Made by a program: the position numbers and the translations under genes | Notes under the pieces: generated by a model | Told to the model about the DNA's origin: nothing | Database searches by the model: none | Seen by the model: only the letters and a program-made list of their open reading frames with translations | In this document: positions 1-49,792 of the stretch, in pieces | How the letters are laid out: each line of letters begins with the position of its first letter | Position numbering within the stretch: position 1 is the stretch's first letter | Assembly (NCBI GenBank): GCA_017484135.1 | Contig: JAFUTQ010000003.1 | Coordinates: forward strand, 1-49,792 | Reading direction: 5' to 3' | DNA length: 49,792 bases | Source: Lachnospiraceae bacterium | GTDB lineage: Bacteria > Bacillota > Clostridia > Lachnospirales > Lachnospiraceae

Positions 1-377
1 AAGAGATAATTGACCCCTTGCTGCAGCTCGTCATAAGTACGGCACAGATAGCTCAAAGAACGCTCCGGCCAGTTATCGAGATCGGTGACCTGCATTTCGA
101 GATTCAAATTTGCATTGTTGTTCAGATTTACCCGGATGTCGAGGATGAACGTCTTGTTGTCGATGGATTTTCCCAGCTCGATGGGATTCATGATTTCCAG
201 AGATGATATCTCATCCATCGGTAGATGCAGAACTGCGCTGACCAGCCCCTTGAGTGCGGTCAGATCCGTCTGCAGGACAGCGCGGAACATGTAGTCATTG
301 AGATAATTGTAATCAATTGTCCCTGTGGCCTCTTTTAGGGTTTGCCGGAAATCGGTGTGAATGTTTTTTTTCGACAT
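1..377 (-). CDS. Rpn-family PD-(D/E)XK nuclease / putative transposase (partial, N-terminal part)
   Basis: Reading the minus strand from ATG 377-375 gives about 125 residues that run off the window edge. AAGGAGG lies just upstream of the start. The protein opens MSKKNIHTDF, then has the family-typical YNYLNDYMFRAVLQ segment and later FILDIRVNL followed by LNLEMQV. That is the D...ExQ arrangement of the PD-(D/E)XK fold seen in Rpn recombination-promoting nucleases (PDDEXK_2 transposase-like family). These proteins cut DNA and stimulate RecA-independent recombination; they are often multicopy accessory genes. The remaining part of the nuclease domain is outside the window, so intactness cannot be judged. 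It is transcribed away from rlmH. Confidence 0.8.
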   Translation of the reverse strand, partial: MSKKNIHTDFRQTLKEATGTIDYNYLNDYMFRAVLQTDLTALKGLVSAVLHLPMDEISSLEIMNPIELGKSIDNKTFILDIRVNLNNNANLNLEMQVTDLDNWPERSLSYLCRTYDELQQGVNYL

Positions 378-479
378 AGATTGTCCTCCTTGTGGTTTGA
401 TAAAAGATAAAAAAGTTTTGACATACTTGGAAAATGCGGCGAATTGCCAATGAATTTAGACCAAGATGAAACTAAAACC

Positions 480-509
480 AGTGTAGCACAGGAGGATGAG
501 CATTGACAA
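480..509 (-). promoter_or_regulatory. Probable sigma-A promoter of the Rpn-family gene
   Basis: On the minus strand TTGTCA (509-504) and TACACT (485-480) are separated by 18 bp, and the -10 is preceded by TGC (extended -10). The leader would be about 95 nt. The rest of the 378-618 gap holds the rlmH promoter; I see no gene in it. Confidence 0.5.
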
Positions 510-583
510 ATTAAATGCTGTTAATCTTTCTTAAATTTTGTTCATACTTTAGATTTGGTATCCGTTTTTCCCTCACAAAATAT

Positions 584-611
584 TTGACCACAGTTCATTT
601 TATGCTATACT
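584..611 (+). promoter_or_regulatory. rlmH promoter giving a near-leaderless transcript
   Basis: TTGACC (584-589), 16 bp spacer, TATACT (606-611), preceded by TGC, an extended -10. The first suitable purine downstream is the A of the rlmH ATG at 619, 7 nt after the -10 hexamer. No Shine-Dalgarno sequence precedes the ATG. Confidence 0.65.
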
Positions 612-618
612 TAGATAC

Positions 619-1101
619 ATGACGGTTACGATATTGTGTGTCGGAAAGATAAAAGAGAAATTTTATGCGCAGGCGGTTGAAGAGTACAGGAAGCGGCTTG
701 GTCGTTATTGTAAGCTGAACGTGATCGAGGTGGCGGATGAGAAAACACCGGATCATGCACCGTCGGCGGTGGAGGCGCAGATTAAGGAAAAGGAAGGGAA
801 ACGCCTTTTGAAATACCTGACAGAGACTTCCGGGTACAAGGTTGTGCTGGCGATTGACGGTGTGATGATGGATTCGCCGGAGCTGGCAGGGCATATGCAA
901 AAGCAGATGGTGCAGGGCTGCAATGAATTTGTGTTCGTAATCGGCGGCTCGCTGGGGCTGTCTGAGGAGGTGTGCCGTTGCGCGGATCTTACCCTCAGCT
1001 TTTCGAAGCTGACCTTTCCCCATCCGTTGATGCGTGTGATTTTATTGGAACAGATATACCGATCGTACCGGATTATGTATCAGGAACCATATCATAAATA
1101 A
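619..1101 (+). CDS. rlmH: 23S rRNA (pseudouridine-1915-N3)-methyltransferase RlmH
   Basis: A 160-residue SPOUT-class methyltransferase, the normal length for RlmH. It methylates pseudouridine 1915 in helix 69 of 23S rRNA using S-adenosylmethionine, acting on assembled ribosomes in the cytosol. Visible landmarks are the N-terminal MTVTILCVGKIKEKF, the SAM-binding knot loop FVIGGSLGLSEEV and the conserved C-terminus FPHPLMRVILLEQIYRSY followed by QEPYHK. The ATG has no ribosome-binding site but a promoter sits exactly where transcription would start at the ATG, so initiation is probably leaderless. mscL follows 17 bp after the stop with its own good RBS. Confidence 0.95.
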   Translation: MTVTILCVGKIKEKFYAQAVEEYRKRLGRYCKLNVIEVADEKTPDHAPSAVEAQIKEKEGKRLLKYLTETSGYKVVLAIDGVMMDSPELAGHMQKQMVQGCNEFVFVIGGSLGLSEEVCRCADLTLSFSKLTFPHPLMRVILLEQIYRSYRIMYQEPYHK

Positions 1102-1118
1102 TTTAGGAGGAAGAACGA

Positions 1119-1544
1119 ATGAAGAAATTCATAAAGGAGTTCAAAACATTTATCAGCCGCGGCAGTGTCATGGACATGGCAGTCGGAATCATCATCGGAG
1201 GCGCATTTACCGCCATAGTATCGTCGCTGGTGGACGATATTATCAACCCCCTGCTGGGACTGGTTGGCGGAATGAACTTTGATCAGTACAGTGTGACCCT
1301 GATGGGAGATGCCACGTTAAATTACGGAAAGTTTATCACAGCGGTCATCAATTTTCTGATTATGGCACTTGTCATTTTTCTGATTGTCAAGGCGATGAAT
1401 AAGGCCACAGAAAAATTCGGGCCGAAAAAGGAAGCGGAAGTGGTGACCACGCAGGAGTGTCCGTTCTGCAAAACCACCATACATATCAAGGCAACCAGAT
1501 GTCCAAACTGCACATCGATGCTGGAGACAAAAGAAGAATCCTAA
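1119..1544 (+). CDS. mscL: Large-conductance mechanosensitive channel MscL with C-terminal zinc ribbon
   Basis: MscL is a homopentameric inner-membrane channel that opens under membrane tension to release solutes after osmotic downshock. The N-terminal [20 protein letters not shown] helix and first membrane segment, the loop, and the second membrane segment ([20 protein letters not shown]) match the family. Strong AGGAGG lies 9 nt before the ATG. After the usual cytoplasmic helix there is an added C4 zinc-ribbon-like tail: C114-x2-C117 and C128-x2-C131. This tail is absent from E. coli MscL; total length is 141 residues. A clear terminator follows. Confidence 0.95.
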
Positions 1545-1551
1545 GCATGAG

Positions 1552-1588
1552 AAAACCCGGTACCATCTTTCCGACGGCCGGGTTTTTG
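1552..1588 (+). terminator. Rho-independent terminator after mscL
   Basis: AAAACCCGG (1552-1560) pairs with CCGGGTTTT (1578-1586), ending in a run of T. It separates rlmH-mscL from the downstream phosphorylase gene. Confidence 0.85.
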
Positions 1589-1616
1589 TGAATCATAAAA
1601 ACAGGAGGGAAAGGCC

Positions 1617-2933
1617 ATGCGCATGTATGATCTGATACAGGAAAAAAAAGAGGGAAGGGTTCTGTCGAAGGAAGAAATTTCATACATGATACAAAATTAC
1701 ACCAATGGGACGATCCCGGATTATCAGATGGCGGCGATGCTGATGGCAATCTGTTTTCAGGGAATGACACAGGAAGAGACATTGGATCTGACGCTGGCAA
1801 TGCGGGACAGCGGGGACACGCTGGATTTGTCAGAAATTCCCGGGATCAAAGTCGATAAGCACAGTACCGGAGGTGTGGGGGACAAAACCTCTCTGGTGCT
1901 GTCGCCTATTCTCGCAGAACTGGGAGTTCCGGTCGCAAAGATGTCCGGCAGGGGACTGGGACATACCGGAGGCACCATTGACAAGCTGGAATGCTTTCCG
2001 GGACTGTCTACGTCCCTTGGGGAAAAACAGTTTCTGGAAAATGTGCGCACAGTGGGGATGGCAATTGCCGGACAGACGGCGAATCTTGCTCCGGCAGATA
2101 AGAAGCTGTATGCACTGCGGGATGTCACTGCAACTGTAGCACAGCCCTCTCTGATTGCAGCCAGTATCATGAGCAAAAAGCTGGCCAGTGGTTCCGATGC
2201 CATTGTGCTGGATGTCAAGACAGGAAACGGTGCTTTTATGCAGAAATATGAGGATGCCGTACAATTGGCGCAAACCATGGTAAGCATCGGGCGCGGTGCA
2301 GGTAAAACCACTTACGCCGCTATTACGAATATGTCTCAGCCCTTGGGGAGAGCGGTGGGAAATACGCTTGAGGTGCTGGAGGCGATTCAGGCGTTGCAGG
2401 GCGACGGGCCGGAGGATTTGCTGGAGGTAGTATATACCCTGGGCAGTCTGATGCTGCGGGCCGCCGGAAAGACCTGTGATGCGAAGGAAGCAAGAGCGAT
2501 GATGGAGCAGGTCATTGCTTCCGGAAGGGCAGTGGATCGCTTTGCAAAATTCGTGGAGGCGCAGGGCGGTGACGGCAGACAGGTGCTGCACCCGGAAACG
2601 CTTGCAGTGGCAGAGATCAAAAAACCGGTTTACGCGAAAACGGGATGTATGGGATATGTAAAGGAGATTCAGGCGCTGGACATCGGAACCGCCTGTATGA
2701 AGCTGGGCGGAGGACGGTTGACAAAGGAAGCGGCCATTGATCTTTCGGTGGGAATCGTTCTGGAAAAGAAGGTTGGAGACCAAATCTGTGCGCAGGATGA
2801 GCCGATCGCCTATGTATATGCCAACGATAGGGAGCGCTGCGATGAGGCATGTCTGGCTGTGCAAAATGCGTTTACGGTAACGGATCAACCGGTAGAAAAG
2901 CCACGCTGTGTATATGGCTGTATTGTGGATTGA
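1617..2933 (+). CDS. pdp: Pyrimidine-nucleoside (thymidine) phosphorylase
   Basis: Cleaves thymidine, deoxyuridine and uridine with phosphate to free base plus (deoxy)ribose-1-phosphate, in pyrimidine salvage. The 438-residue length is typical. The phosphate-binding loop KHSTGGVGDKTS and the family signature KMSGRGLGHTGGTIDKLE are both intact (about residues 81-92 and 108-125), and the C-terminal PYNP domain is present. AGGAGGG 7 nt upstream supports ATG 1617 over the in-frame ATG two codons on. It stands alone between a terminator and repeat R1a. The broader-specificity pdp name is preferred for Firmicutes, but deoA-type specificity cannot be excluded by eye. Confidence 0.92.
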   Translation: MRMYDLIQEKKEGRVLSKEEISYMIQNYTNGTIPDYQMAAMLMAICFQGMTQEETLDLTLAMRDSGDTLDLSEIPGIKVDKHSTGGVGDKTSLVLSPILAELGVPVAKMSGRGLGHTGGTIDKLECFPGLSTSLGEKQFLENVRTVGMAIAGQTANLAPADKKLYALRDVTATVAQPSLIAASIMSKKLASGSDAIVLDVKTGNGAFMQKYEDAVQLAQTMVSIGRGAGKTTYAAITNMSQPLGRAVGNTLEVLEAIQALQGDGPEDLLEVVYTLGSLMLRAAGKTCDAKEARAMMEQVIASGRAVDRFAKFVEAQGGDGRQVLHPETLAVAEIKKPVYAKTGCMGYVKEIQALDIGTACMKLGGGRLTKEAAIDLSVGIVLEKKVGDQICAQDEPIAYVYANDRERCDEACLAVQNAFTVTDQPVEKPRCVYGCIVD

Positions 2934-2958
2934 GAATGTGGTGTAGTTGCTTGGTTAT

Positions 2959-3223
2959 ATGATTTGAGGGGGAACGGTCATGCCGGGGCAGGAGGCGGAG
3001 GGAAGGGGCAGGTCGACGTAACATTCAGGGTCAAAAGGTCATGCCGACATAGTCGGCATAGACTTTTTTGCACAAAAATCGTTTTGGAAAGCTAGCTTTC
3101 CAAAGCGATTCTTGCGCAAAGTGTGCACATCGTGAAACGATGTGCACCTTTTGACCCGTTTTCACAGAATATGCCCCTTCCCTCCGCCTCCTGCCCCGGC
3201 ATGACCGTTCCCCCTCAAATCAT
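2959..3223. repeat. R1a: cloverleaf-forming intergenic repeat, copy 1 (with 52-bp perfect outer arms)
   Basis: The outermost arms 2959-3010 and 3172-3223 are a perfect 52-bp inverted repeat. Inside, separated by unpaired stretches, an inner stem pairs 3028-3039 (GGGTCAAAAGGT) with 3146-3157. Within it are three arms: hairpin I ATGCCGAC-ATA-GTCGGCAT (3041-3059); a long central arm 3067-3120 centred on TTGGAAAGCTAGCTTTCCAA (3084-3103); hairpin II GTGCACATCG-TGAAA-CGATGTGCAC (3123-3147). It fills the gap between pdp and yqfC and contains no gene. It could also end pdp transcription, although there is no T tract. Confidence 0.9.
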
Positions 3224-3225
3224 GA

Positions 3226-3254
3226 GAATAGAATCTCCAAAAAAAACATATAGT
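3226..3254 (+). promoter_or_regulatory. Probable sigma-E (sporulation) promoter of yqfC
   Basis: GAATAGA (3226-3232) matches the SigE -35 consensus GHATANR, and CATATAGT (3247-3254) matches the -10 consensus CATACAHT; the spacer is 14 bp. In Bacillus subtilis yqfC-yqfD is a SigE operon, which agrees. The transcription start would fall at or within a few nt of the yqfC ATG (3260). The -35 begins 3 bp after the end of repeat R1a. Confidence 0.7.
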
Positions 3255-3259
3255 TACAT

Positions 3260-3541
3260 ATGAAGAAAATGAAACATCATCCAATCATGAAAGAGCATAT
3301 GGTAGAAGCGCTGGAGCTTCCCAAGGATCTGGTGTATCATGCGGCGATTGTGACTGTTTTGGGAAACCGGGAGCTGACGCTGGAAAACTATCGGGGGATG
3401 ATTGAATATCATACCGATCACGTCTGTGTACAGACGAAAAACTGCCGCGTGACTGTGACCGGACAAAATCTGACAATTCCATATTATACGAATGACGAAA
3501 TGAAAATCACAGGACTGATCAAAACGATTATGTATGAATAG
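3260..3541 (+). CDS. yqfC: Sporulation protein YqfC (YabP/YqfC family)
   Basis: A 93-residue protein of the YabP/YqfC family, which is expressed in the mother cell during sporulation and needed for normal spore formation; the biochemical role is not known. The typical segments ITVLGNRELTLENY-like (here VTVLGNRELTLENYRGMIEY) and a C-terminal DDMKIT-type stretch (NDEMKITGLI) are visible. There is no Shine-Dalgarno before ATG 3260; the SigE promoter sits so close that the mRNA is probably near-leaderless. yqfD starts 13 bp after the stop, the same order as in Bacillus. Confidence 0.85.
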   Translation: MKKMKHHPIMKEHMVEALELPKDLVYHAAIVTVLGNRELTLENYRGMIEYHTDHVCVQTKNCRVTVTGQNLTIPYYTNDEMKITGLIKTIMYE

Positions 3542-3554
3542 GAGTGGTGCTGTG

Positions 3555-4826
3555 ATGCTTTCGCTGTTTCGATATCTGAGCGGTTATCTGGAGGTGATGT
3601 TGAGCGGACGTGGAGCCGAGCGTTTCTTAAATCTGTGCAGCAGACACGAGATTCTGATCTGGGATCTTCGGAAGGAACAGGAGGTCTGTTTCTTTAAGCT
3701 CAGCGTCCGATCCTTTCGCAGAATCCGGCCCTATGTCAGAAAGACCGGAATTACCATAAGAATTCAGAACAGATACGGTCTTCCGTTCTGGCTGTACCGA
3801 TACAAAAAACGAAAATTATTTTTTGCAGGCATACTGCTTGCGGCTTCCCTGCTCATTTATCTGTCACAATTTGTCTGGAATATAGAAATTACGGGCAATT
3901 CCCGGGTAACGGAGGATACCCTGCTGCATTTTCTGGAGGAAAACAGCTGGGGGTACGGCAGCAGCAAGAAAAGTCTGGACTGCGAGGCGATGGAAGCGGC
4001 ACTGCGGGAAAGCTTTCCGGACATTATCTGGACCTCGATTGAACTATCCGGCACCAAAATGACGGTGGCAGTCAAGGAAAGTCTGCTCAGCAGGACGGAA
4101 AGTGAACCGGATTCCGGTGAGCCAACGGATTTGATTGCGGGAAATGACGGAATCGTGACATCGATTGTCACCCGAAGCGGAACGCCCTGTGTCAAGGCGG
4201 GGGATGTCGTTGCACAGGGAGATGTGCTTGTCTATGGGAGAATTGACATCTATGATGATGACGGAAATGTTGTGGATTGTCATTACTGCACTGCGGATGC
4301 AGATGTATATCTTCAGGAGGAGGAACTTTATACGGATGAGATTTCGGCGCATTATCTGCAGAAGGAAAAGACCGGAAACCGGAAAATATGTTATACCCTG
4401 GAGCTGTTTGGAAAATGTGTCCCGCTTTTCGCCAAGGCGTGTGGTTATGAACAGTATGAGCTGACTTCGGAATACCGTCAGTGGCGACTGTATCAGAACT
4501 ACTATTTTCCGGTGATTCTACGCATTGACACCTACGAGGAGTACGATGAAACACAGGCAGTTTATACCAGAGAACGCATGAAGGAACAGGCAAAGGAGCA
4601 TTTTGCGATCTATTTAGACGAGTTAGCGAAAAAAAACATTCAAATTTTGGAAAAAAATGTTATGATAAATACGGGGAAGGAAGGTCTGACTGTTTCCGGG
4701 ACATTAACGGTAGTCAAAAAAGCCGGACAGAGACAGAGCACAGATCGCCTCGAAAGCGAAGAAAACATAGAAAATTCAGAAACTACACAGACGAATGAAA
4801 GGTTAGCCGCAGATGAAATGGAATGA
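3555..4826 (+). CDS. yqfD: Sporulation protein YqfD
   Basis: About 423 residues, the size of YqfD. This is a single-span membrane protein of the sporulation programme whose outside region begins with a POTRA/FtsQ-like fold. A cytosolic N-terminal domain is followed by a basic patch (YRYKKRKLFF), one membrane helix (AGILLAASLLIYLSQFVW) and the family-typical IEITGNSRVTEDTLLHFLEE. Start choice: AGGAG (3540-3544) places initiation at ATG 3555 (or the adjacent GTG 3552); an upstream in-frame ATG at 3534 overlaps yqfC and has no RBS. The gene overlaps phoH by 14 bp. Confidence 0.88.
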   Translation: MLSLFRYLSGYLEVMLSGRGAERFLNLCSRHEILIWDLRKEQEVCFFKLSVRSFRRIRPYVRKTGITIRIQNRYGLPFWLYRYKKRKLFFAGILLAASLLIYLSQFVWNIEITGNSRVTEDTLLHFLEENSWGYGSSKKSLDCEAMEAALRESFPDIIWTSIELSGTKMTVAVKESLLSRTESEPDSGEPTDLIAGNDGIVTSIVTRSGTPCVKAGDVVAQGDVLVYGRIDIYDDDGNVVDCHYCTADADVYLQEEELYTDEISAHYLQKEKTGNRKICYTLELFGKCVPLFAKACGYEQYELTSEYRQWRLYQNYYFPVILRIDTYEEYDETQAVYTRERMKEQAKEHFAIYLDELAKKNIQILEKNVMINTGKEGLTVSGTLTVVKKAGQRQSTDRLESEENIENSETTQTNERLAADEME

Positions 4827-5814
4827 AACGGTGGTCAGCATTCCCGCCGAATATATCGCAGAGATTTTCGGGCAGTTTGATCACAATATAAAATTGATAG
4901 AGCGCACGCTTGGGATTACAGTGGTTCCGAGAAATGAAGGAATCAAGATTATCGGGGAGCCGGAGCAGGTAAAGAGTGCCTGCAATGTGTTGGAGCAGCT
5001 GGTAAAGCTTGCCGGACAGGGAACCCGGATCGATGAGCAGCGTGTGTCATATCTGCTGGCGTTGTCAGAAGAACACAAGGAAACGAAGATGGAAGAACTT
5101 GCGCAGGACTGTATCTGCCATACGATCAGCGGGAAACCGGTAAAACCAAAAACCCTCGGGCAAAAGCAGTATGTGGATGAAATACGGGAAAAAATGATTG
5201 TCTTCGGTATCGGGCCTGCCGGAACGGGGAAGACATATCTGGCGATGGCGATGGCGATTACGGCCTTCAAAAACGAGGAGGTCAGCCGGATTATTTTGAC
5301 CAGACCAGCGATTGAGGCGGGAGAAAAGCTTGGGTTTCTGCCGGGAGATCTGCAGAGCAAGGTGGATCCGTATCTGAGACCGCTCTATGACGCGCTCTAT
5401 CAGATTATGGGGGCGGAGAGCTTTCAGCGCAATATGGAAAAGGGACTGATTGAGGTGGCGCCCCTTGCTTATATGAGGGGCAGAACTCTGGACAATGCGT
5501 TTATTATTCTGGATGAAGCGCAAAACACGACGCCTGCGCAGATGAAGATGTTTCTGACCCGTATCGGGTTCGGCGCCAAGGCAGTGATTACGGGCGATGC
5601 CACGCAGAAGGATCTGGCACCGGGAATCAAATCCGGTCTGGATGTGGCACTTCGTGTCCTGAAAAATGTGGAGGGTATCGGAATCTGCCGTCTTCAGGCA
5701 GCCGATGTTGTGAGACATCCGCTGGTACAGCGCATTGTAAAGGCCTATGAGACCTATGAGGCAAAAAATCAGACATCCGCAAAGCGAGGCAAAAAAAATG
5801 ACAGCAGAAGATAA
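4813..5814 (+). CDS. phoH: PhoH-family ATPase
   Basis: 333 residues. Cytosolic P-loop ATPase of the PhoH/PhoL family, related to the N-terminal half of superfamily 1 helicases and linked with RNA metabolism together with YbeY. Walker A GPAGTGKT is at residues 134-141, Walker B is FIILDEAQN, and a GDATQKDL motif III follows. An N-terminal KH-like segment precedes the ATPase domain. It overlaps the end of yqfD, and the next gene begins before its stop, so the yqfC-to-ybeY genes form one operon. Confidence 0.93.
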   Translation: MKWNETVVSIPAEYIAEIFGQFDHNIKLIERTLGITVVPRNEGIKIIGEPEQVKSACNVLEQLVKLAGQGTRIDEQRVSYLLALSEEHKETKMEELAQDCICHTISGKPVKPKTLGQKQYVDEIREKMIVFGIGPAGTGKTYLAMAMAITAFKNEEVSRIILTRPAIEAGEKLGFLPGDLQSKVDPYLRPLYDALYQIMGAESFQRNMEKGLIEVAPLAYMRGRTLDNAFIILDEAQNTTPAQMKMFLTRIGFGAKAVITGDATQKDLAPGIKSGLDVALRVLKNVEGIGICRLQAADVVRHPLVQRIVKAYETYEAKNQTSAKRGKKNDSRR

Positions 5815-6988
5815 ATTTTCACCGCAGCGATTACTTTATATGTGTGGACTGACGGCACTGTTGCTTGCGGACAGTATTTTTTCAGCATGGTATCATCGGC
5901 TGCATACCGAGCAGCTTGTAGTTCTTGCCGGAATTGTTCTTTTATTTTTTCCGGTTTTTTTTGCGGCACTGTCGGTGGAACGGATCAGCGGACGGCTGAA
6001 CGGAGATGTCCGAACGGATCTCAAAGCGTTTACGGGGCATTTTACAATCTGTATTCTGATTTACCTGCTTTTTACGTTTGTGCCGGATTTCTATGCGCCG
6101 GTATTGATTCCGGCAATGTGGCTGTGCTGCGCCGGGGGCAGTTATCTGGGCATGATCGCAAGTGTGTTTCTGAACCTGGTTCTTTGCATCGGGAACGGGG
6201 CCGGGGGAGCTGTGTATATGGCATACACCCTGCTGGCATTGTATGGCTGCATCATGGTGCACCTTGTGACAGAACTGGGACAGGGATTCAAAAAATATAT
6301 TTTTGTCTGCCTGTTTGTAGTCAGCATATTGATTCCGGTGCTTTGCTATTATCTGCAAAATAAAAGCATTTCCCTGCTGATGATTGGAGTGATTGCTGCG
6401 GAAGGAGTGGCGGAGGTTTTGTTTTTGCGGTTTGCATATGAACCGCTGACCAGACAGCGGCAGGATGCGCTGCCCATCAGCCTGCAGGAGATCATTGAAC
6501 CGGATTATCCGCTGGTAAAGGATGTCCGACAATATTCTCAAAGGGACTATGAGCATGCAATGAAGGTGTCTGTGATTGCCGAGGCCTGTGCCCGCCAGGT
6601 ACAGGCGGATGCAGATGTGACTGCCGCCGCGGGTTTTTATTACCGCCTTGGCAAGCTGGTGGGAGAGCCGTTTGTGGAAAATGGCGTGAATCTTGCAAAG
6701 GCAAACTGTTTTCCGCTTCCGGTCGTTAAAATTTTGAGTGAATACAACGGTGAACAGGCGGCCATCAGCTCACTGGAATCGGCCATCGTTCATATCGTGG
6801 ACTGTGTTGTGACGAAATTTGAATTGCTGGATTACGACACCTTTCAGAACTCCTGGAATCATGATATGGTCATCTATCAGACGATGAACGAAAAGTCGGA
6901 GGAGGGGCTTTATGATAGGTCCGGCATGAATATGAATCAGTTTTTAAAAATCAGAAATTTTATTACGAAAGAGGTGGAGCTTTCTTGA
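5798..6988 (+). CDS. Membrane protein with degenerate HD domain (YqfF/7TMR-HD-like position)
   Basis: 396 residues from ATG 5798 (GAGG 8 nt upstream). The first half has about six hydrophobic membrane helices; the cytosolic C-terminal part resembles an HD phosphohydrolase, beginning YEHAMKVSVIAEACARQ (H253 in the first histidine position). The defining metal-binding HD pair is replaced: where active relatives have HDxGK this protein has Y282-R283-L-G-K. The later histidine-rich segment is also changed (SEYNGEQ). In other Firmicutes this phoH-ybeY slot holds the 700-residue 7TMR-HD protein YqfF/PgpH, a c-di-AMP phosphodiesterase. This is shorter and probably catalytically dead. Function unknown. 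Confidence 0.75.
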   Translation: MTAEDKFSPQRLLYMCGLTALLLADSIFSAWYHRLHTEQLVVLAGIVLLFFPVFFAALSVERISGRLNGDVRTDLKAFTGHFTICILIYLLFTFVPDFYAPVLIPAMWLCCAGGSYLGMIASVFLNLVLCIGNGAGGAVYMAYTLLALYGCIMVHLVTELGQGFKKYIFVCLFVVSILIPVLCYYLQNKSISLLMIGVIAAEGVAEVLFLRFAYEPLTRQRQDALPISLQEIIEPDYPLVKDVRQYSQRDYEHAMKVSVIAEACARQVQADADVTAAAGFYYRLGKLVGEPFVENGVNLAKANCFPLPVVKILSEYNGEQAAISSLESAIVHIVDCVVTKFELLDYDTFQNSWNHDMVIYQTMNEKSEEGLYDRSGMNMNQFLKIRNFITKEVELS

Positions 6989-7482
6989 CCATTCACATAG
7001 AAGAGGATACGGAAATAAATTTTGATTTTGACCATAAAGGGCTTGCAAAAGATGTGATATTGTTTACAATGAAACATGAAAACTTTCCGTTTGAGGCGGA
7101 ACTCAATCTCAATCTTGTAGATAATGACAGTATCTGTGCCATGAACCGGGCATATCGTCAGATCGATCGTCCGACCGATGTGCTGTCCTTTCCCATGCTT
7201 TCCTATGAGCAGCCGGGGGATTTTTCAACAATCGACGGACAGGCCGCAGAAAATGTAAATCCCGATACGGGGGAGATTTTGTTGGGGGATATCGTGCTTT
7301 CTGTTCCGAAGGTGCTCCAACAGGCACAGGAGTATGGGCACAGCGTCAGGAGGGAATATGCATTTTTGATCGTACATAGCATGCTGCATTTGTTTGGTTA
7401 TGATCATATGACCGAAGCAGATGCCGCATATATGGAAAATAAACAAACGGAGATTCTGCAAGGCCTGCAGATTCTGAGATAA
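6985..7482 (+). CDS. ybeY: Endoribonuclease YbeY (rRNA maturation factor)
   Basis: 165 residues. A zinc-dependent RNase needed for 16S rRNA 3'-end maturation and ribosome quality control. The metal-binding signature HSMLHLFGYDH (H-x3-H-x5-H) is intact. The earlier RxxDRPTDVLSFPM block is also conserved. It starts with TTG at 6985, overlapping the stop of the previous gene by 4 bp; GGTGGAG lies 5 nt upstream. Companion phoH upstream is the usual pairing. Confidence 0.94.
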   Translation: MTIHIEEDTEINFDFDHKGLAKDVILFTMKHENFPFEAELNLNLVDNDSICAMNRAYRQIDRPTDVLSFPMLSYEQPGDFSTIDGQAAENVNPDTGEILLGDIVLSVPKVLQQAQEYGHSVRREYAFLIVHSMLHLFGYDHMTEADAAYMENKQTEILQGLQILR

Positions 7483-7497
7483 TTGGAGGGTATTCAT

Positions 7498-8604
7498 ATG
7501 AAAAAACTATTGGCTGTACTTTGCACATTCACACTGCTTACAACTGCGCTTGCAGGCTGTGGAGCTAAGAAAGAACCGACAGAGGAGCCGTCCACCGAAA
7601 TTGCGGAGGAATCCGTTGCGGACACAGAGGAACAGACAAACAAGGACGGTCAGATGCGAAGCTTTCTTACCGGTGAATGGGTGGATGCAGAGGAGGCAAA
7701 GCAAAGACCCATTGCTGTTATGATCGGAAACACCAACGATGCCATGCCGCAGTATGGTGTGGGTCAGGCGGATATTTTGTATGAAGTTCCGGTAGAGGGT
7801 GGCATTACCAGATTGATGGCGATTTACGGGGATTATTCCGGCTTGGACAAGATCGGCTCGGTTCGCAGCTGTCGGCATTATTTCGCATATTACGCAATAG
7901 AATTTGATGCGATTTATGTGCATTATGGACAAGCGATTTACGCTACGGAGCTATTGGACAGTGACCGGATTGACAATTTGAACGGAATAGACGGAACCAT
8001 CGATTCACTGGTATTTTATCGCGATTCCGCCCGCAAGCAGCCCCACAATGCATTTACATCCACACAGGGAATCCGTGCAGGGATTGAGCACAAGCAGTAT
8101 GATACCGAATATGCGGAGGATTATGCGGGACATTATAAATTTAATGAGGATGACGAAAACGAGATTCAGCTTTCCGCCGGGGAAGGGGCTGCCGTGGTGC
8201 AGCCGGGATATTTCATCAGCAACACATGGTTTGAATATCATGAAGATGAGGGTGTGTATTACCGATTTGAGTACAAAAAGCCCCATACCGATGAAAATAC
8301 CGGGGAACAGCTGAAATTTAAGAATCTGATCATTCAGTATACGACCTCGAAGGTGTTGGATACGAACCGGGGTTATCTGGATCTGACTACCATAGGCTCC
8401 GGTACCGGCAAATATATTACCAACGGGAAAGCCATCGACATCACATGGAAGCATGATAAGGAAACAGAAGCGACTAAATATTATGATGCCGACGGAAATG
8501 AAATTGTATTAAATCAGGGAAAGACCAATGTATGTGTGCTTCTCGACAGCATGAAGGATCGTTTGAATATTTATGCGGATGCTGCAGACTTTGAGGCACC
8601 GTAA
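7498..8604 (+). CDS. DUF3048 lipoprotein (YerB family)
   Basis: 368 residues. The N-terminus MKKLLAVLCTFTLLTTALAG-C is a lipoprotein signal peptide with LAGC lipobox, so the protein is predicted to be anchored on the outer face of the membrane. An acidic linker follows, then a DUF3048 domain recognisable from PIAVMIGNTNDAMPQYGV, YEVPVEGGITRLMAIY and KIGSVRSCRHYFAYYA. B. subtilis YerB is the relative; its function is unknown. GGAGGG 8 nt upstream fixes ATG 7498. It follows ybeY by 15 bp and may be cotranscribed. Confidence 0.88.
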   Translation: MKKLLAVLCTFTLLTTALAGCGAKKEPTEEPSTEIAEESVADTEEQTNKDGQMRSFLTGEWVDAEEAKQRPIAVMIGNTNDAMPQYGVGQADILYEVPVEGGITRLMAIYGDYSGLDKIGSVRSCRHYFAYYAIEFDAIYVHYGQAIYATELLDSDRIDNLNGIDGTIDSLVFYRDSARKQPHNAFTSTQGIRAGIEHKQYDTEYAEDYAGHYKFNEDDENEIQLSAGEGAAVVQPGYFISNTWFEYHEDEGVYYRFEYKKPHTDENTGEQLKFKNLIIQYTTSKVLDTNRGYLDLTTIGSGTGKYITNGKAIDITWKHDKETEATKYYDADGNEIVLNQGKTNVCVLLDSMKDRLNIYADAADFEAP

Positions 8605-8618
8605 GAGGTAGTAATTTT

Positions 8619-10274
8619 ATGTCAAACCAAAAGAAGGGCAAATCCGATTTCCTGGTACAGGGATCTATCCTCGCGGCAGCATCGCTGATCAGCCGGATCA
8701 TCGGGCTGATCTATCGGATTCCTATGACCAATACGATTGGAAATGCGGGAAACAGCTATTACAGCTCAGCGTATGAGATATACAACATTCTGCTGCTCAT
8801 CTCCGCGTACAGCCTGCCCACTGCAGTATCCAAGCTGGTATCCGTGCGTATTGCCCGGGGACAGCGAAAAAACGCATATCGCATCGTGAAGGGGGCATTG
8901 CTTCTGGCCTGCTGTACAGGGCTTGCCGCATCTCTCATTCTATATTTCGGAGCGGAGGCACTGACAGAACTGTTTCGCTCACCGCTTAGTATTTATGCCT
9001 TAAAGGTGTTGGCACCGACGGTGTTTGTTGTGGCTGTGCTAGGGGTGCTTCGCGGATTTTTTCAGGGACTGGGAACGATGATGCCCAGTGCATTTTCCCA
9101 GATACTGGAACAGATTGTCAATGCAGTGGTCAGCGTGGTGGCAGCGATTCTGCTCTACGGGTATGGTGCGCGTATCGGAGCGGTGCTGGGAGATGCCGAA
9201 AAATACGGCTCCGCATACGGAGCGGCGGGAGGCACGCTGGGCACCAATCTGGGGGCTTTGGCGGCTCTGCTTTTCATTGGACTCCTGTTTTTGGGCTACA
9301 AAAGAGTGTTTCGGAGCCGGATGGCGCGGGATGTCTCGGACAAAACAGAGTCCTATGGCACCATTATCAAAATTTTGCTTTTGACCATTATTCCGGTACT
9401 GCTCAGTACCACCATTTACAATATCAGTGCAATTATTGATCTCGGGATTTACAAAAATGTTGCCGTGGCGCAGGGATATGACATTGATCTGCTGGATGAC
9501 TGGTGGGGAATCTTTACCGGCAAATACAAGACAATTATCAACATTCCGATTGCGATTGCCTCTGCAATGGCAACCTCCTGTGTGCCGAATCTGACTGCGG
9601 CCTATGCAAGCCGGAAAAAAAAGGCGGTGCGCCACCAGATTAACGTGTCCATCCGGTTTATTATGGTGATTGCGTTTCCGTGTATGGTGGGCGTCGCAGT
9701 GCTGGCTTCGCCGATTCTGCAGCTTTTATATCATGACAGCTCTGAGACTTCGGCAAAGATTCTTTGCTACGGCTCCATTGCGATTCTGTTTTATACGCTT
9801 TCCACGCTGTCCAATGGCTTGCTGCAGGGAATCAACCGACTGCGTGAGCCGGTAAAGAACGCGGCAATTGCGCTTGTGCTTCACATTGCATGTCTGCTTG
9901 TGCTCATGTATGGACTTGATCTTAATATTTATGCTGTTGTTTATTCCAATGCTTTTTTTTCGTTCTGTATGTGTGTGTTAAATGCACATTCTCTGAAAAA
10001 ATACAGCGGCTATCGGCAGGAAAAGCTCAAAACCTTCGTGATTCCGTGCTTTTCCTCGGCAGTGATGGGGGTGGCGGTTTATTACAGCTACCATCTGCTG
10101 CAGAATTGGTTGCAGCGAAATGCGATATCGACGGTGGCGGCGATTGCTGCGGGGATTTTGGTCTATGCCGTTATGATGTTGCTTTTGAGAGGGTTGGGCG
10201 AGGAGGAAATCCGTAAATTCCCCAAGGGAGCAGCACTGGTGCGGGGGTTGAAGAGGTTGCATTTATTGAGATAA
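8619..10274 (+). CDS. MATE/MurJ-superfamily lipid-linked oligosaccharide flippase (SpoVB/YtgP-like)
   Basis: 551 residues with about 14 membrane helices. The opening FLVQGSILAAASLISRIIGL and IYRIPMTNTIG are typical of the SpoVB/YtgP branch of polysaccharide flippases, which move undecaprenyl-linked cell-wall precursors or polysaccharides across the membrane. Whether it acts as the vegetative lipid II flippase or in the spore cortex cannot be told from sequence alone. GAGGT lies 10 nt before ATG 8619. The gene lies 14 bp after the DUF3048 gene and ends before repeat R2a. Confidence 0.85.
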   Translation: MSNQKKGKSDFLVQGSILAAASLISRIIGLIYRIPMTNTIGNAGNSYYSSAYEIYNILLLISAYSLPTAVSKLVSVRIARGQRKNAYRIVKGALLLACCTGLAASLILYFGAEALTELFRSPLSIYALKVLAPTVFVVAVLGVLRGFFQGLGTMMPSAFSQILEQIVNAVVSVVAAILLYGYGARIGAVLGDAEKYGSAYGAAGGTLGTNLGALAALLFIGLLFLGYKRVFRSRMARDVSDKTESYGTIIKILLLTIIPVLLSTTIYNISAIIDLGIYKNVAVAQGYDIDLLDDWWGIFTGKYKTIINIPIAIASAMATSCVPNLTAAYASRKKKAVRHQINVSIRFIMVIAFPCMVGVAVLASPILQLLYHDSSETSAKILCYGSIAILFYTLSTLSNGLLQGINRLREPVKNAAIALVLHIACLLVLMYGLDLNIYAVVYSNAFFSFCMCVLNAHSLKKYSGYRQEKLKTFVIPCFSSAVMGVAVYYSYHLLQNWLQRNAISTVAAIAAGILVYAVMMLLLRGLGEEEIRKFPKGAALVRGLKRLHLLR

Positions 10275-10325
10275 AAGATAGAGGGAGGATTTTAAGAATC
10301 GGCTTGCTTTGCGAAAAAAAAGGAC

Positions 10326-10407
10326 GCGGTCAGCACGATGCAGTACTCTTCGGGGCGCGCTTGCATTTTTTTAGTGCCCCGAGAGAGTACTGCATCGTGC
10401 TGACCGC
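10326..10407. repeat. R2a: long stem-loop repeat, copy 1 (short interior)
   Basis: The left arm 10326-10356 (GCGGTCAGCACGATGCAGTA...) pairs with the right arm 10376-10407 apart from one extra base; the interior is only 19 nt. In reverse complement it matches R2c: CTCTCGGGGCAC / CCCCGAAGAGTA next to the loop and a GCGTCC just outside the arm. It lies between two convergent genes and could terminate both. A T-rich stretch lies inside the loop, not after the stem. Confidence 0.85.
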
Positions 10408-10446
10408 TGTTTATTGAAAAAAATCATGCATTTAAGACGGAATTTT

Positions 10447-10833
10447 TTAGCTCGAATAGCTCTCCAGAAAGCCATACAGCTCCTCCGGCGAAGCGAAGGT
10501 TTTTCCTTCCGCGATCTCCTTCTTCAGATGTTCCGGAAGCAATTCTGTCAAAATATCCGTATACATATACACCGTATCTGTCGCAATCAGATACACCGTC
10601 AGATAGCCATCCTCATCCCGCAGGATAAAAAGGGCATCGGAAGGCAGGCTGGACGTTTCCACAACGATCTCCTCGGAAGTCTCTTCTTCCTCTGTCTCCT
10701 CCGCAATCAGGATTTCCTCTTTTTCCGACGGAAGCTGCGGGTCTTTTTTGATCCGGCTGCTTAAATAAACAACAAAACAAAGCAGCAGAAGTAAAATTAC
10801 ACAAAGAAATCGAATACTATTTGTTTTTTTCAT
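10447..10833 (-). CDS. Small membrane-anchored protein with BofC C-terminal-like domain
   Basis: 128 residues from ATG 10833 (GGTGA 5 nt upstream; an ATG nine codons earlier lacks an RBS). An N-terminal membrane helix (FLCVILLLLLCFVVYLSS) is followed by an acidic low-complexity linker and a domain reading FILRDEDGYLTVYLIATD then YTDILTELLPEHLKKEI and ELYGFLESYSS. This resembles the C-terminal domain of BofC, which in Bacillus modulates SpoIVB signalling in the forespore intermembrane space. The domain match is from memory of the family, so the function remains inferred. Convergent with the flippase gene. Confidence 0.65.
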   Translation of the reverse strand: MKKTNSIRFLCVILLLLLCFVVYLSSRIKKDPQLPSEKEEILIAEETEEEETSEEIVVETSSLPSDALFILRDEDGYLTVYLIATDTVYMYTDILTELLPEHLKKEIAEGKTFASPEELYGFLESYSS

Positions 10834-10882
10834 GTTCATCACCATGAATATTATGTACAATTGGTTTAGAAAATATACACGA

Positions 10883-10911
10883 TTGCCAGTTATTGGGGAA
10901 TATGCTACAAT
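10883..10911 (+). promoter_or_regulatory. Promoter giving a leaderless transcript for the 10918 flavoprotein
   Basis: TTGCCA (10883-10888), 17 bp spacer, TGC plus TACAAT (10906-10911), an extended -10. Six nt later the expected +1 is the A of ATG 10918. There is no Shine-Dalgarno sequence. Confidence 0.7.
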
Positions 10912-10917
10912 AATCGT

Positions 10918-12162
10918 ATGAGAAACTATGACGTACTCGTAATAGGCGGAGGCGCATCCGGCATGACTGCCGCAATTATGGCGGCAAGGGCGGGCGCTTC
11001 GGTGGCTGTTTTAGAGCATATGGATACACTGGGAAAAAAACTTCTGGTTACAGGAAACGGAAAATGCAATTTTGCTGCCGAGACGCAGGGTGAGGTCGAT
11101 TATTACGGCGCGAACCCTGCTTTTGTGGTGCCCGTATTTCAAAGCTTCGGTCTGGAGGAAATTCTTGCCTTTTTTCAAGAGCTGGGGATTGAGCCGTATT
11201 TTAACCGGGGCGGATATTATCCCAGAAGCGGACAGGCTTCGGCAGTAGCGGCGGTGCTTTTGAAAGAACTGCAACGTCTGGGGGTACATATTTATGTGCA
11301 GTGCGGCATTCGAAGTATTGAGGATGCCCACAGGCAGTACAAAATCGAGACAAAGGAAGGGAATTTCTACGGGAAATGCTGTGTTCTTGCCACCGGAGGA
11401 AAGACGTTCAGAAAAAGCGGCAGTGACGGGAGTGGGTTTTTGTATCTGACAGGGCTTGGACATCATGTGACACCTCTGTTTCCGGCGCTGACCGGCTTTT
11501 GTGCAAAACAGACCTTTTTTCAGGAAATCGCGGGAATTCGGATACGGGCAGGGCTGACCCTGTTTGTAGATGAAAAAAAACAAGCGGAGGAATCCGGAGA
11601 GCTTCAGCTTACGGCATACGGACTTTCCGGCATTCCGATGTTTCAGCTTGCGCATCCGGCGGCAGAGGGGCTGCAAAATGGCAGGACGGTGCGGATACTG
11701 GTTGATTTTTACCCGGAAATTTCCATGGAGAAATGCAGACACAAACTTCGGGAACGCTTCGCATGTTTCGGAAATGATAAGAATGGCTGTGAGGCCTGTA
11801 TCGGACTCTTTCCGGACAAGCTGATTCCGGTTCTGTTCCGACAGGCGGCGCTGGATTCGAAAAAGAAAGCCGGGCATTTTTCGGAGAAAGAACTGGAAGC
11901 ATTCTGTGATCAGATCAAGGCATTTCCGGTGGATCTGACAGCATGGCATACCTTTGATCAGGCGCAGGTAACTGCCGGAGGTGTGGACACGGGAGAGATT
12001 CGGAATGATACGCTGGAATCGTTGCTGCATGAGGGATTATATTTTGCCGGGGAAATGATTGATATTGACGGGAAATGCGGAGGTTATAATCTTCAGTGGG
12101 CATGGGCGAGCGGAGCAGTGGCGGGAAGAAATGCTGCTTTGCGCAGTAAGGAGCGGGCATGA
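10918..12162 (+). CDS. HI0933/YhiN-family FAD/NAD(P)-dependent oxidoreductase
   Basis: 414 residues, usual for the HI0933 (BaiN-like) flavoproteins. The dinucleotide-binding motif VIGGGASGMTAAIMAARAG is at the N-terminus, followed by GKKLLVTGNGKCNF; the C-terminus has the second FAD contact CGGYNLQWAWASGAVAGR. The substrate is unknown for most members. Some clostridial relatives reduce bile-acid intermediates, but that cannot be assigned here. It probably initiates without a leader. The next flavoprotein overlaps it by 4 bp (ATGA), so the two are co-translated. Confidence 0.88.
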   Translation: MRNYDVLVIGGGASGMTAAIMAARAGASVAVLEHMDTLGKKLLVTGNGKCNFAAETQGEVDYYGANPAFVVPVFQSFGLEEILAFFQELGIEPYFNRGGYYPRSGQASAVAAVLLKELQRLGVHIYVQCGIRSIEDAHRQYKIETKEGNFYGKCCVLATGGKTFRKSGSDGSGFLYLTGLGHHVTPLFPALTGFCAKQTFFQEIAGIRIRAGLTLFVDEKKQAEESGELQLTAYGLSGIPMFQLAHPAAEGLQNGRTVRILVDFYPEISMEKCRHKLRERFACFGNDKNGCEACIGLFPDKLIPVLFRQAALDSKKKAGHFSEKELEAFCDQIKAFPVDLTAWHTFDQAQVTAGGVDTGEIRNDTLESLLHEGLYFAGEMIDIDGKCGGYNLQWAWASGAVAGRNAALRSKERA

Positions 12163-13784
12163 TCAGGGTACAGCAGTTGAAGCTGCCAATCGAACACACA
12201 AAGGAGCAGCTGGAGCAGAAGCTTTTGCAGACGTTAAGAATCTCTCCGGATCGTCTTCTTTCGTATAAAATTGCAAAACGCTCCGTGGATGCCCGAAAGA
12301 AGGAACTGCATTATGTGTATGCCATTGATGCAGTCATCAAAAAAGAGGGGCAGTATCTCAAGGGCCGGAAGCATCCGAATATTCAGGTGCTGCAGAAAAA
12401 GATATATTCGTTTCCGCAGGACGGTCAGGAGAGGCTGCGGCATCGGCCGGTGATTATCGGAAGCGGACCTGCGGGGCTTTTCTGTGCCTATCAGCTGGCA
12501 GGTTATGGATATTGCCCCATTGTGGTGGAACGGGGAAGCGACGTGGATCTACGCTCGCGGAAGGTTGCGCAGTTCTGGGAAACAGGCAATTTGGATCAAC
12601 ATACGAATGTCCAGTTTGGCGAGGGCGGTGCGGGCACCTTTTCGGACGGAAAGCTGAATACGCTGGTAAAGGATCCGATGGGGCGGAATGCAGAGGTGCT
12701 TCGTATTTTTGTGGAAATGGGCGCGCCGGAGGAGATTTTATATCTCAACAAACCGCACATCGGAACGGATTTATTAAAAGCTGTCGTAAAAAATCTGCGT
12801 AAAAAAATTCAGGCGATGGGCGGGTCATACCTGTTTGAACATCAATTGACGGATATTCGGGAAAAGGAAGGACACATTGCGGAGCTTACCCTCTGTGAAA
12901 ACGGAGATTTCCGAAAACTCCCGACGGATGTTCTGGTGCTTGCCATCGGACACAGTGCCAGAGATACCTATGAGATGCTTTATGACCGGGGGCTTTTGAT
13001 GCAGGAAAAAGCCTTTGCGGTCGGACTGCGGGTGGAGCATCCCCAGGAAATGATCGATGAGTGTCAGTATCATGGCAAAAAACATGCGCTGCTGCCTGCT
13101 GCCGCATACAAATTAACCGCGAATCTGGAGTCGGGACGAGGGGTTTACTCCTTTTGCATGTGCCCGGGAGGATACGTGGTGAATGCCTCCTCCGAGCAGG
13201 GCTATCTTGCGGTAAACGGGATGAGTTATCATGCAAGAGACGGGGCAAATGCCAACAGTGCCATTATCGTTTCAGTAAATCCTGCGGATTACGGCGGAAC
13301 GGGACCATTTTCCGGCATCGGTTTTCAGCGGACGCTGGAGCAGAGGGCTTATCTTCTGGGACAGGGGAAAATCCCACAGCAGCTGTACGGAGACTTTCAG
13401 GCAAACCGGGTCAGCGACACATATGGGGGATTTCCCTCTGCGGTCAAAGGGACAAGCACCTTTGCGAATCTGCGGGAGATTCTTCCGGAGGAGCTGAACG
13501 AGGCATTCATCCGGGGAATGGAGCAGTTTTCACAGGTAATCCCAAATTACGATCGTTACGATGCCATTTTGTCCGGCGTAGAAAGTCGGACTTCCGCGCC
13601 GGTTCGTATTCCAAGAAATGAAAGATTTGAAGGCAGCATTGCAGGAATCTATCCCTGTGGGGAAGGGGCGGGCTACGCCGGAGGAATTATGTCTGCCGCA
13701 ATGGACGGGCTTAAGGTTGCGGAGGCAATTGCCGGGAAATATAAGCGCATAGAAAGCACGGAAGGAAGAAAAGAGATTGAGTGA
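12159..13784 (+). CDS. FAD-dependent dehydrogenase (COG2509 family)
   Basis: 541 residues. The N-terminal domain (IRVQQLKLPIEHTKEQLEQK) is the small RNA-binding-like domain typical of COG2509 proteins, followed by a FAD-binding fold (VIIGSGPAGLFCAYQLAGYG) and the signature NVQFGEGGAGTFSDGKLNT. The C-terminus PCGEGAGYAGGIMSAAMDG is the second nucleotide-binding region. It is an uncharacterised oxidoreductase, distantly like electron-transfer flavoprotein dehydrogenases. It overlaps the flavoprotein upstream and mutS downstream, so it sits in the same operon as the mismatch-repair genes. Confidence 0.88.
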   Translation: MIRVQQLKLPIEHTKEQLEQKLLQTLRISPDRLLSYKIAKRSVDARKKELHYVYAIDAVIKKEGQYLKGRKHPNIQVLQKKIYSFPQDGQERLRHRPVIIGSGPAGLFCAYQLAGYGYCPIVVERGSDVDLRSRKVAQFWETGNLDQHTNVQFGEGGAGTFSDGKLNTLVKDPMGRNAEVLRIFVEMGAPEEILYLNKPHIGTDLLKAVVKNLRKKIQAMGGSYLFEHQLTDIREKEGHIAELTLCENGDFRKLPTDVLVLAIGHSARDTYEMLYDRGLLMQEKAFAVGLRVEHPQEMIDECQYHGKKHALLPAAAYKLTANLESGRGVYSFCMCPGGYVVNASSEQGYLAVNGMSYHARDGANANSAIIVSVNPADYGGTGPFSGIGFQRTLEQRAYLLGQGKIPQQLYGDFQANRVSDTYGGFPSAVKGTSTFANLREILPEELNEAFIRGMEQFSQVIPNYDRYDAILSGVESRTSAPVRIPRNERFEGSIAGIYPCGEGAGYAGGIMSAAMDGLKVAEAIAGKYKRIESTEGRKEIE

Positions 13785-16383
13785 GCTTACACCGATGATG
13801 CAGCATTATCTGCAGACACATGAAGAATACAAGGATTGCATCTTATTTTATCGGCTGGGAGATTTTTATGAAATGTTTTTTGAGGACGCAAAGCTGGTAT
13901 CCCGGGAATTGGAGCTGACGCTGACCGGAAAGAGCTGCGGGCTGGAGGAACGGGCTCCTATGTGCGGAGTTCCGTATCATGCGGCAGACGGATACATCAA
14001 TAAACTGGTAAAGCGGGGGTATAAGGTTGCAATCTGTGAACAGGTGGAGGATCCAAAGCTTGCCAAAGGAATGGTGAAGCGGGAAGTAATTCGTGTGGTG
14101 ACACCCGGAACGACACTCAGTGAGATGGCTTTGGATGAGAGCAGAAATAATTATATCATGTCTGTGGTATATTTCGGAGACGGATATGGAGTATCGGCAG
14201 CGGATATTACTACCGGGGATTATTATGTCACAGAGGTGGAGACTGAGCGAAAGCTTCTGGACGAGATACAGAAATATCAGCCATCGGAGTTGATCTGTAA
14301 CGAAGCTTTTTTGATCAGCGGAATCGACGTGGAAGACCTGAAAAACCGGATGGGCATTGTGGTGTACACACCGGGAGAGTGGTATTTTTCGGATGAAACC
14401 GCAAAAAATATCCTGATGGAGCATTTTCAGGTGTCGGATTTGTCGGGACTGGGGCTGAAAGATTTTTCCGCCGGAATCAATGCGGCGGGAGGACTGCTCA
14501 GATATCTGTATGAGATCCAGAAGACGAATCTTTGTAATCTGGCAGGCATTCATCCCTATACCACGGAAAAATACATGATCATAGACAGCTCCAGCAGACG
14601 CAATCTCGAATTGGTAGAAACACTGAGGGAAAAGCAAAAGAGAGGTTCCCTGCTCTGGGTGTTAGACAAGACCAAAACAGCCATGGGGGCGCGTACCCTG
14701 CGCGGATTTGTGGAACAGCCGCTGATACAGCGGGAGGAAATTGAGGAGCGCTATGACGCGATTGAGGAGCTGAACTGCAATGCGATTTCCAGAGAGGAAA
14801 TCCGGGAATACTTAAATCCGGTGTATGATCTGGAGCGTTTAATTACCAGAGTAACCTATCAGACTGCTACGCCGAGAGATCTGATCGCATTCAAAAATTC
14901 CATTCATATGCTGCCGCCGATCCGGACGCTGATGAGTGATTTTCAGTCAGTACTTCTCCGGCGGTTGTATGAACAGCTGGATCCGCTGGAGGATATGTTT
15001 GCACTGTTGGATGCATCCATTATGGAGGAACCGCCGATTCAGGTGCATGAGGGTGGCATTCTGAAAGAGGGATATCATGAGGAAGTCGATCGGCTGCGAA
15101 GGGCAAAGACCGATGGAAAAAACTGGCTGGCGGAGCTGGAAGCGAAAGAGCGGGAAAAGACCGGTATCAAAAACCTGAAAATCAAATACAATAAGGTGTT
15201 CGGCTATTATCTGGAGGTGACGAACTCCTTTAAGGAGCTTGTGCCGGACTATTTTACCCGCAAGCAGACGCTGGCAAATGCAGAGCGGTACATTACGCCG
15301 GAGCTCAAGGAACTGGAGGATGTGATTCTCGGGGCAGAGGATAAGCTGGTGGGCTTGGAATACGAGCTGTTCCGGGAAATTCGTCAAAAGGTTGCGGATG
15401 AGGTACAGCGCATTCAAAAGACAGCAAAGGCAGTAGCCTGTATGGATGTATTTGCTTCCCTTGCGGTGGTTGCAGAGCAGAATAACTATTGCCGCCCCCG
15501 GTTAAATGAAAAGGGCAGTATCCACATTAAAGACGGACGACATCCCGTGGTGGAGAAAATGATTCAGAATGAAATGTTTGTGGCGAATGATGTCCGCCTG
15601 GACAATGACAGCCGGCGCGTATCCATCATTACCGGACCGAATATGGCGGGAAAATCCACCTATATGCGCCAGTGTGCACTGATCGTTCTGATGGCGCAGA
15701 TCGGAAGCTTCGTACCGGCCTCTCAGGCAGAAATCGGTATCGTGGACCGGATATTTACCAGAGTCGGGGCTTCCGATGATCTGGCAAGCGGACAGAGCAC
15801 CTTTATGGTGGAAATGTCAGAGGTGGCGAATATCCTTCGGAACGCCACCGCGCAAAGTCTTTTGATTCTGGATGAGATCGGACGGGGAACCAGTACCTTT
15901 GACGGGCTGAGCATTGCGTGGGCAGTCGTGGAATACATCAGCAATCCCAAGCTGATTGGCGCCAAAACACTCTTTGCTACACACTATCATGAGCTGACGG
16001 AGCTGGAAGGGAAAATCAAAGGAGTACACAATTACTGTATAGCGGTAAAGGAAAAAGGAGACGAGATCGTCTTTTTGCGCAAAATCATACAAGGCGGCGC
16101 GGACAAAAGCTATGGCATTCAGGTGGCAAAGCTTGCGGGAGTGCCGGACGTCGTTTTGGATCGGGCAAAAGAGATTGCCGAACAGCTTACGGCGCATGAT
16201 GTGACGGGGGTGGTCGAGAAGAGCTTCTCCCACTCTGAGCCGGAGAAAGAACCGGTGCATGAAACGCCGCAGGACTCTCAGAAGGATGGGGTGGTGCAAA
16301 AGCTGAAGGAACTGGACATCAGTAATCTGACACCGTTAGAGGCAATCAATGTGCTTTATGAGCTGCAAAACGAGATATGTTGA
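13777..16383 (+). CDS. mutS: DNA mismatch repair protein MutS
   Basis: 868 residues, full length. Recognises mispaired bases and recruits MutL. The mismatch-binding domain I carries the conserved F-x-E motif within YRLGDFYEMFFEDA. The ATPase domain has Walker A GPNMAGKS at residues 620-627, Walker B LLILDEIGRGTSTFDG, and the C-terminal dimerisation helix region ends YELQNEIC. It starts with TTG at 13777 (GGAAGGA upstream), overlapping the stop of the previous gene by 8 bp; the start MSELTPMMQHYL matches other MutS N-termini. The stop abuts the partial repeat R2b. Confidence 0.97.
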   Translation: MSELTPMMQHYLQTHEEYKDCILFYRLGDFYEMFFEDAKLVSRELELTLTGKSCGLEERAPMCGVPYHAADGYINKLVKRGYKVAICEQVEDPKLAKGMVKREVIRVVTPGTTLSEMALDESRNNYIMSVVYFGDGYGVSAADITTGDYYVTEVETERKLLDEIQKYQPSELICNEAFLISGIDVEDLKNRMGIVVYTPGEWYFSDETAKNILMEHFQVSDLSGLGLKDFSAGINAAGGLLRYLYEIQKTNLCNLAGIHPYTTEKYMIIDSSSRRNLELVETLREKQKRGSLLWVLDKTKTAMGARTLRGFVEQPLIQREEIEERYDAIEELNCNAISREEIREYLNPVYDLERLITRVTYQTATPRDLIAFKNSIHMLPPIRTLMSDFQSVLLRRLYEQLDPLEDMFALLDASIMEEPPIQVHEGGILKEGYHEEVDRLRRAKTDGKNWLAELEAKEREKTGIKNLKIKYNKVFGYYLEVTNSFKELVPDYFTRKQTLANAERYITPELKELEDVILGAEDKLVGLEYELFREIRQKVADEVQRIQKTAKAVACMDVFASLAVVAEQNNYCRPRLNEKGSIHIKDGRHPVVEKMIQNEMFVANDVRLDNDSRRVSIITGPNMAGKSTYMRQCALIVLMAQIGSFVPASQAEIGIVDRIFTRVGASDDLASGQSTFMVEMSEVANILRNATAQSLLILDEIGRGTSTFDGLSIAWAVVEYISNPKLIGAKTLFATHYHELTELEGKIKGVHNYCIAVKEKGDEIVFLRKIIQGGADKSYGIQVAKLAGVPDVVLDRAKEIAEQLTAHDVTGVVEKSFSHSEPEKEPVHETPQDSQKDGVVQKLKELDISNLTPLEAINVLYELQNEIC

Positions 16384-16460
16384 TTTTGGCAAGCCTGGTA
16401 CCGTTGCGTTTTTTGCGTAGCGGGAGCGTGCCCCGAAGAATACTATATCATGTCGGCAGC
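16384..16460. repeat. R2b: right half of an R2 repeat abutting the mutS stop codon
   Basis: Sequence from just after the mutS TGA corresponds to the interior and right arm of R2c: TTTTGGCAAGCCTGGTACCG, a small hairpin around TTGCGTTTTTTGCGTAG, then GTGCCCCGAAGAATAC... to 16460 and GCGTCC. No left arm exists; mutS coding sequence lies where it should be. It occupies most of the 115-bp mutS-mutL gap. An RBS for mutL follows at about 16487-16494. Confidence 0.8.
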
Positions 16461-16498
16461 GTCCGATCATCAAGCGCTGAAATATATAAGGGGGAACT

Positions 16499-18409
16499 AT
16501 GGCAAAAATTGAACTGTTAAGTCAGGATACCATTGACAAAATTGCTGCGGGAGAGGTAGTGGAACGCCCAAGCTCCGTGGTAAAGGAACTGGTAGAAAAC
16601 TCTCTGGATGCGGGCGCGAATGCGATCACCGTAGAGATCAAGGAGGGCGGAATCTCCTTTATCCGGATATCCGATAACGGCTCCGGCATTGAAAAAAGTG
16701 ATCTGCGGCTGGCTTTTCTGCGACATTCCACCAGCAAAATACAGTCGGTGGAGGATCTTTTTACCGTGTCGTCCCTGGGCTTTCGGGGAGAGGCGCTTTC
16801 CAGTATCGCGGCGGTAAGTCAGGTGGAGCTGATCACCAAGACCAGAGCAGAATTTACCGGATCCAGATACCGGATTGAGGGATCGAAAGAGGTGTCGTGT
16901 GAGGAAATCGGTGCGCCGGACGGAACGACTTTGATTGTGCGGAACCTGTTTTACAACACACCGGCAAGGAAAAAGTTTTTAAAAAGCGCCCAGACTGAGG
17001 GAAACTATATTCATGAATTGATGCAGCGCTTGATCCTGTCGCACCCGGAGGTTTCCTTTAAATTTATTATGAACGGTCAGGTACGACTGCAGTCCTCTGG
17101 AAATTCCAACGTCAAGGATATCATTTATCATATATACGGACGAGACATTACCCGGGAGCTTCTTTCGTTTGAACATACAACGGAGCAGTTCACTGTCTCT
17201 GGTTTTTTGGGAAAGCCGCAGATATCCAGAGGCAATCGTAACTATGAGATTTATTTCATCAATGGCCGGTTTATCAGAAATAAAATCATTGCAAAAGCGA
17301 TTGAGGACGCCTACAAACCGTATGTCATGCAGCATCAGTTTCCCATGACGGTTCTTTATTTTCAGATGGACAGCGCCGCCATGGATGTAAATGTACATCC
17401 GACAAAAATGGAGCTTCGCTTTGAAAATCAGGAGGCATTTTATTATATCCTGACCGAGCTGATTTCTGATCGTCTGCGTCATCAGGACATGATTCCGCAG
17501 GTGCCGGTGGATGATGGAGAGACAAATACGAATGAAAAACCGGTTCCTTCAAAAGAAGAGACTCTGCCGGAACCCTTTGAGGTCAATCGCATGGCGAAGC
17601 AAAAGCTTTTTGCGCTTCGGGAAGAAGTGCGAAAAGACAGTCCGTATGAGGCGAAATTTTCGGATGAAATCCTGCAGAAGAAAGCAGAGCCGTCTGTGCC
17701 GGGGGAGCAGCCATCCACAGATGCCTCGGATTCCGGGAAAAAACAGCCTTTCGAAGAGCCTGCGTTTATCCGGGAGGATACTGCGGCTGATTCTTACGAA
17801 CAGCAGCGTTTTCTGGATGAACAGTCTATGGTACGCCAGAAGATCCTCGGACAGCTGTTTGATACCTACTGGCTGGTGGAATTTGATGATAAGCTGTTTA
17901 TTGTGGATCAGCATGCGGCGCATGAGAAGGTTTTGTTTGAACGGTTCCGCAGACAGTTTGCGCAAAAGGAATTTCCGTCCCAGGTCATCAGTCCGCCCAT
18001 GGTGATTTCCCTGTCCATGCGGGAAATACAGACGCTGGAGCAATATATGGAGCATTTTACGAAATTGGGCTTTGTCATAGAACCCTTTGGCGGGAGCGAG
18101 TACAATGTATGCGGAATCCCATCCAATCTTTACCGACTGGATCCCAAGGCAGTCCTGATCGAAATGCTGGATGATCTGACCGAGGGGCCAGGTGAAAACC
18201 AAACGCCGGAGATTTTGTGGGACAAGCTTGCCACGATGGCCTGCAAAGCTGCGGTAAAGGGAAATAACTGTTTGAGCATGGCGGAAATGGAGACACTTAT
18301 GAAGGAACTTATGAAGCTTGAAAATCCCTATCACTGTCCCCACGGAAGACCGACGATTATCTCCATGAGCAAATATGAAATCGAAAAGAAGTTTAAGCGG
18401 ATTGTATGA
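16499..18409 (+). CDS. mutL: DNA mismatch repair endonuclease MutL
   Basis: 636 residues. GHKL ATPase that couples MutS to strand incision. N-terminal motifs: IDKIAAGEVVERPSSVVKEL (motif I), DNGSGI (II), GFRGEALSSIAAV (III). A variable acidic linker of roughly 100 residues follows, then a C-terminal domain with the endonuclease motif DQHAAHEKVLFE starting at D470, as expected in organisms lacking MutH. The zinc-site CPHGRP is also present near the end. AGGGGGA 4-5 nt before ATG 16499. Confidence 0.97.
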   Translation: MAKIELLSQDTIDKIAAGEVVERPSSVVKELVENSLDAGANAITVEIKEGGISFIRISDNGSGIEKSDLRLAFLRHSTSKIQSVEDLFTVSSLGFRGEALSSIAAVSQVELITKTRAEFTGSRYRIEGSKEVSCEEIGAPDGTTLIVRNLFYNTPARKKFLKSAQTEGNYIHELMQRLILSHPEVSFKFIMNGQVRLQSSGNSNVKDIIYHIYGRDITRELLSFEHTTEQFTVSGFLGKPQISRGNRNYEIYFINGRFIRNKIIAKAIEDAYKPYVMQHQFPMTVLYFQMDSAAMDVNVHPTKMELRFENQEAFYYILTELISDRLRHQDMIPQVPVDDGETNTNEKPVPSKEETLPEPFEVNRMAKQKLFALREEVRKDSPYEAKFSDEILQKKAEPSVPGEQPSTDASDSGKKQPFEEPAFIREDTAADSYEQQRFLDEQSMVRQKILGQLFDTYWLVEFDDKLFIVDQHAAHEKVLFERFRRQFAQKEFPSQVISPPMVISLSMREIQTLEQYMEHFTKLGFVIEPFGGSEYNVCGIPSNLYRLDPKAVLIEMLDDLTEGPGENQTPEILWDKLATMACKAAVKGNNCLSMAEMETLMKELMKLENPYHCPHGRPTIISMSKYEIEKKFKRIV

Positions 18410-18431
18410 TGCCGGGATCGGAGACAAAAGT

Positions 18432-19376
18432 ATGAAAAAACCACTGATCGTCCTTACCGGTCCCACTGCGGTGGGAAAGACGGAATTATCCATAAAGCTG
18501 GCTGCGCAAATCGGCGGAGAAATCATCTCTGCCGATTCCATGCAGGTATATAAAGGGATGGATATCGGCTCTGCCAAGATTACACCCGAACAGCAGCATG
18601 GAATCCCGCATTATCTCATTGATGTATGTGAGCCGTGGGAGGAATTTCACATCGTAAAATTTCAGGAATATGCAAAACAATATATGCAGGACATCTATGC
18701 GCACGGCCACATTCCGATTCTGACAGGGGGAACCGGATTTTATATTCAGGCTGTTTTGTATGATATTGATTTTACCGGGCAGGATAAGGACGAGGGATAT
18801 CGAAAAAAACTGGAGAAACTGGCGGAAGAACGCGGAAATGAATGTCTGCATCAGATGCTTTGTGAGGTTGACCCAAAGGCCGCACAGCAGATTCATGCCA
18901 ATAACAAAAAACGTGTGATCCGGGCACTGGAATTTTATCACACAACCGGAAAACGGATTTCGGAGCACAACGAGAACCAGCAGCAGAGAACCTCTCCGTA
19001 TAATTTTTTGTATCTGGTGTTATCCGATGTACGTGCCAGACTGTATGAGAGGATTGACCGGAGAGTGGATGTCATGATCGAAAACGGTCTGGTGCAGGAG
19101 GTACAGGGGCTCAAGGATTTAGGCTGCAGCCGGAATATGGTTTCCATGCAGGGGCTGGGCTATAAGGAAATTCTGGATTATCTGGACGGGAACCATACGC
19201 TTGATGAGGCGGTTACCATCATCAAGCGGGATACCAGACATTTTGCCAAGCGTCAGATTACATGGTTTAAGCGGGAACGAGAGGTAACGTGGGTAAACAA
19301 GCCGGACTTTGATTATGACGAGGAACGGATGCTTGCCTATATCATGGAAGAACTGGAAAAGAGGAGCATCATATGA
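18432..19376 (+). CDS. miaA: tRNA dimethylallyltransferase MiaA
   Basis: 314 residues. Transfers a dimethylallyl group to N6 of A37 in tRNAs reading UNN codons. P-loop GPTAVGKT at residues 10-17, then the DSMQVYKGMDIGSAK substrate region and the TGGTGFYIQAV and KRDTRHFAKRQITWFKRE tRNA-binding segments. GGAG 8 nt before ATG 18432 sets the start; a longer in-frame reading that begins inside mutL lacks family homology. The gene follows mutL directly, the usual Firmicutes order. Confidence 0.96.
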   Translation: MKKPLIVLTGPTAVGKTELSIKLAAQIGGEIISADSMQVYKGMDIGSAKITPEQQHGIPHYLIDVCEPWEEFHIVKFQEYAKQYMQDIYAHGHIPILTGGTGFYIQAVLYDIDFTGQDKDEGYRKKLEKLAEERGNECLHQMLCEVDPKAAQQIHANNKKRVIRALEFYHTTGKRISEHNENQQQRTSPYNFLYLVLSDVRARLYERIDRRVDVMIENGLVQEVQGLKDLGCSRNMVSMQGLGYKEILDYLDGNHTLDEAVTIIKRDTRHFAKRQITWFKREREVTWVNKPDFDYDEERMLAYIMEELEKRSII

Positions 19377-20671
19377 AACAGGAGTGTATGATCGAACAGT
19401 ACAAACAGATGGGGATTGATCCGAAGGTGTATGCCTTTGGCGAAAAAATCGAACGGGAATTAAAGCCGCGCTTTGACCGGATTGATGAGACGGCGGAGTA
19501 CAACCAGATGAAGGTGCTTCGTGCAATGCAGGAAAACAGGGTTTCCGCGGAGTGCTTTGCCATGTCAAACGGATACGGCTACAACGATCTCGGACGGGAT
19601 ACGCTGGAAAAGGTGTATGCCGCCTGCTTTCGCGGGGAGGATGCGCTGGTGCGGCCGCAGATTACCTGTGGTACGCACGCCCTTGCGCTTGCACTTTTTT
19701 CCAATCTGCGGCCGGGAGACGAATTGCTTTCCCCGGTGGGAAAGCCTTATGACACGTTGGAAGAGGTGATCGGAATCCGTCCGTCACAGGGCTCGCTGGC
19801 AGAATATGGAATTACCTACCGACAGGTTGAGCTGCTGGCAGACGGCTCGTTTGATTATGACGCGATTAAAAACGCGATTCATGAAAAGACAAAGCTGGTT
19901 ACGATTCAGCGCTCCAAGGGATATCAGACCAGACCGTCTCTGTCGGTAGAACGGATCGGGGAGCTGATTGCCTTCGTCAAGTCGATAAAGCCTGATCTCA
20001 TCTGTATGGTTGACAACTGTTACGGAGAGTTTGTGGAGGAGCGGGAGCCTCTGGAGGTGGGCGCGGACATGATCGTCGGCTCCCTGATAAAAAATCCCGG
20101 AGGCGGGCTTGCGCCCATCGGCGGATATATCGTCGGAAAAAAGGAGTGTGTTGCAAACGCGGCGCATCGCCTGACCTCTCCGGGGCTTGGGAAAGAGGTT
20201 GGCGCGTCCTTAAATGTCATTGCTTCCTTTTATCAGGGCTTCTTTCAGGCACCGGTAGTAACCGCGGGAGCCTTAAAGGGTGCGATTTTTGCCGCGAATA
20301 TCTATGAGCGGCTGGGGTTTGCGGTTGTTCCGGGAGCTTTGGAACCGCGATGTGATATTATACAGGCCGTGACCTTAAACAGTGCAGAGGGGCTGATCGC
20401 TTTCTGCAAGGGGATTCAGGCAGCTGCACCGGTAGACAGCTATGTGACGCCGGAGCCGTGGGACATGCCCGGCTATGACAGTGAGGTGATTATGGCGGCC
20501 GGAGCGTTTGTGCAGGGCTCGTCCATCGAGCTGAGCGCGGACGGACCGTTAAAGCCCCCTTATGCGGTGTATTTTCAAGGCGGTTTGACGTGGTATCATG
20601 CGAAATGCGGAATTTTGATGTCGCTGCAAAAACTTTACGAACAGAATCTTGTTAATAAGGAGCTGTTGTGA
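19373..20671 (+). CDS. ynbB: PLP-dependent methionine gamma-lyase-like protein (YnbB / aluminium-resistance family)
   Basis: 432 residues. A fold-type I PLP enzyme. The PLP lysine is within IVGSLIKNPGGGLAPIGG; GYGYNDLGRDTLEKVYA and the RPQITCGTHALALALF substrate region fit the YnbB family that is almost always downstream of miaA in Firmicutes. Older databases call it aluminium-resistance protein; the true reaction is not established. GAGGAG just before ATG 19373, which overlaps the miaA stop. Confidence 0.88.
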   Translation: MKQECMIEQYKQMGIDPKVYAFGEKIERELKPRFDRIDETAEYNQMKVLRAMQENRVSAECFAMSNGYGYNDLGRDTLEKVYAACFRGEDALVRPQITCGTHALALALFSNLRPGDELLSPVGKPYDTLEEVIGIRPSQGSLAEYGITYRQVELLADGSFDYDAIKNAIHEKTKLVTIQRSKGYQTRPSLSVERIGELIAFVKSIKPDLICMVDNCYGEFVEEREPLEVGADMIVGSLIKNPGGGLAPIGGYIVGKKECVANAAHRLTSPGLGKEVGASLNVIASFYQGFFQAPVVTAGALKGAIFAANIYERLGFAVVPGALEPRCDIIQAVTLNSAEGLIAFCKGIQAAAPVDSYVTPEPWDMPGYDSEVIMAAGAFVQGSSIELSADGPLKPPYAVYFQGGLTWYHAKCGILMSLQKLYEQNLVNKELL

Positions 20672-20704
20672 TAATATGGTACGGAGAGAGTGGAAAGAGG
20701 TACT

Positions 20705-21388
20705 ATGAACCACACAACAAAAGAACTGCCTGTATCGGAACGCCCCTATGAGAAATGTATGGAACAGGGACCGGAACGGCTGTCGGACGCGGAGCTTCTG
20801 GCAGTCCTTTTAAGGACAGGAACTCCGGGGAACAATGTCGTGCGGCTTGCCACAGCTGTTTTACAGAAGGGCGGCGGAAATCTGCTGGCGCTGTACCAGC
20901 TGAGTATGGACGAGCTCATGCAGATTCCCGGCATCGGCCAGGTAAAAGCAATTCAGCTGAAATGTATGGCAGAATTGTCCAAGCGTATTGCCAGAACGGG
21001 GCGGAGAGACGCGGTGGTGCTTTCGGATGCACGAAGCATTGCCGCCTATTATATGGAGCAGCTGCGCCATGAACAGCAGGAGAATCTGATCTTATGCATG
21101 TTTGATGCCAAGTGCCGTCTGATCCGGGAACGGGTACTTACGATCGGAACGGTCAATGCATCTTTGATCTCTCCCCGCGAAATTTTTATTCAGGCGCTGG
21201 AGCAGCATGCGGTGCATGTTATTCTGGTACACAATCATCCCAGCGGCAATCCCACTCCCAGCAAACAGGATGTTTCGGTGACCGAACAGGTTCGGGCGTG
21301 CGGAATGATGATAGGAATAGAGCTTTTGGATCATATTATTATCGGGGACAAGCGTTATTTTAGTTTTAAGGAACAGGAAATGATTTAA
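20705..21388 (+). CDS. radC: RadC-family JAB/MPN protein (DUF2466)
   Basis: 227 residues from ATG 20705, close behind GGAAAGAGG; a GTG five codons upstream has no properly spaced RBS. An N-terminal helix-hairpin-helix (LMQIPGIGQVKAIQLKC) precedes a JAB1/MPN metalloprotease-like domain with the metal ligands in HNHPSGNPTPSKQDVSVT. Despite the name, no repair function is proven. It precedes mreB by 20 bp, a conserved neighbourhood in Firmicutes. Confidence 0.93.
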   Translation: MNHTTKELPVSERPYEKCMEQGPERLSDAELLAVLLRTGTPGNNVVRLATAVLQKGGGNLLALYQLSMDELMQIPGIGQVKAIQLKCMAELSKRIARTGRRDAVVLSDARSIAAYYMEQLRHEQQENLILCMFDAKCRLIRERVLTIGTVNASLISPREIFIQALEQHAVHVILVHNHPSGNPTPSKQDVSVTEQVRACGMMIGIELLDHIIIGDKRYFSFKEQEMI

Positions 21389-21408
21389 TTTTCCGAAGGG
21401 AGAAAACA

Positions 21409-22425
21409 ATGTCAAACAATGTTTACGGGATTGACTTAGGAACTTCAAACATCAAAGTATATTGTAAATTGACGGGAAAAACACTGAATGAAAAAAATAC
21501 AATTGCAATTGTCAATAAAAATCAGATGTATGCCTATGGGGATGCGGCATATGCCATGTATGAAAAGGCACCCGAGCACATCCATGTATCCTTTCCCATT
21601 GTAAACGGGGTCATTGCGGATTTTAATAACATGCAGACCATGATGTTCGAGCTTCTGGAGAAGCATACGAAGGGGAAGGCGCGCGGCGCGGAATTTATTG
21701 TAGCGGTGCCTACGGATATTACAGAGGTAGAGAAAAAGGCTTTTTTTGATATTTTCTATAAAAGCAAGATGCGGCCGAAGTCCGTGCAGCTCTGCGAAAA
21801 GCCGTTGGCGGACGCGGTGGGGCTCGGCTTGGATGTAAACGAGCCTACGGGGCGTATGATTGTAGATATTGGTGCCGACACGACGGAGATATCGGTCATT
21901 TCCCTCAGCGGTCTGGTGCTTAGTGATCTGCTTCATTTCGGCGGAAACCGTATTGATGAGTCAATTATCAGTTATATCAGACGAAACAATGAACTTGTCA
22001 TTGGAAAGAAAACAGCCAAGGCATTGAAGGAAGAGCTGGGCTCCGGTATACCCGGCATGGAAAACAGTATGATCGTGGTCGGGCGCGATGTGGTAAGCGG
22101 TCTGCCCATTGAAATGGAGGTCACGGCGGAGACGGTCTATGAGGCCATCAGGGAAAATCTCAATTCCATCTGTACCTCCATCAAGATGATTCTGGAGAAG
22201 ACGCCGCCGGAGCTCGCCAGAGACATTATCCGCTCCGGAATTTATATTACCGGCGGGGCATCCCAGATTCATGATCTGTCCACCCTGTTTACGCAGATTA
22301 CCAATATTAAGGTCAATTCCTGTGAATTGCCGGAGGAAAGCGCGGTCAGAGGGCTAAACAAGATCGTATCGGATGATAAGTATAGCCATTTGGGATACAG
22401 CATGAAAACAAAAATTTATAAGTAG
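21409..22425 (+). CDS. mreB: Actin-like rod-shape protein MreB
   Basis: 338 residues. Membrane-associated actin homologue that guides lateral wall synthesis together with MreC, MreD, RodA and PBP2. Nucleotide-binding motifs are present: GIDLGTSNIKVYCK (phosphate 1), VDIGADTTEISVISL (phosphate 2) and ITGGASQIHDL (adenosine). It is somewhat divergent from classical MreB: SNIKVY replaces the usual ANTLVY in the first motif. GAAGGGAG precedes the ATG. Followed at once by mreC and mreD. Confidence 0.9.
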   Translation: MSNNVYGIDLGTSNIKVYCKLTGKTLNEKNTIAIVNKNQMYAYGDAAYAMYEKAPEHIHVSFPIVNGVIADFNNMQTMMFELLEKHTKGKARGAEFIVAVPTDITEVEKKAFFDIFYKSKMRPKSVQLCEKPLADAVGLGLDVNEPTGRMIVDIGADTTEISVISLSGLVLSDLLHFGGNRIDESIISYIRRNNELVIGKKTAKALKEELGSGIPGMENSMIVVGRDVVSGLPIEMEVTAETVYEAIRENLNSICTSIKMILEKTPPELARDIIRSGIYITGGASQIHDLSTLFTQITNIKVNSCELPEESAVRGLNKIVSDDKYSHLGYSMKTKIYK

Positions 22426-22445
22426 ATTTTACACAGAGGCATAAC

Positions 22446-23306
22446 ATGAGGCGTAGATCGAAATCCAGATTTAACATTCCAACCAAATATCTGCTCATTG
22501 CGTTGACGGTCATTTGTATTGTGGCGATGTACGTCAGCTTTGCCTTAAATCTTTCCGGCGGGCCCTTAAATACAGTGGCAGGGGTTGTGTTTGGTCCCAT
22601 GCAGCGCGGCATCAACAGTGCGGGAACCTGGATGTCCGACAAGGCCTCGAACTTCAAGCAGTTGAATGACGTGATGGCGGAGAACGAAGAACTGAGAGCA
22701 CAGGTGGAGCAGCTGACGGAGGAGTTGGATGCCATTAAGCTGGATGAATACGAACTGAACAATCTTCGGGAGCTCTTAGAACTGGACAAGCAATACAGTG
22801 ATTATGACAAGACGGCGGCTTATGTGATCGGAAAGGATGCCGGAAACTGGTTTGAAAATTTCATCATAGACAAAGGGACGAATGATGGAATTGAAGTGGA
22901 TATGAATGTGATTGCGGGAAGCGGACTGGTGGGGATTGTCTATGATGTGGGACCGAATTATGCCAAGGTGCGGTCCATCATCGATGATTCTTCGCAGGTG
23001 TATGGAATGGTACTCAATACCTCGGACAATTGCGTGGTCAGCGGAAGCCTCCAGTCTATGAACCGGGATCAGGTAATTGGATTTTCCGATCTGAAGGATA
23101 CCGATCAGAAGGTACATGTCGGAGATGCGGTTGTTACCAGCAATGTCAGCAGCAAATACATGGAAGGAATTCTGATTGGTTATGTCAGCACAATCACGGA
23201 GGATTCCAATCATCTGACAAAATCCGGTACAATTACACCGACGGTGGATTTTGAGCATCTGCAACAGGTGCTTGTTATTATGGAAAAGAAGGAAACGGGG
23301 GAGTGA
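22446..23306 (+). CDS. mreC: Rod-shape protein MreC
   Basis: 286 residues. Bitopic membrane protein: short basic N-terminus, one helix (LLIALTVICIVAMYVSFAL), then a coiled coil (about residues 70-105, LNDVMAENEELRAQVEQLTE) and the beta-rich MreC domain. The family segment NDGIEVDMNVIAGSGLVGIV is clear. It bridges cytosolic MreB with the periplasm-side synthases. RBS AGAGG 7 nt before ATG 22446. Confidence 0.93.
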   Translation: MRRRSKSRFNIPTKYLLIALTVICIVAMYVSFALNLSGGPLNTVAGVVFGPMQRGINSAGTWMSDKASNFKQLNDVMAENEELRAQVEQLTEELDAIKLDEYELNNLRELLELDKQYSDYDKTAAYVIGKDAGNWFENFIIDKGTNDGIEVDMNVIAGSGLVGIVYDVGPNYAKVRSIIDDSSQVYGMVLNTSDNCVVSGSLQSMNRDQVIGFSDLKDTDQKVHVGDAVVTSNVSSKYMEGILIGYVSTITEDSNHLTKSGTITPTVDFEHLQQVLVIMEKKETGE

Positions 23307-23307
23307 C

Positions 23308-23829
23308 ATGCGCCGAAAGATATCCGTGGCATTGATGATTGTGATATGCTTCTTTTTGCAAACTACATTATTTAAATCGCTGTCCTTTTCCTCCATTTCG
23401 CCGAATCTGCTGATTATAGTGACTGCTTCCTTTGGCTTTATGAGAGGGCAGAAGGAAGGCATGTTCATCGGATTTTTCAGCGGCCTTCTTGTGGATGCTT
23501 TTTTTGCGAATGTGTTTGGCTTTTATGCACTTTTGTACATGTATGTGGGATGGGTAAACGGATTTTTCAAGAAACATTTTTTCCCGGATGATATTGCTTT
23601 GCCGATGCTTTTAATTTCAGGTAGTGATTTTTTTTATAATATCACGATTTATTTTTTTCGATTTTTATTTCGGAGCAGATTTTCCTTTGGCTTTTATCTG
23701 CTACACATAATCATTCCGGAGCTGGTATATACCCTTTTGATTTCCATATTGCTTTATTTTGTTATATTAAAAATTAATCAGAAATTGGAAGAGATTGAAA
23801 AAAGGAGCGCTGGTAAGTTTGGTTCATAG
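23308..23829 (+). CDS. mreD: Rod-shape protein MreD
   Basis: 173 residues, mostly hydrophobic, with about five to six membrane helices; the opening KISVALMIVICFFLQTTLF matches MreD. GGGGGAG 4 nt before ATG 23308 fixes the start, just after the mreC stop. Integral component of the elongasome. Its 3' end overlaps the first codons of the PBP2 gene. Confidence 0.9.
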   Translation: MRRKISVALMIVICFFLQTTLFKSLSFSSISPNLLIIVTASFGFMRGQKEGMFIGFFSGLLVDAFFANVFGFYALLYMYVGWVNGFFKKHFFPDDIALPMLLISGSDFFYNITIYFFRFLFRSRFSFGFYLLHIIIPELVYTLLISILLYFVILKINQKLEEIEKRSAGKFGS

Positions 23830-26677
23830 TATCAGAGTTTTTTTTCGAAAAATATTTAAATCAAGAATTTTTGTCTTTTCTGTGGTAATGGTGATGCTTA
23901 GCAGCGTCCTGTTAGGACGCCTTTTTTATCTGCAGATTATTAAGGGGGAAGAGTATCTGGATAATTACAGTATACGAATCCAGAAGAGTGTGGTTTTAAA
24001 CAGCACCAGAGGAAATATCTATGACCGGAACGGAGAGCTTTTGGCTTACAACGAGCTTGCCTATTCCATTACGATTGAGGATAACGGAACCTATCCCACG
24101 TCCAAGGCAAAGAATGAGTCGATGAATAACGAGCTTTACCGCATCATCAAATGTCTGGATGAAAACGGAGATCAGATCATCAATAATTTTGAAATTTCCC
24201 TGAATAAAGACGGTTCCTATTCCTTTAACGTGGACGGAAATACGAGGAAACGTTTTCTGGCAGATGTATACGGACATCAGAAGACGGATGAGCTGCAGTA
24301 TAATAAGAAGCTTGGCTATAATGAATCCGAGGCGACCGCAGAGCAGGTGATGGACTATTTGTGCACCGGCGGAGATACAAAGGGCTATGAGCTTTCGGAG
24401 GAGGAGTATGACCGGGAGGATCTGTACCGCATTGTGGTGCTTCGCTATGCCATCTCCTTAAACAGCTACCAGAAGTACATTGCGACAACCATTGCCCAGA
24501 ATGTCAGCGACCGTACCGTGGCCTACATCGTCGAGAACCGCAATACCCTGCAGGGAACGGACATTGCGGAGGATTCTGTGCGAAGATATACAGATGCAAA
24601 ATATTTTTCCCATATCATTGGCTATACCGGAAAAATCTCGCAGGATGAATATGAGAGCCTGTCGGAAACGGATGATTCCTACACCTTAAACGATGTGATC
24701 GGGAAATCGGGCATTGAGCAGTATATGGACAGCACCCTGCGCGGAACCAAGGGCAGTGAAACCGTGTATGTAGACAGTATGGGAAAGGTCATTGAGGCGA
24801 CGGATCGGATCGAGCCGAATGCCGGAAATGATGTCTACCTGTCCATTGACATGGAGCTGCAGGAGGCGGTCTATGATCTGCTGGAGCAAAAGATTGCAGG
24901 AATTGTCTATTCCAAGATTGTAAACATGAAGGCTACGGATCGTGTGGCGGAGGATGCCTCCGATATTACCATTCCCATTGATGATGTTTATTTTGCTTTG
25001 ATTGACAACAATATATTGGATGCGGAGGAGTTTGGCAGAGCGGGGGCTTCCGAGTCGGAACAGAGTATTTATCAGGCTTTTTTGCAAAAACAGAGCGAGG
25101 TAATCGAACAAATTAAATCAGAATTAAACAAAGAGACACCCGCACCGCTGGAGGAATTGGACAAAGAGCAGCAGACTTACATGAATTATATCGAAACCAT
25201 GCTGGAGAATACAGGCGTTTTGCTGTCTGATGAAACAGATACTTCCGATTCTGTCTATCAGGATTATAAAAACGACAAAATCAGCACGGCAGAATACTTA
25301 AAATATGCAATCAGTCACAATTGGATTGACATTACCGCGTTTACCATGAATGAAAAATATTCCGATTCCGATGAAGTGTATGATGCACTGTGTGGTTATA
25401 TTCTGGATGCACTGCAGAAGGATCCGGATTTCTCAAAAAAACTGTACAAATATATGATCCGGGCTGATCAGATCAGCGGGAAGCAGCTCTGTCTTGCGTT
25501 GTACGATCAGAAGGTGCTGCCGATGGATGAGGATGCAAAGCAGCTGCAGACGGGCAGTCTCAGCGCTTATTATTTTATCAAGCAGAAGATAAAAAATCTT
25601 GAAATCACACCGGCGCAGCTTGCGTTGGATCCCTGTTCCGGTTCCTGTGTGATTGCGGATGTTCAGACCGGAGAGCTGCTTGCATGTGTTACCTATCCCG
25701 GTTATGATACAAATCGACTTGCAAATACCATGGATGTGGATTATTATAATACATTGTATAATGATAAATCGGTTCCGTTTTATAACTATGCGACACAGCA
25801 GCGAACGGCACCCGGCTCCACCTTTAAGATGATATCTGCTTCCGCGGGACTGACAGAGGGTGTGATCACAACCGCCACAAAGATTGAGGATAAGGGACAG
25901 TTTGAAGAGGTGGTCAACGGACCGCGATGCTGGATTTATCCGCACACGCACGGTTACATCAATGTTTCGGAGGCACTGCGTGATTCATGTAACTACTTTT
26001 TTTATAAGGTGGGGTATGATCTGAGCATGGAAAACGGCGTATACAATGAGGAGAAGGGCGTCTCGTTGATTAATAAATATTCGTCCATGTACGGTCTGGA
26101 TGAAAAGACCGGCATAGAGATTGCAGAAGCCGAGCCCAGACAGACAACGGAATATCCGATCACATCGGCCATCGGTCAAAGTAATAACAGCTTTACAACG
26201 ATTCAGTTGTCCCGTTATGTGACGGCAGTTGCCAACAGTGGGACGGTATATAATTATACGCTCCTTTCCAAGACGACTGATTCCGACGGGCATGTCATAG
26301 AAACCTACGAGCCTACGGTGCGCAATGAGATCGATGAGATTGCCGGGGACAGCTGGGCAGCAATTCACTCCGGCATGAAGATGGTGGTGGAGGAGCATGC
26401 ACAGTTTGACGGGCTCGGCGTGGACTCTGCCGGAAAAACGGGAACGGCCCAGCAGGTCAAAACACGACCGAATCATGCTTTGTATGTGGGCTATGCGCCG
26501 TACAATCGGCCGGAGATTTCCATTGCCTGCCGCATTGCGTACGGATATTCTTCCACCAATGCAGCAGATTTGGCGGCTTCCGTATACAAGTATTATTTTA
26601 ACCTGGAGGATAAGGAGCTTTTATTAGACGGACAGGCGGACGAAAACGGTTCTGTCTCAAATTCCTTTAATGACTAG
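23819..26677 (+). CDS. mrdA: Penicillin-binding protein 2 (class B PBP, elongasome transpeptidase), extended form
   Basis: 952 residues from TTG 23819, chosen because AAAGGAG ends 11 nt before it; an upstream TTG (23795) has its own SD only 1 nt away. N-terminal membrane helix, a PBP dimerisation domain (NSTRGNIYDRNGELLAYNE), then a transpeptidase domain with STFK (S667, K670), SCN (S723-N725) and KTGT (K873). Crosslinks lateral peptidoglycan with RodA. It is about 250-300 residues longer than usual class B PBPs because a mostly helical, charged stretch (about residues 360-605) sits before the SGSCVIADVQTGELLA start of the catalytic domain. Confidence 0.9.
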   Translation: MVHSIRVFFRKIFKSRIFVFSVVMVMLSSVLLGRLFYLQIIKGEEYLDNYSIRIQKSVVLNSTRGNIYDRNGELLAYNELAYSITIEDNGTYPTSKAKNESMNNELYRIIKCLDENGDQIINNFEISLNKDGSYSFNVDGNTRKRFLADVYGHQKTDELQYNKKLGYNESEATAEQVMDYLCTGGDTKGYELSEEEYDREDLYRIVVLRYAISLNSYQKYIATTIAQNVSDRTVAYIVENRNTLQGTDIAEDSVRRYTDAKYFSHIIGYTGKISQDEYESLSETDDSYTLNDVIGKSGIEQYMDSTLRGTKGSETVYVDSMGKVIEATDRIEPNAGNDVYLSIDMELQEAVYDLLEQKIAGIVYSKIVNMKATDRVAEDASDITIPIDDVYFALIDNNILDAEEFGRAGASESEQSIYQAFLQKQSEVIEQIKSELNKETPAPLEELDKEQQTYMNYIETMLENTGVLLSDETDTSDSVYQDYKNDKISTAEYLKYAISHNWIDITAFTMNEKYSDSDEVYDALCGYILDALQKDPDFSKKLYKYMIRADQISGKQLCLALYDQKVLPMDEDAKQLQTGSLSAYYFIKQKIKNLEITPAQLALDPCSGSCVIADVQTGELLACVTYPGYDTNRLANTMDVDYYNTLYNDKSVPFYNYATQQRTAPGSTFKMISASAGLTEGVITTATKIEDKGQFEEVVNGPRCWIYPHTHGYINVSEALRDSCNYFFYKVGYDLSMENGVYNEEKGVSLINKYSSMYGLDEKTGIEIAEAEPRQTTEYPITSAIGQSNNSFTTIQLSRYVTAVANSGTVYNYTLLSKTTDSDGHVIETYEPTVRNEIDEIAGDSWAAIHSGMKMVVEEHAQFDGLGVDSAGKTGTAQQVKTRPNHALYVGYAPYNRPEISIACRIAYGYSSTNAADLAASVYKYYFNLEDKELLLDGQADENGSVSNSFND

Positions 26678-26718
26678 AGGGCGGTGCATGCCGAAACATG
26701 ATACAAGGAGGAACACCT

Positions 26719-27396
26719 ATGGAACAACCTGTGATCATAAAAAGCAGTCCACATGGAATCCGGCTTCTTCTGGATCCGGAAATTCCTTTTGAACAGCTGA
26801 AGCAGGAAATTATGAAGAAATTTAAGGATTCGGGAAAGATATTTAAGAATGCAAGGGTTGCGCTTTCCTTTGAAGGGCGGTCGCTGGATCCGGATGAACA
26901 ACAGCAGGTGCTGGAAACGATTACGGAAAACACCGGGATTGAAGTGGTGTGTGTCATGGACGACGATGCCGGGTACGAAGCGTTTTGTGAGCAGCGCATC
27001 AAGCAGATGGACGATATGCGCGCCGGACGTACCGGTGAATTTTACAGAGGCACCCTGCGCAGCGGACAGTGTGTGGAATGCGAAACAAGCCTGATTGTGC
27101 TGGGAGATGTAAATCCGGGAGCAAAGATTATTGCAAGGGGTAACATCGTGGTTCTGGGCTCCCTGCGGGGGAATGCCTATGCCGGAGCATCGGGGAATGA
27201 TAACGCGTTTATTGCGGCTCTTGACATGGATCCGCTTTTGCTGAAAATCGGTAATACCTACGGCAGAAGCTCGGATCGGGGAGCTTATTTTGCAATGAAA
27301 AACCGGCGTAAAACAATGGAGCCGCAGATTGCCACGGCGCATGAGGATCAGATTATGATTGAGCCCATTACCCAAGGGCTTTTGAATAATATTTAA
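26719..27396 (+). CDS. minC: Septum site-determining protein MinC
   Basis: 225 residues. Inhibits FtsZ assembly away from midcell when activated by MinD. An N-terminal FtsZ-inhibiting domain is followed by the beta-helical C-terminal domain with RSGQCVECETSLIVLGDVNPGAK-type repeats (conserved GDVNPGA and GNIVVLGSLRG). AAGGAGG 8 nt before ATG 26719. First gene of minCDE. Confidence 0.94.
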   Translation: MEQPVIIKSSPHGIRLLLDPEIPFEQLKQEIMKKFKDSGKIFKNARVALSFEGRSLDPDEQQQVLETITENTGIEVVCVMDDDAGYEAFCEQRIKQMDDMRAGRTGEFYRGTLRSGQCVECETSLIVLGDVNPGAKIIARGNIVVLGSLRGNAYAGASGNDNAFIAALDMDPLLLKIGNTYGRSSDRGAYFAMKNRRKTMEPQIATAHEDQIMIEPITQGLLNNI

Positions 27397-27417
27397 TATT
27401 TCAGGAGGTTTAGATTC

Positions 27418-28209
27418 ATGAGTGAAGTGATTGTAATAACATCAGGAAAAGGTGGTGTGGGAAAGACGACGACCACGGCAAATGTGGGGACAGGTCTTGC
27501 CCAGTTAAATAAAAAGGTGGTATTGATTGACACGGACATCGGTCTGCGAAATCTGGACGTAGTCATGGGGCTGGAAAACCGCATCGTGTACAATCTGGTG
27601 GATGTGGTAGAGGGAAACTGCCGGATTAAACAGGCATTGATCAAGGATAAAAAATATCCAAACCTGTTTCTTCTGCCTTCCGCACAGACCAGAGACAAAA
27701 CCTCGGTAAATCCAGAGCAGATGAAAAAGCTGGTGGACGAGCTGAAGGAGGAATATGACTACATATTGCTGGACTGTCCGGCGGGAATCGAACAGGGCTT
27801 CAAAAATGCGATTGCCGGTGCAGACCGGGCGATTATTGTAACCACACCGGAGGTTTCCGCGATCCGGGATGCCGACCGCATTATCGGGCTTCTTGAGGCA
27901 AATGACATCAAAGATACGAAGCTGATTGTAAACCGTCTGCGGATGGATATGGTAAAGCGCGGAGACATGATGTCCATTGAGGATGTGCAGGAGATTCTGG
28001 CAATTGATCTGATTGGGGCGGTTCCCGATGATGAACAGATCGTAATTGCCACCAATCAGGGAGAACCGTTAGTGGGATCAAACAGCCTCGCAGGACAGGC
28101 CTATATGAATATCTGCCATCGCATCATGGGAGAGGACATTCCCCTGCTGGATCTGGAAGGAAAGAACGGTGTCTGGACAAAATTCAAAGGATTATTTAAG
28201 AAGAACTAG
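27418..28209 (+). CDS. minD: Septum site-determining ATPase MinD
   Basis: 263 residues. ParA/MinD-type ATPase that binds the membrane in its ATP form. Deviant Walker A GKGGVGKTT at residues 10-18 and the partner motif IDTDIGLRNLDVVMGLE. The C-terminal amphipathic membrane-targeting helix is visible (WTKFKGLFKKN). RBS AGGAGG. Positioned between minC and minE. Confidence 0.97.
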   Translation: MSEVIVITSGKGGVGKTTTTANVGTGLAQLNKKVVLIDTDIGLRNLDVVMGLENRIVYNLVDVVEGNCRIKQALIKDKKYPNLFLLPSAQTRDKTSVNPEQMKKLVDELKEEYDYILLDCPAGIEQGFKNAIAGADRAIIVTTPEVSAIRDADRIIGLLEANDIKDTKLIVNRLRMDMVKRGDMMSIEDVQEILAIDLIGAVPDDEQIVIATNQGEPLVGSNSLAGQAYMNICHRIMGEDIPLLDLEGKNGVWTKFKGLFKKN

Positions 28210-28221
28210 GGGGCTAACGAT

Positions 28222-28497
28222 ATGGGATTCATGGATTTTTTTAAGAAAAAAAATTCCGGTGATGTTGCAAAGGACAGATTAAAACTACTTTTAATTTCAG
28301 ATCGTGCGGACTGCTCGCCGGATGTGATGGAAAATATCAAAAATGACATTATACAGGTTATCTCAAAATACATGGAAATCGATTCGGATGGATTGGACAT
28401 TCAGATTACACAGACTGAGTCAGAAGGGACAAACGGAAGCGTACCGGCATTGTTTGCAAACATTCCGATCAAGGATTTGAAGCATACTGGAAAGTAA
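28222..28497 (+). CDS. minE: Cell division topological specificity factor MinE
   Basis: 91 residues. Stimulates MinD ATPase to create pole-to-pole oscillation and confine MinC activity. N-terminal membrane-targeting FMDFFKKK, anti-MinCD helix around AKDRLKLLLISDRADCSP, then the topological-specificity domain. Presence of MinE implies an oscillating Min system, rather than the DivIVA-anchored one of Bacillus. Confidence 0.94.
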   Translation: MGFMDFFKKKNSGDVAKDRLKLLLISDRADCSPDVMENIKNDIIQVISKYMEIDSDGLDIQITQTESEGTNGSVPALFANIPIKDLKHTGK

Positions 28498-28545
28498 AAG
28501 GACATTTTGGGGTCAGGGATATTTAAGGTCAGGGACATTTAGGGC

Positions 28546-28581
28546 CAAAAGGTTCACATCGTGAAACGATGTGAACACTTT
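28546..28581 (-). repeat. R1b satellite: inverted copy of the hairpin II arm
   Basis: These 36 nt are the exact reverse complement of 28695-28730, the hairpin II part of R1b with flanking AAAG and CTTTTG. So a second, incomplete R1 piece lies in the opposite orientation about 20 bp before the complete element. Its loop reads TGAAA rather than TTTCA. Confidence 0.85.
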
Positions 28582-28603
28582 GTATAACAAAATGAAGTGA
28601 TCC

Positions 28604-28736
28604 GAGAGTCAAAAGGTCATGCCGACGCAGTCGGCATAGACTTTTTGCATAAAAATCGCTTTGGAAAGCTAGCTTTCCAAAACGATTCTTATGCAAAGTG
28701 TTCACATCGTTTCACGATGTGAACCTTTTGACTCTC
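28604..28736. repeat. R1b: cloverleaf-forming intergenic repeat, copy 2
   Basis: The outer stem 28604-28617 (GAGAGTCAAAAGGT) pairs with 28723-28736. Hairpin I GTCATGCCGAC-GCA-GTCGGCATAGAC (28616-28641); central arm around TTTGGAAAGCTAGCTTTCCAAA; hairpin II GTTCACATCG-TTTCA-CGATGTGAAC (28700-28724). Fills the minE-rodA gap of 277 bp, which holds no gene. Confidence 0.9.
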
Positions 28737-28774
28737 AGATTACATAATAAGCATTTTGACGGGAAGTAATTCAT

Positions 28775-29890
28775 ATGTTAAAACAATACAAAATTCGGGA
28801 TTATCATTTTCGGCTTGTCATTTATGTGACGGCATTGACCATATTGGGAATTTTCGTCATCGGAAGTGCGGAAAAATCGGTTCAGAACAAGCAGATTCTC
28901 GGGCTGATTCTCGGATTAGTTACCATGACGGTAGTTTCGCTGGTGGACTATAATTTTATTTTGAAATTCAGCTGGTTCATTTATCTGCTTGGTGTAGGGC
29001 TTTTGCTTTTGATTTTTACTCCTCTGGGGTATTATAACATGGGCGCAACCCGATGGATTACGATCGGAATACGTTTTCAGCCGTCAGAGATCGCCAAGAT
29101 TCTTATGATCCTGTTTTTTTCTTATTTTTTGTCAAAACACCATGAGAAAATCAATTCCTTCAAAATCTTATTTGCTTCGCTGATTTTGGCGGGAATTCCA
29201 CTTTTTCTGATTTATAAGGAACCGGATTTGTCCACAACCATTGTCACAGCATTAATTTTTGCCTCCCTCTTGTTTCTTGCCGGATTAAGTTATAAAATAG
29301 TCATAGGAGCGATTGCGGTAGCGGTTCCATCGGTGGTGGTACTGATTTCCATGGTGCTGCAGCCGGATCAGACAATTTTATCCAAGAATCAGGCGCAGCG
29401 TATTCTCGGATGGCTGCAGCCCGAAAAATATCCGAACACTGCCTATCAGCAGCAAAATTCGATTATGGCAGTGGGATCGGGACAGTTGTTTGGAAAGGGA
29501 CTGAATAATACGGATATCGCTTCGGTAAAAAACGGAAATTTTATTTCTGAATCCCAGACGGATTTTATTTTTGCCATAGTGGGAGAAGAATTGGGATTTG
29601 TGGGCACGCTAACGGTCATTGTGCTATTGCTGTTGATTACCATCGAGTGCCTTTTGATTGCAAGAAAAGCCAGAAATCTTTCCGGAAAGCTGATTGCCGG
29701 CGGCATTGCGGCACTGATCGGATTTCAGGGTTTTGTAAATATTTGCGTTGTCACGGGACTTATGCCGAACACCGGATTGCCGCTTCCGTTCGTAAGCTAC
29801 GGACTAACGTCGCTGGTCACTCTGTTTGCGGGGATCGGAATTGTATTAAATGTAGGTTTACAACCCAGAAGGTATGGACAGGAGGAGTAG
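28775..29890 (+). CDS. rodA: Peptidoglycan glycosyltransferase RodA (SEDS family)
   Basis: 371 residues with about ten membrane helices. SEDS glycan polymerase that works with the class B PBP encoded upstream to elongate the wall. Family landmarks: TRWITIGIRFQPSEIAKI, the QSDF-type SESQTDFIFAIVGEELGF, and PNTGLPLPFVSYGLTSLV near the C-terminus. GGGAAG 9 nt before ATG 28775. Placement after min genes and before mgsA is common in this family; repeat R1b separates it from minE. Confidence 0.94.
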   Translation: MLKQYKIRDYHFRLVIYVTALTILGIFVIGSAEKSVQNKQILGLILGLVTMTVVSLVDYNFILKFSWFIYLLGVGLLLLIFTPLGYYNMGATRWITIGIRFQPSEIAKILMILFFSYFLSKHHEKINSFKILFASLILAGIPLFLIYKEPDLSTTIVTALIFASLLFLAGLSYKIVIGAIAVAVPSVVVLISMVLQPDQTILSKNQAQRILGWLQPEKYPNTAYQQQNSIMAVGSGQLFGKGLNNTDIASVKNGNFISESQTDFIFAIVGEELGFVGTLTVIVLLLLITIECLLIARKARNLSGKLIAGGIAALIGFQGFVNICVVTGLMPNTGLPLPFVSYGLTSLVTLFAGIGIVLNVGLQPRRYGQEE

Positions 29891-29895
29891 ATCAC

Positions 29896-30291
29896 ATGAA
29901 TATTGGATTGATTGCACATGATGCAAAAAAGAAACTAATGCAGAACTTTTGTATCGCCTACCGAGGGATTTTATGTAAAAATGAATTGTATGCGACAGGT
30001 ACGACCGGAAGACTGGTGGAGGAGGTTACAAACTTAAGTGTGCATAAATACCTTGCCGGACATCTGGGCGGCTCTCAGCAGCTTGGCTCACAAATTGAGC
30101 ATAATCAAATTGATCTGGTCATTTTCCTGCGGGATCCGTTGAATCCGAAATCACATGAACCCGATGTGGACAGCGTGGTACGGCTTTGTGATACACATAA
30201 TATTCCGCTGGCAACCAACCTTGCCACTGCGGAGCTGTTGATCAAATCATTGGACAGAGGAGATTTAGAGTGGCGTGAGATGTATAAATAG
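29896..30291 (+). CDS. mgsA: Methylglyoxal synthase
   Basis: 131 residues. Converts dihydroxyacetone phosphate to methylglyoxal and phosphate, a glycolytic bypass. The phosphate-binding TGTTGRLVEE and the catalytic segment QIDLVIFLRDPLNPKSHEPD (catalytic Asp and His) are intact, as is NIPLATNLATAE. GGAGGAG 8 nt before ATG 29896, overlapping the end of rodA context. The longer open frame upstream is an artefact of the rodA coding region. Confidence 0.95.
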   Translation: MNIGLIAHDAKKKLMQNFCIAYRGILCKNELYATGTTGRLVEEVTNLSVHKYLAGHLGGSQQLGSQIEHNQIDLVIFLRDPLNPKSHEPDVDSVVRLCDTHNIPLATNLATAELLIKSLDRGDLEWREMYK

Positions 30292-31294
30292 ACCGTTGGC
30301 ATCCTGCTTAAGTCTGATGCTTTGCATCCTGCTTCTGACCGGATGCGCCGCCCGGAAGACAGAATTTTCAAATCATTACAACCTGTACGGCAATACGGAT
30401 ATTACCAATATAAATGCCGACAGTGACTCCGGTGGAGCTCAAATCACATACTTTTCCGAGAATTTGTGTGTCGGCGGGGTGCAGAATCTTGGCCTGGACA
30501 CGGTAAATTCCCAGATTGCACAGGGAGCCGGGGTATTTTGCCTTGCGACAGGGGAGATTCCCTATGCGCAGAATATTTACGAGAGAATGTATCCGGCAAG
30601 TACCACAAAAATCCTTACAGCATATATCGCCTTGACGTATGGAAATCCGGATGATGTGGTAACAATCAGCGAAAATGCGGTAACGCTGGATGATGCGTCT
30701 TCGGTGTGCGGGGTGGCTGCGGGGGATCAGATGTCCTTGCGGGATCTGGTATATGGATTGATGCTGCGAAGCGGGAATGACGCTGCGATAGCAATTGCAG
30801 AGCACATATCGGGCAGTACGGAGGCGTTTGCAGAGATCATGAACCGGGAGGCATATGCCATGGGCGCAACGGGATCACACTTTGTCAATCCCAATGGGCT
30901 TCCGGACGAAAATCATTATACAACCGTCTATGATATGTATCTGATCTTTCAGACAGCGATTTTAAATCCGGATTTTTGTGAGATCATTCGTACGACAGAG
31001 TATACGACGAATTATATACTTGCCGACGGAACGGAGAACTCCATGACATGGGGAACGACCAATCGGTATCAGAACGGTCAGCAAACTGCGCCGGAGGGCA
31101 TTACGGTAATCGGCGGCAAAACGGGGACTACCGGGGATGCCGGGCATTGTCTGGTGCTGTTGTCGGTCAATGACGAAGGGGAGCAGATTATATCCATTAT
31201 TTTTAAGGCTGACAGCCGGGGAAATCTGTATCTGCTCATGAATGAACTTTTAGAGAAGTATGGAATAAAAGGTGCCTTAAGTCAAAATACTTAA
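30275..31294 (+). CDS. D-alanyl-D-alanine carboxypeptidase, lipoprotein form (class A LMW PBP)
   Basis: 339 residues from GTG 30275, which overlaps mgsA by 17 bp. Signal peptide with lipobox LLTGC, so predicted lipid-anchored. Serine peptidase S11 motifs: STTK (in YPASTTKILTA), SGN (in LRSGNDAAIAIAE) and KTGT (in IGGKTGTTGDAGH). Removes terminal D-Ala from peptidoglycan stem peptides, limiting crosslinking. DacF/DacB-like; it lacks an obvious C-terminal amphipathic anchor, consistent with lipid anchoring instead. Last gene of the elongation block, followed by a terminator overlapping its stop. Confidence 0.88.
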   Translation: MRCINRPLASCLSLMLCILLLTGCAARKTEFSNHYNLYGNTDITNINADSDSGGAQITYFSENLCVGGVQNLGLDTVNSQIAQGAGVFCLATGEIPYAQNIYERMYPASTTKILTAYIALTYGNPDDVVTISENAVTLDDASSVCGVAAGDQMSLRDLVYGLMLRSGNDAAIAIAEHISGSTEAFAEIMNREAYAMGATGSHFVNPNGLPDENHYTTVYDMYLIFQTAILNPDFCEIIRTTEYTTNYILADGTENSMTWGTTNRYQNGQQTAPEGITVIGGKTGTTGDAGHCLVLLSVNDEGEQIISIIFKADSRGNLYLLMNELLEKYGIKGALSQNT

Positions 31295-31304
31295 GACACC
31301 CTTT
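31271..31304. terminator. Bidirectional terminator between dac-type gene and DUF378 gene
   Basis: GGTGCCTTAAGT (31271-31282) pairs with ACTTAAGACACC (31289-31300) with one mismatch. CTTTT follows on the plus strand and TTTTATT on the minus strand, so it can serve both convergent genes. The stop codon of the upstream gene lies inside the stem. Confidence 0.8.
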
Positions 31305-31311
31305 TGCCGTC

Positions 31312-31527
31312 CTATGCCTGATTATTGATGGAACGAATCCGGCCGTATACCGATAAAAGATACAGTCCGCTGATTCCGACCAGAGCATAAATGATTCGCG
31401 AGAACCAGCTCATGTCGCCAAAAATGAATGAGACCAGATCAAAGCGGAAAAATCCGATCAAGCCCCAGTTTACGGCACCAATAATCACAAGGGTAAGCAG
31501 TGTATAATCTAAGCCTTTTGAATTCAT
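31312..31527 (-). CDS. DUF378 small membrane protein
   Basis: 71 residues with two membrane helices (YTLLTLVIIGAVNWGLIGFF and IIYALVGISGLYLLSVYG). The N-W-G-L-I-G-F motif is the hallmark of DUF378. The function is unknown. AAGGAGG 7 nt before its ATG. It is divergent from the HlyD-like gene; the 127-bp gap between them holds both upstream regions but no promoter I can assign with confidence. Confidence 0.85.
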   Translation of the reverse strand: MNSKGLDYTLLTLVIIGAVNWGLIGFFRFDLVSFIFGDMSWFSRIIYALVGISGLYLLSVYGRIRSINNQA

Positions 31528-31654
31528 GATTTATCCTCCTTTTTTCATAGTATGATAAATTTGATTGATTTTTATTCAGGCTGTATATTTGGAATTTTGT
31601 GACTGTCCGCAATGAAAGGCTTTGAGCGGTTGTCAATTTTAAGGTGGTATGAAA

Positions 31655-33046
31655 ATGGCCGGGAAAAAGAATAATATTATAAAATACAGAAAGTCGTTTC
31701 ATTTGAATATCGGGATTATTGTATTTGCATTTATCATCATCTATCTCTGTTTTTATGTTTTTTCCTATCTGACACAAAGAAAAATCGGAATCTATGAGGT
31801 GGAACAGGGCACCATCGCAGAGAATAACACTTATCAGGCGCTGGCTTTGCGGGAGGAAAGCGTGTTTTACAGTGAATATTCGGGTGTTTTGGACTATTAT
31901 ATCAGTGATACCGCAAAAATAGGCAGCGGAGACCTGATTTGTTCGATCGACGAGGAAGGAGAAATTGCCCGTCGAATGGCGGCCGCAAACAGTGACGATC
32001 TGGATTTAAACAGCAGCTATTTTAAGAATTTGAAAAATAGCGTGAAGCAGTATACACAGACCTATTCCGGGGATTCCTTTTACCATGTGTATGATTTTAA
32101 GGAGCAGGTAGGTTCGTTGATTACGGAGGCGGTAAATCAGAGCACCTTATCCAGTGTGTCACAGTATGTAGATCAGTCAGCCGGCGGTGTCGGACTGCAT
32201 CGCTCCTATGCGGTACAGCCGGGGATTGTAAATTATTCGGTCGACGGATATGAGAATGTTTCTGCAGAGAATTTCACACCGGAATTGATCCGTCCGCTGG
32301 ATTATTCCAAAGAGACAATCAAAAATAACAGCAGCATATCCTTCGGGGATGCCATGTACAAGCTTATTACCAGTGAAAACTGGGTTCTGATTTTTCGGAT
32401 TTCCGAGGATGTCATGCAGAGGCTGAATGAGGATTCCTATGTGAGGCTTCGCTTCGTAAAGGATGGGACATCCTGTCTGGCCGGGTATGAAATCCGACAG
32501 ATTGAGGATTCGTATTATATGTTTCTTTCTTTAAATAATCATATGATTCGATTTGCAGGAGATCGTTATCTGGATATTGAACTGCTTCTGGATGAACAAT
32601 CAGGATTAAAGATCCCGAATACTGCCATTGTTACCAAGGATTTTTTTGAGGTTCCGAAGGAGTATTTTGTGAAGGGCGGGGATTCCAATGAATGGGGTGT
32701 TTATGTCATCGATGGGGAAACCCATGAAATAGCATTTACAGAGGCAGCCATTTATGATAAGAGTGAGGAAGCTTATTACATCAGCAGTTCGGTATTTTCC
32801 GCCGGTGCGATTTTGCAGAAACCGGATTCAACCGAGACATTTTCCTTATCCCGAACCAGACAATTGCAGGGGGTGTACAATGTCAACAAGGGTTTTGCGG
32901 TATTTAAGCGGATTGAAATCGTATACCAGAATGAGGAGTATACCATCATAAAAAACGGCACCAGTTATGGTCTGTCCCTGTATGATCACATTGCGCTGGA
33001 GGGAGATGCCATCGAAGAAAACGAATTAATTAATTACACGAGGTAA
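31655..33046 (+). CDS. HlyD-like membrane-fusion/adaptor protein near the sepF cluster
   Basis: 463 residues from ATG 31655 (AAGGTGG 7 nt upstream; ATG 31649 is too close). A basic N-terminus, one membrane helix (IGIIVFAFIIIYLCFYVFSY) and an extracellular part starting with a lipoyl/barrel-sandwich-like segment (VEQGTIAENNTYQALALREE, YYISDTAKIGSGDLICSIDE). That resembles HlyD/RND adaptor proteins, but no transporter is encoded nearby. The partner may be the division machinery, since ylmE and sepF follow directly; that is inference from position only. Confidence 0.7.
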   Translation: MAGKKNNIIKYRKSFHLNIGIIVFAFIIIYLCFYVFSYLTQRKIGIYEVEQGTIAENNTYQALALREESVFYSEYSGVLDYYISDTAKIGSGDLICSIDEEGEIARRMAAANSDDLDLNSSYFKNLKNSVKQYTQTYSGDSFYHVYDFKEQVGSLITEAVNQSTLSSVSQYVDQSAGGVGLHRSYAVQPGIVNYSVDGYENVSAENFTPELIRPLDYSKETIKNNSSISFGDAMYKLITSENWVLIFRISEDVMQRLNEDSYVRLRFVKDGTSCLAGYEIRQIEDSYYMFLSLNNHMIRFAGDRYLDIELLLDEQSGLKIPNTAIVTKDFFEVPKEYFVKGGDSNEWGVYVIDGETHEIAFTEAAIYDKSEEAYYISSSVFSAGAILQKPDSTETFSLSRTRQLQGVYNVNKGFAVFKRIEIVYQNEEYTIIKNGTSYGLSLYDHIALEGDAIEENELINYTR

Positions 33047-33052
33047 TGTAAA

Positions 33053-33751
33053 ATGTTAAAAGAAAATTTGAAAAAAGTAGAATCCAATGTTCAGACAGCC
33101 TGTGAGAAGAGTAACCGGGACAGAAATGAGGTGACGCTGATTGCGGTCAGCAAGACAAAGCCGGTGGAAATGCTTCAGGAAATCTATGATGCCGGAGTGC
33201 GTGATTTCGGAGAAAATAAGGTACAGGAAATCATGGAAAAATATGACCGATTGCCCTATGACATCAAATGGCATATGATCGGACATCTGCAGAGAAACAA
33301 GGTAAAATATATTATTGATAAGGTATGCATGATTCATTCCGTGGATTCCCTGCGTTTGGCAGAGGAAATCAGCAGACAGGCTGTTTCCCATCAGCTGGAA
33401 ATGCCGATTCTGGTAGAGGTAAACATTGCAGGGGAGGAGAGCAAGTTCGGGGTACGGTTGGAAGCTGCGGTGCAGCTGGTGGAGGAAATTGCAAAGCTGC
33501 CAAATCTGAATATCCGGGGGCTCATGACCATTGCACCCTATGTGGACAGACCGGAAGACAATCGGGAACATTTTCGGCATCTGCGCCAATTAGCTGTTGA
33601 CATCAATCATAAAAACATTGATAATGTATCTATGGGTGTTCTCTCCATGGGAATGACCGGAGATTATATGGTTGCCATTGAGGAGGGTGCGACGATGGTT
33701 CGTGTCGGCACAGGAATCTTTGGAATAAGGAACTATAGTCAAAAATTATAA
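33053..33751 (+). CDS. ylmE: Pyridoxal-phosphate homeostasis protein (YggS/YlmE family)
   Basis: 232 residues. PLP-binding TIM-barrel protein without known catalysis, which buffers PLP and affects amino-acid metabolism. The PLP lysine is in LIAVSKTKPVE; FGENKVQE, WHMIGHLQRNKVK and the C-terminal LSMGMTGDYMVAIEEGATMVRVGTGIFG signature segments are present. It starts 6 bp after the HlyD-like gene and precedes sepF, the ylmE-sepF order typical of Firmicutes. Confidence 0.94.
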   Translation: MLKENLKKVESNVQTACEKSNRDRNEVTLIAVSKTKPVEMLQEIYDAGVRDFGENKVQEIMEKYDRLPYDIKWHMIGHLQRNKVKYIIDKVCMIHSVDSLRLAEEISRQAVSHQLEMPILVEVNIAGEESKFGVRLEAAVQLVEEIAKLPNLNIRGLMTIAPYVDRPEDNREHFRHLRQLAVDINHKNIDNVSMGVLSMGMTGDYMVAIEEGATMVRVGTGIFGIRNYSQKL

Positions 33752-33821
33752 TTAGAATTTACAAGTGAAATTTGCGAGCAAAAATTATAACAGAATTTTA
33801 CTTGTCAGGAGATTAGTGGAA

Positions 33822-34358
33822 ATGAAGGTTTTTGATAAATTCATGGATGTAATGCGTCTGAGTCCGGAGGACGAGGACGATCTGTATGACGATGACTATT
33901 ATGATGAGGAAGACGATGAGGAGGATGAGCCTGTCCGAAAGGGCTTATTCCGAAAAAAGGATAAGGATGTGCTGGAGGACGAGGAGGAACCGGTTGTAAA
34001 GGAACGGCCCAGAGCGGTCAGCAAGATCACACCGATACGAAATACCAAAAGGCAGACCGGTGCCGGGATGGCAGTCTGCGTGATCAAACCGGAACGGTTT
34101 GAGGATGCGAGGGAAATCACAGACACGCTGCTGTCGAATCGGACGGTGGTTTTGAATGTCGAAGGGTTGGATGTAGAGATTGCACAGCGGATTATTGATT
34201 TTGCTTCCGGCTCCTGCTACGCCATCAATGGAAATCTGCAGAAAATTTCTAATTATATCTTTATTATTACACCGGAATCAGTGGATATATCAGGAGATTT
34301 CCAGCAGATTTTAGATAATTTCACCGGCTCGGCGATTCAGACAGATTTTATACGGTAA
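33822..34358 (+). CDS. sepF: Cell division protein SepF
   Basis: 178 residues from ATG 33822 (AGGAG 10 nt upstream). FtsZ-bundling membrane anchor of the divisome. N-terminal amphipathic membrane-targeting helix (KVFDKFMDVMRL), then a very acidic linker rich in Asp/Glu (residues about 15-40), then the globular SepF domain with VCVIKPERFEDAREI and RIIDFASGSCYAINGNLQKI. The acidic linker is typical of clostridial SepF. Confidence 0.93.
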   Translation: MKVFDKFMDVMRLSPEDEDDLYDDDYYDEEDDEEDEPVRKGLFRKKDKDVLEDEEEPVVKERPRAVSKITPIRNTKRQTGAGMAVCVIKPERFEDAREITDTLLSNRTVVLNVEGLDVEIAQRIIDFASGSCYAINGNLQKISNYIFIITPESVDISGDFQQILDNFTGSAIQTDFIR

Positions 34359-34364
34359 ACGGTA

Positions 34365-35123
34365 ATGAAAGATTCCGGTCAAAGCGAAAGCAGATTGACG
34401 GATTTGGCCAGACAGGCAAACCGAAAAGGAATTGTCTGCTTTAGCGATTTTTTGAATTTAAGTGAATTACATAACGTTCATAGTATTGCCGGTCAGCTGG
34501 AAGGGACTTATCGTTGCTTCGGTGGCTATGAAGGGGCAGAGCGTCAGATGGTTGCATGGATACCTGATGCTTTTTCTTATGCTTGGCAATATCCCATCCG
34601 TTGTATTCAGATCGAACCCTTATACCCAAAGTATGCAGAGACTCTTTCTCATCGGGATGTCCTGGGGGCATTGATGAATCTTGGGATTCGACGCGAAAAA
34701 CTGGGGGATATTCTTGCCGGGGAGAGTGGCTGTTATTTTTTCTGTAAGCAGGAGTTGGCGGATTATCTCGCAGAACAGCTCTGTCAAATCCGTCATACAG
34801 AAGTAAGATGCCGATTGATTTCGGCAGAAGAAACAGAGCGGCTGCAGCTAAAGCCATCGTTCATGGAATGTGAAAAAATCATTGCTTCCAATCGTCTGGA
34901 TAATCTTGTATCGGCGCTGACAGGCTTGTCCCGCAGTAAGGCATCCGCCATGATCGCATCCGGAAAGGTTTTCATCAATGGGGAACCATGTTCACACAAT
35001 ACCTATGCCGCAAAGGAAGCGGATGTGATTTCGGTACGCGGCTTCGGGAAATTTATCTTTCGGGGAATTTCCGGGGAAACGCGGAAAGACCGATTGAAAA
35101 TGGTTTTCCAAAAGTATGTGTAA
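34365..35123 (+). CDS. ylmH: YlmH-family S4 RNA-binding protein
   Basis: 252 residues. An S4-domain protein of the YlmH family, which is ribosome-associated; B. subtilis YlmH is implicated in rescue of stalled ribosomes. C-terminal S4 domain: NRLDNLVSALTGLSRSKASA followed by MIASGKVFINGEP. The N-terminal part (CFSDFLNLSELHNVHSIAGQ) matches the family. The ATG at 34365 has only a weak RBS and lies 6 bp after sepF, suggesting translational coupling. Confidence 0.9.
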   Translation: MKDSGQSESRLTDLARQANRKGIVCFSDFLNLSELHNVHSIAGQLEGTYRCFGGYEGAERQMVAWIPDAFSYAWQYPIRCIQIEPLYPKYAETLSHRDVLGALMNLGIRREKLGDILAGESGCYFFCKQELADYLAEQLCQIRHTEVRCRLISAEETERLQLKPSFMECEKIIASNRLDNLVSALTGLSRSKASAMIASGKVFINGEPCSHNTYAAKEADVISVRGFGKFIFRGISGETRKDRLKMVFQKYV

Positions 35124-35172
35124 GGTTTTCTGATGGTCGGAAGCTGAATTTTTGAGTAAGGAGATTGGAAAC

Positions 35173-35694
35173 GTGAAAAAAAATGTTTTAGTATCCGTTA
35201 TTACAGGAATACTTTTCGTTGCAGCGTTGGTCGGAATTGATCAATGGAGTAAATATCTGGCTGCAGTATATTTGAAAAACCAGCCCAATTATGTCATATG
35301 GAAGAATGTTTTTGAATTAGAGTATCTGGAAAACCGGGGGGCAGCTTTTGGGATGCTTCAGGGAAAAAGGATCTTATTTCTCGTTATCACGGTGCTTTTT
35401 ATCCTTGTAATATGTCGGCTGTATCTTCGGATTCCTGCCGGAAAAAGGTATCGCTGGCTCCGGGGTTCTTTTTTGTTTTTGCTGGCCGGAGCTGTGGGAA
35501 ATATGATTGACCGCATCAGACTTGATTATGTGATTGATTTTTTTTCTTTCACGCTGATTCATTTTCCCATCTTTAATGTTGCAGACATTTATGTGAGTGT
35601 GACCTGTGTTATTTTATTTGTATTAATTTTGTTTTATTACAGGGAGGATGAGTTGTCTCGGATTTTTTTCAAAAAAGGGAATCGTTCAAAGTAA
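35173..35694 (+). CDS. lspA: Lipoprotein signal peptidase (signal peptidase II)
   Basis: 173 residues with four membrane helices. Aspartyl protease that removes signal peptides from diacylglyceryl-modified prolipoproteins; substrates in this window include the 7498 and 30275 products. The catalytic segments GNMIDRIRLDYVIDFF and FPIFNVADIYV contain the two aspartates; NRGAAFGML is also conserved. AAGGAG (35158-35163) selects GTG 35173 over an earlier in-frame TTG (35152). Confidence 0.95.
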   Translation: MKKNVLVSVITGILFVAALVGIDQWSKYLAAVYLKNQPNYVIWKNVFELEYLENRGAAFGMLQGKRILFLVITVLFILVICRLYLRIPAGKRYRWLRGSFLFLLAGAVGNMIDRIRLDYVIDFFSFTLIHFPIFNVADIYVSVTCVILFVLILFYYREDELSRIFFKKGNRSK

Positions 35695-35728
35695 ACATCA
35701 TAATGAGAAAGAAAATAGTAAAAATATT

Positions 35729-36697
35729 ATGGAAGAACAACACATAACAATCGAAAATCATAAAGTATCTGAAGATTATAAGGATATGCGTTTGGACAGT
35801 TATCTGGCCGCGATTTATCCGACCCAGTCAAGAAATTTTTGTCAACGTCTGATCAAAGAAGGCTGTGTAAATGTGAACCGGGCGGAGCAATGTAAGTGCA
35901 GTTATCTGGTAAAACCACAGGATTTTGTGCAGGTCATGATACCTCCGGCGATGGAGATTCTGGTTGCACCGGAGAATATTCCTTTGGATATTCTCTATGA
36001 GGACGACGATGTCCTGATCGTGAATAAACCGAAAAATATGGTGGTTCATCCATGCCTCGGACATTGTAATGGTACGCTGGTCAATGCGATCCTGTATCAC
36101 TGTAAGGACAATTTGTCAGGCATCAACGGAAAAATTCGACCGGGAATTGTACATCGCATCGATAAAAACACTACCGGCTCCCTGATTATTTGCAAAAATG
36201 ATTTCAGTCACAATTTCATTGCGGAACAGTTGAAGGTGCATTCGGTAAAACGTCTTTACCGGGGAATTGTATCCGGCGTGGTGCAAGATGATAACGGGAC
36301 GATTGAAGGAGCCATCGGAAGACATCCGATCCAGCGGCAGAAAATGGCAATCAACGAAGAAGAAGGGAAGCCGGCTGTTACCCATTATCGTGTGCTGGAG
36401 CGATTTGATAAGGCTTCCTATATGGAATTTCAATTGGAAACAGGACGAACCCATCAGATTCGTGTACACATGGCAAGCATTGGTCATCCGTTGCTTGGTG
36501 ATACCGTGTATGGGAATGCAAAAAATCCCTATCATTTGCAGGGACAATGTCTTCACGCTTATATCATAGGCTTTGAGCATCCGACGACACATCAGTATAT
36601 GGAGTTCTCCGCGCCGATTCCGGAGTATTTTGAGGCGTTACTGGACAAGCTTCGGAAAACCGGGTCTTTGGATGAAAACCCCACTAACTATTCGTAA
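35729..36697 (+). CDS. rluD: RluA/RluD-family 23S rRNA pseudouridine synthase
   Basis: 322 residues if started at ATG 35729. N-terminal S4 domain (MRLDSYLAAIYPTQSRNFCQ) then the pseudouridine synthase domain with the catalytic Asp motif GIVHRIDKNTTGSLI (HRLDxxTSG type) and the LETGRTHQIRVHMASIGHP segment. No good RBS precedes 35729; the open frame extends upstream to an ATG at 35648 inside lspA, where AGGGAGG directly abuts the start. The start is therefore uncertain. RluD-type is the usual neighbour of lspA. Confidence 0.9.
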   Translation: MEEQHITIENHKVSEDYKDMRLDSYLAAIYPTQSRNFCQRLIKEGCVNVNRAEQCKCSYLVKPQDFVQVMIPPAMEILVAPENIPLDILYEDDDVLIVNKPKNMVVHPCLGHCNGTLVNAILYHCKDNLSGINGKIRPGIVHRIDKNTTGSLIICKNDFSHNFIAEQLKVHSVKRLYRGIVSGVVQDDNGTIEGAIGRHPIQRQKMAINEEEGKPAVTHYRVLERFDKASYMEFQLETGRTHQIRVHMASIGHPLLGDTVYGNAKNPYHLQGQCLHAYIIGFEHPTTHQYMEFSAPIPEYFEALLDKLRKTGSLDENPTNYS

Positions 36698-36720
36698 AAG
36701 CTGACTTTTGCGAATAGTTA
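36685..36720. terminator. Hairpin between convergent rluD and dtd
   Basis: TAACTATTCG-T-AAAAG (36685-36700), loop CTGA, CTTTT-G-CGAATAGTTA (36705-36720): a 16-position stem with one non-Watson-Crick pair. It contains the rluD stop codon. It lacks a strong T run, so termination is inferred. Confidence 0.55.
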
Positions 36721-36787
36721 CATCTGTGTCTACACACTCTCCGAATATGAGCCGATATCCCTTTGGTAACGGATGCCGGCTCAAAAA

Positions 36788-37237
36788 TTATGCCAGATCA
36801 TCAGAATCTAAAAAAATGGTAAAGGGTCCGTCGTTTAACAATTCCACCTGCATATCAGCGCCAAAGGAACCGGTTTCAACGATGGGAATTTGTTTCCGGC
36901 ATTCTGCAATAATATATTCATATAATTCATTGGCCATTACCGGATTTCCGGCATTGGTATACGAGGGACGATTTCCTTTTTTACAATCTGCATACAAGGT
37001 AAATTGCGACACCAACAGCAAGGAACCGTCCACATCCTTAAGTGCCAGGTTACTCTTGCCGTTTTCATCCTCAAAAATGCGCATTTGCACTAATTTGCGA
37101 ATCATTTTGTCTGCAATTTCTTTGGTATCGGATTCTGCCGCACCGATCAGTACAAGAAAGCCTTGTCCGATACGACCGATTACCGTTTCATCCACTGTTA
37201 CGCTGGCATGTTTTACACGTTGTATTACAAATCTCAA
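36788..37237 (-). CDS. dtd: D-aminoacyl-tRNA deacylase
   Basis: 149 residues. Hydrolyses D-amino acids (and mischarged Gly) from tRNA, a chirality proofreading enzyme. The N-terminus [15 protein letters not shown], the [17 protein letters not shown] active-site block and the C-terminal [11 protein letters not shown] fit the family (the usual GPVT motif reads GPFT here). The start is TTG at 37237, with GGAG about 10 nt upstream. Confidence 0.93.
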
Positions 37238-37314
37238 TTTTCATGGTCTCCATTTTCTTTTTTTTATGTTGTAATCGATCATAGTTTATTACATTATAGA
37301 AGGTTTATCGGACG

Positions 37315-37349
37315 GTGTAAAGGTTTTATTCCTCGCAAAGCCTTTACAC
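37315..37349. promoter_or_regulatory. Inverted repeat overlapping the recombinase promoter
   Basis: GTGTAAAGG (37315-37323) and CCTTTACAC (37341-37349) are perfect 9-bp arms. The right arm covers the -35 box of the promoter below, so the palindrome is placed to act as an operator or as an upstream RNA hairpin for another start. Confidence 0.5.
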
Positions 37350-37392
37350 GTTTTCGGAAAATCCTTATAATATATGTATCTATAATATATGT
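37343..37392 (+). promoter_or_regulatory. Promoter of the tyrosine recombinase with duplicated -10
   Basis: TTTACA (37343-37348), 17 bp, TATAAT (37366-37371). The 12-mer TATAATATATGT occurs at 37366-37377 and again at 37381-37392, so a second -10-like box lies 15 bp downstream. The 203-bp gap 37238-37440 holds these elements and the RBS, no gene. Confidence 0.6.
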
Positions 37393-37440
37393 GTACATAA
37401 TGATTCGAGGGTCAAGTATTCACTTCGGAGGTTGTTCAAT

Positions 37441-38490
37441 TTGAAAGAAAAAGCATATCATGAGGATGTCAATATAAAAAATGAATTAAAGCTTCGGGAA
37501 ATGCAAAAGCAGCTGCCGCGCTTCTGCCGTGAGTTTTTTATCGGAATGAAAGCGACGGTTGCCTCCCGTACACTGCTGGCATACGCGTATGACCTGGGCG
37601 TGTTCTTTGATTTTATCCATGAGACCAATCCCATCTACCACAAAATGGAAATCCCGGATTTCCCGCTGGAATTGCTCGAGCAAATTTCTGCCATGGACAT
37701 TGAGGAATATCTGGACTATCTGAAGGTCTATGAAAAGGACGGTGTGGTTCACACCAATGACGAGCGCGGCCTTTCCCGCAAGCTTGCCAGCCTGCGCAGC
37801 TTCTACAATTATTATTTCCGCAAGGAGCTGATCCAGAAAAACACCGCACAGCTTGTGAATATGCCCAAAAGGCATGCCAAGACCATTACCCGACTGGATG
37901 CGGATGAGGTGGCAATCCTGCTGGATGAAGTGGAAAGCGGAGAAAAGCTGACCGCAAAGCAGCAGAAATTTCACGCCCAGACCAAGACCCGGGATCTGGC
38001 GATTATGACTCTTCTTTTAGGCACCGGAATCCGTGTCTCGGAATGTGTGGGACTGGATCTTACAGATGTGGATTTTAAGAATAACGGAATTAAGGTTCAC
38101 CGCAAAGGCGGCGCAGAGGTCATTGTATACTTTGGAGACGAGGTCAGCACTGCCCTTTTGAATTATCTGGAAGAACGAAATCAGATACAGGCCGCCGAAG
38201 GCAGTACCAATGCGCTCTTTTTGTCCATGCAGAAAAAAAGAATCGGCGTTCGCACCGTCGAAAATCTGGTGAAAAAATATTCGCAGCTGGTAACCACGAT
38301 GAAACACATCACACCGCACAAGCTGCGAAGCACCTACGGCACTGCCCTGTATCGGGAGACCGGCGATATTTATCTGGTGGCGGATGTGCTCGGACACTCC
38401 GATGTCAACACCACCAGACGCCACTATGCCGCTCTGGAGGATGACCGAAGACGGCAGGCCCCCAAATATATTCATTTGCGGGAGGATTAG
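37441..38490 (+). CDS. Tyrosine recombinase (XerC/XerD-like)
   Basis: 349 residues from TTG 37441 (GGAGG 9 nt upstream). N-terminal SAM-like core-binding domain, then the catalytic domain with R198 (in GTGIRVSEC), H293 and R296 (HKLR), H319 (LGHSDVNTTRRHY) and nucleophile Y329, so all catalytic residues are present. No flanking attachment site or integrative element is visible, and the neighbours are housekeeping genes, which favours a chromosome-resolving or other resident recombinase rather than an active integrase. It ends convergently, overlapping the acyltransferase gene by 4 bp. Confidence 0.85.
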   Translation: MKEKAYHEDVNIKNELKLREMQKQLPRFCREFFIGMKATVASRTLLAYAYDLGVFFDFIHETNPIYHKMEIPDFPLELLEQISAMDIEEYLDYLKVYEKDGVVHTNDERGLSRKLASLRSFYNYYFRKELIQKNTAQLVNMPKRHAKTITRLDADEVAILLDEVESGEKLTAKQQKFHAQTKTRDLAIMTLLLGTGIRVSECVGLDLTDVDFKNNGIKVHRKGGAEVIVYFGDEVSTALLNYLEERNQIQAAEGSTNALFLSMQKKRIGVRTVENLVKKYSQLVTTMKHITPHKLRSTYGTALYRETGDIYLVADVLGHSDVNTTRRHYAALEDDRRRQAPKYIHLRED

Positions 38491-39230
38491 CCCCCAAATG
38501 CTTCTCTCCCGCTTCTGCTTAACACCTCATCCAGTTTTTGCTGAATGCGCTCCTTTACCATTGCTGCGATCTCTACGGTTTTCATCCCTTTGTATTCCTC
38601 GTATGGAATTGCCGGAAGGTAATGAACCTGTGTTGTGACAGACCCCCAATTTAAGGCATTGAATACCTTATAGGAATCGATCAATGTGACCGGAACGATA
38701 GGAACCTGTGCTTTCACTGCGGCCTTAAAGCTGCCGGCCTTAAAGTCTCCCAGAACATTCCGGTTTCGATAATCATATCCACCTTCGGGAAACAGGATAA
38801 AACGTTTTCCTTTTTTCATCTCTTCTGCCATTTCATTGATAATTTTTAAGCCATGTCGGACATCATCCTTTAAAAGCCGTTTCCCTTGTACCAGATCCAC
38901 CACCTCGCTGGTAATCATGGTATGTGATTTGGTCGCATCAATGACCAGAGAACAAGGGTTTTTGTGGGTAATCATAATGCCCAGTGCGTCATATTTCCCT
39001 TGATGATTGGGAATCATGACATAACCGCCCTCCTTCGGAAGATTTTCCGTTCCCGTAGCGATGGTACGAATCATTCCGGTATGATTCATGAGAGCGATAC
39101 ATCGTTGCACCAGACGATAACGCTGCTCCTCCGAGTATTTTTGCGGATGATTGGCCTGCTTTCTCATTTTGGTAACCATATAAGGGGCACGAAATAAATT
39201 AAAGATAATGACATATAAAAAACGGAACAT
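38487..39230 (-). CDS. plsC: 1-acyl-sn-glycerol-3-phosphate acyltransferase (PlsC-like)
   Basis: 247 residues from ATG 39230 (GGAGAG 6 nt upstream). Peripheral or single-span membrane acyltransferase making phosphatidic acid. The catalytic NHxxxxD motif is NHQGKYDALG and the glycerophosphate-binding motif is FPEGGYDYRNR; PIVPVTLIDSYKV follows. The N-terminus MFRFLYVIIFNLFRAP is hydrophobic. The exact acyl acceptor is inferred from family membership. Confidence 0.87.
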   Translation of the reverse strand: MFRFLYVIIFNLFRAPYMVTKMRKQANHPQKYSEEQRYRLVQRCIALMNHTGMIRTIATGTENLPKEGGYVMIPNHQGKYDALGIMITHKNPCSLVIDATKSHTMITSEVVDLVQGKRLLKDDVRHGLKIINEMAEEMKKGKRFILFPEGGYDYRNRNVLGDFKAGSFKAAVKAQVPIVPVTLIDSYKVFNALNWGSVTTQVHYLPAIPYEEYKGMKTVEIAAMVKERIQQKLDEVLSRSGREAFGG

Positions 39231-39291
39231 AAAATTCTCTCCTAATGTAAAGCAAAATGAAGCGATGAGCTTTGGTAAAGTTTCTATGTTT

Positions 39292-39319
39292 AGTGTATCA
39301 TATTTCATAAATTACTCAA
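39292..39319 (-). promoter_or_regulatory. Probable promoter of the acyltransferase gene
   Basis: On the minus strand TTGAGT (39319-39314), 16 bp, TACACT (39297-39292) preceded by TGA, giving an extended -10. Confidence 0.5.
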
Positions 39320-39373
39320 CAGAAAATTTTTTACGGGGACAGTTATCATACAAACAGACTTGTCATGATACGC

Positions 39374-39404
39374 AATCGAAGGAAGCATATTGCTCCCTTC
39401 GATT
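39374..39404. terminator. Hairpin downstream of yneA-type gene
   Basis: AATCGAAGG (39374-39382) pairs with CCTTCGATT (39396-39404), with an inner AGCA/TGCT extension. It lies about 70 nt past the LysM gene stop on its strand; no T run on that strand, so it is a weak terminator candidate. Nothing else is seen in the 39320-39470 gap. Confidence 0.4.
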
Positions 39405-39470
39405 TTCTACTACTCTCTCATCTATTCTCTGCCACATAATATCGGGGCGAAAAGATATCTTACTGTTTCA

Positions 39471-39863
39471 CTACTTTAACTCATAGGAATAATATGAGAT
39501 CGTCAGGTAATCACCGGTATGAATCGTCGTATCGGATAAGTGATTCATAGAGATCAGCTCATCCACATAATCGTTCTGACTGATTTCCGAAGCAATGGCA
39601 TATTGCTCGGAAAGACTCCAAAGAGTATCTCCCGGCTGAATCTGAATACTGGTATAGTATTTATAAAGGATCTCATCCTTGCCGGCAGCATTGGATCTGG
39701 AGGATGCGAAAAGGCTGCTTCCAAGCATGACACCGAAGGTCAGCAGAATCGCTGTAAGGAGCAGCCATATATAGCTGCGCTTGAAGTATGCCGGATGTTG
39801 GCATGTATCGGTGCGATGAGTCGTTGCTTTCTTTTTGTAAATGGTATCATAGGTCATGGTCAT
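39471..39863 (-). CDS. yneA: LysM-domain membrane protein, YneA-like SOS cell-division suppressor
   Basis: About 130 residues from ATG 39863 (AAGGAG 4 nt upstream; ATG 39857 two codons on is equally plausible). A membrane helix (YIWLLLTAILLTFGVMLGSS) is followed by a LysM domain (IQPGDTLWSLSEQYAIA). That size and architecture, together with divergence from lexA and LexA boxes over its promoter, match YneA, which blocks septation during the SOS response in Firmicutes. Assignment rests on architecture and context rather than close sequence match. Confidence 0.75.
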   Translation of the reverse strand: MTMTYDTIYKKKATTHRTDTCQHPAYFKRSYIWLLLTAILLTFGVMLGSSLFASSRSNAAGKDEILYKYYTSIQIQPGDTLWSLSEQYAIASEISQNDYVDELISMNHLSDTTIHTGDYLTISYYSYELK

Positions 39864-39886
39864 GCATCTCCTTTTTCTCTGTCGGT

Positions 39887-39949
39887 CGAACATGTGTTGC
39901 GAACATTTGTTTGTAATATGATTATAAATACAGAACATGTGTTTGTCAA
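39887..39949 (-). promoter_or_regulatory. Consensus promoter of yneA-type gene with three LexA boxes
   Basis: Minus-strand TTGACA (39949-39944), exactly 17 bp, TATAAT (39926-39921). LexA-type palindromes of the CGAACN4GTTYG form: AGAACATGTGTTTG (39932-39945) lies in the spacer and overlaps the -35; CGAACATTTGTTTG (39900-39913) and CGAACATGTGTTGC (39887-39900) lie downstream, in the early transcript, sharing one base. Confidence 0.8.
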
Positions 39950-39973
39950 TACCTGAAGAGAAAATTTTTTGTA

Positions 39974-40146
39974 TTTTTGAGCGGCGTGAGGTTGGAGGGA
40001 AAAAGTCATGCCGACAGAGTCGGCATAGACTTCTTTCACGGGAAACCGTTTGGAAAAGCTAGCTTTCCCAAACGGTTTCCTGCGAAAGAAGATCACATCG
40101 TTTCACGATGTGATCTTTTTCCCTCCAACCTCACGCCGCTCAAAAA
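39974..40146. repeat. R1c: cloverleaf-forming intergenic repeat, copy 3
   Basis: The outer stem is a perfect 32-bp inverted repeat (39974-40005 with 40115-40146). Hairpin I GTCATGCCGAC-AGA-GTCGGCATAGAC (40005-40030); central arm 40031-40090 around AAAGCTAGCTTT; hairpin II GATCACATCG-TTTCA-CGATGTGATC (40091-40115). It sits between the yneA and lexA promoters. Confidence 0.92.
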
Positions 40147-40170
40147 TACCACCACAAATATACAAAAAAC

Positions 40171-40222
40171 CGAACAAATTTTCGGTTATCGGTTTACTTT
40201 GCACCCGAACATATGTTACAAT
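40171..40222 (+). promoter_or_regulatory. lexA promoter with overlapping LexA boxes
   Basis: TTTACT (40193-40198), 18 bp, TACAAT (40217-40222) preceded by TGT. The box CGAACATATGTTAC (40206-40219) overlaps the -10, so LexA would block its own transcription. A weaker box, CGAACAAATTTTCG (40171-40184), lies upstream of the -35. Confidence 0.75.
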
Positions 40223-40233
40223 AAAAAAAAAAG

Positions 40234-40260
40234 AAAACGCGTCTATTTTAGCGTTTTTTT
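40234..40260 (+). terminator. Possible attenuator hairpin in the lexA leader
   Basis: AAAACGC (40234-40240) pairs with GCGTTTT (40251-40257), 10-nt loop, ending in a seven-T run at 40254-40260. It is inside the predicted 5' untranslated region, between the promoter and ATG 40280. The stem is short and has only three G-C pairs. Confidence 0.4.
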
Positions 40261-40279
40261 AATGAGGAGGTCCCGACCT

Positions 40280-40894
40280 ATGTCTTATGGAAAAATCAGT
40301 GAGAAGCAACAGGAGATTCTGGAGTACATTAAGAGTGAGATTTTGAGCAAGGGCTATCCCCCTGCAGTGCGGGAAATCTGCGAGGCTGTACATTTGAAAT
40401 CCACCTCATCCGTTCACTCTCATCTGGAAACCTTGGAGAAAAACGGTTATATCCGGAGAGATCCTACCAAGCCCCGGGCGATTGAGATTATTGATGATAA
40501 TTTTAACCTGACCAGACGTGAAGTGGTAAACGTTCCTATGGTGGGATACGTCGCAGCCGGACAGCCGCTGCTGGCGGTTGAAAATATTGAAAGCTATTTT
40601 CCGATTCCGACGGAGTTTATGCCAAACGCCGAGACCTTCATGCTGAGAGTTAAGGGAGAAAGTATGATCAATGCGGGGATTTTTGACGGGGATCATGTAC
40701 TGGTACAAAAACAGCCCAATGCCGCAAACGGTGATGTTGTGGTAGCCCTGGTTGAGGATTCTGCCACCGTGAAGACCTTTTATAAGGAAAACGGTCATTA
40801 TCGGCTACAGCCGGAAAATGATTCCATGGATCCGATTATTGTGCAGGATTGCTCGATTCTCGGAAAAGTTTTTGGCGTTTTCCGTTTTTTTTAG
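40280..40894 (+). CDS. lexA: SOS repressor LexA
   Basis: 204 residues from ATG 40280; GAGGAGG lies 9 nt upstream. Winged-helix N-terminal DNA-binding domain ([20 protein letters not shown]) and C-terminal S24 autoprotease. Cleavage site A93-G94 in YVAAGQP; catalytic S128 (GESM) and K165 (SATVKTFY). RecA filaments trigger self-cleavage. An upstream in-frame extension that reads through repeat R1c is not coding. Confidence 0.97.
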
Positions 40895-40934
40895 AACTTA
40901 ATAAGATCGTGATGTGAAATTTGCAGCGTTCGGA

Positions 40935-41288
40935 TTATAAATCGTCCGGATTGATCTCCTTTCCGTCCCGCCATACCTTTTCCAGATCATAGAACAGACG
41001 GTCTTCCTGTGAGAAAATATGGACAATGACATCATTATAATCCATCAGAATCCAGCTGGAGCGATGATTGCCCTCGATCTGCTTTACCGGGTAACCGGCT
41101 TTGTATAACTGCTCTTCTACGCAATCCTGCATCGCCTGAAGCTGGTTCTGATTGCTTCCGCTTGCGATGATAAAATAATCTGCAATGACAGAAAGTTCAC
41201 TGATATCAATGACACAGACATCCTCTGCTTTTTTCTCGGAAAGTGCCTGATATGCGAGCTTTGCCATCTTTTTTGATTCACTGTTCAT
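40935..41288 (-). CDS. rsfS: Ribosomal silencing factor RsfS (Iojap family)
   Basis: 117 residues. Binds ribosomal protein L14 and blocks subunit joining under nutrient limitation. Signature segments DVCVIDISELSVIADYFIIASG and HRSSWILMDYNDVIVHIF are present. GGGAGG precedes the ATG. It is the last gene of the minus-strand obg-yhbY-nadD-yqeK-rsfS string. Convergent with lexA across 40 bp in which no strong terminator is visible. Confidence 0.95.
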   Translation of the reverse strand: MNSESKKMAKLAYQALSEKKAEDVCVIDISELSVIADYFIIASGSNQNQLQAMQDCVEEQLYKAGYPVKQIEGNHRSSWILMDYNDVIVHIFSQEDRLFYDLEKVWRDGKEINPDDL

Positions 41289-41305
41289 CGAAATTTCCTC
41301 CCTTT

Positions 41306-41896
41306 TTATCTGTATTCTTTTCCTAAATAAAAGTCGTATGTTTGCCTTGTCATAGGATCAATGTATTCCTGATGTTTATTTTTCCCAAGATAATTTATGG
41401 TATCCGTCAGAATCATGCAGAGAGCCTCGTCCAGATTATGAAATGCCGTTCGCCGGATTTCTTCCAGATGCTCGGCCTTATTCCTTGTAGGTTCAATATA
41501 ATCTGCGATGTACAAGACCTTATCTAACAGGCTCATGTCCGGCTGACCGGTGGTATGAACGGCAATTGCATGCAGAACCGCTTCATCCTTGATCCCATAG
41601 TGTTTTTTTGCAAGGTATGCGCCCAATTTGGCATGAAGCAGACTGGGATTCGCCCGTTCGCAGTCGTTGATTTCAATGTTGTACTGCCCGCATAGCTCCA
41701 GTTTCGTACTATTTGGCATGCATTTCGCACAATCATGCAGCAACCCTGCCAGCTTTGCCTGCTCCAAATCAGCACCGTGCGCCATGGCCAGACACTGTGC
41801 GGTATACATGACCCCCAGCGTGTGCTCATACCGTTACTTATCCATTTCTTTTTTTACTTCTTTTTTCAGTCTGTGAAAATCTGTCGGATCCTTCAT
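41306..41896 (-). pseudogene. yqeK: yqeK (HD-domain Ap4A hydrolase family), interrupted by an in-frame stop
   Basis: From ATG 41896 (GAGGG 8 nt upstream) the frame reads MKDPTDFHRLKKEVKKEMDK, then TAA at 41834-41836, and continues in the same frame as RYEHTLGVMYTAQCLAMAHG and LLHDCAKCMP to a stop at 41306. Intact YqeK has RYEHTLGV, whose His is the first HD-domain metal ligand, directly linked to the N-terminal helix. A restart at ATG 41809 would give 167 residues lacking that histidine, with only a crowded GGGGG upstream. The family hydrolyses Ap4A symmetrically. No other frame lesion is seen, so the change is a single nonsense codon or a sequence error. Confidence 0.8.
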
Positions 41897-41919
41897 CTTT
41901 CATTCCCTCATGGTTTTTC

Positions 41920-42576
41920 TTATAAGAGCTTTTCTGCCAGAGAACCGTTGGAAACTATGAACTCCTTGTAGAGATTTCTGCGATCAATATATTCCTCTAC
42001 ATCCTTAGGCACCAGATACCGGATGGTACGGTTTTCAAAAACCCGCTGTCGGATATTGCGGGATGATATGGACATATTCAGCGTATCTATGGGCAAGATG
42101 GTCGCACCATATTTTTCTTCAATCCGGTTGATTTTGTTTCTGAGAAATCCCTCATTATAATCATCTCTTCCGGCAACCAGAAGCGTTGCTATGGAACATA
42201 TGATCTCCGGATGATACCATTCGTCAAAATAATCCAAAGAATCACCGCCCATAATAAAATACAGTTCCCAATCCGGATACCTTTTCTTTAATTTCTGCAG
42301 CGTAAGATAGGTGTAGCTTGTACCGGAAGCGTTAATTTCCATGGCAGACATATAAAAATTCGGGTTATCGCGGACCGAAAGACGCAGCATTTCCAGTCTG
42401 TGTGCAGACTGTTCGATATAACGATCGTCTTTATGCGGGGAACGTCCTGTTGGAATAAATAAAACCTGATCCAAATGATATTGCTCCAACGCATTTTCCG
42501 CAATCATCAGATGTCCTACATGGATCGGGTCAAAGGTGCCACCCATGATTCCGATTCGTGTTTTCTCATTTTTCAT
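41920..42576 (-). CDS. nadD: Nicotinate-nucleotide adenylyltransferase
   Basis: 218 residues from ATG 42576 (GAGGTG 6 nt upstream). Transfers AMP from ATP to nicotinate mononucleotide in NAD synthesis. Nucleotidyltransferase motifs GIMGGTFDPIHVGHL (HxGH) and the C-terminal ISSRNIRQRV (SSTxIR type) are intact; FIPTGRSPHK is also typical. Lies between yhbY and yqeK, the standard order. Confidence 0.96.
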   Translation of the reverse strand: MKNEKTRIGIMGGTFDPIHVGHLMIAENALEQYHLDQVLFIPTGRSPHKDDRYIEQSAHRLEMLRLSVRDNPNFYMSAMEINASGTSYTYLTLQKLKKRYPDWELYFIMGGDSLDYFDEWYHPEIICSIATLLVAGRDDYNEGFLRNKINRIEEKYGATILPIDTLNMSISSRNIRQRVFENRTIRYLVPKDVEEYIDRRNLYKEFIVSNGSLAEKLL

Positions 42577-42629
42577 TTCAAACACCTCATATTTTCGTTG
42601 CTGTTCGCTCTGTGATCGGTAATGATAAT

Positions 42630-42914
42630 TTAAATTTCAATTTTGGGGTTTTTCTTCGATTTTTTGTACAGGGTAATTTTCTTCCCGATTACGGAAACGA
42701 TTTGGGACTGGGTGCGTTCCGCCAGAACACCTGCAAGCTCCTTTGGCTCATCCTGACAATTCTTCAGAACCGAAATCTTGATCAATTCCCGCTTCTCCAA
42801 AGCTTTGTCGATTGCTTCAATATTTTCCGGTGTCAGACTCGCTTTTCCGATCTGAAAAATAGGCTCTAACGGATTGGCCAGTCCTTTTAAATATGCGCGC
42901 TGTTTACTTGTCAT
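42630..42914 (-). CDS. yhbY: CRM-domain ribosome assembly protein YhbY
   Basis: 94 residues from ATG 42914 (AAGGAG 8 nt upstream). Single CRM RNA-binding domain associated with the pre-50S subunit. MTSKQRAYLKGLANPLEPIF, then FQIGKASLTPE and LAERTQSQIVSVIGKKITLY match the family, including the GxxG-type IGK loop. Follows obg. Confidence 0.94.
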   Translation of the reverse strand: MTSKQRAYLKGLANPLEPIFQIGKASLTPENIEAIDKALEKRELIKISVLKNCQDEPKELAGVLAERTQSQIVSVIGKKITLYKKSKKNPKIEI

Positions 42915-42940
42915 TCCCGTTACTCCTTGATGTGAACACA

Positions 42941-44230
42941 TTATTCCTTATAATAATCAAATTCCAGACTGTACATACGAACGGTGTCCCCATCCTGTAT
43001 GCCCAGCTTCTCCAGTTCCTTCAATATCCCCTGCTCCTTCAGAAACTTCTGGAAAAACAAAAAGCCCTTCTCGGAATCAATATTGGTATAGCCAAGCATT
43101 TTTTCGATTTTCGGTCCTTCCACCACATAAGCGCCATCATCTTCGCTGATCTGAATGGTATAGGGCTCCTCTGCGACCAAATGAGAATCCGGAAAGTACT
43201 CCTGCTCATACACAACAGGCTCATCATCCATCTCATCCAGAAGTCCCTTCACAAAATACATGAGCTCCTTTACCCCCTGACGGCTGACTGCAGAGATGGG
43301 AAAAATTTTTATGCCCTCCGGTTCAAATTCCCGGCGCAGCTGATCCAGAATCTCACTTTCTCCTTCATACAATGCATCGATTTTGTTTGCCGCAATCACC
43401 TGGGGCTTATTCAGCAGCTCGGGATTAAAACGTTCCAGCTCCTGATTGATGGCATAAATATCCGCAACGGGGTCGCGTCCTTCTGTTCCGGCTGCATCTA
43501 CCACATGGATGATGACCTTTGTGCGCTCAATATGCTTTAAGAATTCATGTCCCAATCCGACACCCTCGGAAGCACCTTCAATCAGTCCGGGAATATCAGC
43601 CATTACAAAGCCGACACCGTCGCCGAAGTCCACCACACCGAGAATGGGATTTAAGGTGGTAAAATGATAATTGGCAATTTTGGGACGTGCATTTGTGGTA
43701 CTGGATAACAGGGTGGATTTCCCGACATTTGGAAATCCGACCAGCCCCACATCTGCAATTACCTTAAGTTCAAGGATCACTTCAAGCTCTAAGGCTTCTT
43801 GTCCCGGCTGGGCATATTTGGGTGCCTGCATCGAGGAGGTGGCAAAATGCTGGTTGCCAAGCCCACCCTTCCCGCCGGTTAATATCAGCTGACGGCGGTT
43901 ATTCCCCGACATATCAGCCACAATTTTTTCTGTAGAGGCTTCGCGGATAATGGTTCCGGCAGGTACACGAATCACCAGATCCTCGCCCTTTTTGCCGTGA
44001 CAGTTCCGTTTCCTGCCTTCTTCTCCGTTCTGGGCTGTCCATTTATAAATGTGACGAAAATCGTTTAAGGTATTGATGCTGTCGTCTACTTCAAAGATGA
44101 CATCCCCGCCTTTGCCGCCGTCCCCGCCGTCAGGACCGCCATCCGGTACATATTTTTCCCGGCGGAAGCTGACATGTCCGTCCCCGCCCTTTCCGGATCT
44201 GATCAAAATTTTTGCTCGATCGGCATACAT
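42941..44230 (-). CDS. obg: GTPase Obg (CgtA)
   Basis: 429 residues from ATG 44230 (GAGGAA upstream). Ribosome-assembly and stress GTPase. N-terminal glycine-rich Obg fold (IRSGKGGDGHVSFRREKYVP), G domain with P-loop GFPNVGKSTLL, G3 DIPGLIEGA, G4 NKID, and the C-terminal OCT domain (about the last 70 residues), which is present in Firmicutes Obg. It follows rpmA after a hairpin. Confidence 0.96.
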   Translation of the reverse strand: MYADRAKILIRSGKGGDGHVSFRREKYVPDGGPDGGDGGKGGDVIFEVDDSINTLNDFRHIYKWTAQNGEEGRKRNCHGKKGEDLVIRVPAGTIIREASTEKIVADMSGNNRRQLILTGGKGGLGNQHFATSSMQAPKYAQPGQEALELEVILELKVIADVGLVGFPNVGKSTLLSSTTNARPKIANYHFTTLNPILGVVDFGDGVGFVMADIPGLIEGASEGVGLGHEFLKHIERTKVIIHVVDAAGTEGRDPVADIYAINQELERFNPELLNKPQVIAANKIDALYEGESEILDQLRREFEPEGIKIFPISAVSRQGVKELMYFVKGLLDEMDDEPVVYEQEYFPDSHLVAEEPYTIQISEDDGAYVVEGPKIEKMLGYTNIDSEKGFLFFQKFLKEQGILKELEKLGIQDGDTVRMYSLEFDYYKE

Positions 44231-44274
44231 GATTGATTCCTCTTTATCTTTGATTTTACCATGATAACCATGAA

Positions 44275-44307
44275 ACAGACCCGGCATAGAATCTCTGTCG
44301 GGTCTGT
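44275..44307 (-). terminator. Hairpin between rpmA and obg
   Basis: ACAGACCCG (44275-44283) pairs with CGGGTCTGT (44299-44307), 15-nt loop. On the coding strand it is followed by TT only, so partial termination or mRNA processing between the ribosomal genes and obg is more likely than a full stop. Confidence 0.5.
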
Positions 44308-44316
44308 CGTGTGATC

Positions 44317-44607
44317 TTATTCGTTTGTGGCTACCGGATAAACAGAAGCCTGCTTTTTATCTCTGCCTTTTCTCTCAAATCTGAGAATTCCATCGGTCAG
44401 TGCGAATAACGTATCGTCTCCTCCGATTCCGACATTGGTACCCGGATGGATTCTGGTTCCGCGCTGTCTGTAAAGAATATTTCCTGCCTTCACGAACTGT
44501 CCGTCTGCTCTCTTTGCTCCTAATCTCTTTGACTCGGAATCTCTGCCGTTCTTGGTAGAGCCGACTCCCTTTTTATGAGCGAAAAACTGAAGGTTCATTT
44601 TTAACAT
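44317..44607 (-). CDS. rpmA: 50S ribosomal protein L27, Prp-cleaved form
   Basis: 96 residues. The N-terminus [18 protein letters not shown] carries the Firmicutes extension that must be cut between FF and AHKKG by the protease Prp before L27 can function near the peptidyl-transferase centre. The [20 protein letters not shown] core is standard. RBS AGGAGG. The protease gene lies directly upstream. Confidence 0.98.
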
Positions 44608-44610
44608 GTC

Positions 44611-44940
44611 CTACACCTCCTTAAAATCAAGTGTGAGATACTCCTCACCATAGGTTTTCTGAATTTCCTGCAAGCCTAAAATCATGGAATCCAGCAGCAA
44701 TCTGCCATCGTGCCCGGAGGGCTTCTGAAATTTCAGGCTCAGGATACAATTCTTGCGGTCTTGCTCGATCTCGATCTGTTCGTCTGTAAATGTCCCGATG
44801 GAATTGAAGGTATTGATTACCAGGACGGATATCCCGGCGCAAACCACATCACTTCCGTGATCCGCATACAGCGCATGACCGAAACAGCTCACCGCCAGAT
44901 AGTTGTTTTCCCGATTTTTAAAAATTGTTACTTTTGTCAT
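44611..44940 (-). CDS. prp: Ribosomal-processing cysteine protease Prp
   Basis: 109 residues. Removes the N-terminal extension of L27. The catalytic dyad is at the expected places, H22 in CFGHALYADHGSD and C34 in DVVCAGISVLV. Located between rplU and rpmA, as in other Firmicutes; the rpmA ATG is 3 bp past its stop. Confidence 0.95.
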   Translation of the reverse strand: MTKVTIFKNRENNYLAVSCFGHALYADHGSDVVCAGISVLVINTFNSIGTFTDEQIEIEQDRKNCILSLKFQKPSGHDGRLLLDSMILGLQEIQKTYGEEYLTLDFKEV

Positions 44941-44954
44941 AACAGTTTTTTCTG

Positions 44955-45260
44955 TTACGCGTTGATCTTTTCGATCTTGACCTGGGTATACGGCTGTCTG
45001 TGTCCGTTCTTTTTGTGATAACCGGTCTTTCTCTTGTACTTGTAGACAATGACCTTTTTCGCTCTGCCTTCTTTTACAACCGAAGCCTCGACCGTTGCAT
45101 TTTTTACGTCATCTCCGACCTTTAATTCCTTGTCAGAAACGGCAATGACCTGATCAAAGGTTACTGTCTCGCCAGCCTCAACACCAAGCTTTTCAATGGT
45201 AATGATATCGCCTTCGGATACTTTGTACTGTTTACCACCTGTTGCTATAATTGCGTACAT
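44955..45260 (-). CDS. rplU: 50S ribosomal protein L21
   Basis: 101 residues from ATG 45260 (AGGAGG 6 nt upstream). [18 protein letters not shown] and the C-terminal [18 protein letters not shown] are hallmarks. First gene of the rplU-prp-rpmA unit; the upstream leader and promoter are listed separately. Confidence 0.98.
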
Positions 45261-45350
45261 ACGGCACCTCCTATTTATCATTACTCGCCAGTTACGGTGT
45301 CGTCTCCGTAAACTCCGGGGACAAGCTTAAACCTCACTGTGCGGCATACT
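45261..45350 (-). promoter_or_regulatory. Probable L21 leader (autoregulatory 5' UTR)
   Basis: The roughly 90-nt transcribed leader before rplU contains self-complementary segments (for example CCCGGAGTTTACGG followed by CCGTAACTGG) and no reading frame. Firmicutes commonly carry a conserved L21 leader RNA here through which the protein represses its own operon. Assignment is by position; I did not match it to a covariance model. Confidence 0.5.
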
Positions 45351-45355
45351 CGATT

Positions 45356-45384
45356 ATATTATCACAGGCTGCACTGCCTGTCAA
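45356..45384 (-). promoter_or_regulatory. Strong sigma-A promoter of the rplU operon
   Basis: Minus-strand TTGACA (45384-45379), 17 bp, TAATAT (45361-45356). The start would be near 45349. Confidence 0.75.
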
Positions 45385-45449
45385 GTCTCTTTCGGATTTT
45401 ATTCCGGGAACAGCAACTTACTTACAATTCATCACTTAGACAACAAACA

Positions 45450-45588
45450 GCTGTCGGCACGATATTGTACTCTCTCGGGGCACTTGAAAAACGCCGGTTC
45501 TTGGCTTGCGTATTTTGCAAGCCTAGTACCGCTGCGTTTTTCGCGTAGCGAGAGCGTGCCCCGAAGAGTATAATATTGTGCTGACAGC
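45450..45588. repeat. R2c: complete R2 repeat with branched interior
   Basis: The left arm 45450-45483 (GCTGTCGGCACGATATTGTA...) pairs with 45556-45588. Three positions are G in the left arm facing T in the right, so they pair only as G-U wobble in the plus-strand transcript. The interior holds a small CTTGCGTATTTTGCAAG hairpin and CGCTGCG-TTTTTCG-CGTAGCG. It lies between the end of the RNase G gene and the rplU promoter. Nothing else is seen in 45390-45636. Confidence 0.85.
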
Positions 45589-45636
45589 GTCCGGTGGTCA
45601 AATGCTGAATCGTCATTTGTTTATGGTTCCATTAAG

Positions 45637-46839
45637 CTAGGAACAATATTCCAGTTGTTCCCGCAAGGATTTTTTCTGCTTTTTTCGCGTAATTTCCATA
45701 AGCCCTAAGGAAGTGATATCGATTGCCTGCGCACTGACGGGATCATCCTTGAGCAAACCGGACATATAGGACAGAAGCTGCTGCTCTTCCTCCTTAGACG
45801 TTAAGTTGATAAAATCAACGACGCAGATGCCGCTGATGTTTCGAAGCCGCAGCTGCCTTGCGATTTCCGTTGCGGCTTCTAAATTGATGCGGAAAAAATA
45901 GTCCTTCTGCTTCTTTTTTCCTTCATTTTTTCCGCTGTTTACATCAATCACAGTCATTGCCTCGGTAGGCTGTATGATCAGATAGGCACCGGACTTTAGC
46001 CAGACTCGTTCCTGTAAAGCATGCTCAATCAGGGAATTGATGCTGTACCGGGCATTTAATCCATAGGAATTTTCTGTTTTTTTGTCAAAAAATGACAGCT
46101 TATCAAGCATTTCGGGTATATCTTGAAACTTTTCCTGCAATTTCTGATACAGCACAGGCTGATCCACGATGATCTGTTCCAATTCTTCGAACCTGATATG
46201 GGAAAGCATGGGCATGAAAAAAAGCTCGGGTTCCTTCAGAACACTGTAGCAGGTGCGGTATCTGTACTCGGAACTTAGCTTTCGGTAAGATGCAGAGAGC
46301 TGCGCGAATTCTTTTGTAAGTTCCTCGTCTGTGGCCGATTCGGCATTTGTCCGAAAAATCAGGCTGCCCTCAAATTTGGACACAAACGGAAGCGACTGCA
46401 GTCGTTTTTTTGTTTCCGCAGACAGCTTTTTCGAATAGCCCACACCCTTCGCCTCATTCGTAAGTACCAGATAGGCTCCGGCAAATTCCAGCTGCCCGCT
46501 GACAATCGGAAATTTGTTTCCGGTTCGCTCTCTTTTGATCTGAACCACAAGCTCATCGCCCTGTGTAATCTGTTCTGCCCGCGCCCGCTTCACAAACCAT
46601 GTATCGGAAAGACTGCGCAGATCCATATAGCAGGTCTTCCCCTTTTGGATATCCACGAACATGCCGTGAAGCTTTGGCTGAATGTCTTTGATTTTTCCGA
46701 TACAGATGGTGCCGATGCTTTCGGTTGCCGTCTCCTCAAGGGGCGCGATTTCCAGATCTGCTGCGGCATCCTCTTTCAGATGCAGTGCCACATAGGTTTT
46801 TTTGATGCAGGTTTGTGTGGTAATGATGATTTTATGCAA
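45637..46839 (-). CDS. rng: Ribonuclease G/E family protein
   Basis: 400 residues from TTG 46839 (GGAGG 6 nt upstream). Single-strand endoribonuclease for rRNA processing and mRNA decay. An S1-like domain near the N-terminus (IGTICIGKIKDIQPKLHGMF), then the catalytic domain with the metal aspartates in TVIDVNSG and VVDFINL. It lacks the long C-terminal scaffold of E. coli RNase E, so RNase G-like in form. It overlaps the upstream gene by 8 bp. Confidence 0.92.
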   Translation of the reverse strand: MHKIIITTQTCIKKTYVALHLKEDAAADLEIAPLEETATESIGTICIGKIKDIQPKLHGMFVDIQKGKTCYMDLRSLSDTWFVKRARAEQITQGDELVVQIKRERTGNKFPIVSGQLEFAGAYLVLTNEAKGVGYSKKLSAETKKRLQSLPFVSKFEGSLIFRTNAESATDEELTKEFAQLSASYRKLSSEYRYRTCYSVLKEPELFFMPMLSHIRFEELEQIIVDQPVLYQKLQEKFQDIPEMLDKLSFFDKKTENSYGLNARYSINSLIEHALQERVWLKSGAYLIIQPTEAMTVIDVNSGKNEGKKKQKDYFFRINLEAATEIARQLRLRNISGICVVDFINLTSKEEEQQLLSYMSGLLKDDPVSAQAIDITSLGLMEITRKKQKKSLREQLEYCS

Positions 46840-47554
46840 GAATATCCTCCCCCATATCTTCCAACGCCAGAAAGCTGCCGTCACTGCGGCGGGTATATAC
46901 CTCCCGGCGGTGGATCTGAAGCTTTCCGGGCTCATAATCCGTCGGTATGGATTGGTAAAAGGTCTCCAGTAAAAGCTCCGGCTTTACGTTCTCTATGCTG
47001 CCGGTGGACAGTCGGAGAAAAAAACAGGGTCTTTTCGGATTCGAATCCATTTGAAAGCAGTAGACCAGCTGCTTTAGATCCATCTGCTTTTCACTTTTTT
47101 TCGTCTTTTTTGTGACGAGAATTTCCGCAGCGTCTTCATAAAAGGTCTTGATCGCCTCCTGCCATTGCTCCGGAGAAAAGGGGTTGTCCTGCGGGTTCTT
47201 GTAATACACCTGATAATCTGCGGCAGAGACAATGGACATGGCCGTTTTTGCATCGTCCGGCAGTCTCCGGTAGGAAAGCACCTCCACCCCTTCCACCATG
47301 GTTTGATTCAGGGCTTTGACGGCGTCTTGGGATGACAGGCTCGAATGCACCTCAATATCAAAGTATTCCCCGTCGCTGACGATTCCGACACCGAGCGGAG
47401 CGGCAAAGGACATGATCTGATGCGGGGAAAAGCCCTCCGAGTAAACGATATCTATGTCTGCCCGCCGCATGGCTTTCTGAAAATATCGCATCATGTCCAG
47501 ATGTCCGATAAATTTTATGACTCCGTATTTTCGAAACTTAATTCTGATTTTCAA
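46832..47554 (-). CDS. DUF2344 radical-SAM-associated protein (TIGR03936 family)
   Basis: 240 residues from TTG 47554 (AGGAGGGG just upstream). Family landmarks are the start KIRIKFRKYGVIKFIGHLDM and SEGFSPHQIMSFAAPLGVG. It has no SAM-cluster cysteines of its own and nearly always follows the larger radical SAM gene, suggesting the two act together, perhaps on tRNA or rRNA; the reaction is unknown. It overlaps both neighbours. Confidence 0.87.
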   Translation of the reverse strand: MKIRIKFRKYGVIKFIGHLDMMRYFQKAMRRADIDIVYSEGFSPHQIMSFAAPLGVGIVSDGEYFDIEVHSSLSSQDAVKALNQTMVEGVEVLSYRRLPDDAKTAMSIVSAADYQVYYKNPQDNPFSPEQWQEAIKTFYEDAAEILVTKKTKKSEKQMDLKQLVYCFQMDSNPKRPCFFLRLSTGSIENVKPELLLETFYQSIPTDYEPGKLQIHRREVYTRRSDGSFLALEDMGEDILA

Positions 47555-49403
47555 AGCAGACCCCTCCTTGAAACCTGGCAGCACCGCAGCCTTGACACTG
47601 CATCCGGCAGTTGGGGCTTACTACCCCGTCCTTTGCCCGCTGCCATTCCCGTGCCAGAAATTCTCTGGAAACTCCCGCATCAATGAAATCCCACGGGAAG
47701 ATTTCGTCCAGCGGACGTTCCCTCTGTGTGTAAAAATCCGGGTCAATTCCGCATTCCGCAAATGCCCTTATCCAGCGCTCATTGTCAAAAAATTCTGTCC
47801 ATGCGTCAAAGATTCCGCCCAGCTCATAGACCCGTTGCAGTGCCTGTCCGATTCTGCGGTCTCCGCGAGCCAGAATCCCCTCCAATACCGTCACGTCTGC
47901 CTCATGCCAGTTGTAACGGATGCTCTTTCGGTTTAGCTGTGCTTTCACCGCCTCATTGACGATTTTTGCCCGCCCCAGATAACTGTCTCTGTCGTACATA
48001 CGCGCCCATTGAAACGGGGTAAATGGCTTTGGCACAAAAAATGAGGTGCTGATGGTAATCTGACATTTGCCGTTTCGTTTTTCCTTTGGAATTTCATAAT
48101 AGCGCACGGCAATTTTGTTTGCCAGCTCGGCAATCCCACGCATGTCCGCTTCGGTTTCCGTGGGAAGTCCCAGCATGAAGTAAAGCTTTACCTTATTCCA
48201 GCCGCCGTCAAACGCCATACCGGCTCCCTCCAGAATGGATTCCTCTGTCAGTCCTTTGTTGATGACGTTTCGCATACGCTGGGTTCCGGCCTCCGGCGCA
48301 AAGGTCAGGCTGCTTTTTTTGATATCCTGAACCTGATGCATGATATCTAAGGAAAACGCATCAATGCGCAGGGACGGAAGGGAAATATTGACATGCTGCT
48401 TCTGAAAGGTTTCGATGAGAAAACGCATCAGCTCCTCCAGCCGCGAATAATCGCTGGTACTTAAAGAGCTTAAGGAAATTTCCTCATGTCCCGTATTTTT
48501 TAACAGCGCATAGGCGGTCTGTTTGAGCTGCTCTACATCCTTTTCCCTGGTCGGACGGTAAATCATTCCCGCCTGGCAAAAGCGACAGCCCCGGATGCAT
48601 CCACGCTGTACCTCCAGAACCACCCGATCCTGCGTCACCTTAATAAACGGTACAATCGGCTTTTCGGGATAAGGAGCCTTGTCCATCTGCATCAGAATCT
48701 GTTTTTCCACCTTTGCGGGAATGTCTTCATATTTCGGGGTAAAGGCAGCAATGGTTCCGTCTGTGTGATAGGATACCTGGTACATCATGGGCGCATAAAT
48801 TCCCGGAATCCGCGCGGCGCGGTGAAGAAATTCCTCTCTGGAATAAGCCTCCTTCTGATACTCCTTATACAGGGCAAACAGTGCATCATAGGAGATTTCT
48901 CCCTCCCCGATATAAAACAGATCAAAAAAGTCCGCAATCGGTTCCGGATTGTAGGTACAGGGGCCGCCTCCGATCACGATGGGATGCTCCTTCGTTCTGT
49001 CTGCGGCAAGCAGGGGAATCTGCGACAGATCCAGAATTTGCAGAATGTTGGTATAGCACATCTCATACTGGATGGTAATTCCCAGAAAGTCAAAATCCCG
49101 CACCGATTCCTGTGTCTCCAGTGCAAACAGCGGAATCTGCTGCTCCTTCATGATTTTGTGGAGATCCGGCCAGGGGGAGTATACCCGTTCGCAGTACACA
49201 TCCTCACGTTTGTTGAACATATCGTACAAAATCTGGATTCCCAGATGTGACATGCCGATTTCATACACATCCGGAAAACACATGGCAAAGCGTATGTCAA
49301 CGGCAGCCGGATCCTTTTTGACCATATTCAGTTCATTTCCGATATAACGGGCAGGATTGTCTACCGTCATAAGGATTTCATCGCTCAGTGCTAACTGATT
49401 CAT
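47538..49403 (-). CDS. TIGR03960-family B12-binding-domain radical SAM protein
   Basis: 621 residues from ATG 49403 (GAGG 6 nt upstream; an ATG four codons earlier lacks spacing). N-terminal cobalamin-binding-like domain, radical SAM core with the 4Fe-4S motif CIRGCRFCQAG, and a cysteine-rich C-terminus (CRMQCQGCGAARF) that could bind another cluster. In other Firmicutes this gene, its DUF2344 partner and RNase G stand together upstream of rplU. The substrate is unknown. Confidence 0.9.
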   Translation of the reverse strand: MNQLALSDEILMTVDNPARYIGNELNMVKKDPAAVDIRFAMCFPDVYEIGMSHLGIQILYDMFNKREDVYCERVYSPWPDLHKIMKEQQIPLFALETQESVRDFDFLGITIQYEMCYTNILQILDLSQIPLLAADRTKEHPIVIGGGPCTYNPEPIADFFDLFYIGEGEISYDALFALYKEYQKEAYSREEFLHRAARIPGIYAPMMYQVSYHTDGTIAAFTPKYEDIPAKVEKQILMQMDKAPYPEKPIVPFIKVTQDRVVLEVQRGCIRGCRFCQAGMIYRPTREKDVEQLKQTAYALLKNTGHEEISLSSLSTSDYSRLEELMRFLIETFQKQHVNISLPSLRIDAFSLDIMHQVQDIKKSSLTFAPEAGTQRMRNVINKGLTEESILEGAGMAFDGGWNKVKLYFMLGLPTETEADMRGIAELANKIAVRYYEIPKEKRNGKCQITISTSFFVPKPFTPFQWARMYDRDSYLGRAKIVNEAVKAQLNRKSIRYNWHEADVTVLEGILARGDRRIGQALQRVYELGGIFDAWTEFFDNERWIRAFAECGIDPDFYTQRERPLDEIFPWDFIDAGVSREFLAREWQRAKDGVVSPNCRMQCQGCGAARFQGGVCFENQN

Positions 49404-49629
49404 CGTTTTCCTCATTCCAAAGCGTATAGTTTTCCTGTAACTTTTCATATACGGTATCCGTATCAAAGGAAAAGAAGGGATAATTGGTCTGCAGGCAGAT
49501 AAAAAACGCCACAAACAAAAAGACCGACAGCAACAGCCGGATTTTACAACCGATAAAGCTGGGTGCCTCGTCCTCTTCCTCCACCTGGTTCCGATACCGC
49601 ATCTGGCGGTAATAGGGGTCTTGCTTCAT
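49378..49629 (-). CDS. Small single-span membrane protein, function unknown
   Basis: 83 residues from ATG 49629 (GAGG 6 nt upstream). A hydrophilic N-terminus rich in Tyr, Arg and Gln with an acidic stretch, one membrane helix (IRLLLSVFLFVAFFICLQ), then a short outside tail ending in an acidic segment. I do not recognise a family. It overlaps the radical SAM gene by 26 bp, so it is probably cotranscribed with it and heads the operon within the window. Confidence 0.65.
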   Translation of the reverse strand: MKQDPYYRQMRYRNQVEEEDEAPSFIGCKIRLLLSVFLFVAFFICLQTNYPFFSFDTDTVYEKLQENYTLWNEENDESVSTER

Positions 49630-49705
49630 AAACAACCTCGCATGAAATATTGGTATATGGATATTTTATGTGAGGTTGTTGGGATAAATACATGATGTTT
49701 GGTTG

Positions 49706-49792
49706 ATGCCGAGGTCAGGTTGGGTTTCGGAAAAAGGTCATGTCGGCGTAGCCGACATTGACTCTTTGCATAAAAATCCCATCGGAAAGCTA
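49706..49792. repeat. R1d: cloverleaf-forming repeat, copy 4 (cut by window end)
   Basis: Left outer arm up to about 49736 (GAGGTCAGGTTGGGTTTCGG), hairpin I GTCATGTCGGC-GTA-GCCGACATTGAC, then the left side of the central arm CTTTGCATAAAAATC...GGAAAGCTA, where the window ends at the GCTA of the central palindrome. Hairpin I stem bases differ from the other copies but stay paired. The start coordinate is approximate. Confidence 0.85.

Follow-up and report, generated by a model that had tools for sequence, protein, structure and literature searches.

The intergenic R1 element is probably a foldback DNA module, cloverleaf-shaped and able to form a cruciform, which rides on MITE-type non-autonomous elements and whose palindromes are kept by copying of one arm from the other. 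We analysed a window of 49,792 nt, which represents the whole contig C49 of a Lachnospiraceae draft genome (G000; 2.55 Mb, 83% complete), and found three full copies, a fourth that is cut by the contig end and one fragment. Copies 1–3 fold as the initial annotation had proposed, in the order outer stem, hairpin I, long central arm and hairpin II, which constitutes a four-way junction. The module is approximately 115–125 bp long, and the elements measure about 115–200 bp and have no coding capacity. As single-stranded DNA, copy 2 folds with −49.7 kcal/mol versus −14.4 (sd 3.0) for 200 shuffled sequences (z −11.7).

All four copies lie on the forward strand. The outermost stem of copy 1 is formed by a left arm (2959–3010), which contains the ATGATTTGAGGGG end and a piece resembling the start of hairpin I, and a right arm (3172–3223), with 52 of 52 positions paired. 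An internal loop parts this stem from an inner 10-bp stem, whose left arm GGGTCAAAAG (3028–3037) pairs with 3148–3157. Enclosed are hairpin I (3038–3063), the central arm with apex GGAAAGCTAGCTTTCC (3064–3122) and hairpin II (3123–3147), the loop of which is inverted and reads GAA, not TTC. Copy 2 is composed of an outer stem (28604–28615 with 28725–28736), hairpin I (28616–28641), which is followed by TTTTTGC, the central arm (28642–28698) and hairpin II (28700–28724). It is directly preceded by a lone, inverted hairpin II on the reverse strand (28552–28576; covariance match 28545–28649 on the same strand), a fragment of a further copy. In copy 3, the arms of the outer stem (39971–40004 and 40116–40149; 34 of 34 paired) flank hairpin I (40005–40030), the central arm (40031–40090) and hairpin II (40091–40115). 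Copy 4 (covariance match 49729–49792, cut at its 3′ side) retains hairpin I with a ATGTCGGC-type paired change (49737–49762) and the truncated central arm (49763–49792). Its probable left outer arm (49694–49736) resembles that of a copy on contig C109 (L030) and would therefore pair with a partner past the contig end. The outer stems had been described as perfectly paired over 12, 14 and 32 bp; the pairing is correct, but the lengths are 52 plus 10 bp in copy 1, 12 bp in copy 2 and 34 bp in copy 3, the 52-bp stem being the longest mismatch-free one in the window.

Many more copies had been predicted elsewhere in the genome, and a covariance model indeed gives at least 143 matches at E ≤ 0.01 in G000 (150 of 1409 candidates scored), while BLAST gives at least 75 (40 of 132 candidates scored). 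After merging of strands and overlaps, there are at least 85 distinct places, including the three full window copies, in addition to the cut copy 4. Both searches hit both strands, and the single orientation noted initially thus holds for the window but not genome-wide. Counted from the match listings, other genomes contain about 50 (G206), 12 (G270), 7 (G005), 6 (G318) and 58 (G333) places.

In the alignment of the G000 copies, 96.5% of 2154 base-pair cells are paired, and 35 of 49 pairs have changed on both sides, a value reached in none of 500 shuffles; slid controls pair at just 35.5–43.9%. The earlier proposal that shape is preserved while sequence varies is thus supported. Paired positions make up nearly all conserved positions. 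The plan and its AARCNNGYTT apex recur across genera and, in related form, across phyla, and because of this persistence some selection on shape is probably added to the process that maintains the arms.

In relatives, the same fold sits inside elements of about 195 bp, which have terminal inverted repeats and, at their borders, 8–11-nt direct repeats. We therefore regard it as a MITE-type passenger, in line with the non-autonomous mobile hairpin element suggested before. Matches to the element ends number 105 in G206 and 107 in G333, compared with 0 and 1, respectively, for the backward control. The ATGATTTGAGGGGC end yields 101 matches in G000 versus 7 for the control, with both sides recognized in only 36 of the 85 copies. 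In G206, 16 of 18 distinct two-ended elements have direct repeats of 8 nt or more within their 16-nt flanks, whereas shuffling the partners 500 times gives 1.1 of 18 on average and never more than 6. Repeats of at least 7 nt occur at 19 of 25 two-ended loci in G333, some of these loci being the two ends of one element. Target duplications are weak in G000, where 4 of 36 copies have an exact 7-bp repeat.

At least three element frames, which differ in their ends, contain the cloverleaf core. MITEs that do not contain it also bear duplications in G206 and G333, and the cloverleaf is thus not needed for movement. No empty site was seen, and among the ends listed for the incomplete drafts G000, G206 and G333, none enclose a transposase. 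In G333, the one pair of listed ends at a distance of 1–3 kb that does not simply represent two short elements, C20:1566–3037, encloses two ORFs without Pfam match. A RAYT-like transposase had been named as a partner to look for; for a RAYT/Y1 transposase, PF01797 has no match in the 83% complete G000, and the control was positive in 5 of 14 genomes. BLAST of copy 2 and of a G206 element against phages and plasmids gave no match, and two central-arm patterns had no exact match in viral contigs. Loci L311 and L319 proved to be full cloverleaves; in L212 and L217, found by pattern scan, the outer stem is not clear. Two other candidates were rejected: L295, a model match behind tRNA-Arg, is one long hairpin with the apex, and L215, from the pattern scan, contains no cloverleaf. 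A scan of related loci for inversion of the whole core within MITEs was also negative, with hairpin I first in 18, hairpin II first in none and 8 unclassed among 26 stretches.

These data suggest a mechanism in which MITE-type elements would carry the module between genes, moved by a DDE-type transposase acting in trans, the gene for which was not found. In place, one arm would be copied from the other during replication by template switching, and the palindromes would stay near-perfect. Such copying would produce paired double changes, flip loops and lengthen the outer stem into the adjoining host DNA, and each copy would thereby acquire its own well-paired outer stem. Such a mechanism has been published (PMC8794818, PMC8604942), and the latter paper describes spacer inversions as a product of template switching.

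Of the 71 copies in which the hairpin II loop was read, 53 have TTC and 6 have GAA, the reverse complement. Among 85 nearest-copy comparisons, this loop differs in 17 (equal-length letters or inversion), and five of these differences are exact inversions, two of which probably form a reciprocal pair. Hairpin I shows no exact inversion among 42 differing nearest copies; its GTA/TAC and ATA/TAT forms are both present genome-wide. Loop inversion and arm homogenization, by which template switching is recognized, are thus both found, in the hairpin II loops and in the stems. Mismatches over 84 copies comprise 106 G-T and 66 A-C cells, or 46 and 40 when three lineage-dominated columns are left out; there is no clear excess, and the mismatches give no sign of an RNA strand bias.

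The outer stems vary in sequence between copies, and over 85 copies, they comprise 2183 matched, 98 mismatched and 7 gapped positions. Of the 39 stems that measure 24 bp or more, 32 have 0–2 mismatches, and mismatch-free stems reach 65 bp in G000. L260 (134 bp) is located at the end of a contig and may have arisen in assembly. Two outer stems contain the 3′ ends of host genes: L250 (copy at 3581) spans the final codons of threonine synthase (thrC), whose homolog 8g1y likewise ends in LG, and L037 spans those of a DJ-1 family gene, which are reached by the alignment with homolog 4e08. Both stems are less perfect than most, with five mismatches plus two gaps and six mismatches, respectively. Left outer arms contain 635 G versus 176 C, and this counts against copying, since a G excess would not be expected if random flanks were copied. 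Nevertheless, hairpin II loop inversions, strand-symmetric mismatches and host gene ends inside stems support the copying mechanism, named as an alternative in the initial annotation, better than selection alone, and DNA copying from arm to arm is probably the main process by which the shape is kept.

Paired changes are usually taken to indicate a functional RNA and are counted as strong evidence for it. The strong covariation could accordingly be compensatory change in a structured RNA under selection (cis-regulator, terminator or small RNA), and location is compatible with this reading: stems of at least 24 bp lie at a median of 8 nt from a stop codon versus 83.5 nt from a start codon (P about 1e-6), and in Bacteroidota, the related fold follows tRNA genes (tRNA-Ser and a few others) at 0–19 nt in 21 of 28 places. 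Recurrence of 15–18 nt of the tRNA 3′ end downstream, seen at 3 of the 21 loci, was rejected as an integration scar since two of the three are in tandem duplications, possible from short homologies. We nevertheless consider a structured RNA unlikely. A strand-specific form of the regulatory RNA envisaged earlier is not supported, since 26 copies lie with and 27 against flanking tandem genes. Moreover, G-T does not clearly exceed A-C outside a few inherited columns, long mismatch-free stems need no point-by-point selection, and the conserved positions are nearly all paired. Rfam also speaks against it: no family matched above gathering score in the window, eight related loci matched tRNA and tmRNA alone, and a lenient scan gave mostly microRNA hairpins below threshold and nothing credible. 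Searches of the open-access PMC literature likewise brought up no paper on such a repeat.

The location downstream of stop codons and of tRNA genes would also suit a bidirectional intrinsic terminator, in which hairpin I and a T-run act in one direction and hairpin II in the other, and which mobile elements carry as insulation. A hairpin followed by at least five T in eight positions is present in forward direction in 39 of the 85 G000 copies, and the surroundings of copy 2 give 3 terminator-like matches versus 0.4 in shuffles; in Bacteroidota (n = 19, contig strand), T-runs are forward in 11, reverse in 7 and on both sides in 4. However, only 1 of 85 G000 copies has a reverse run and none has both, and other Clostridia (n = 27) have 3 forward, 3 reverse and none both. 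Judged by eye, several copies also appear to be situated downstream of a promoter but upstream of the start codon, a position in which termination would shut the gene down. A general bidirectional role is not supported, and we regard this explanation as improbable. That the core is its own mobile unit, inserting into the middle of palindromes (MITEs, terminators) that then become outer stems, would suit the three or more frames, the positions behind tRNA genes and the dissimilar outer stems but is very doubtful, as two outer stems contain host coding ends and the short palindromes examined as possible clean core-less precursors read as deletion derivatives (core pieces kept or outer sequence missing), not as clean empty sites.

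The foldback module on MITE-type elements resembles several known systems. Like MITE-type elements in general, R1 is short, has many intergenic copies and terminal inverted repeats, and its relatives have target duplications, also in deletion derivatives. Unlike in these, its interior is a fixed four-way junction that recurs in frames whose ends differ, its outer stems pair although they vary from copy to copy, a related fold lies behind tRNA genes in a second phylum, and its partner was not found. REP/REPIN sequences with RAYT (Y1) transposases, for which GTAG/CGTC tags are reported (PMC3733652), are likewise many-copy intergenic palindromes; R1 differs in its four arms, the target duplications of its relatives and the absence of a Y1 transposase from G000. 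Integron attC sites and parvovirus-type terminal hairpins also conserve shape more than sequence, but R1 has four paired arms and almost no unpaired positions. Quasipalindrome correction and template-switch mutations (PMC8794818, PMC8604942) share with R1 arm homogenization, multi-base paired changes and loop inversion; the difference is that in R1, these processes would operate in a mobile family with dispersed copies and draw the ends of host genes into the stems.

A bolder reading, which we put forward only tentatively, is that the cloverleaf constitutes a structural DNA module in its own right, shared by at least two bacterial phyla, in which shape and AARCNNGYTT apex are inherited rather than sequence. 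Unrelated MITE frames would carry it in Lachnospiraceae, it would settle at gene 3′ ends (in Bacteroidota, immediately downstream of tRNA-Ser and a few further tRNAs), and its arms, including new outer arms from host DNA, would be regenerated by fold-back copying. The tRNA-adjacent relatives raise the question of whether a structural site is common to the two phyla. If much of the covariation is a product of DNA copying, as in our best reading, caution is advisable in covariation-based RNA discovery. The R1 family thus represents a natural multi-copy record of palindrome evolution in bacteria, and the 85 copies that a single genome contains make it possible to measure the copying of arms, the flipping of loops and the growth of stems.

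Three complete copies of the R1 cloverleaf lie on the forward strand of the window (2959–3223, 28604–28736 and 39971–40149) and fold as the initial annotation had claimed, with an outer stem, hairpin I, a long central arm and hairpin II; a fourth, from about 49694, follows the same plan but is truncated by the contig end. The outermost stems of copies 1 and 3 are perfect and measure 52 and 34 bp, respectively. The window is the whole of contig C49 of its own genome, G000, a 2.55-Mb draft that is 83% complete. Copies also lie within about 60 nt of the ends of further contigs (C109 at both ends, C29 and C82), as expected of an assembly-breaking repeat. The prediction of many more genomic copies was borne out by BLAST and by a covariance model whose 44 source copies came from G000 (38) and its genus mate G005, a Lachnospiraceae genome (6): R1 occupies 85 distinct places in G000, the three full window copies among them, in addition to the truncated copy 4. 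This number is a lower bound, the covariance search having scored 150 of 1409 candidates.

A lone inverted hairpin II and imperfect short repeats (GGTCAGGGAYATTTA) stand directly before copy 2 (window 28500–28600). Three cloverleaf copies (locus L032, about 1700–2250, minus strand; L190, 200–440; L270, 5866 onward) contain, within hairpin II or at the apex of the central arm, a small repeat of another kind. This repeat, about 85–90 bp long and containing GGAGGAAGCC...GGCTTCCGACGA...GGCAGGTGACGCGAAGCGG, is placed as though hairpin loops were targeted. Hairpin II of one G000 copy (L038) is swapped for a hairpin of somewhat similar letters.

Pairing extends to 96.5% of 2154 cells in the 44-sequence alignment, and slid controls on the same alignment are 35.5–43.9% paired. 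Covariation lies above background, as had been proposed: 35 of 49 pairs show changes on both sides versus 14.3 expected from shuffling, and none of 500 shuffles scored as high. A 78-row alignment spanning two phyla is paired in 93.7% of 3664 cells versus 58.9% when shuffled; it was fitted to the first model, includes both strands of many copies and leans towards the structure by construction.

Selection on an RNA from one strand should accept G-U and not A-C. Mismatch cells over 84 copies comprise 106 G-T and 66 A-C, and once three columns with inherited variants are removed, 46 and 40, respectively. Among the 71 copies in which the hairpin II loop was read, 53 have TTC and 6 its reverse complement, GAA. 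Nearest-copy comparisons of this loop (85 in total) agree in 49 cases, differ in 17 and are not comparable in 19; five of the 17 differing loops are exact inversions, one being probably the reciprocal of another. Hairpin I loops also occur with both members present (GTA/TAC 31/4, ATA/TAT 6/2, GCA/TGC 7/1). None of the 42 differing nearest-copy comparisons of hairpin I is an inversion, so that ordinary substitution explains as much there. Template switching is reported to invert short spacers flanked by inverted repeats (PMC8604942), and paired stem changes are likewise described as one of its products (PMC8794818).

Outer stems reach at least 24 bp in 39 of the 85 G000 copies, with 0–2 mismatches in 32 of these 39. 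Many are mutually dissimilar, and some have words such as GATTTGAGG and GGGGNCAGGATGG in common. The stem of the L250 copy at 3581 (50 bp, 5 mismatches, 2 gaps) contains the last six codons of a threonine synthase gene, and the solved homologue 8g1y likewise ends in LG. Similarly, in the L037 copy a 37-bp stem with 6 mismatches takes in the final nine codons of a DJ-1 family gene, and the alignment with the homologue 4e08 extends into these codons. In both cases the gene-end sequence recurs inverted in the arm across the element. The simplest account is that host flank would have been copied outward, with the coding side inferred from the homologues to be the source. Against outward flank copying counts the G bias of the left arms, for which copying of random flanks does not account: in core orientation, the left outer arms of 69 G000 copies contain 635 G versus 176 C, and beyond 34 nt still 69 G versus 26 C. 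Confidence in the preferred reading, a MITE-type passenger whose shape is kept mainly by arm-to-arm DNA copying, is slightly lowered by the lack of nearest-copy inversion in hairpin I and by the imperfection of the two host-derived stems. The end of contig C112 (L260) carries a stem of 134 bp with 6 mismatches, which may reflect either genuine stem growth or an artefact of fold-back assembly.

The G000 copies are mostly intergenic. With genes defined by simple ORF calling from 90 codons upwards, tandem neighbours run in the direction of the copy in 26 cases and against it in 27; neighbours are convergent in 12, divergent in 11 and undecided in 9. Copies lie nearer to gene 3′ ends than to 5′ ends: the median distance is 8 nt to stop codons (n = 43) versus 83.5 nt to start codons (n = 32) for stems of at least 24 bp, and 18.5 nt (n = 40) versus 80 nt (n = 46) for shorter stems. 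This is partly expected, since promoters and ribosome sites precede start codons; another share may reflect stems that extend as far as the stop codon. A bidirectional terminator, attractive by position, is not general. A hairpin with at least five T of eight after it is found in 39 of 85 G000 copies in one direction but in 1 of 85 in the other; the two directions give 11 and 7 of 19 Bacteroidota copies, and 3 and 3 of 27 copies elsewhere.

Evidence for movement comes from the surrounding frames. In genome G206, the cloverleaf lies inside elements of about 190–195 bp beginning TTTGAGTTTCCCC. From 29 loci, 8 without a right end were left out, and the 21 with both ends represent 18 distinct elements; 16 of the 18 are flanked by direct repeats 8–11 nt long, versus a mean of 1.1 and a maximum of 6 for shuffled partners. 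Genome G333 has repeats of at least 7 nt at 19 of 25 loci, five loci without a right end being left out. Core-less elements of 59–95 bp also carry duplications, and the cloverleaf thus seems not to be needed for movement. In one G333 element, whose ends are L348 and L349, a second element takes the place of hairpin II; it has GGGGCTGTCGCA ends and contains a cloverleaf itself, so that an entire element can serve as an arm. A likely second copy of the L348/L349 element, equal in length, lies at C60:5083–5444. The G000 ends (ATGATTTGAGGGGC) gave 101 matches; 36 copies had a recognisable end on each side, and duplications at these copies are weak, 4 of the 36 having exact 7-mers. No transposase was found between such ends among the matches listed for G206, G000 and G333; the one pair of G333 ends 1–3 kb apart that did not merely represent two short elements has between its ends two ORFs with no Pfam match. 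The RAYT-type partner suggested initially found no counterpart: no Y1 transposase was found in the 83%-complete G000 draft.

BLAST matches were confined to G000 and G005 among 61 genomes, G000 included. Under the stricter filters that apply to searches of more than 40 genomes, the first model matched 5 of 299 Lachnospiraceae genomes (G000 and G005 included), and a second, broader model matched 5 of the 391 Clostridia genomes (E ≤ 1e-4, G000 included) and, in the order around G334, 12 of 295 genomes (G334 included). When one genome per species was scanned with a motif requiring the central arm only, six of the nine stretches obtained were full four-way junctions, two had hairpins and no clear outer stem, and one was unrelated. 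Genome G237 has three copies (L311, L315, L319) of one foldback element, which exceeds 200 bp and has a central cloverleaf and the apex GCAAGCTAGCTTGC. This patchy spread is consistent with mobile elements.

In Bacteroidota, 21 of 28 places lie at most 19 nt 3′ of a tRNA gene called by ARAGORN (12 Ser, 4 Met, 2 Arg, 2 Pro and 1 Glu), one overlapping the tRNA by a base; the 75 G000 loci have one tRNA, 112 nt from a copy. Among the other seven, L240 follows a tRNA-like end without an ARAGORN call, L291, the second of two tandem copies, follows an 18-nt tRNA piece, and four copies in genome G546 fold as four-way junctions with no tRNA found nearby. The seventh, L295, was rejected as a single hairpin whose match overlaps tRNA-Arg. 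Within genome G334 (L222, L234, L239, L242), hairpins and outer stems seem unrelated while plan and apex are kept. All 19 Bacteroidota copies tested have the AARCNNGYTT apex, as do 26 of 27 from other Clostridia and 55 of 85 from G000, where at least 11 of the remainder have ATGCNNGCAT; this constancy is partly built in, since that apex is favoured both by the scan motif and by the models. The tRNA position is not built in by either. At L299, L303 and L296, 15–18 nt of the tRNA 3′ end are repeated downstream of the cloverleaf, in two cases with a second cloverleaf copy, whole or partial. By eye, a REP-like hairpin of the GGGATTACGAAGTAATCCC type is seen downstream of the cloverleaf at L286, L289, L299 and others, and recurs behind Bacteroidales tRNA genes.

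Rfam holds no family for R1, and no such repeat came up in searches of the open-access literature. MITEs and template switching are already known. What appears new is the combination of a four-way-junction cargo common to different MITE frames, outer stems that seemingly arose by copying of host sequence, and a related fold 3′ of tRNA genes in another phylum. We commit to a mechanism of maintenance and spread, and not to a function.
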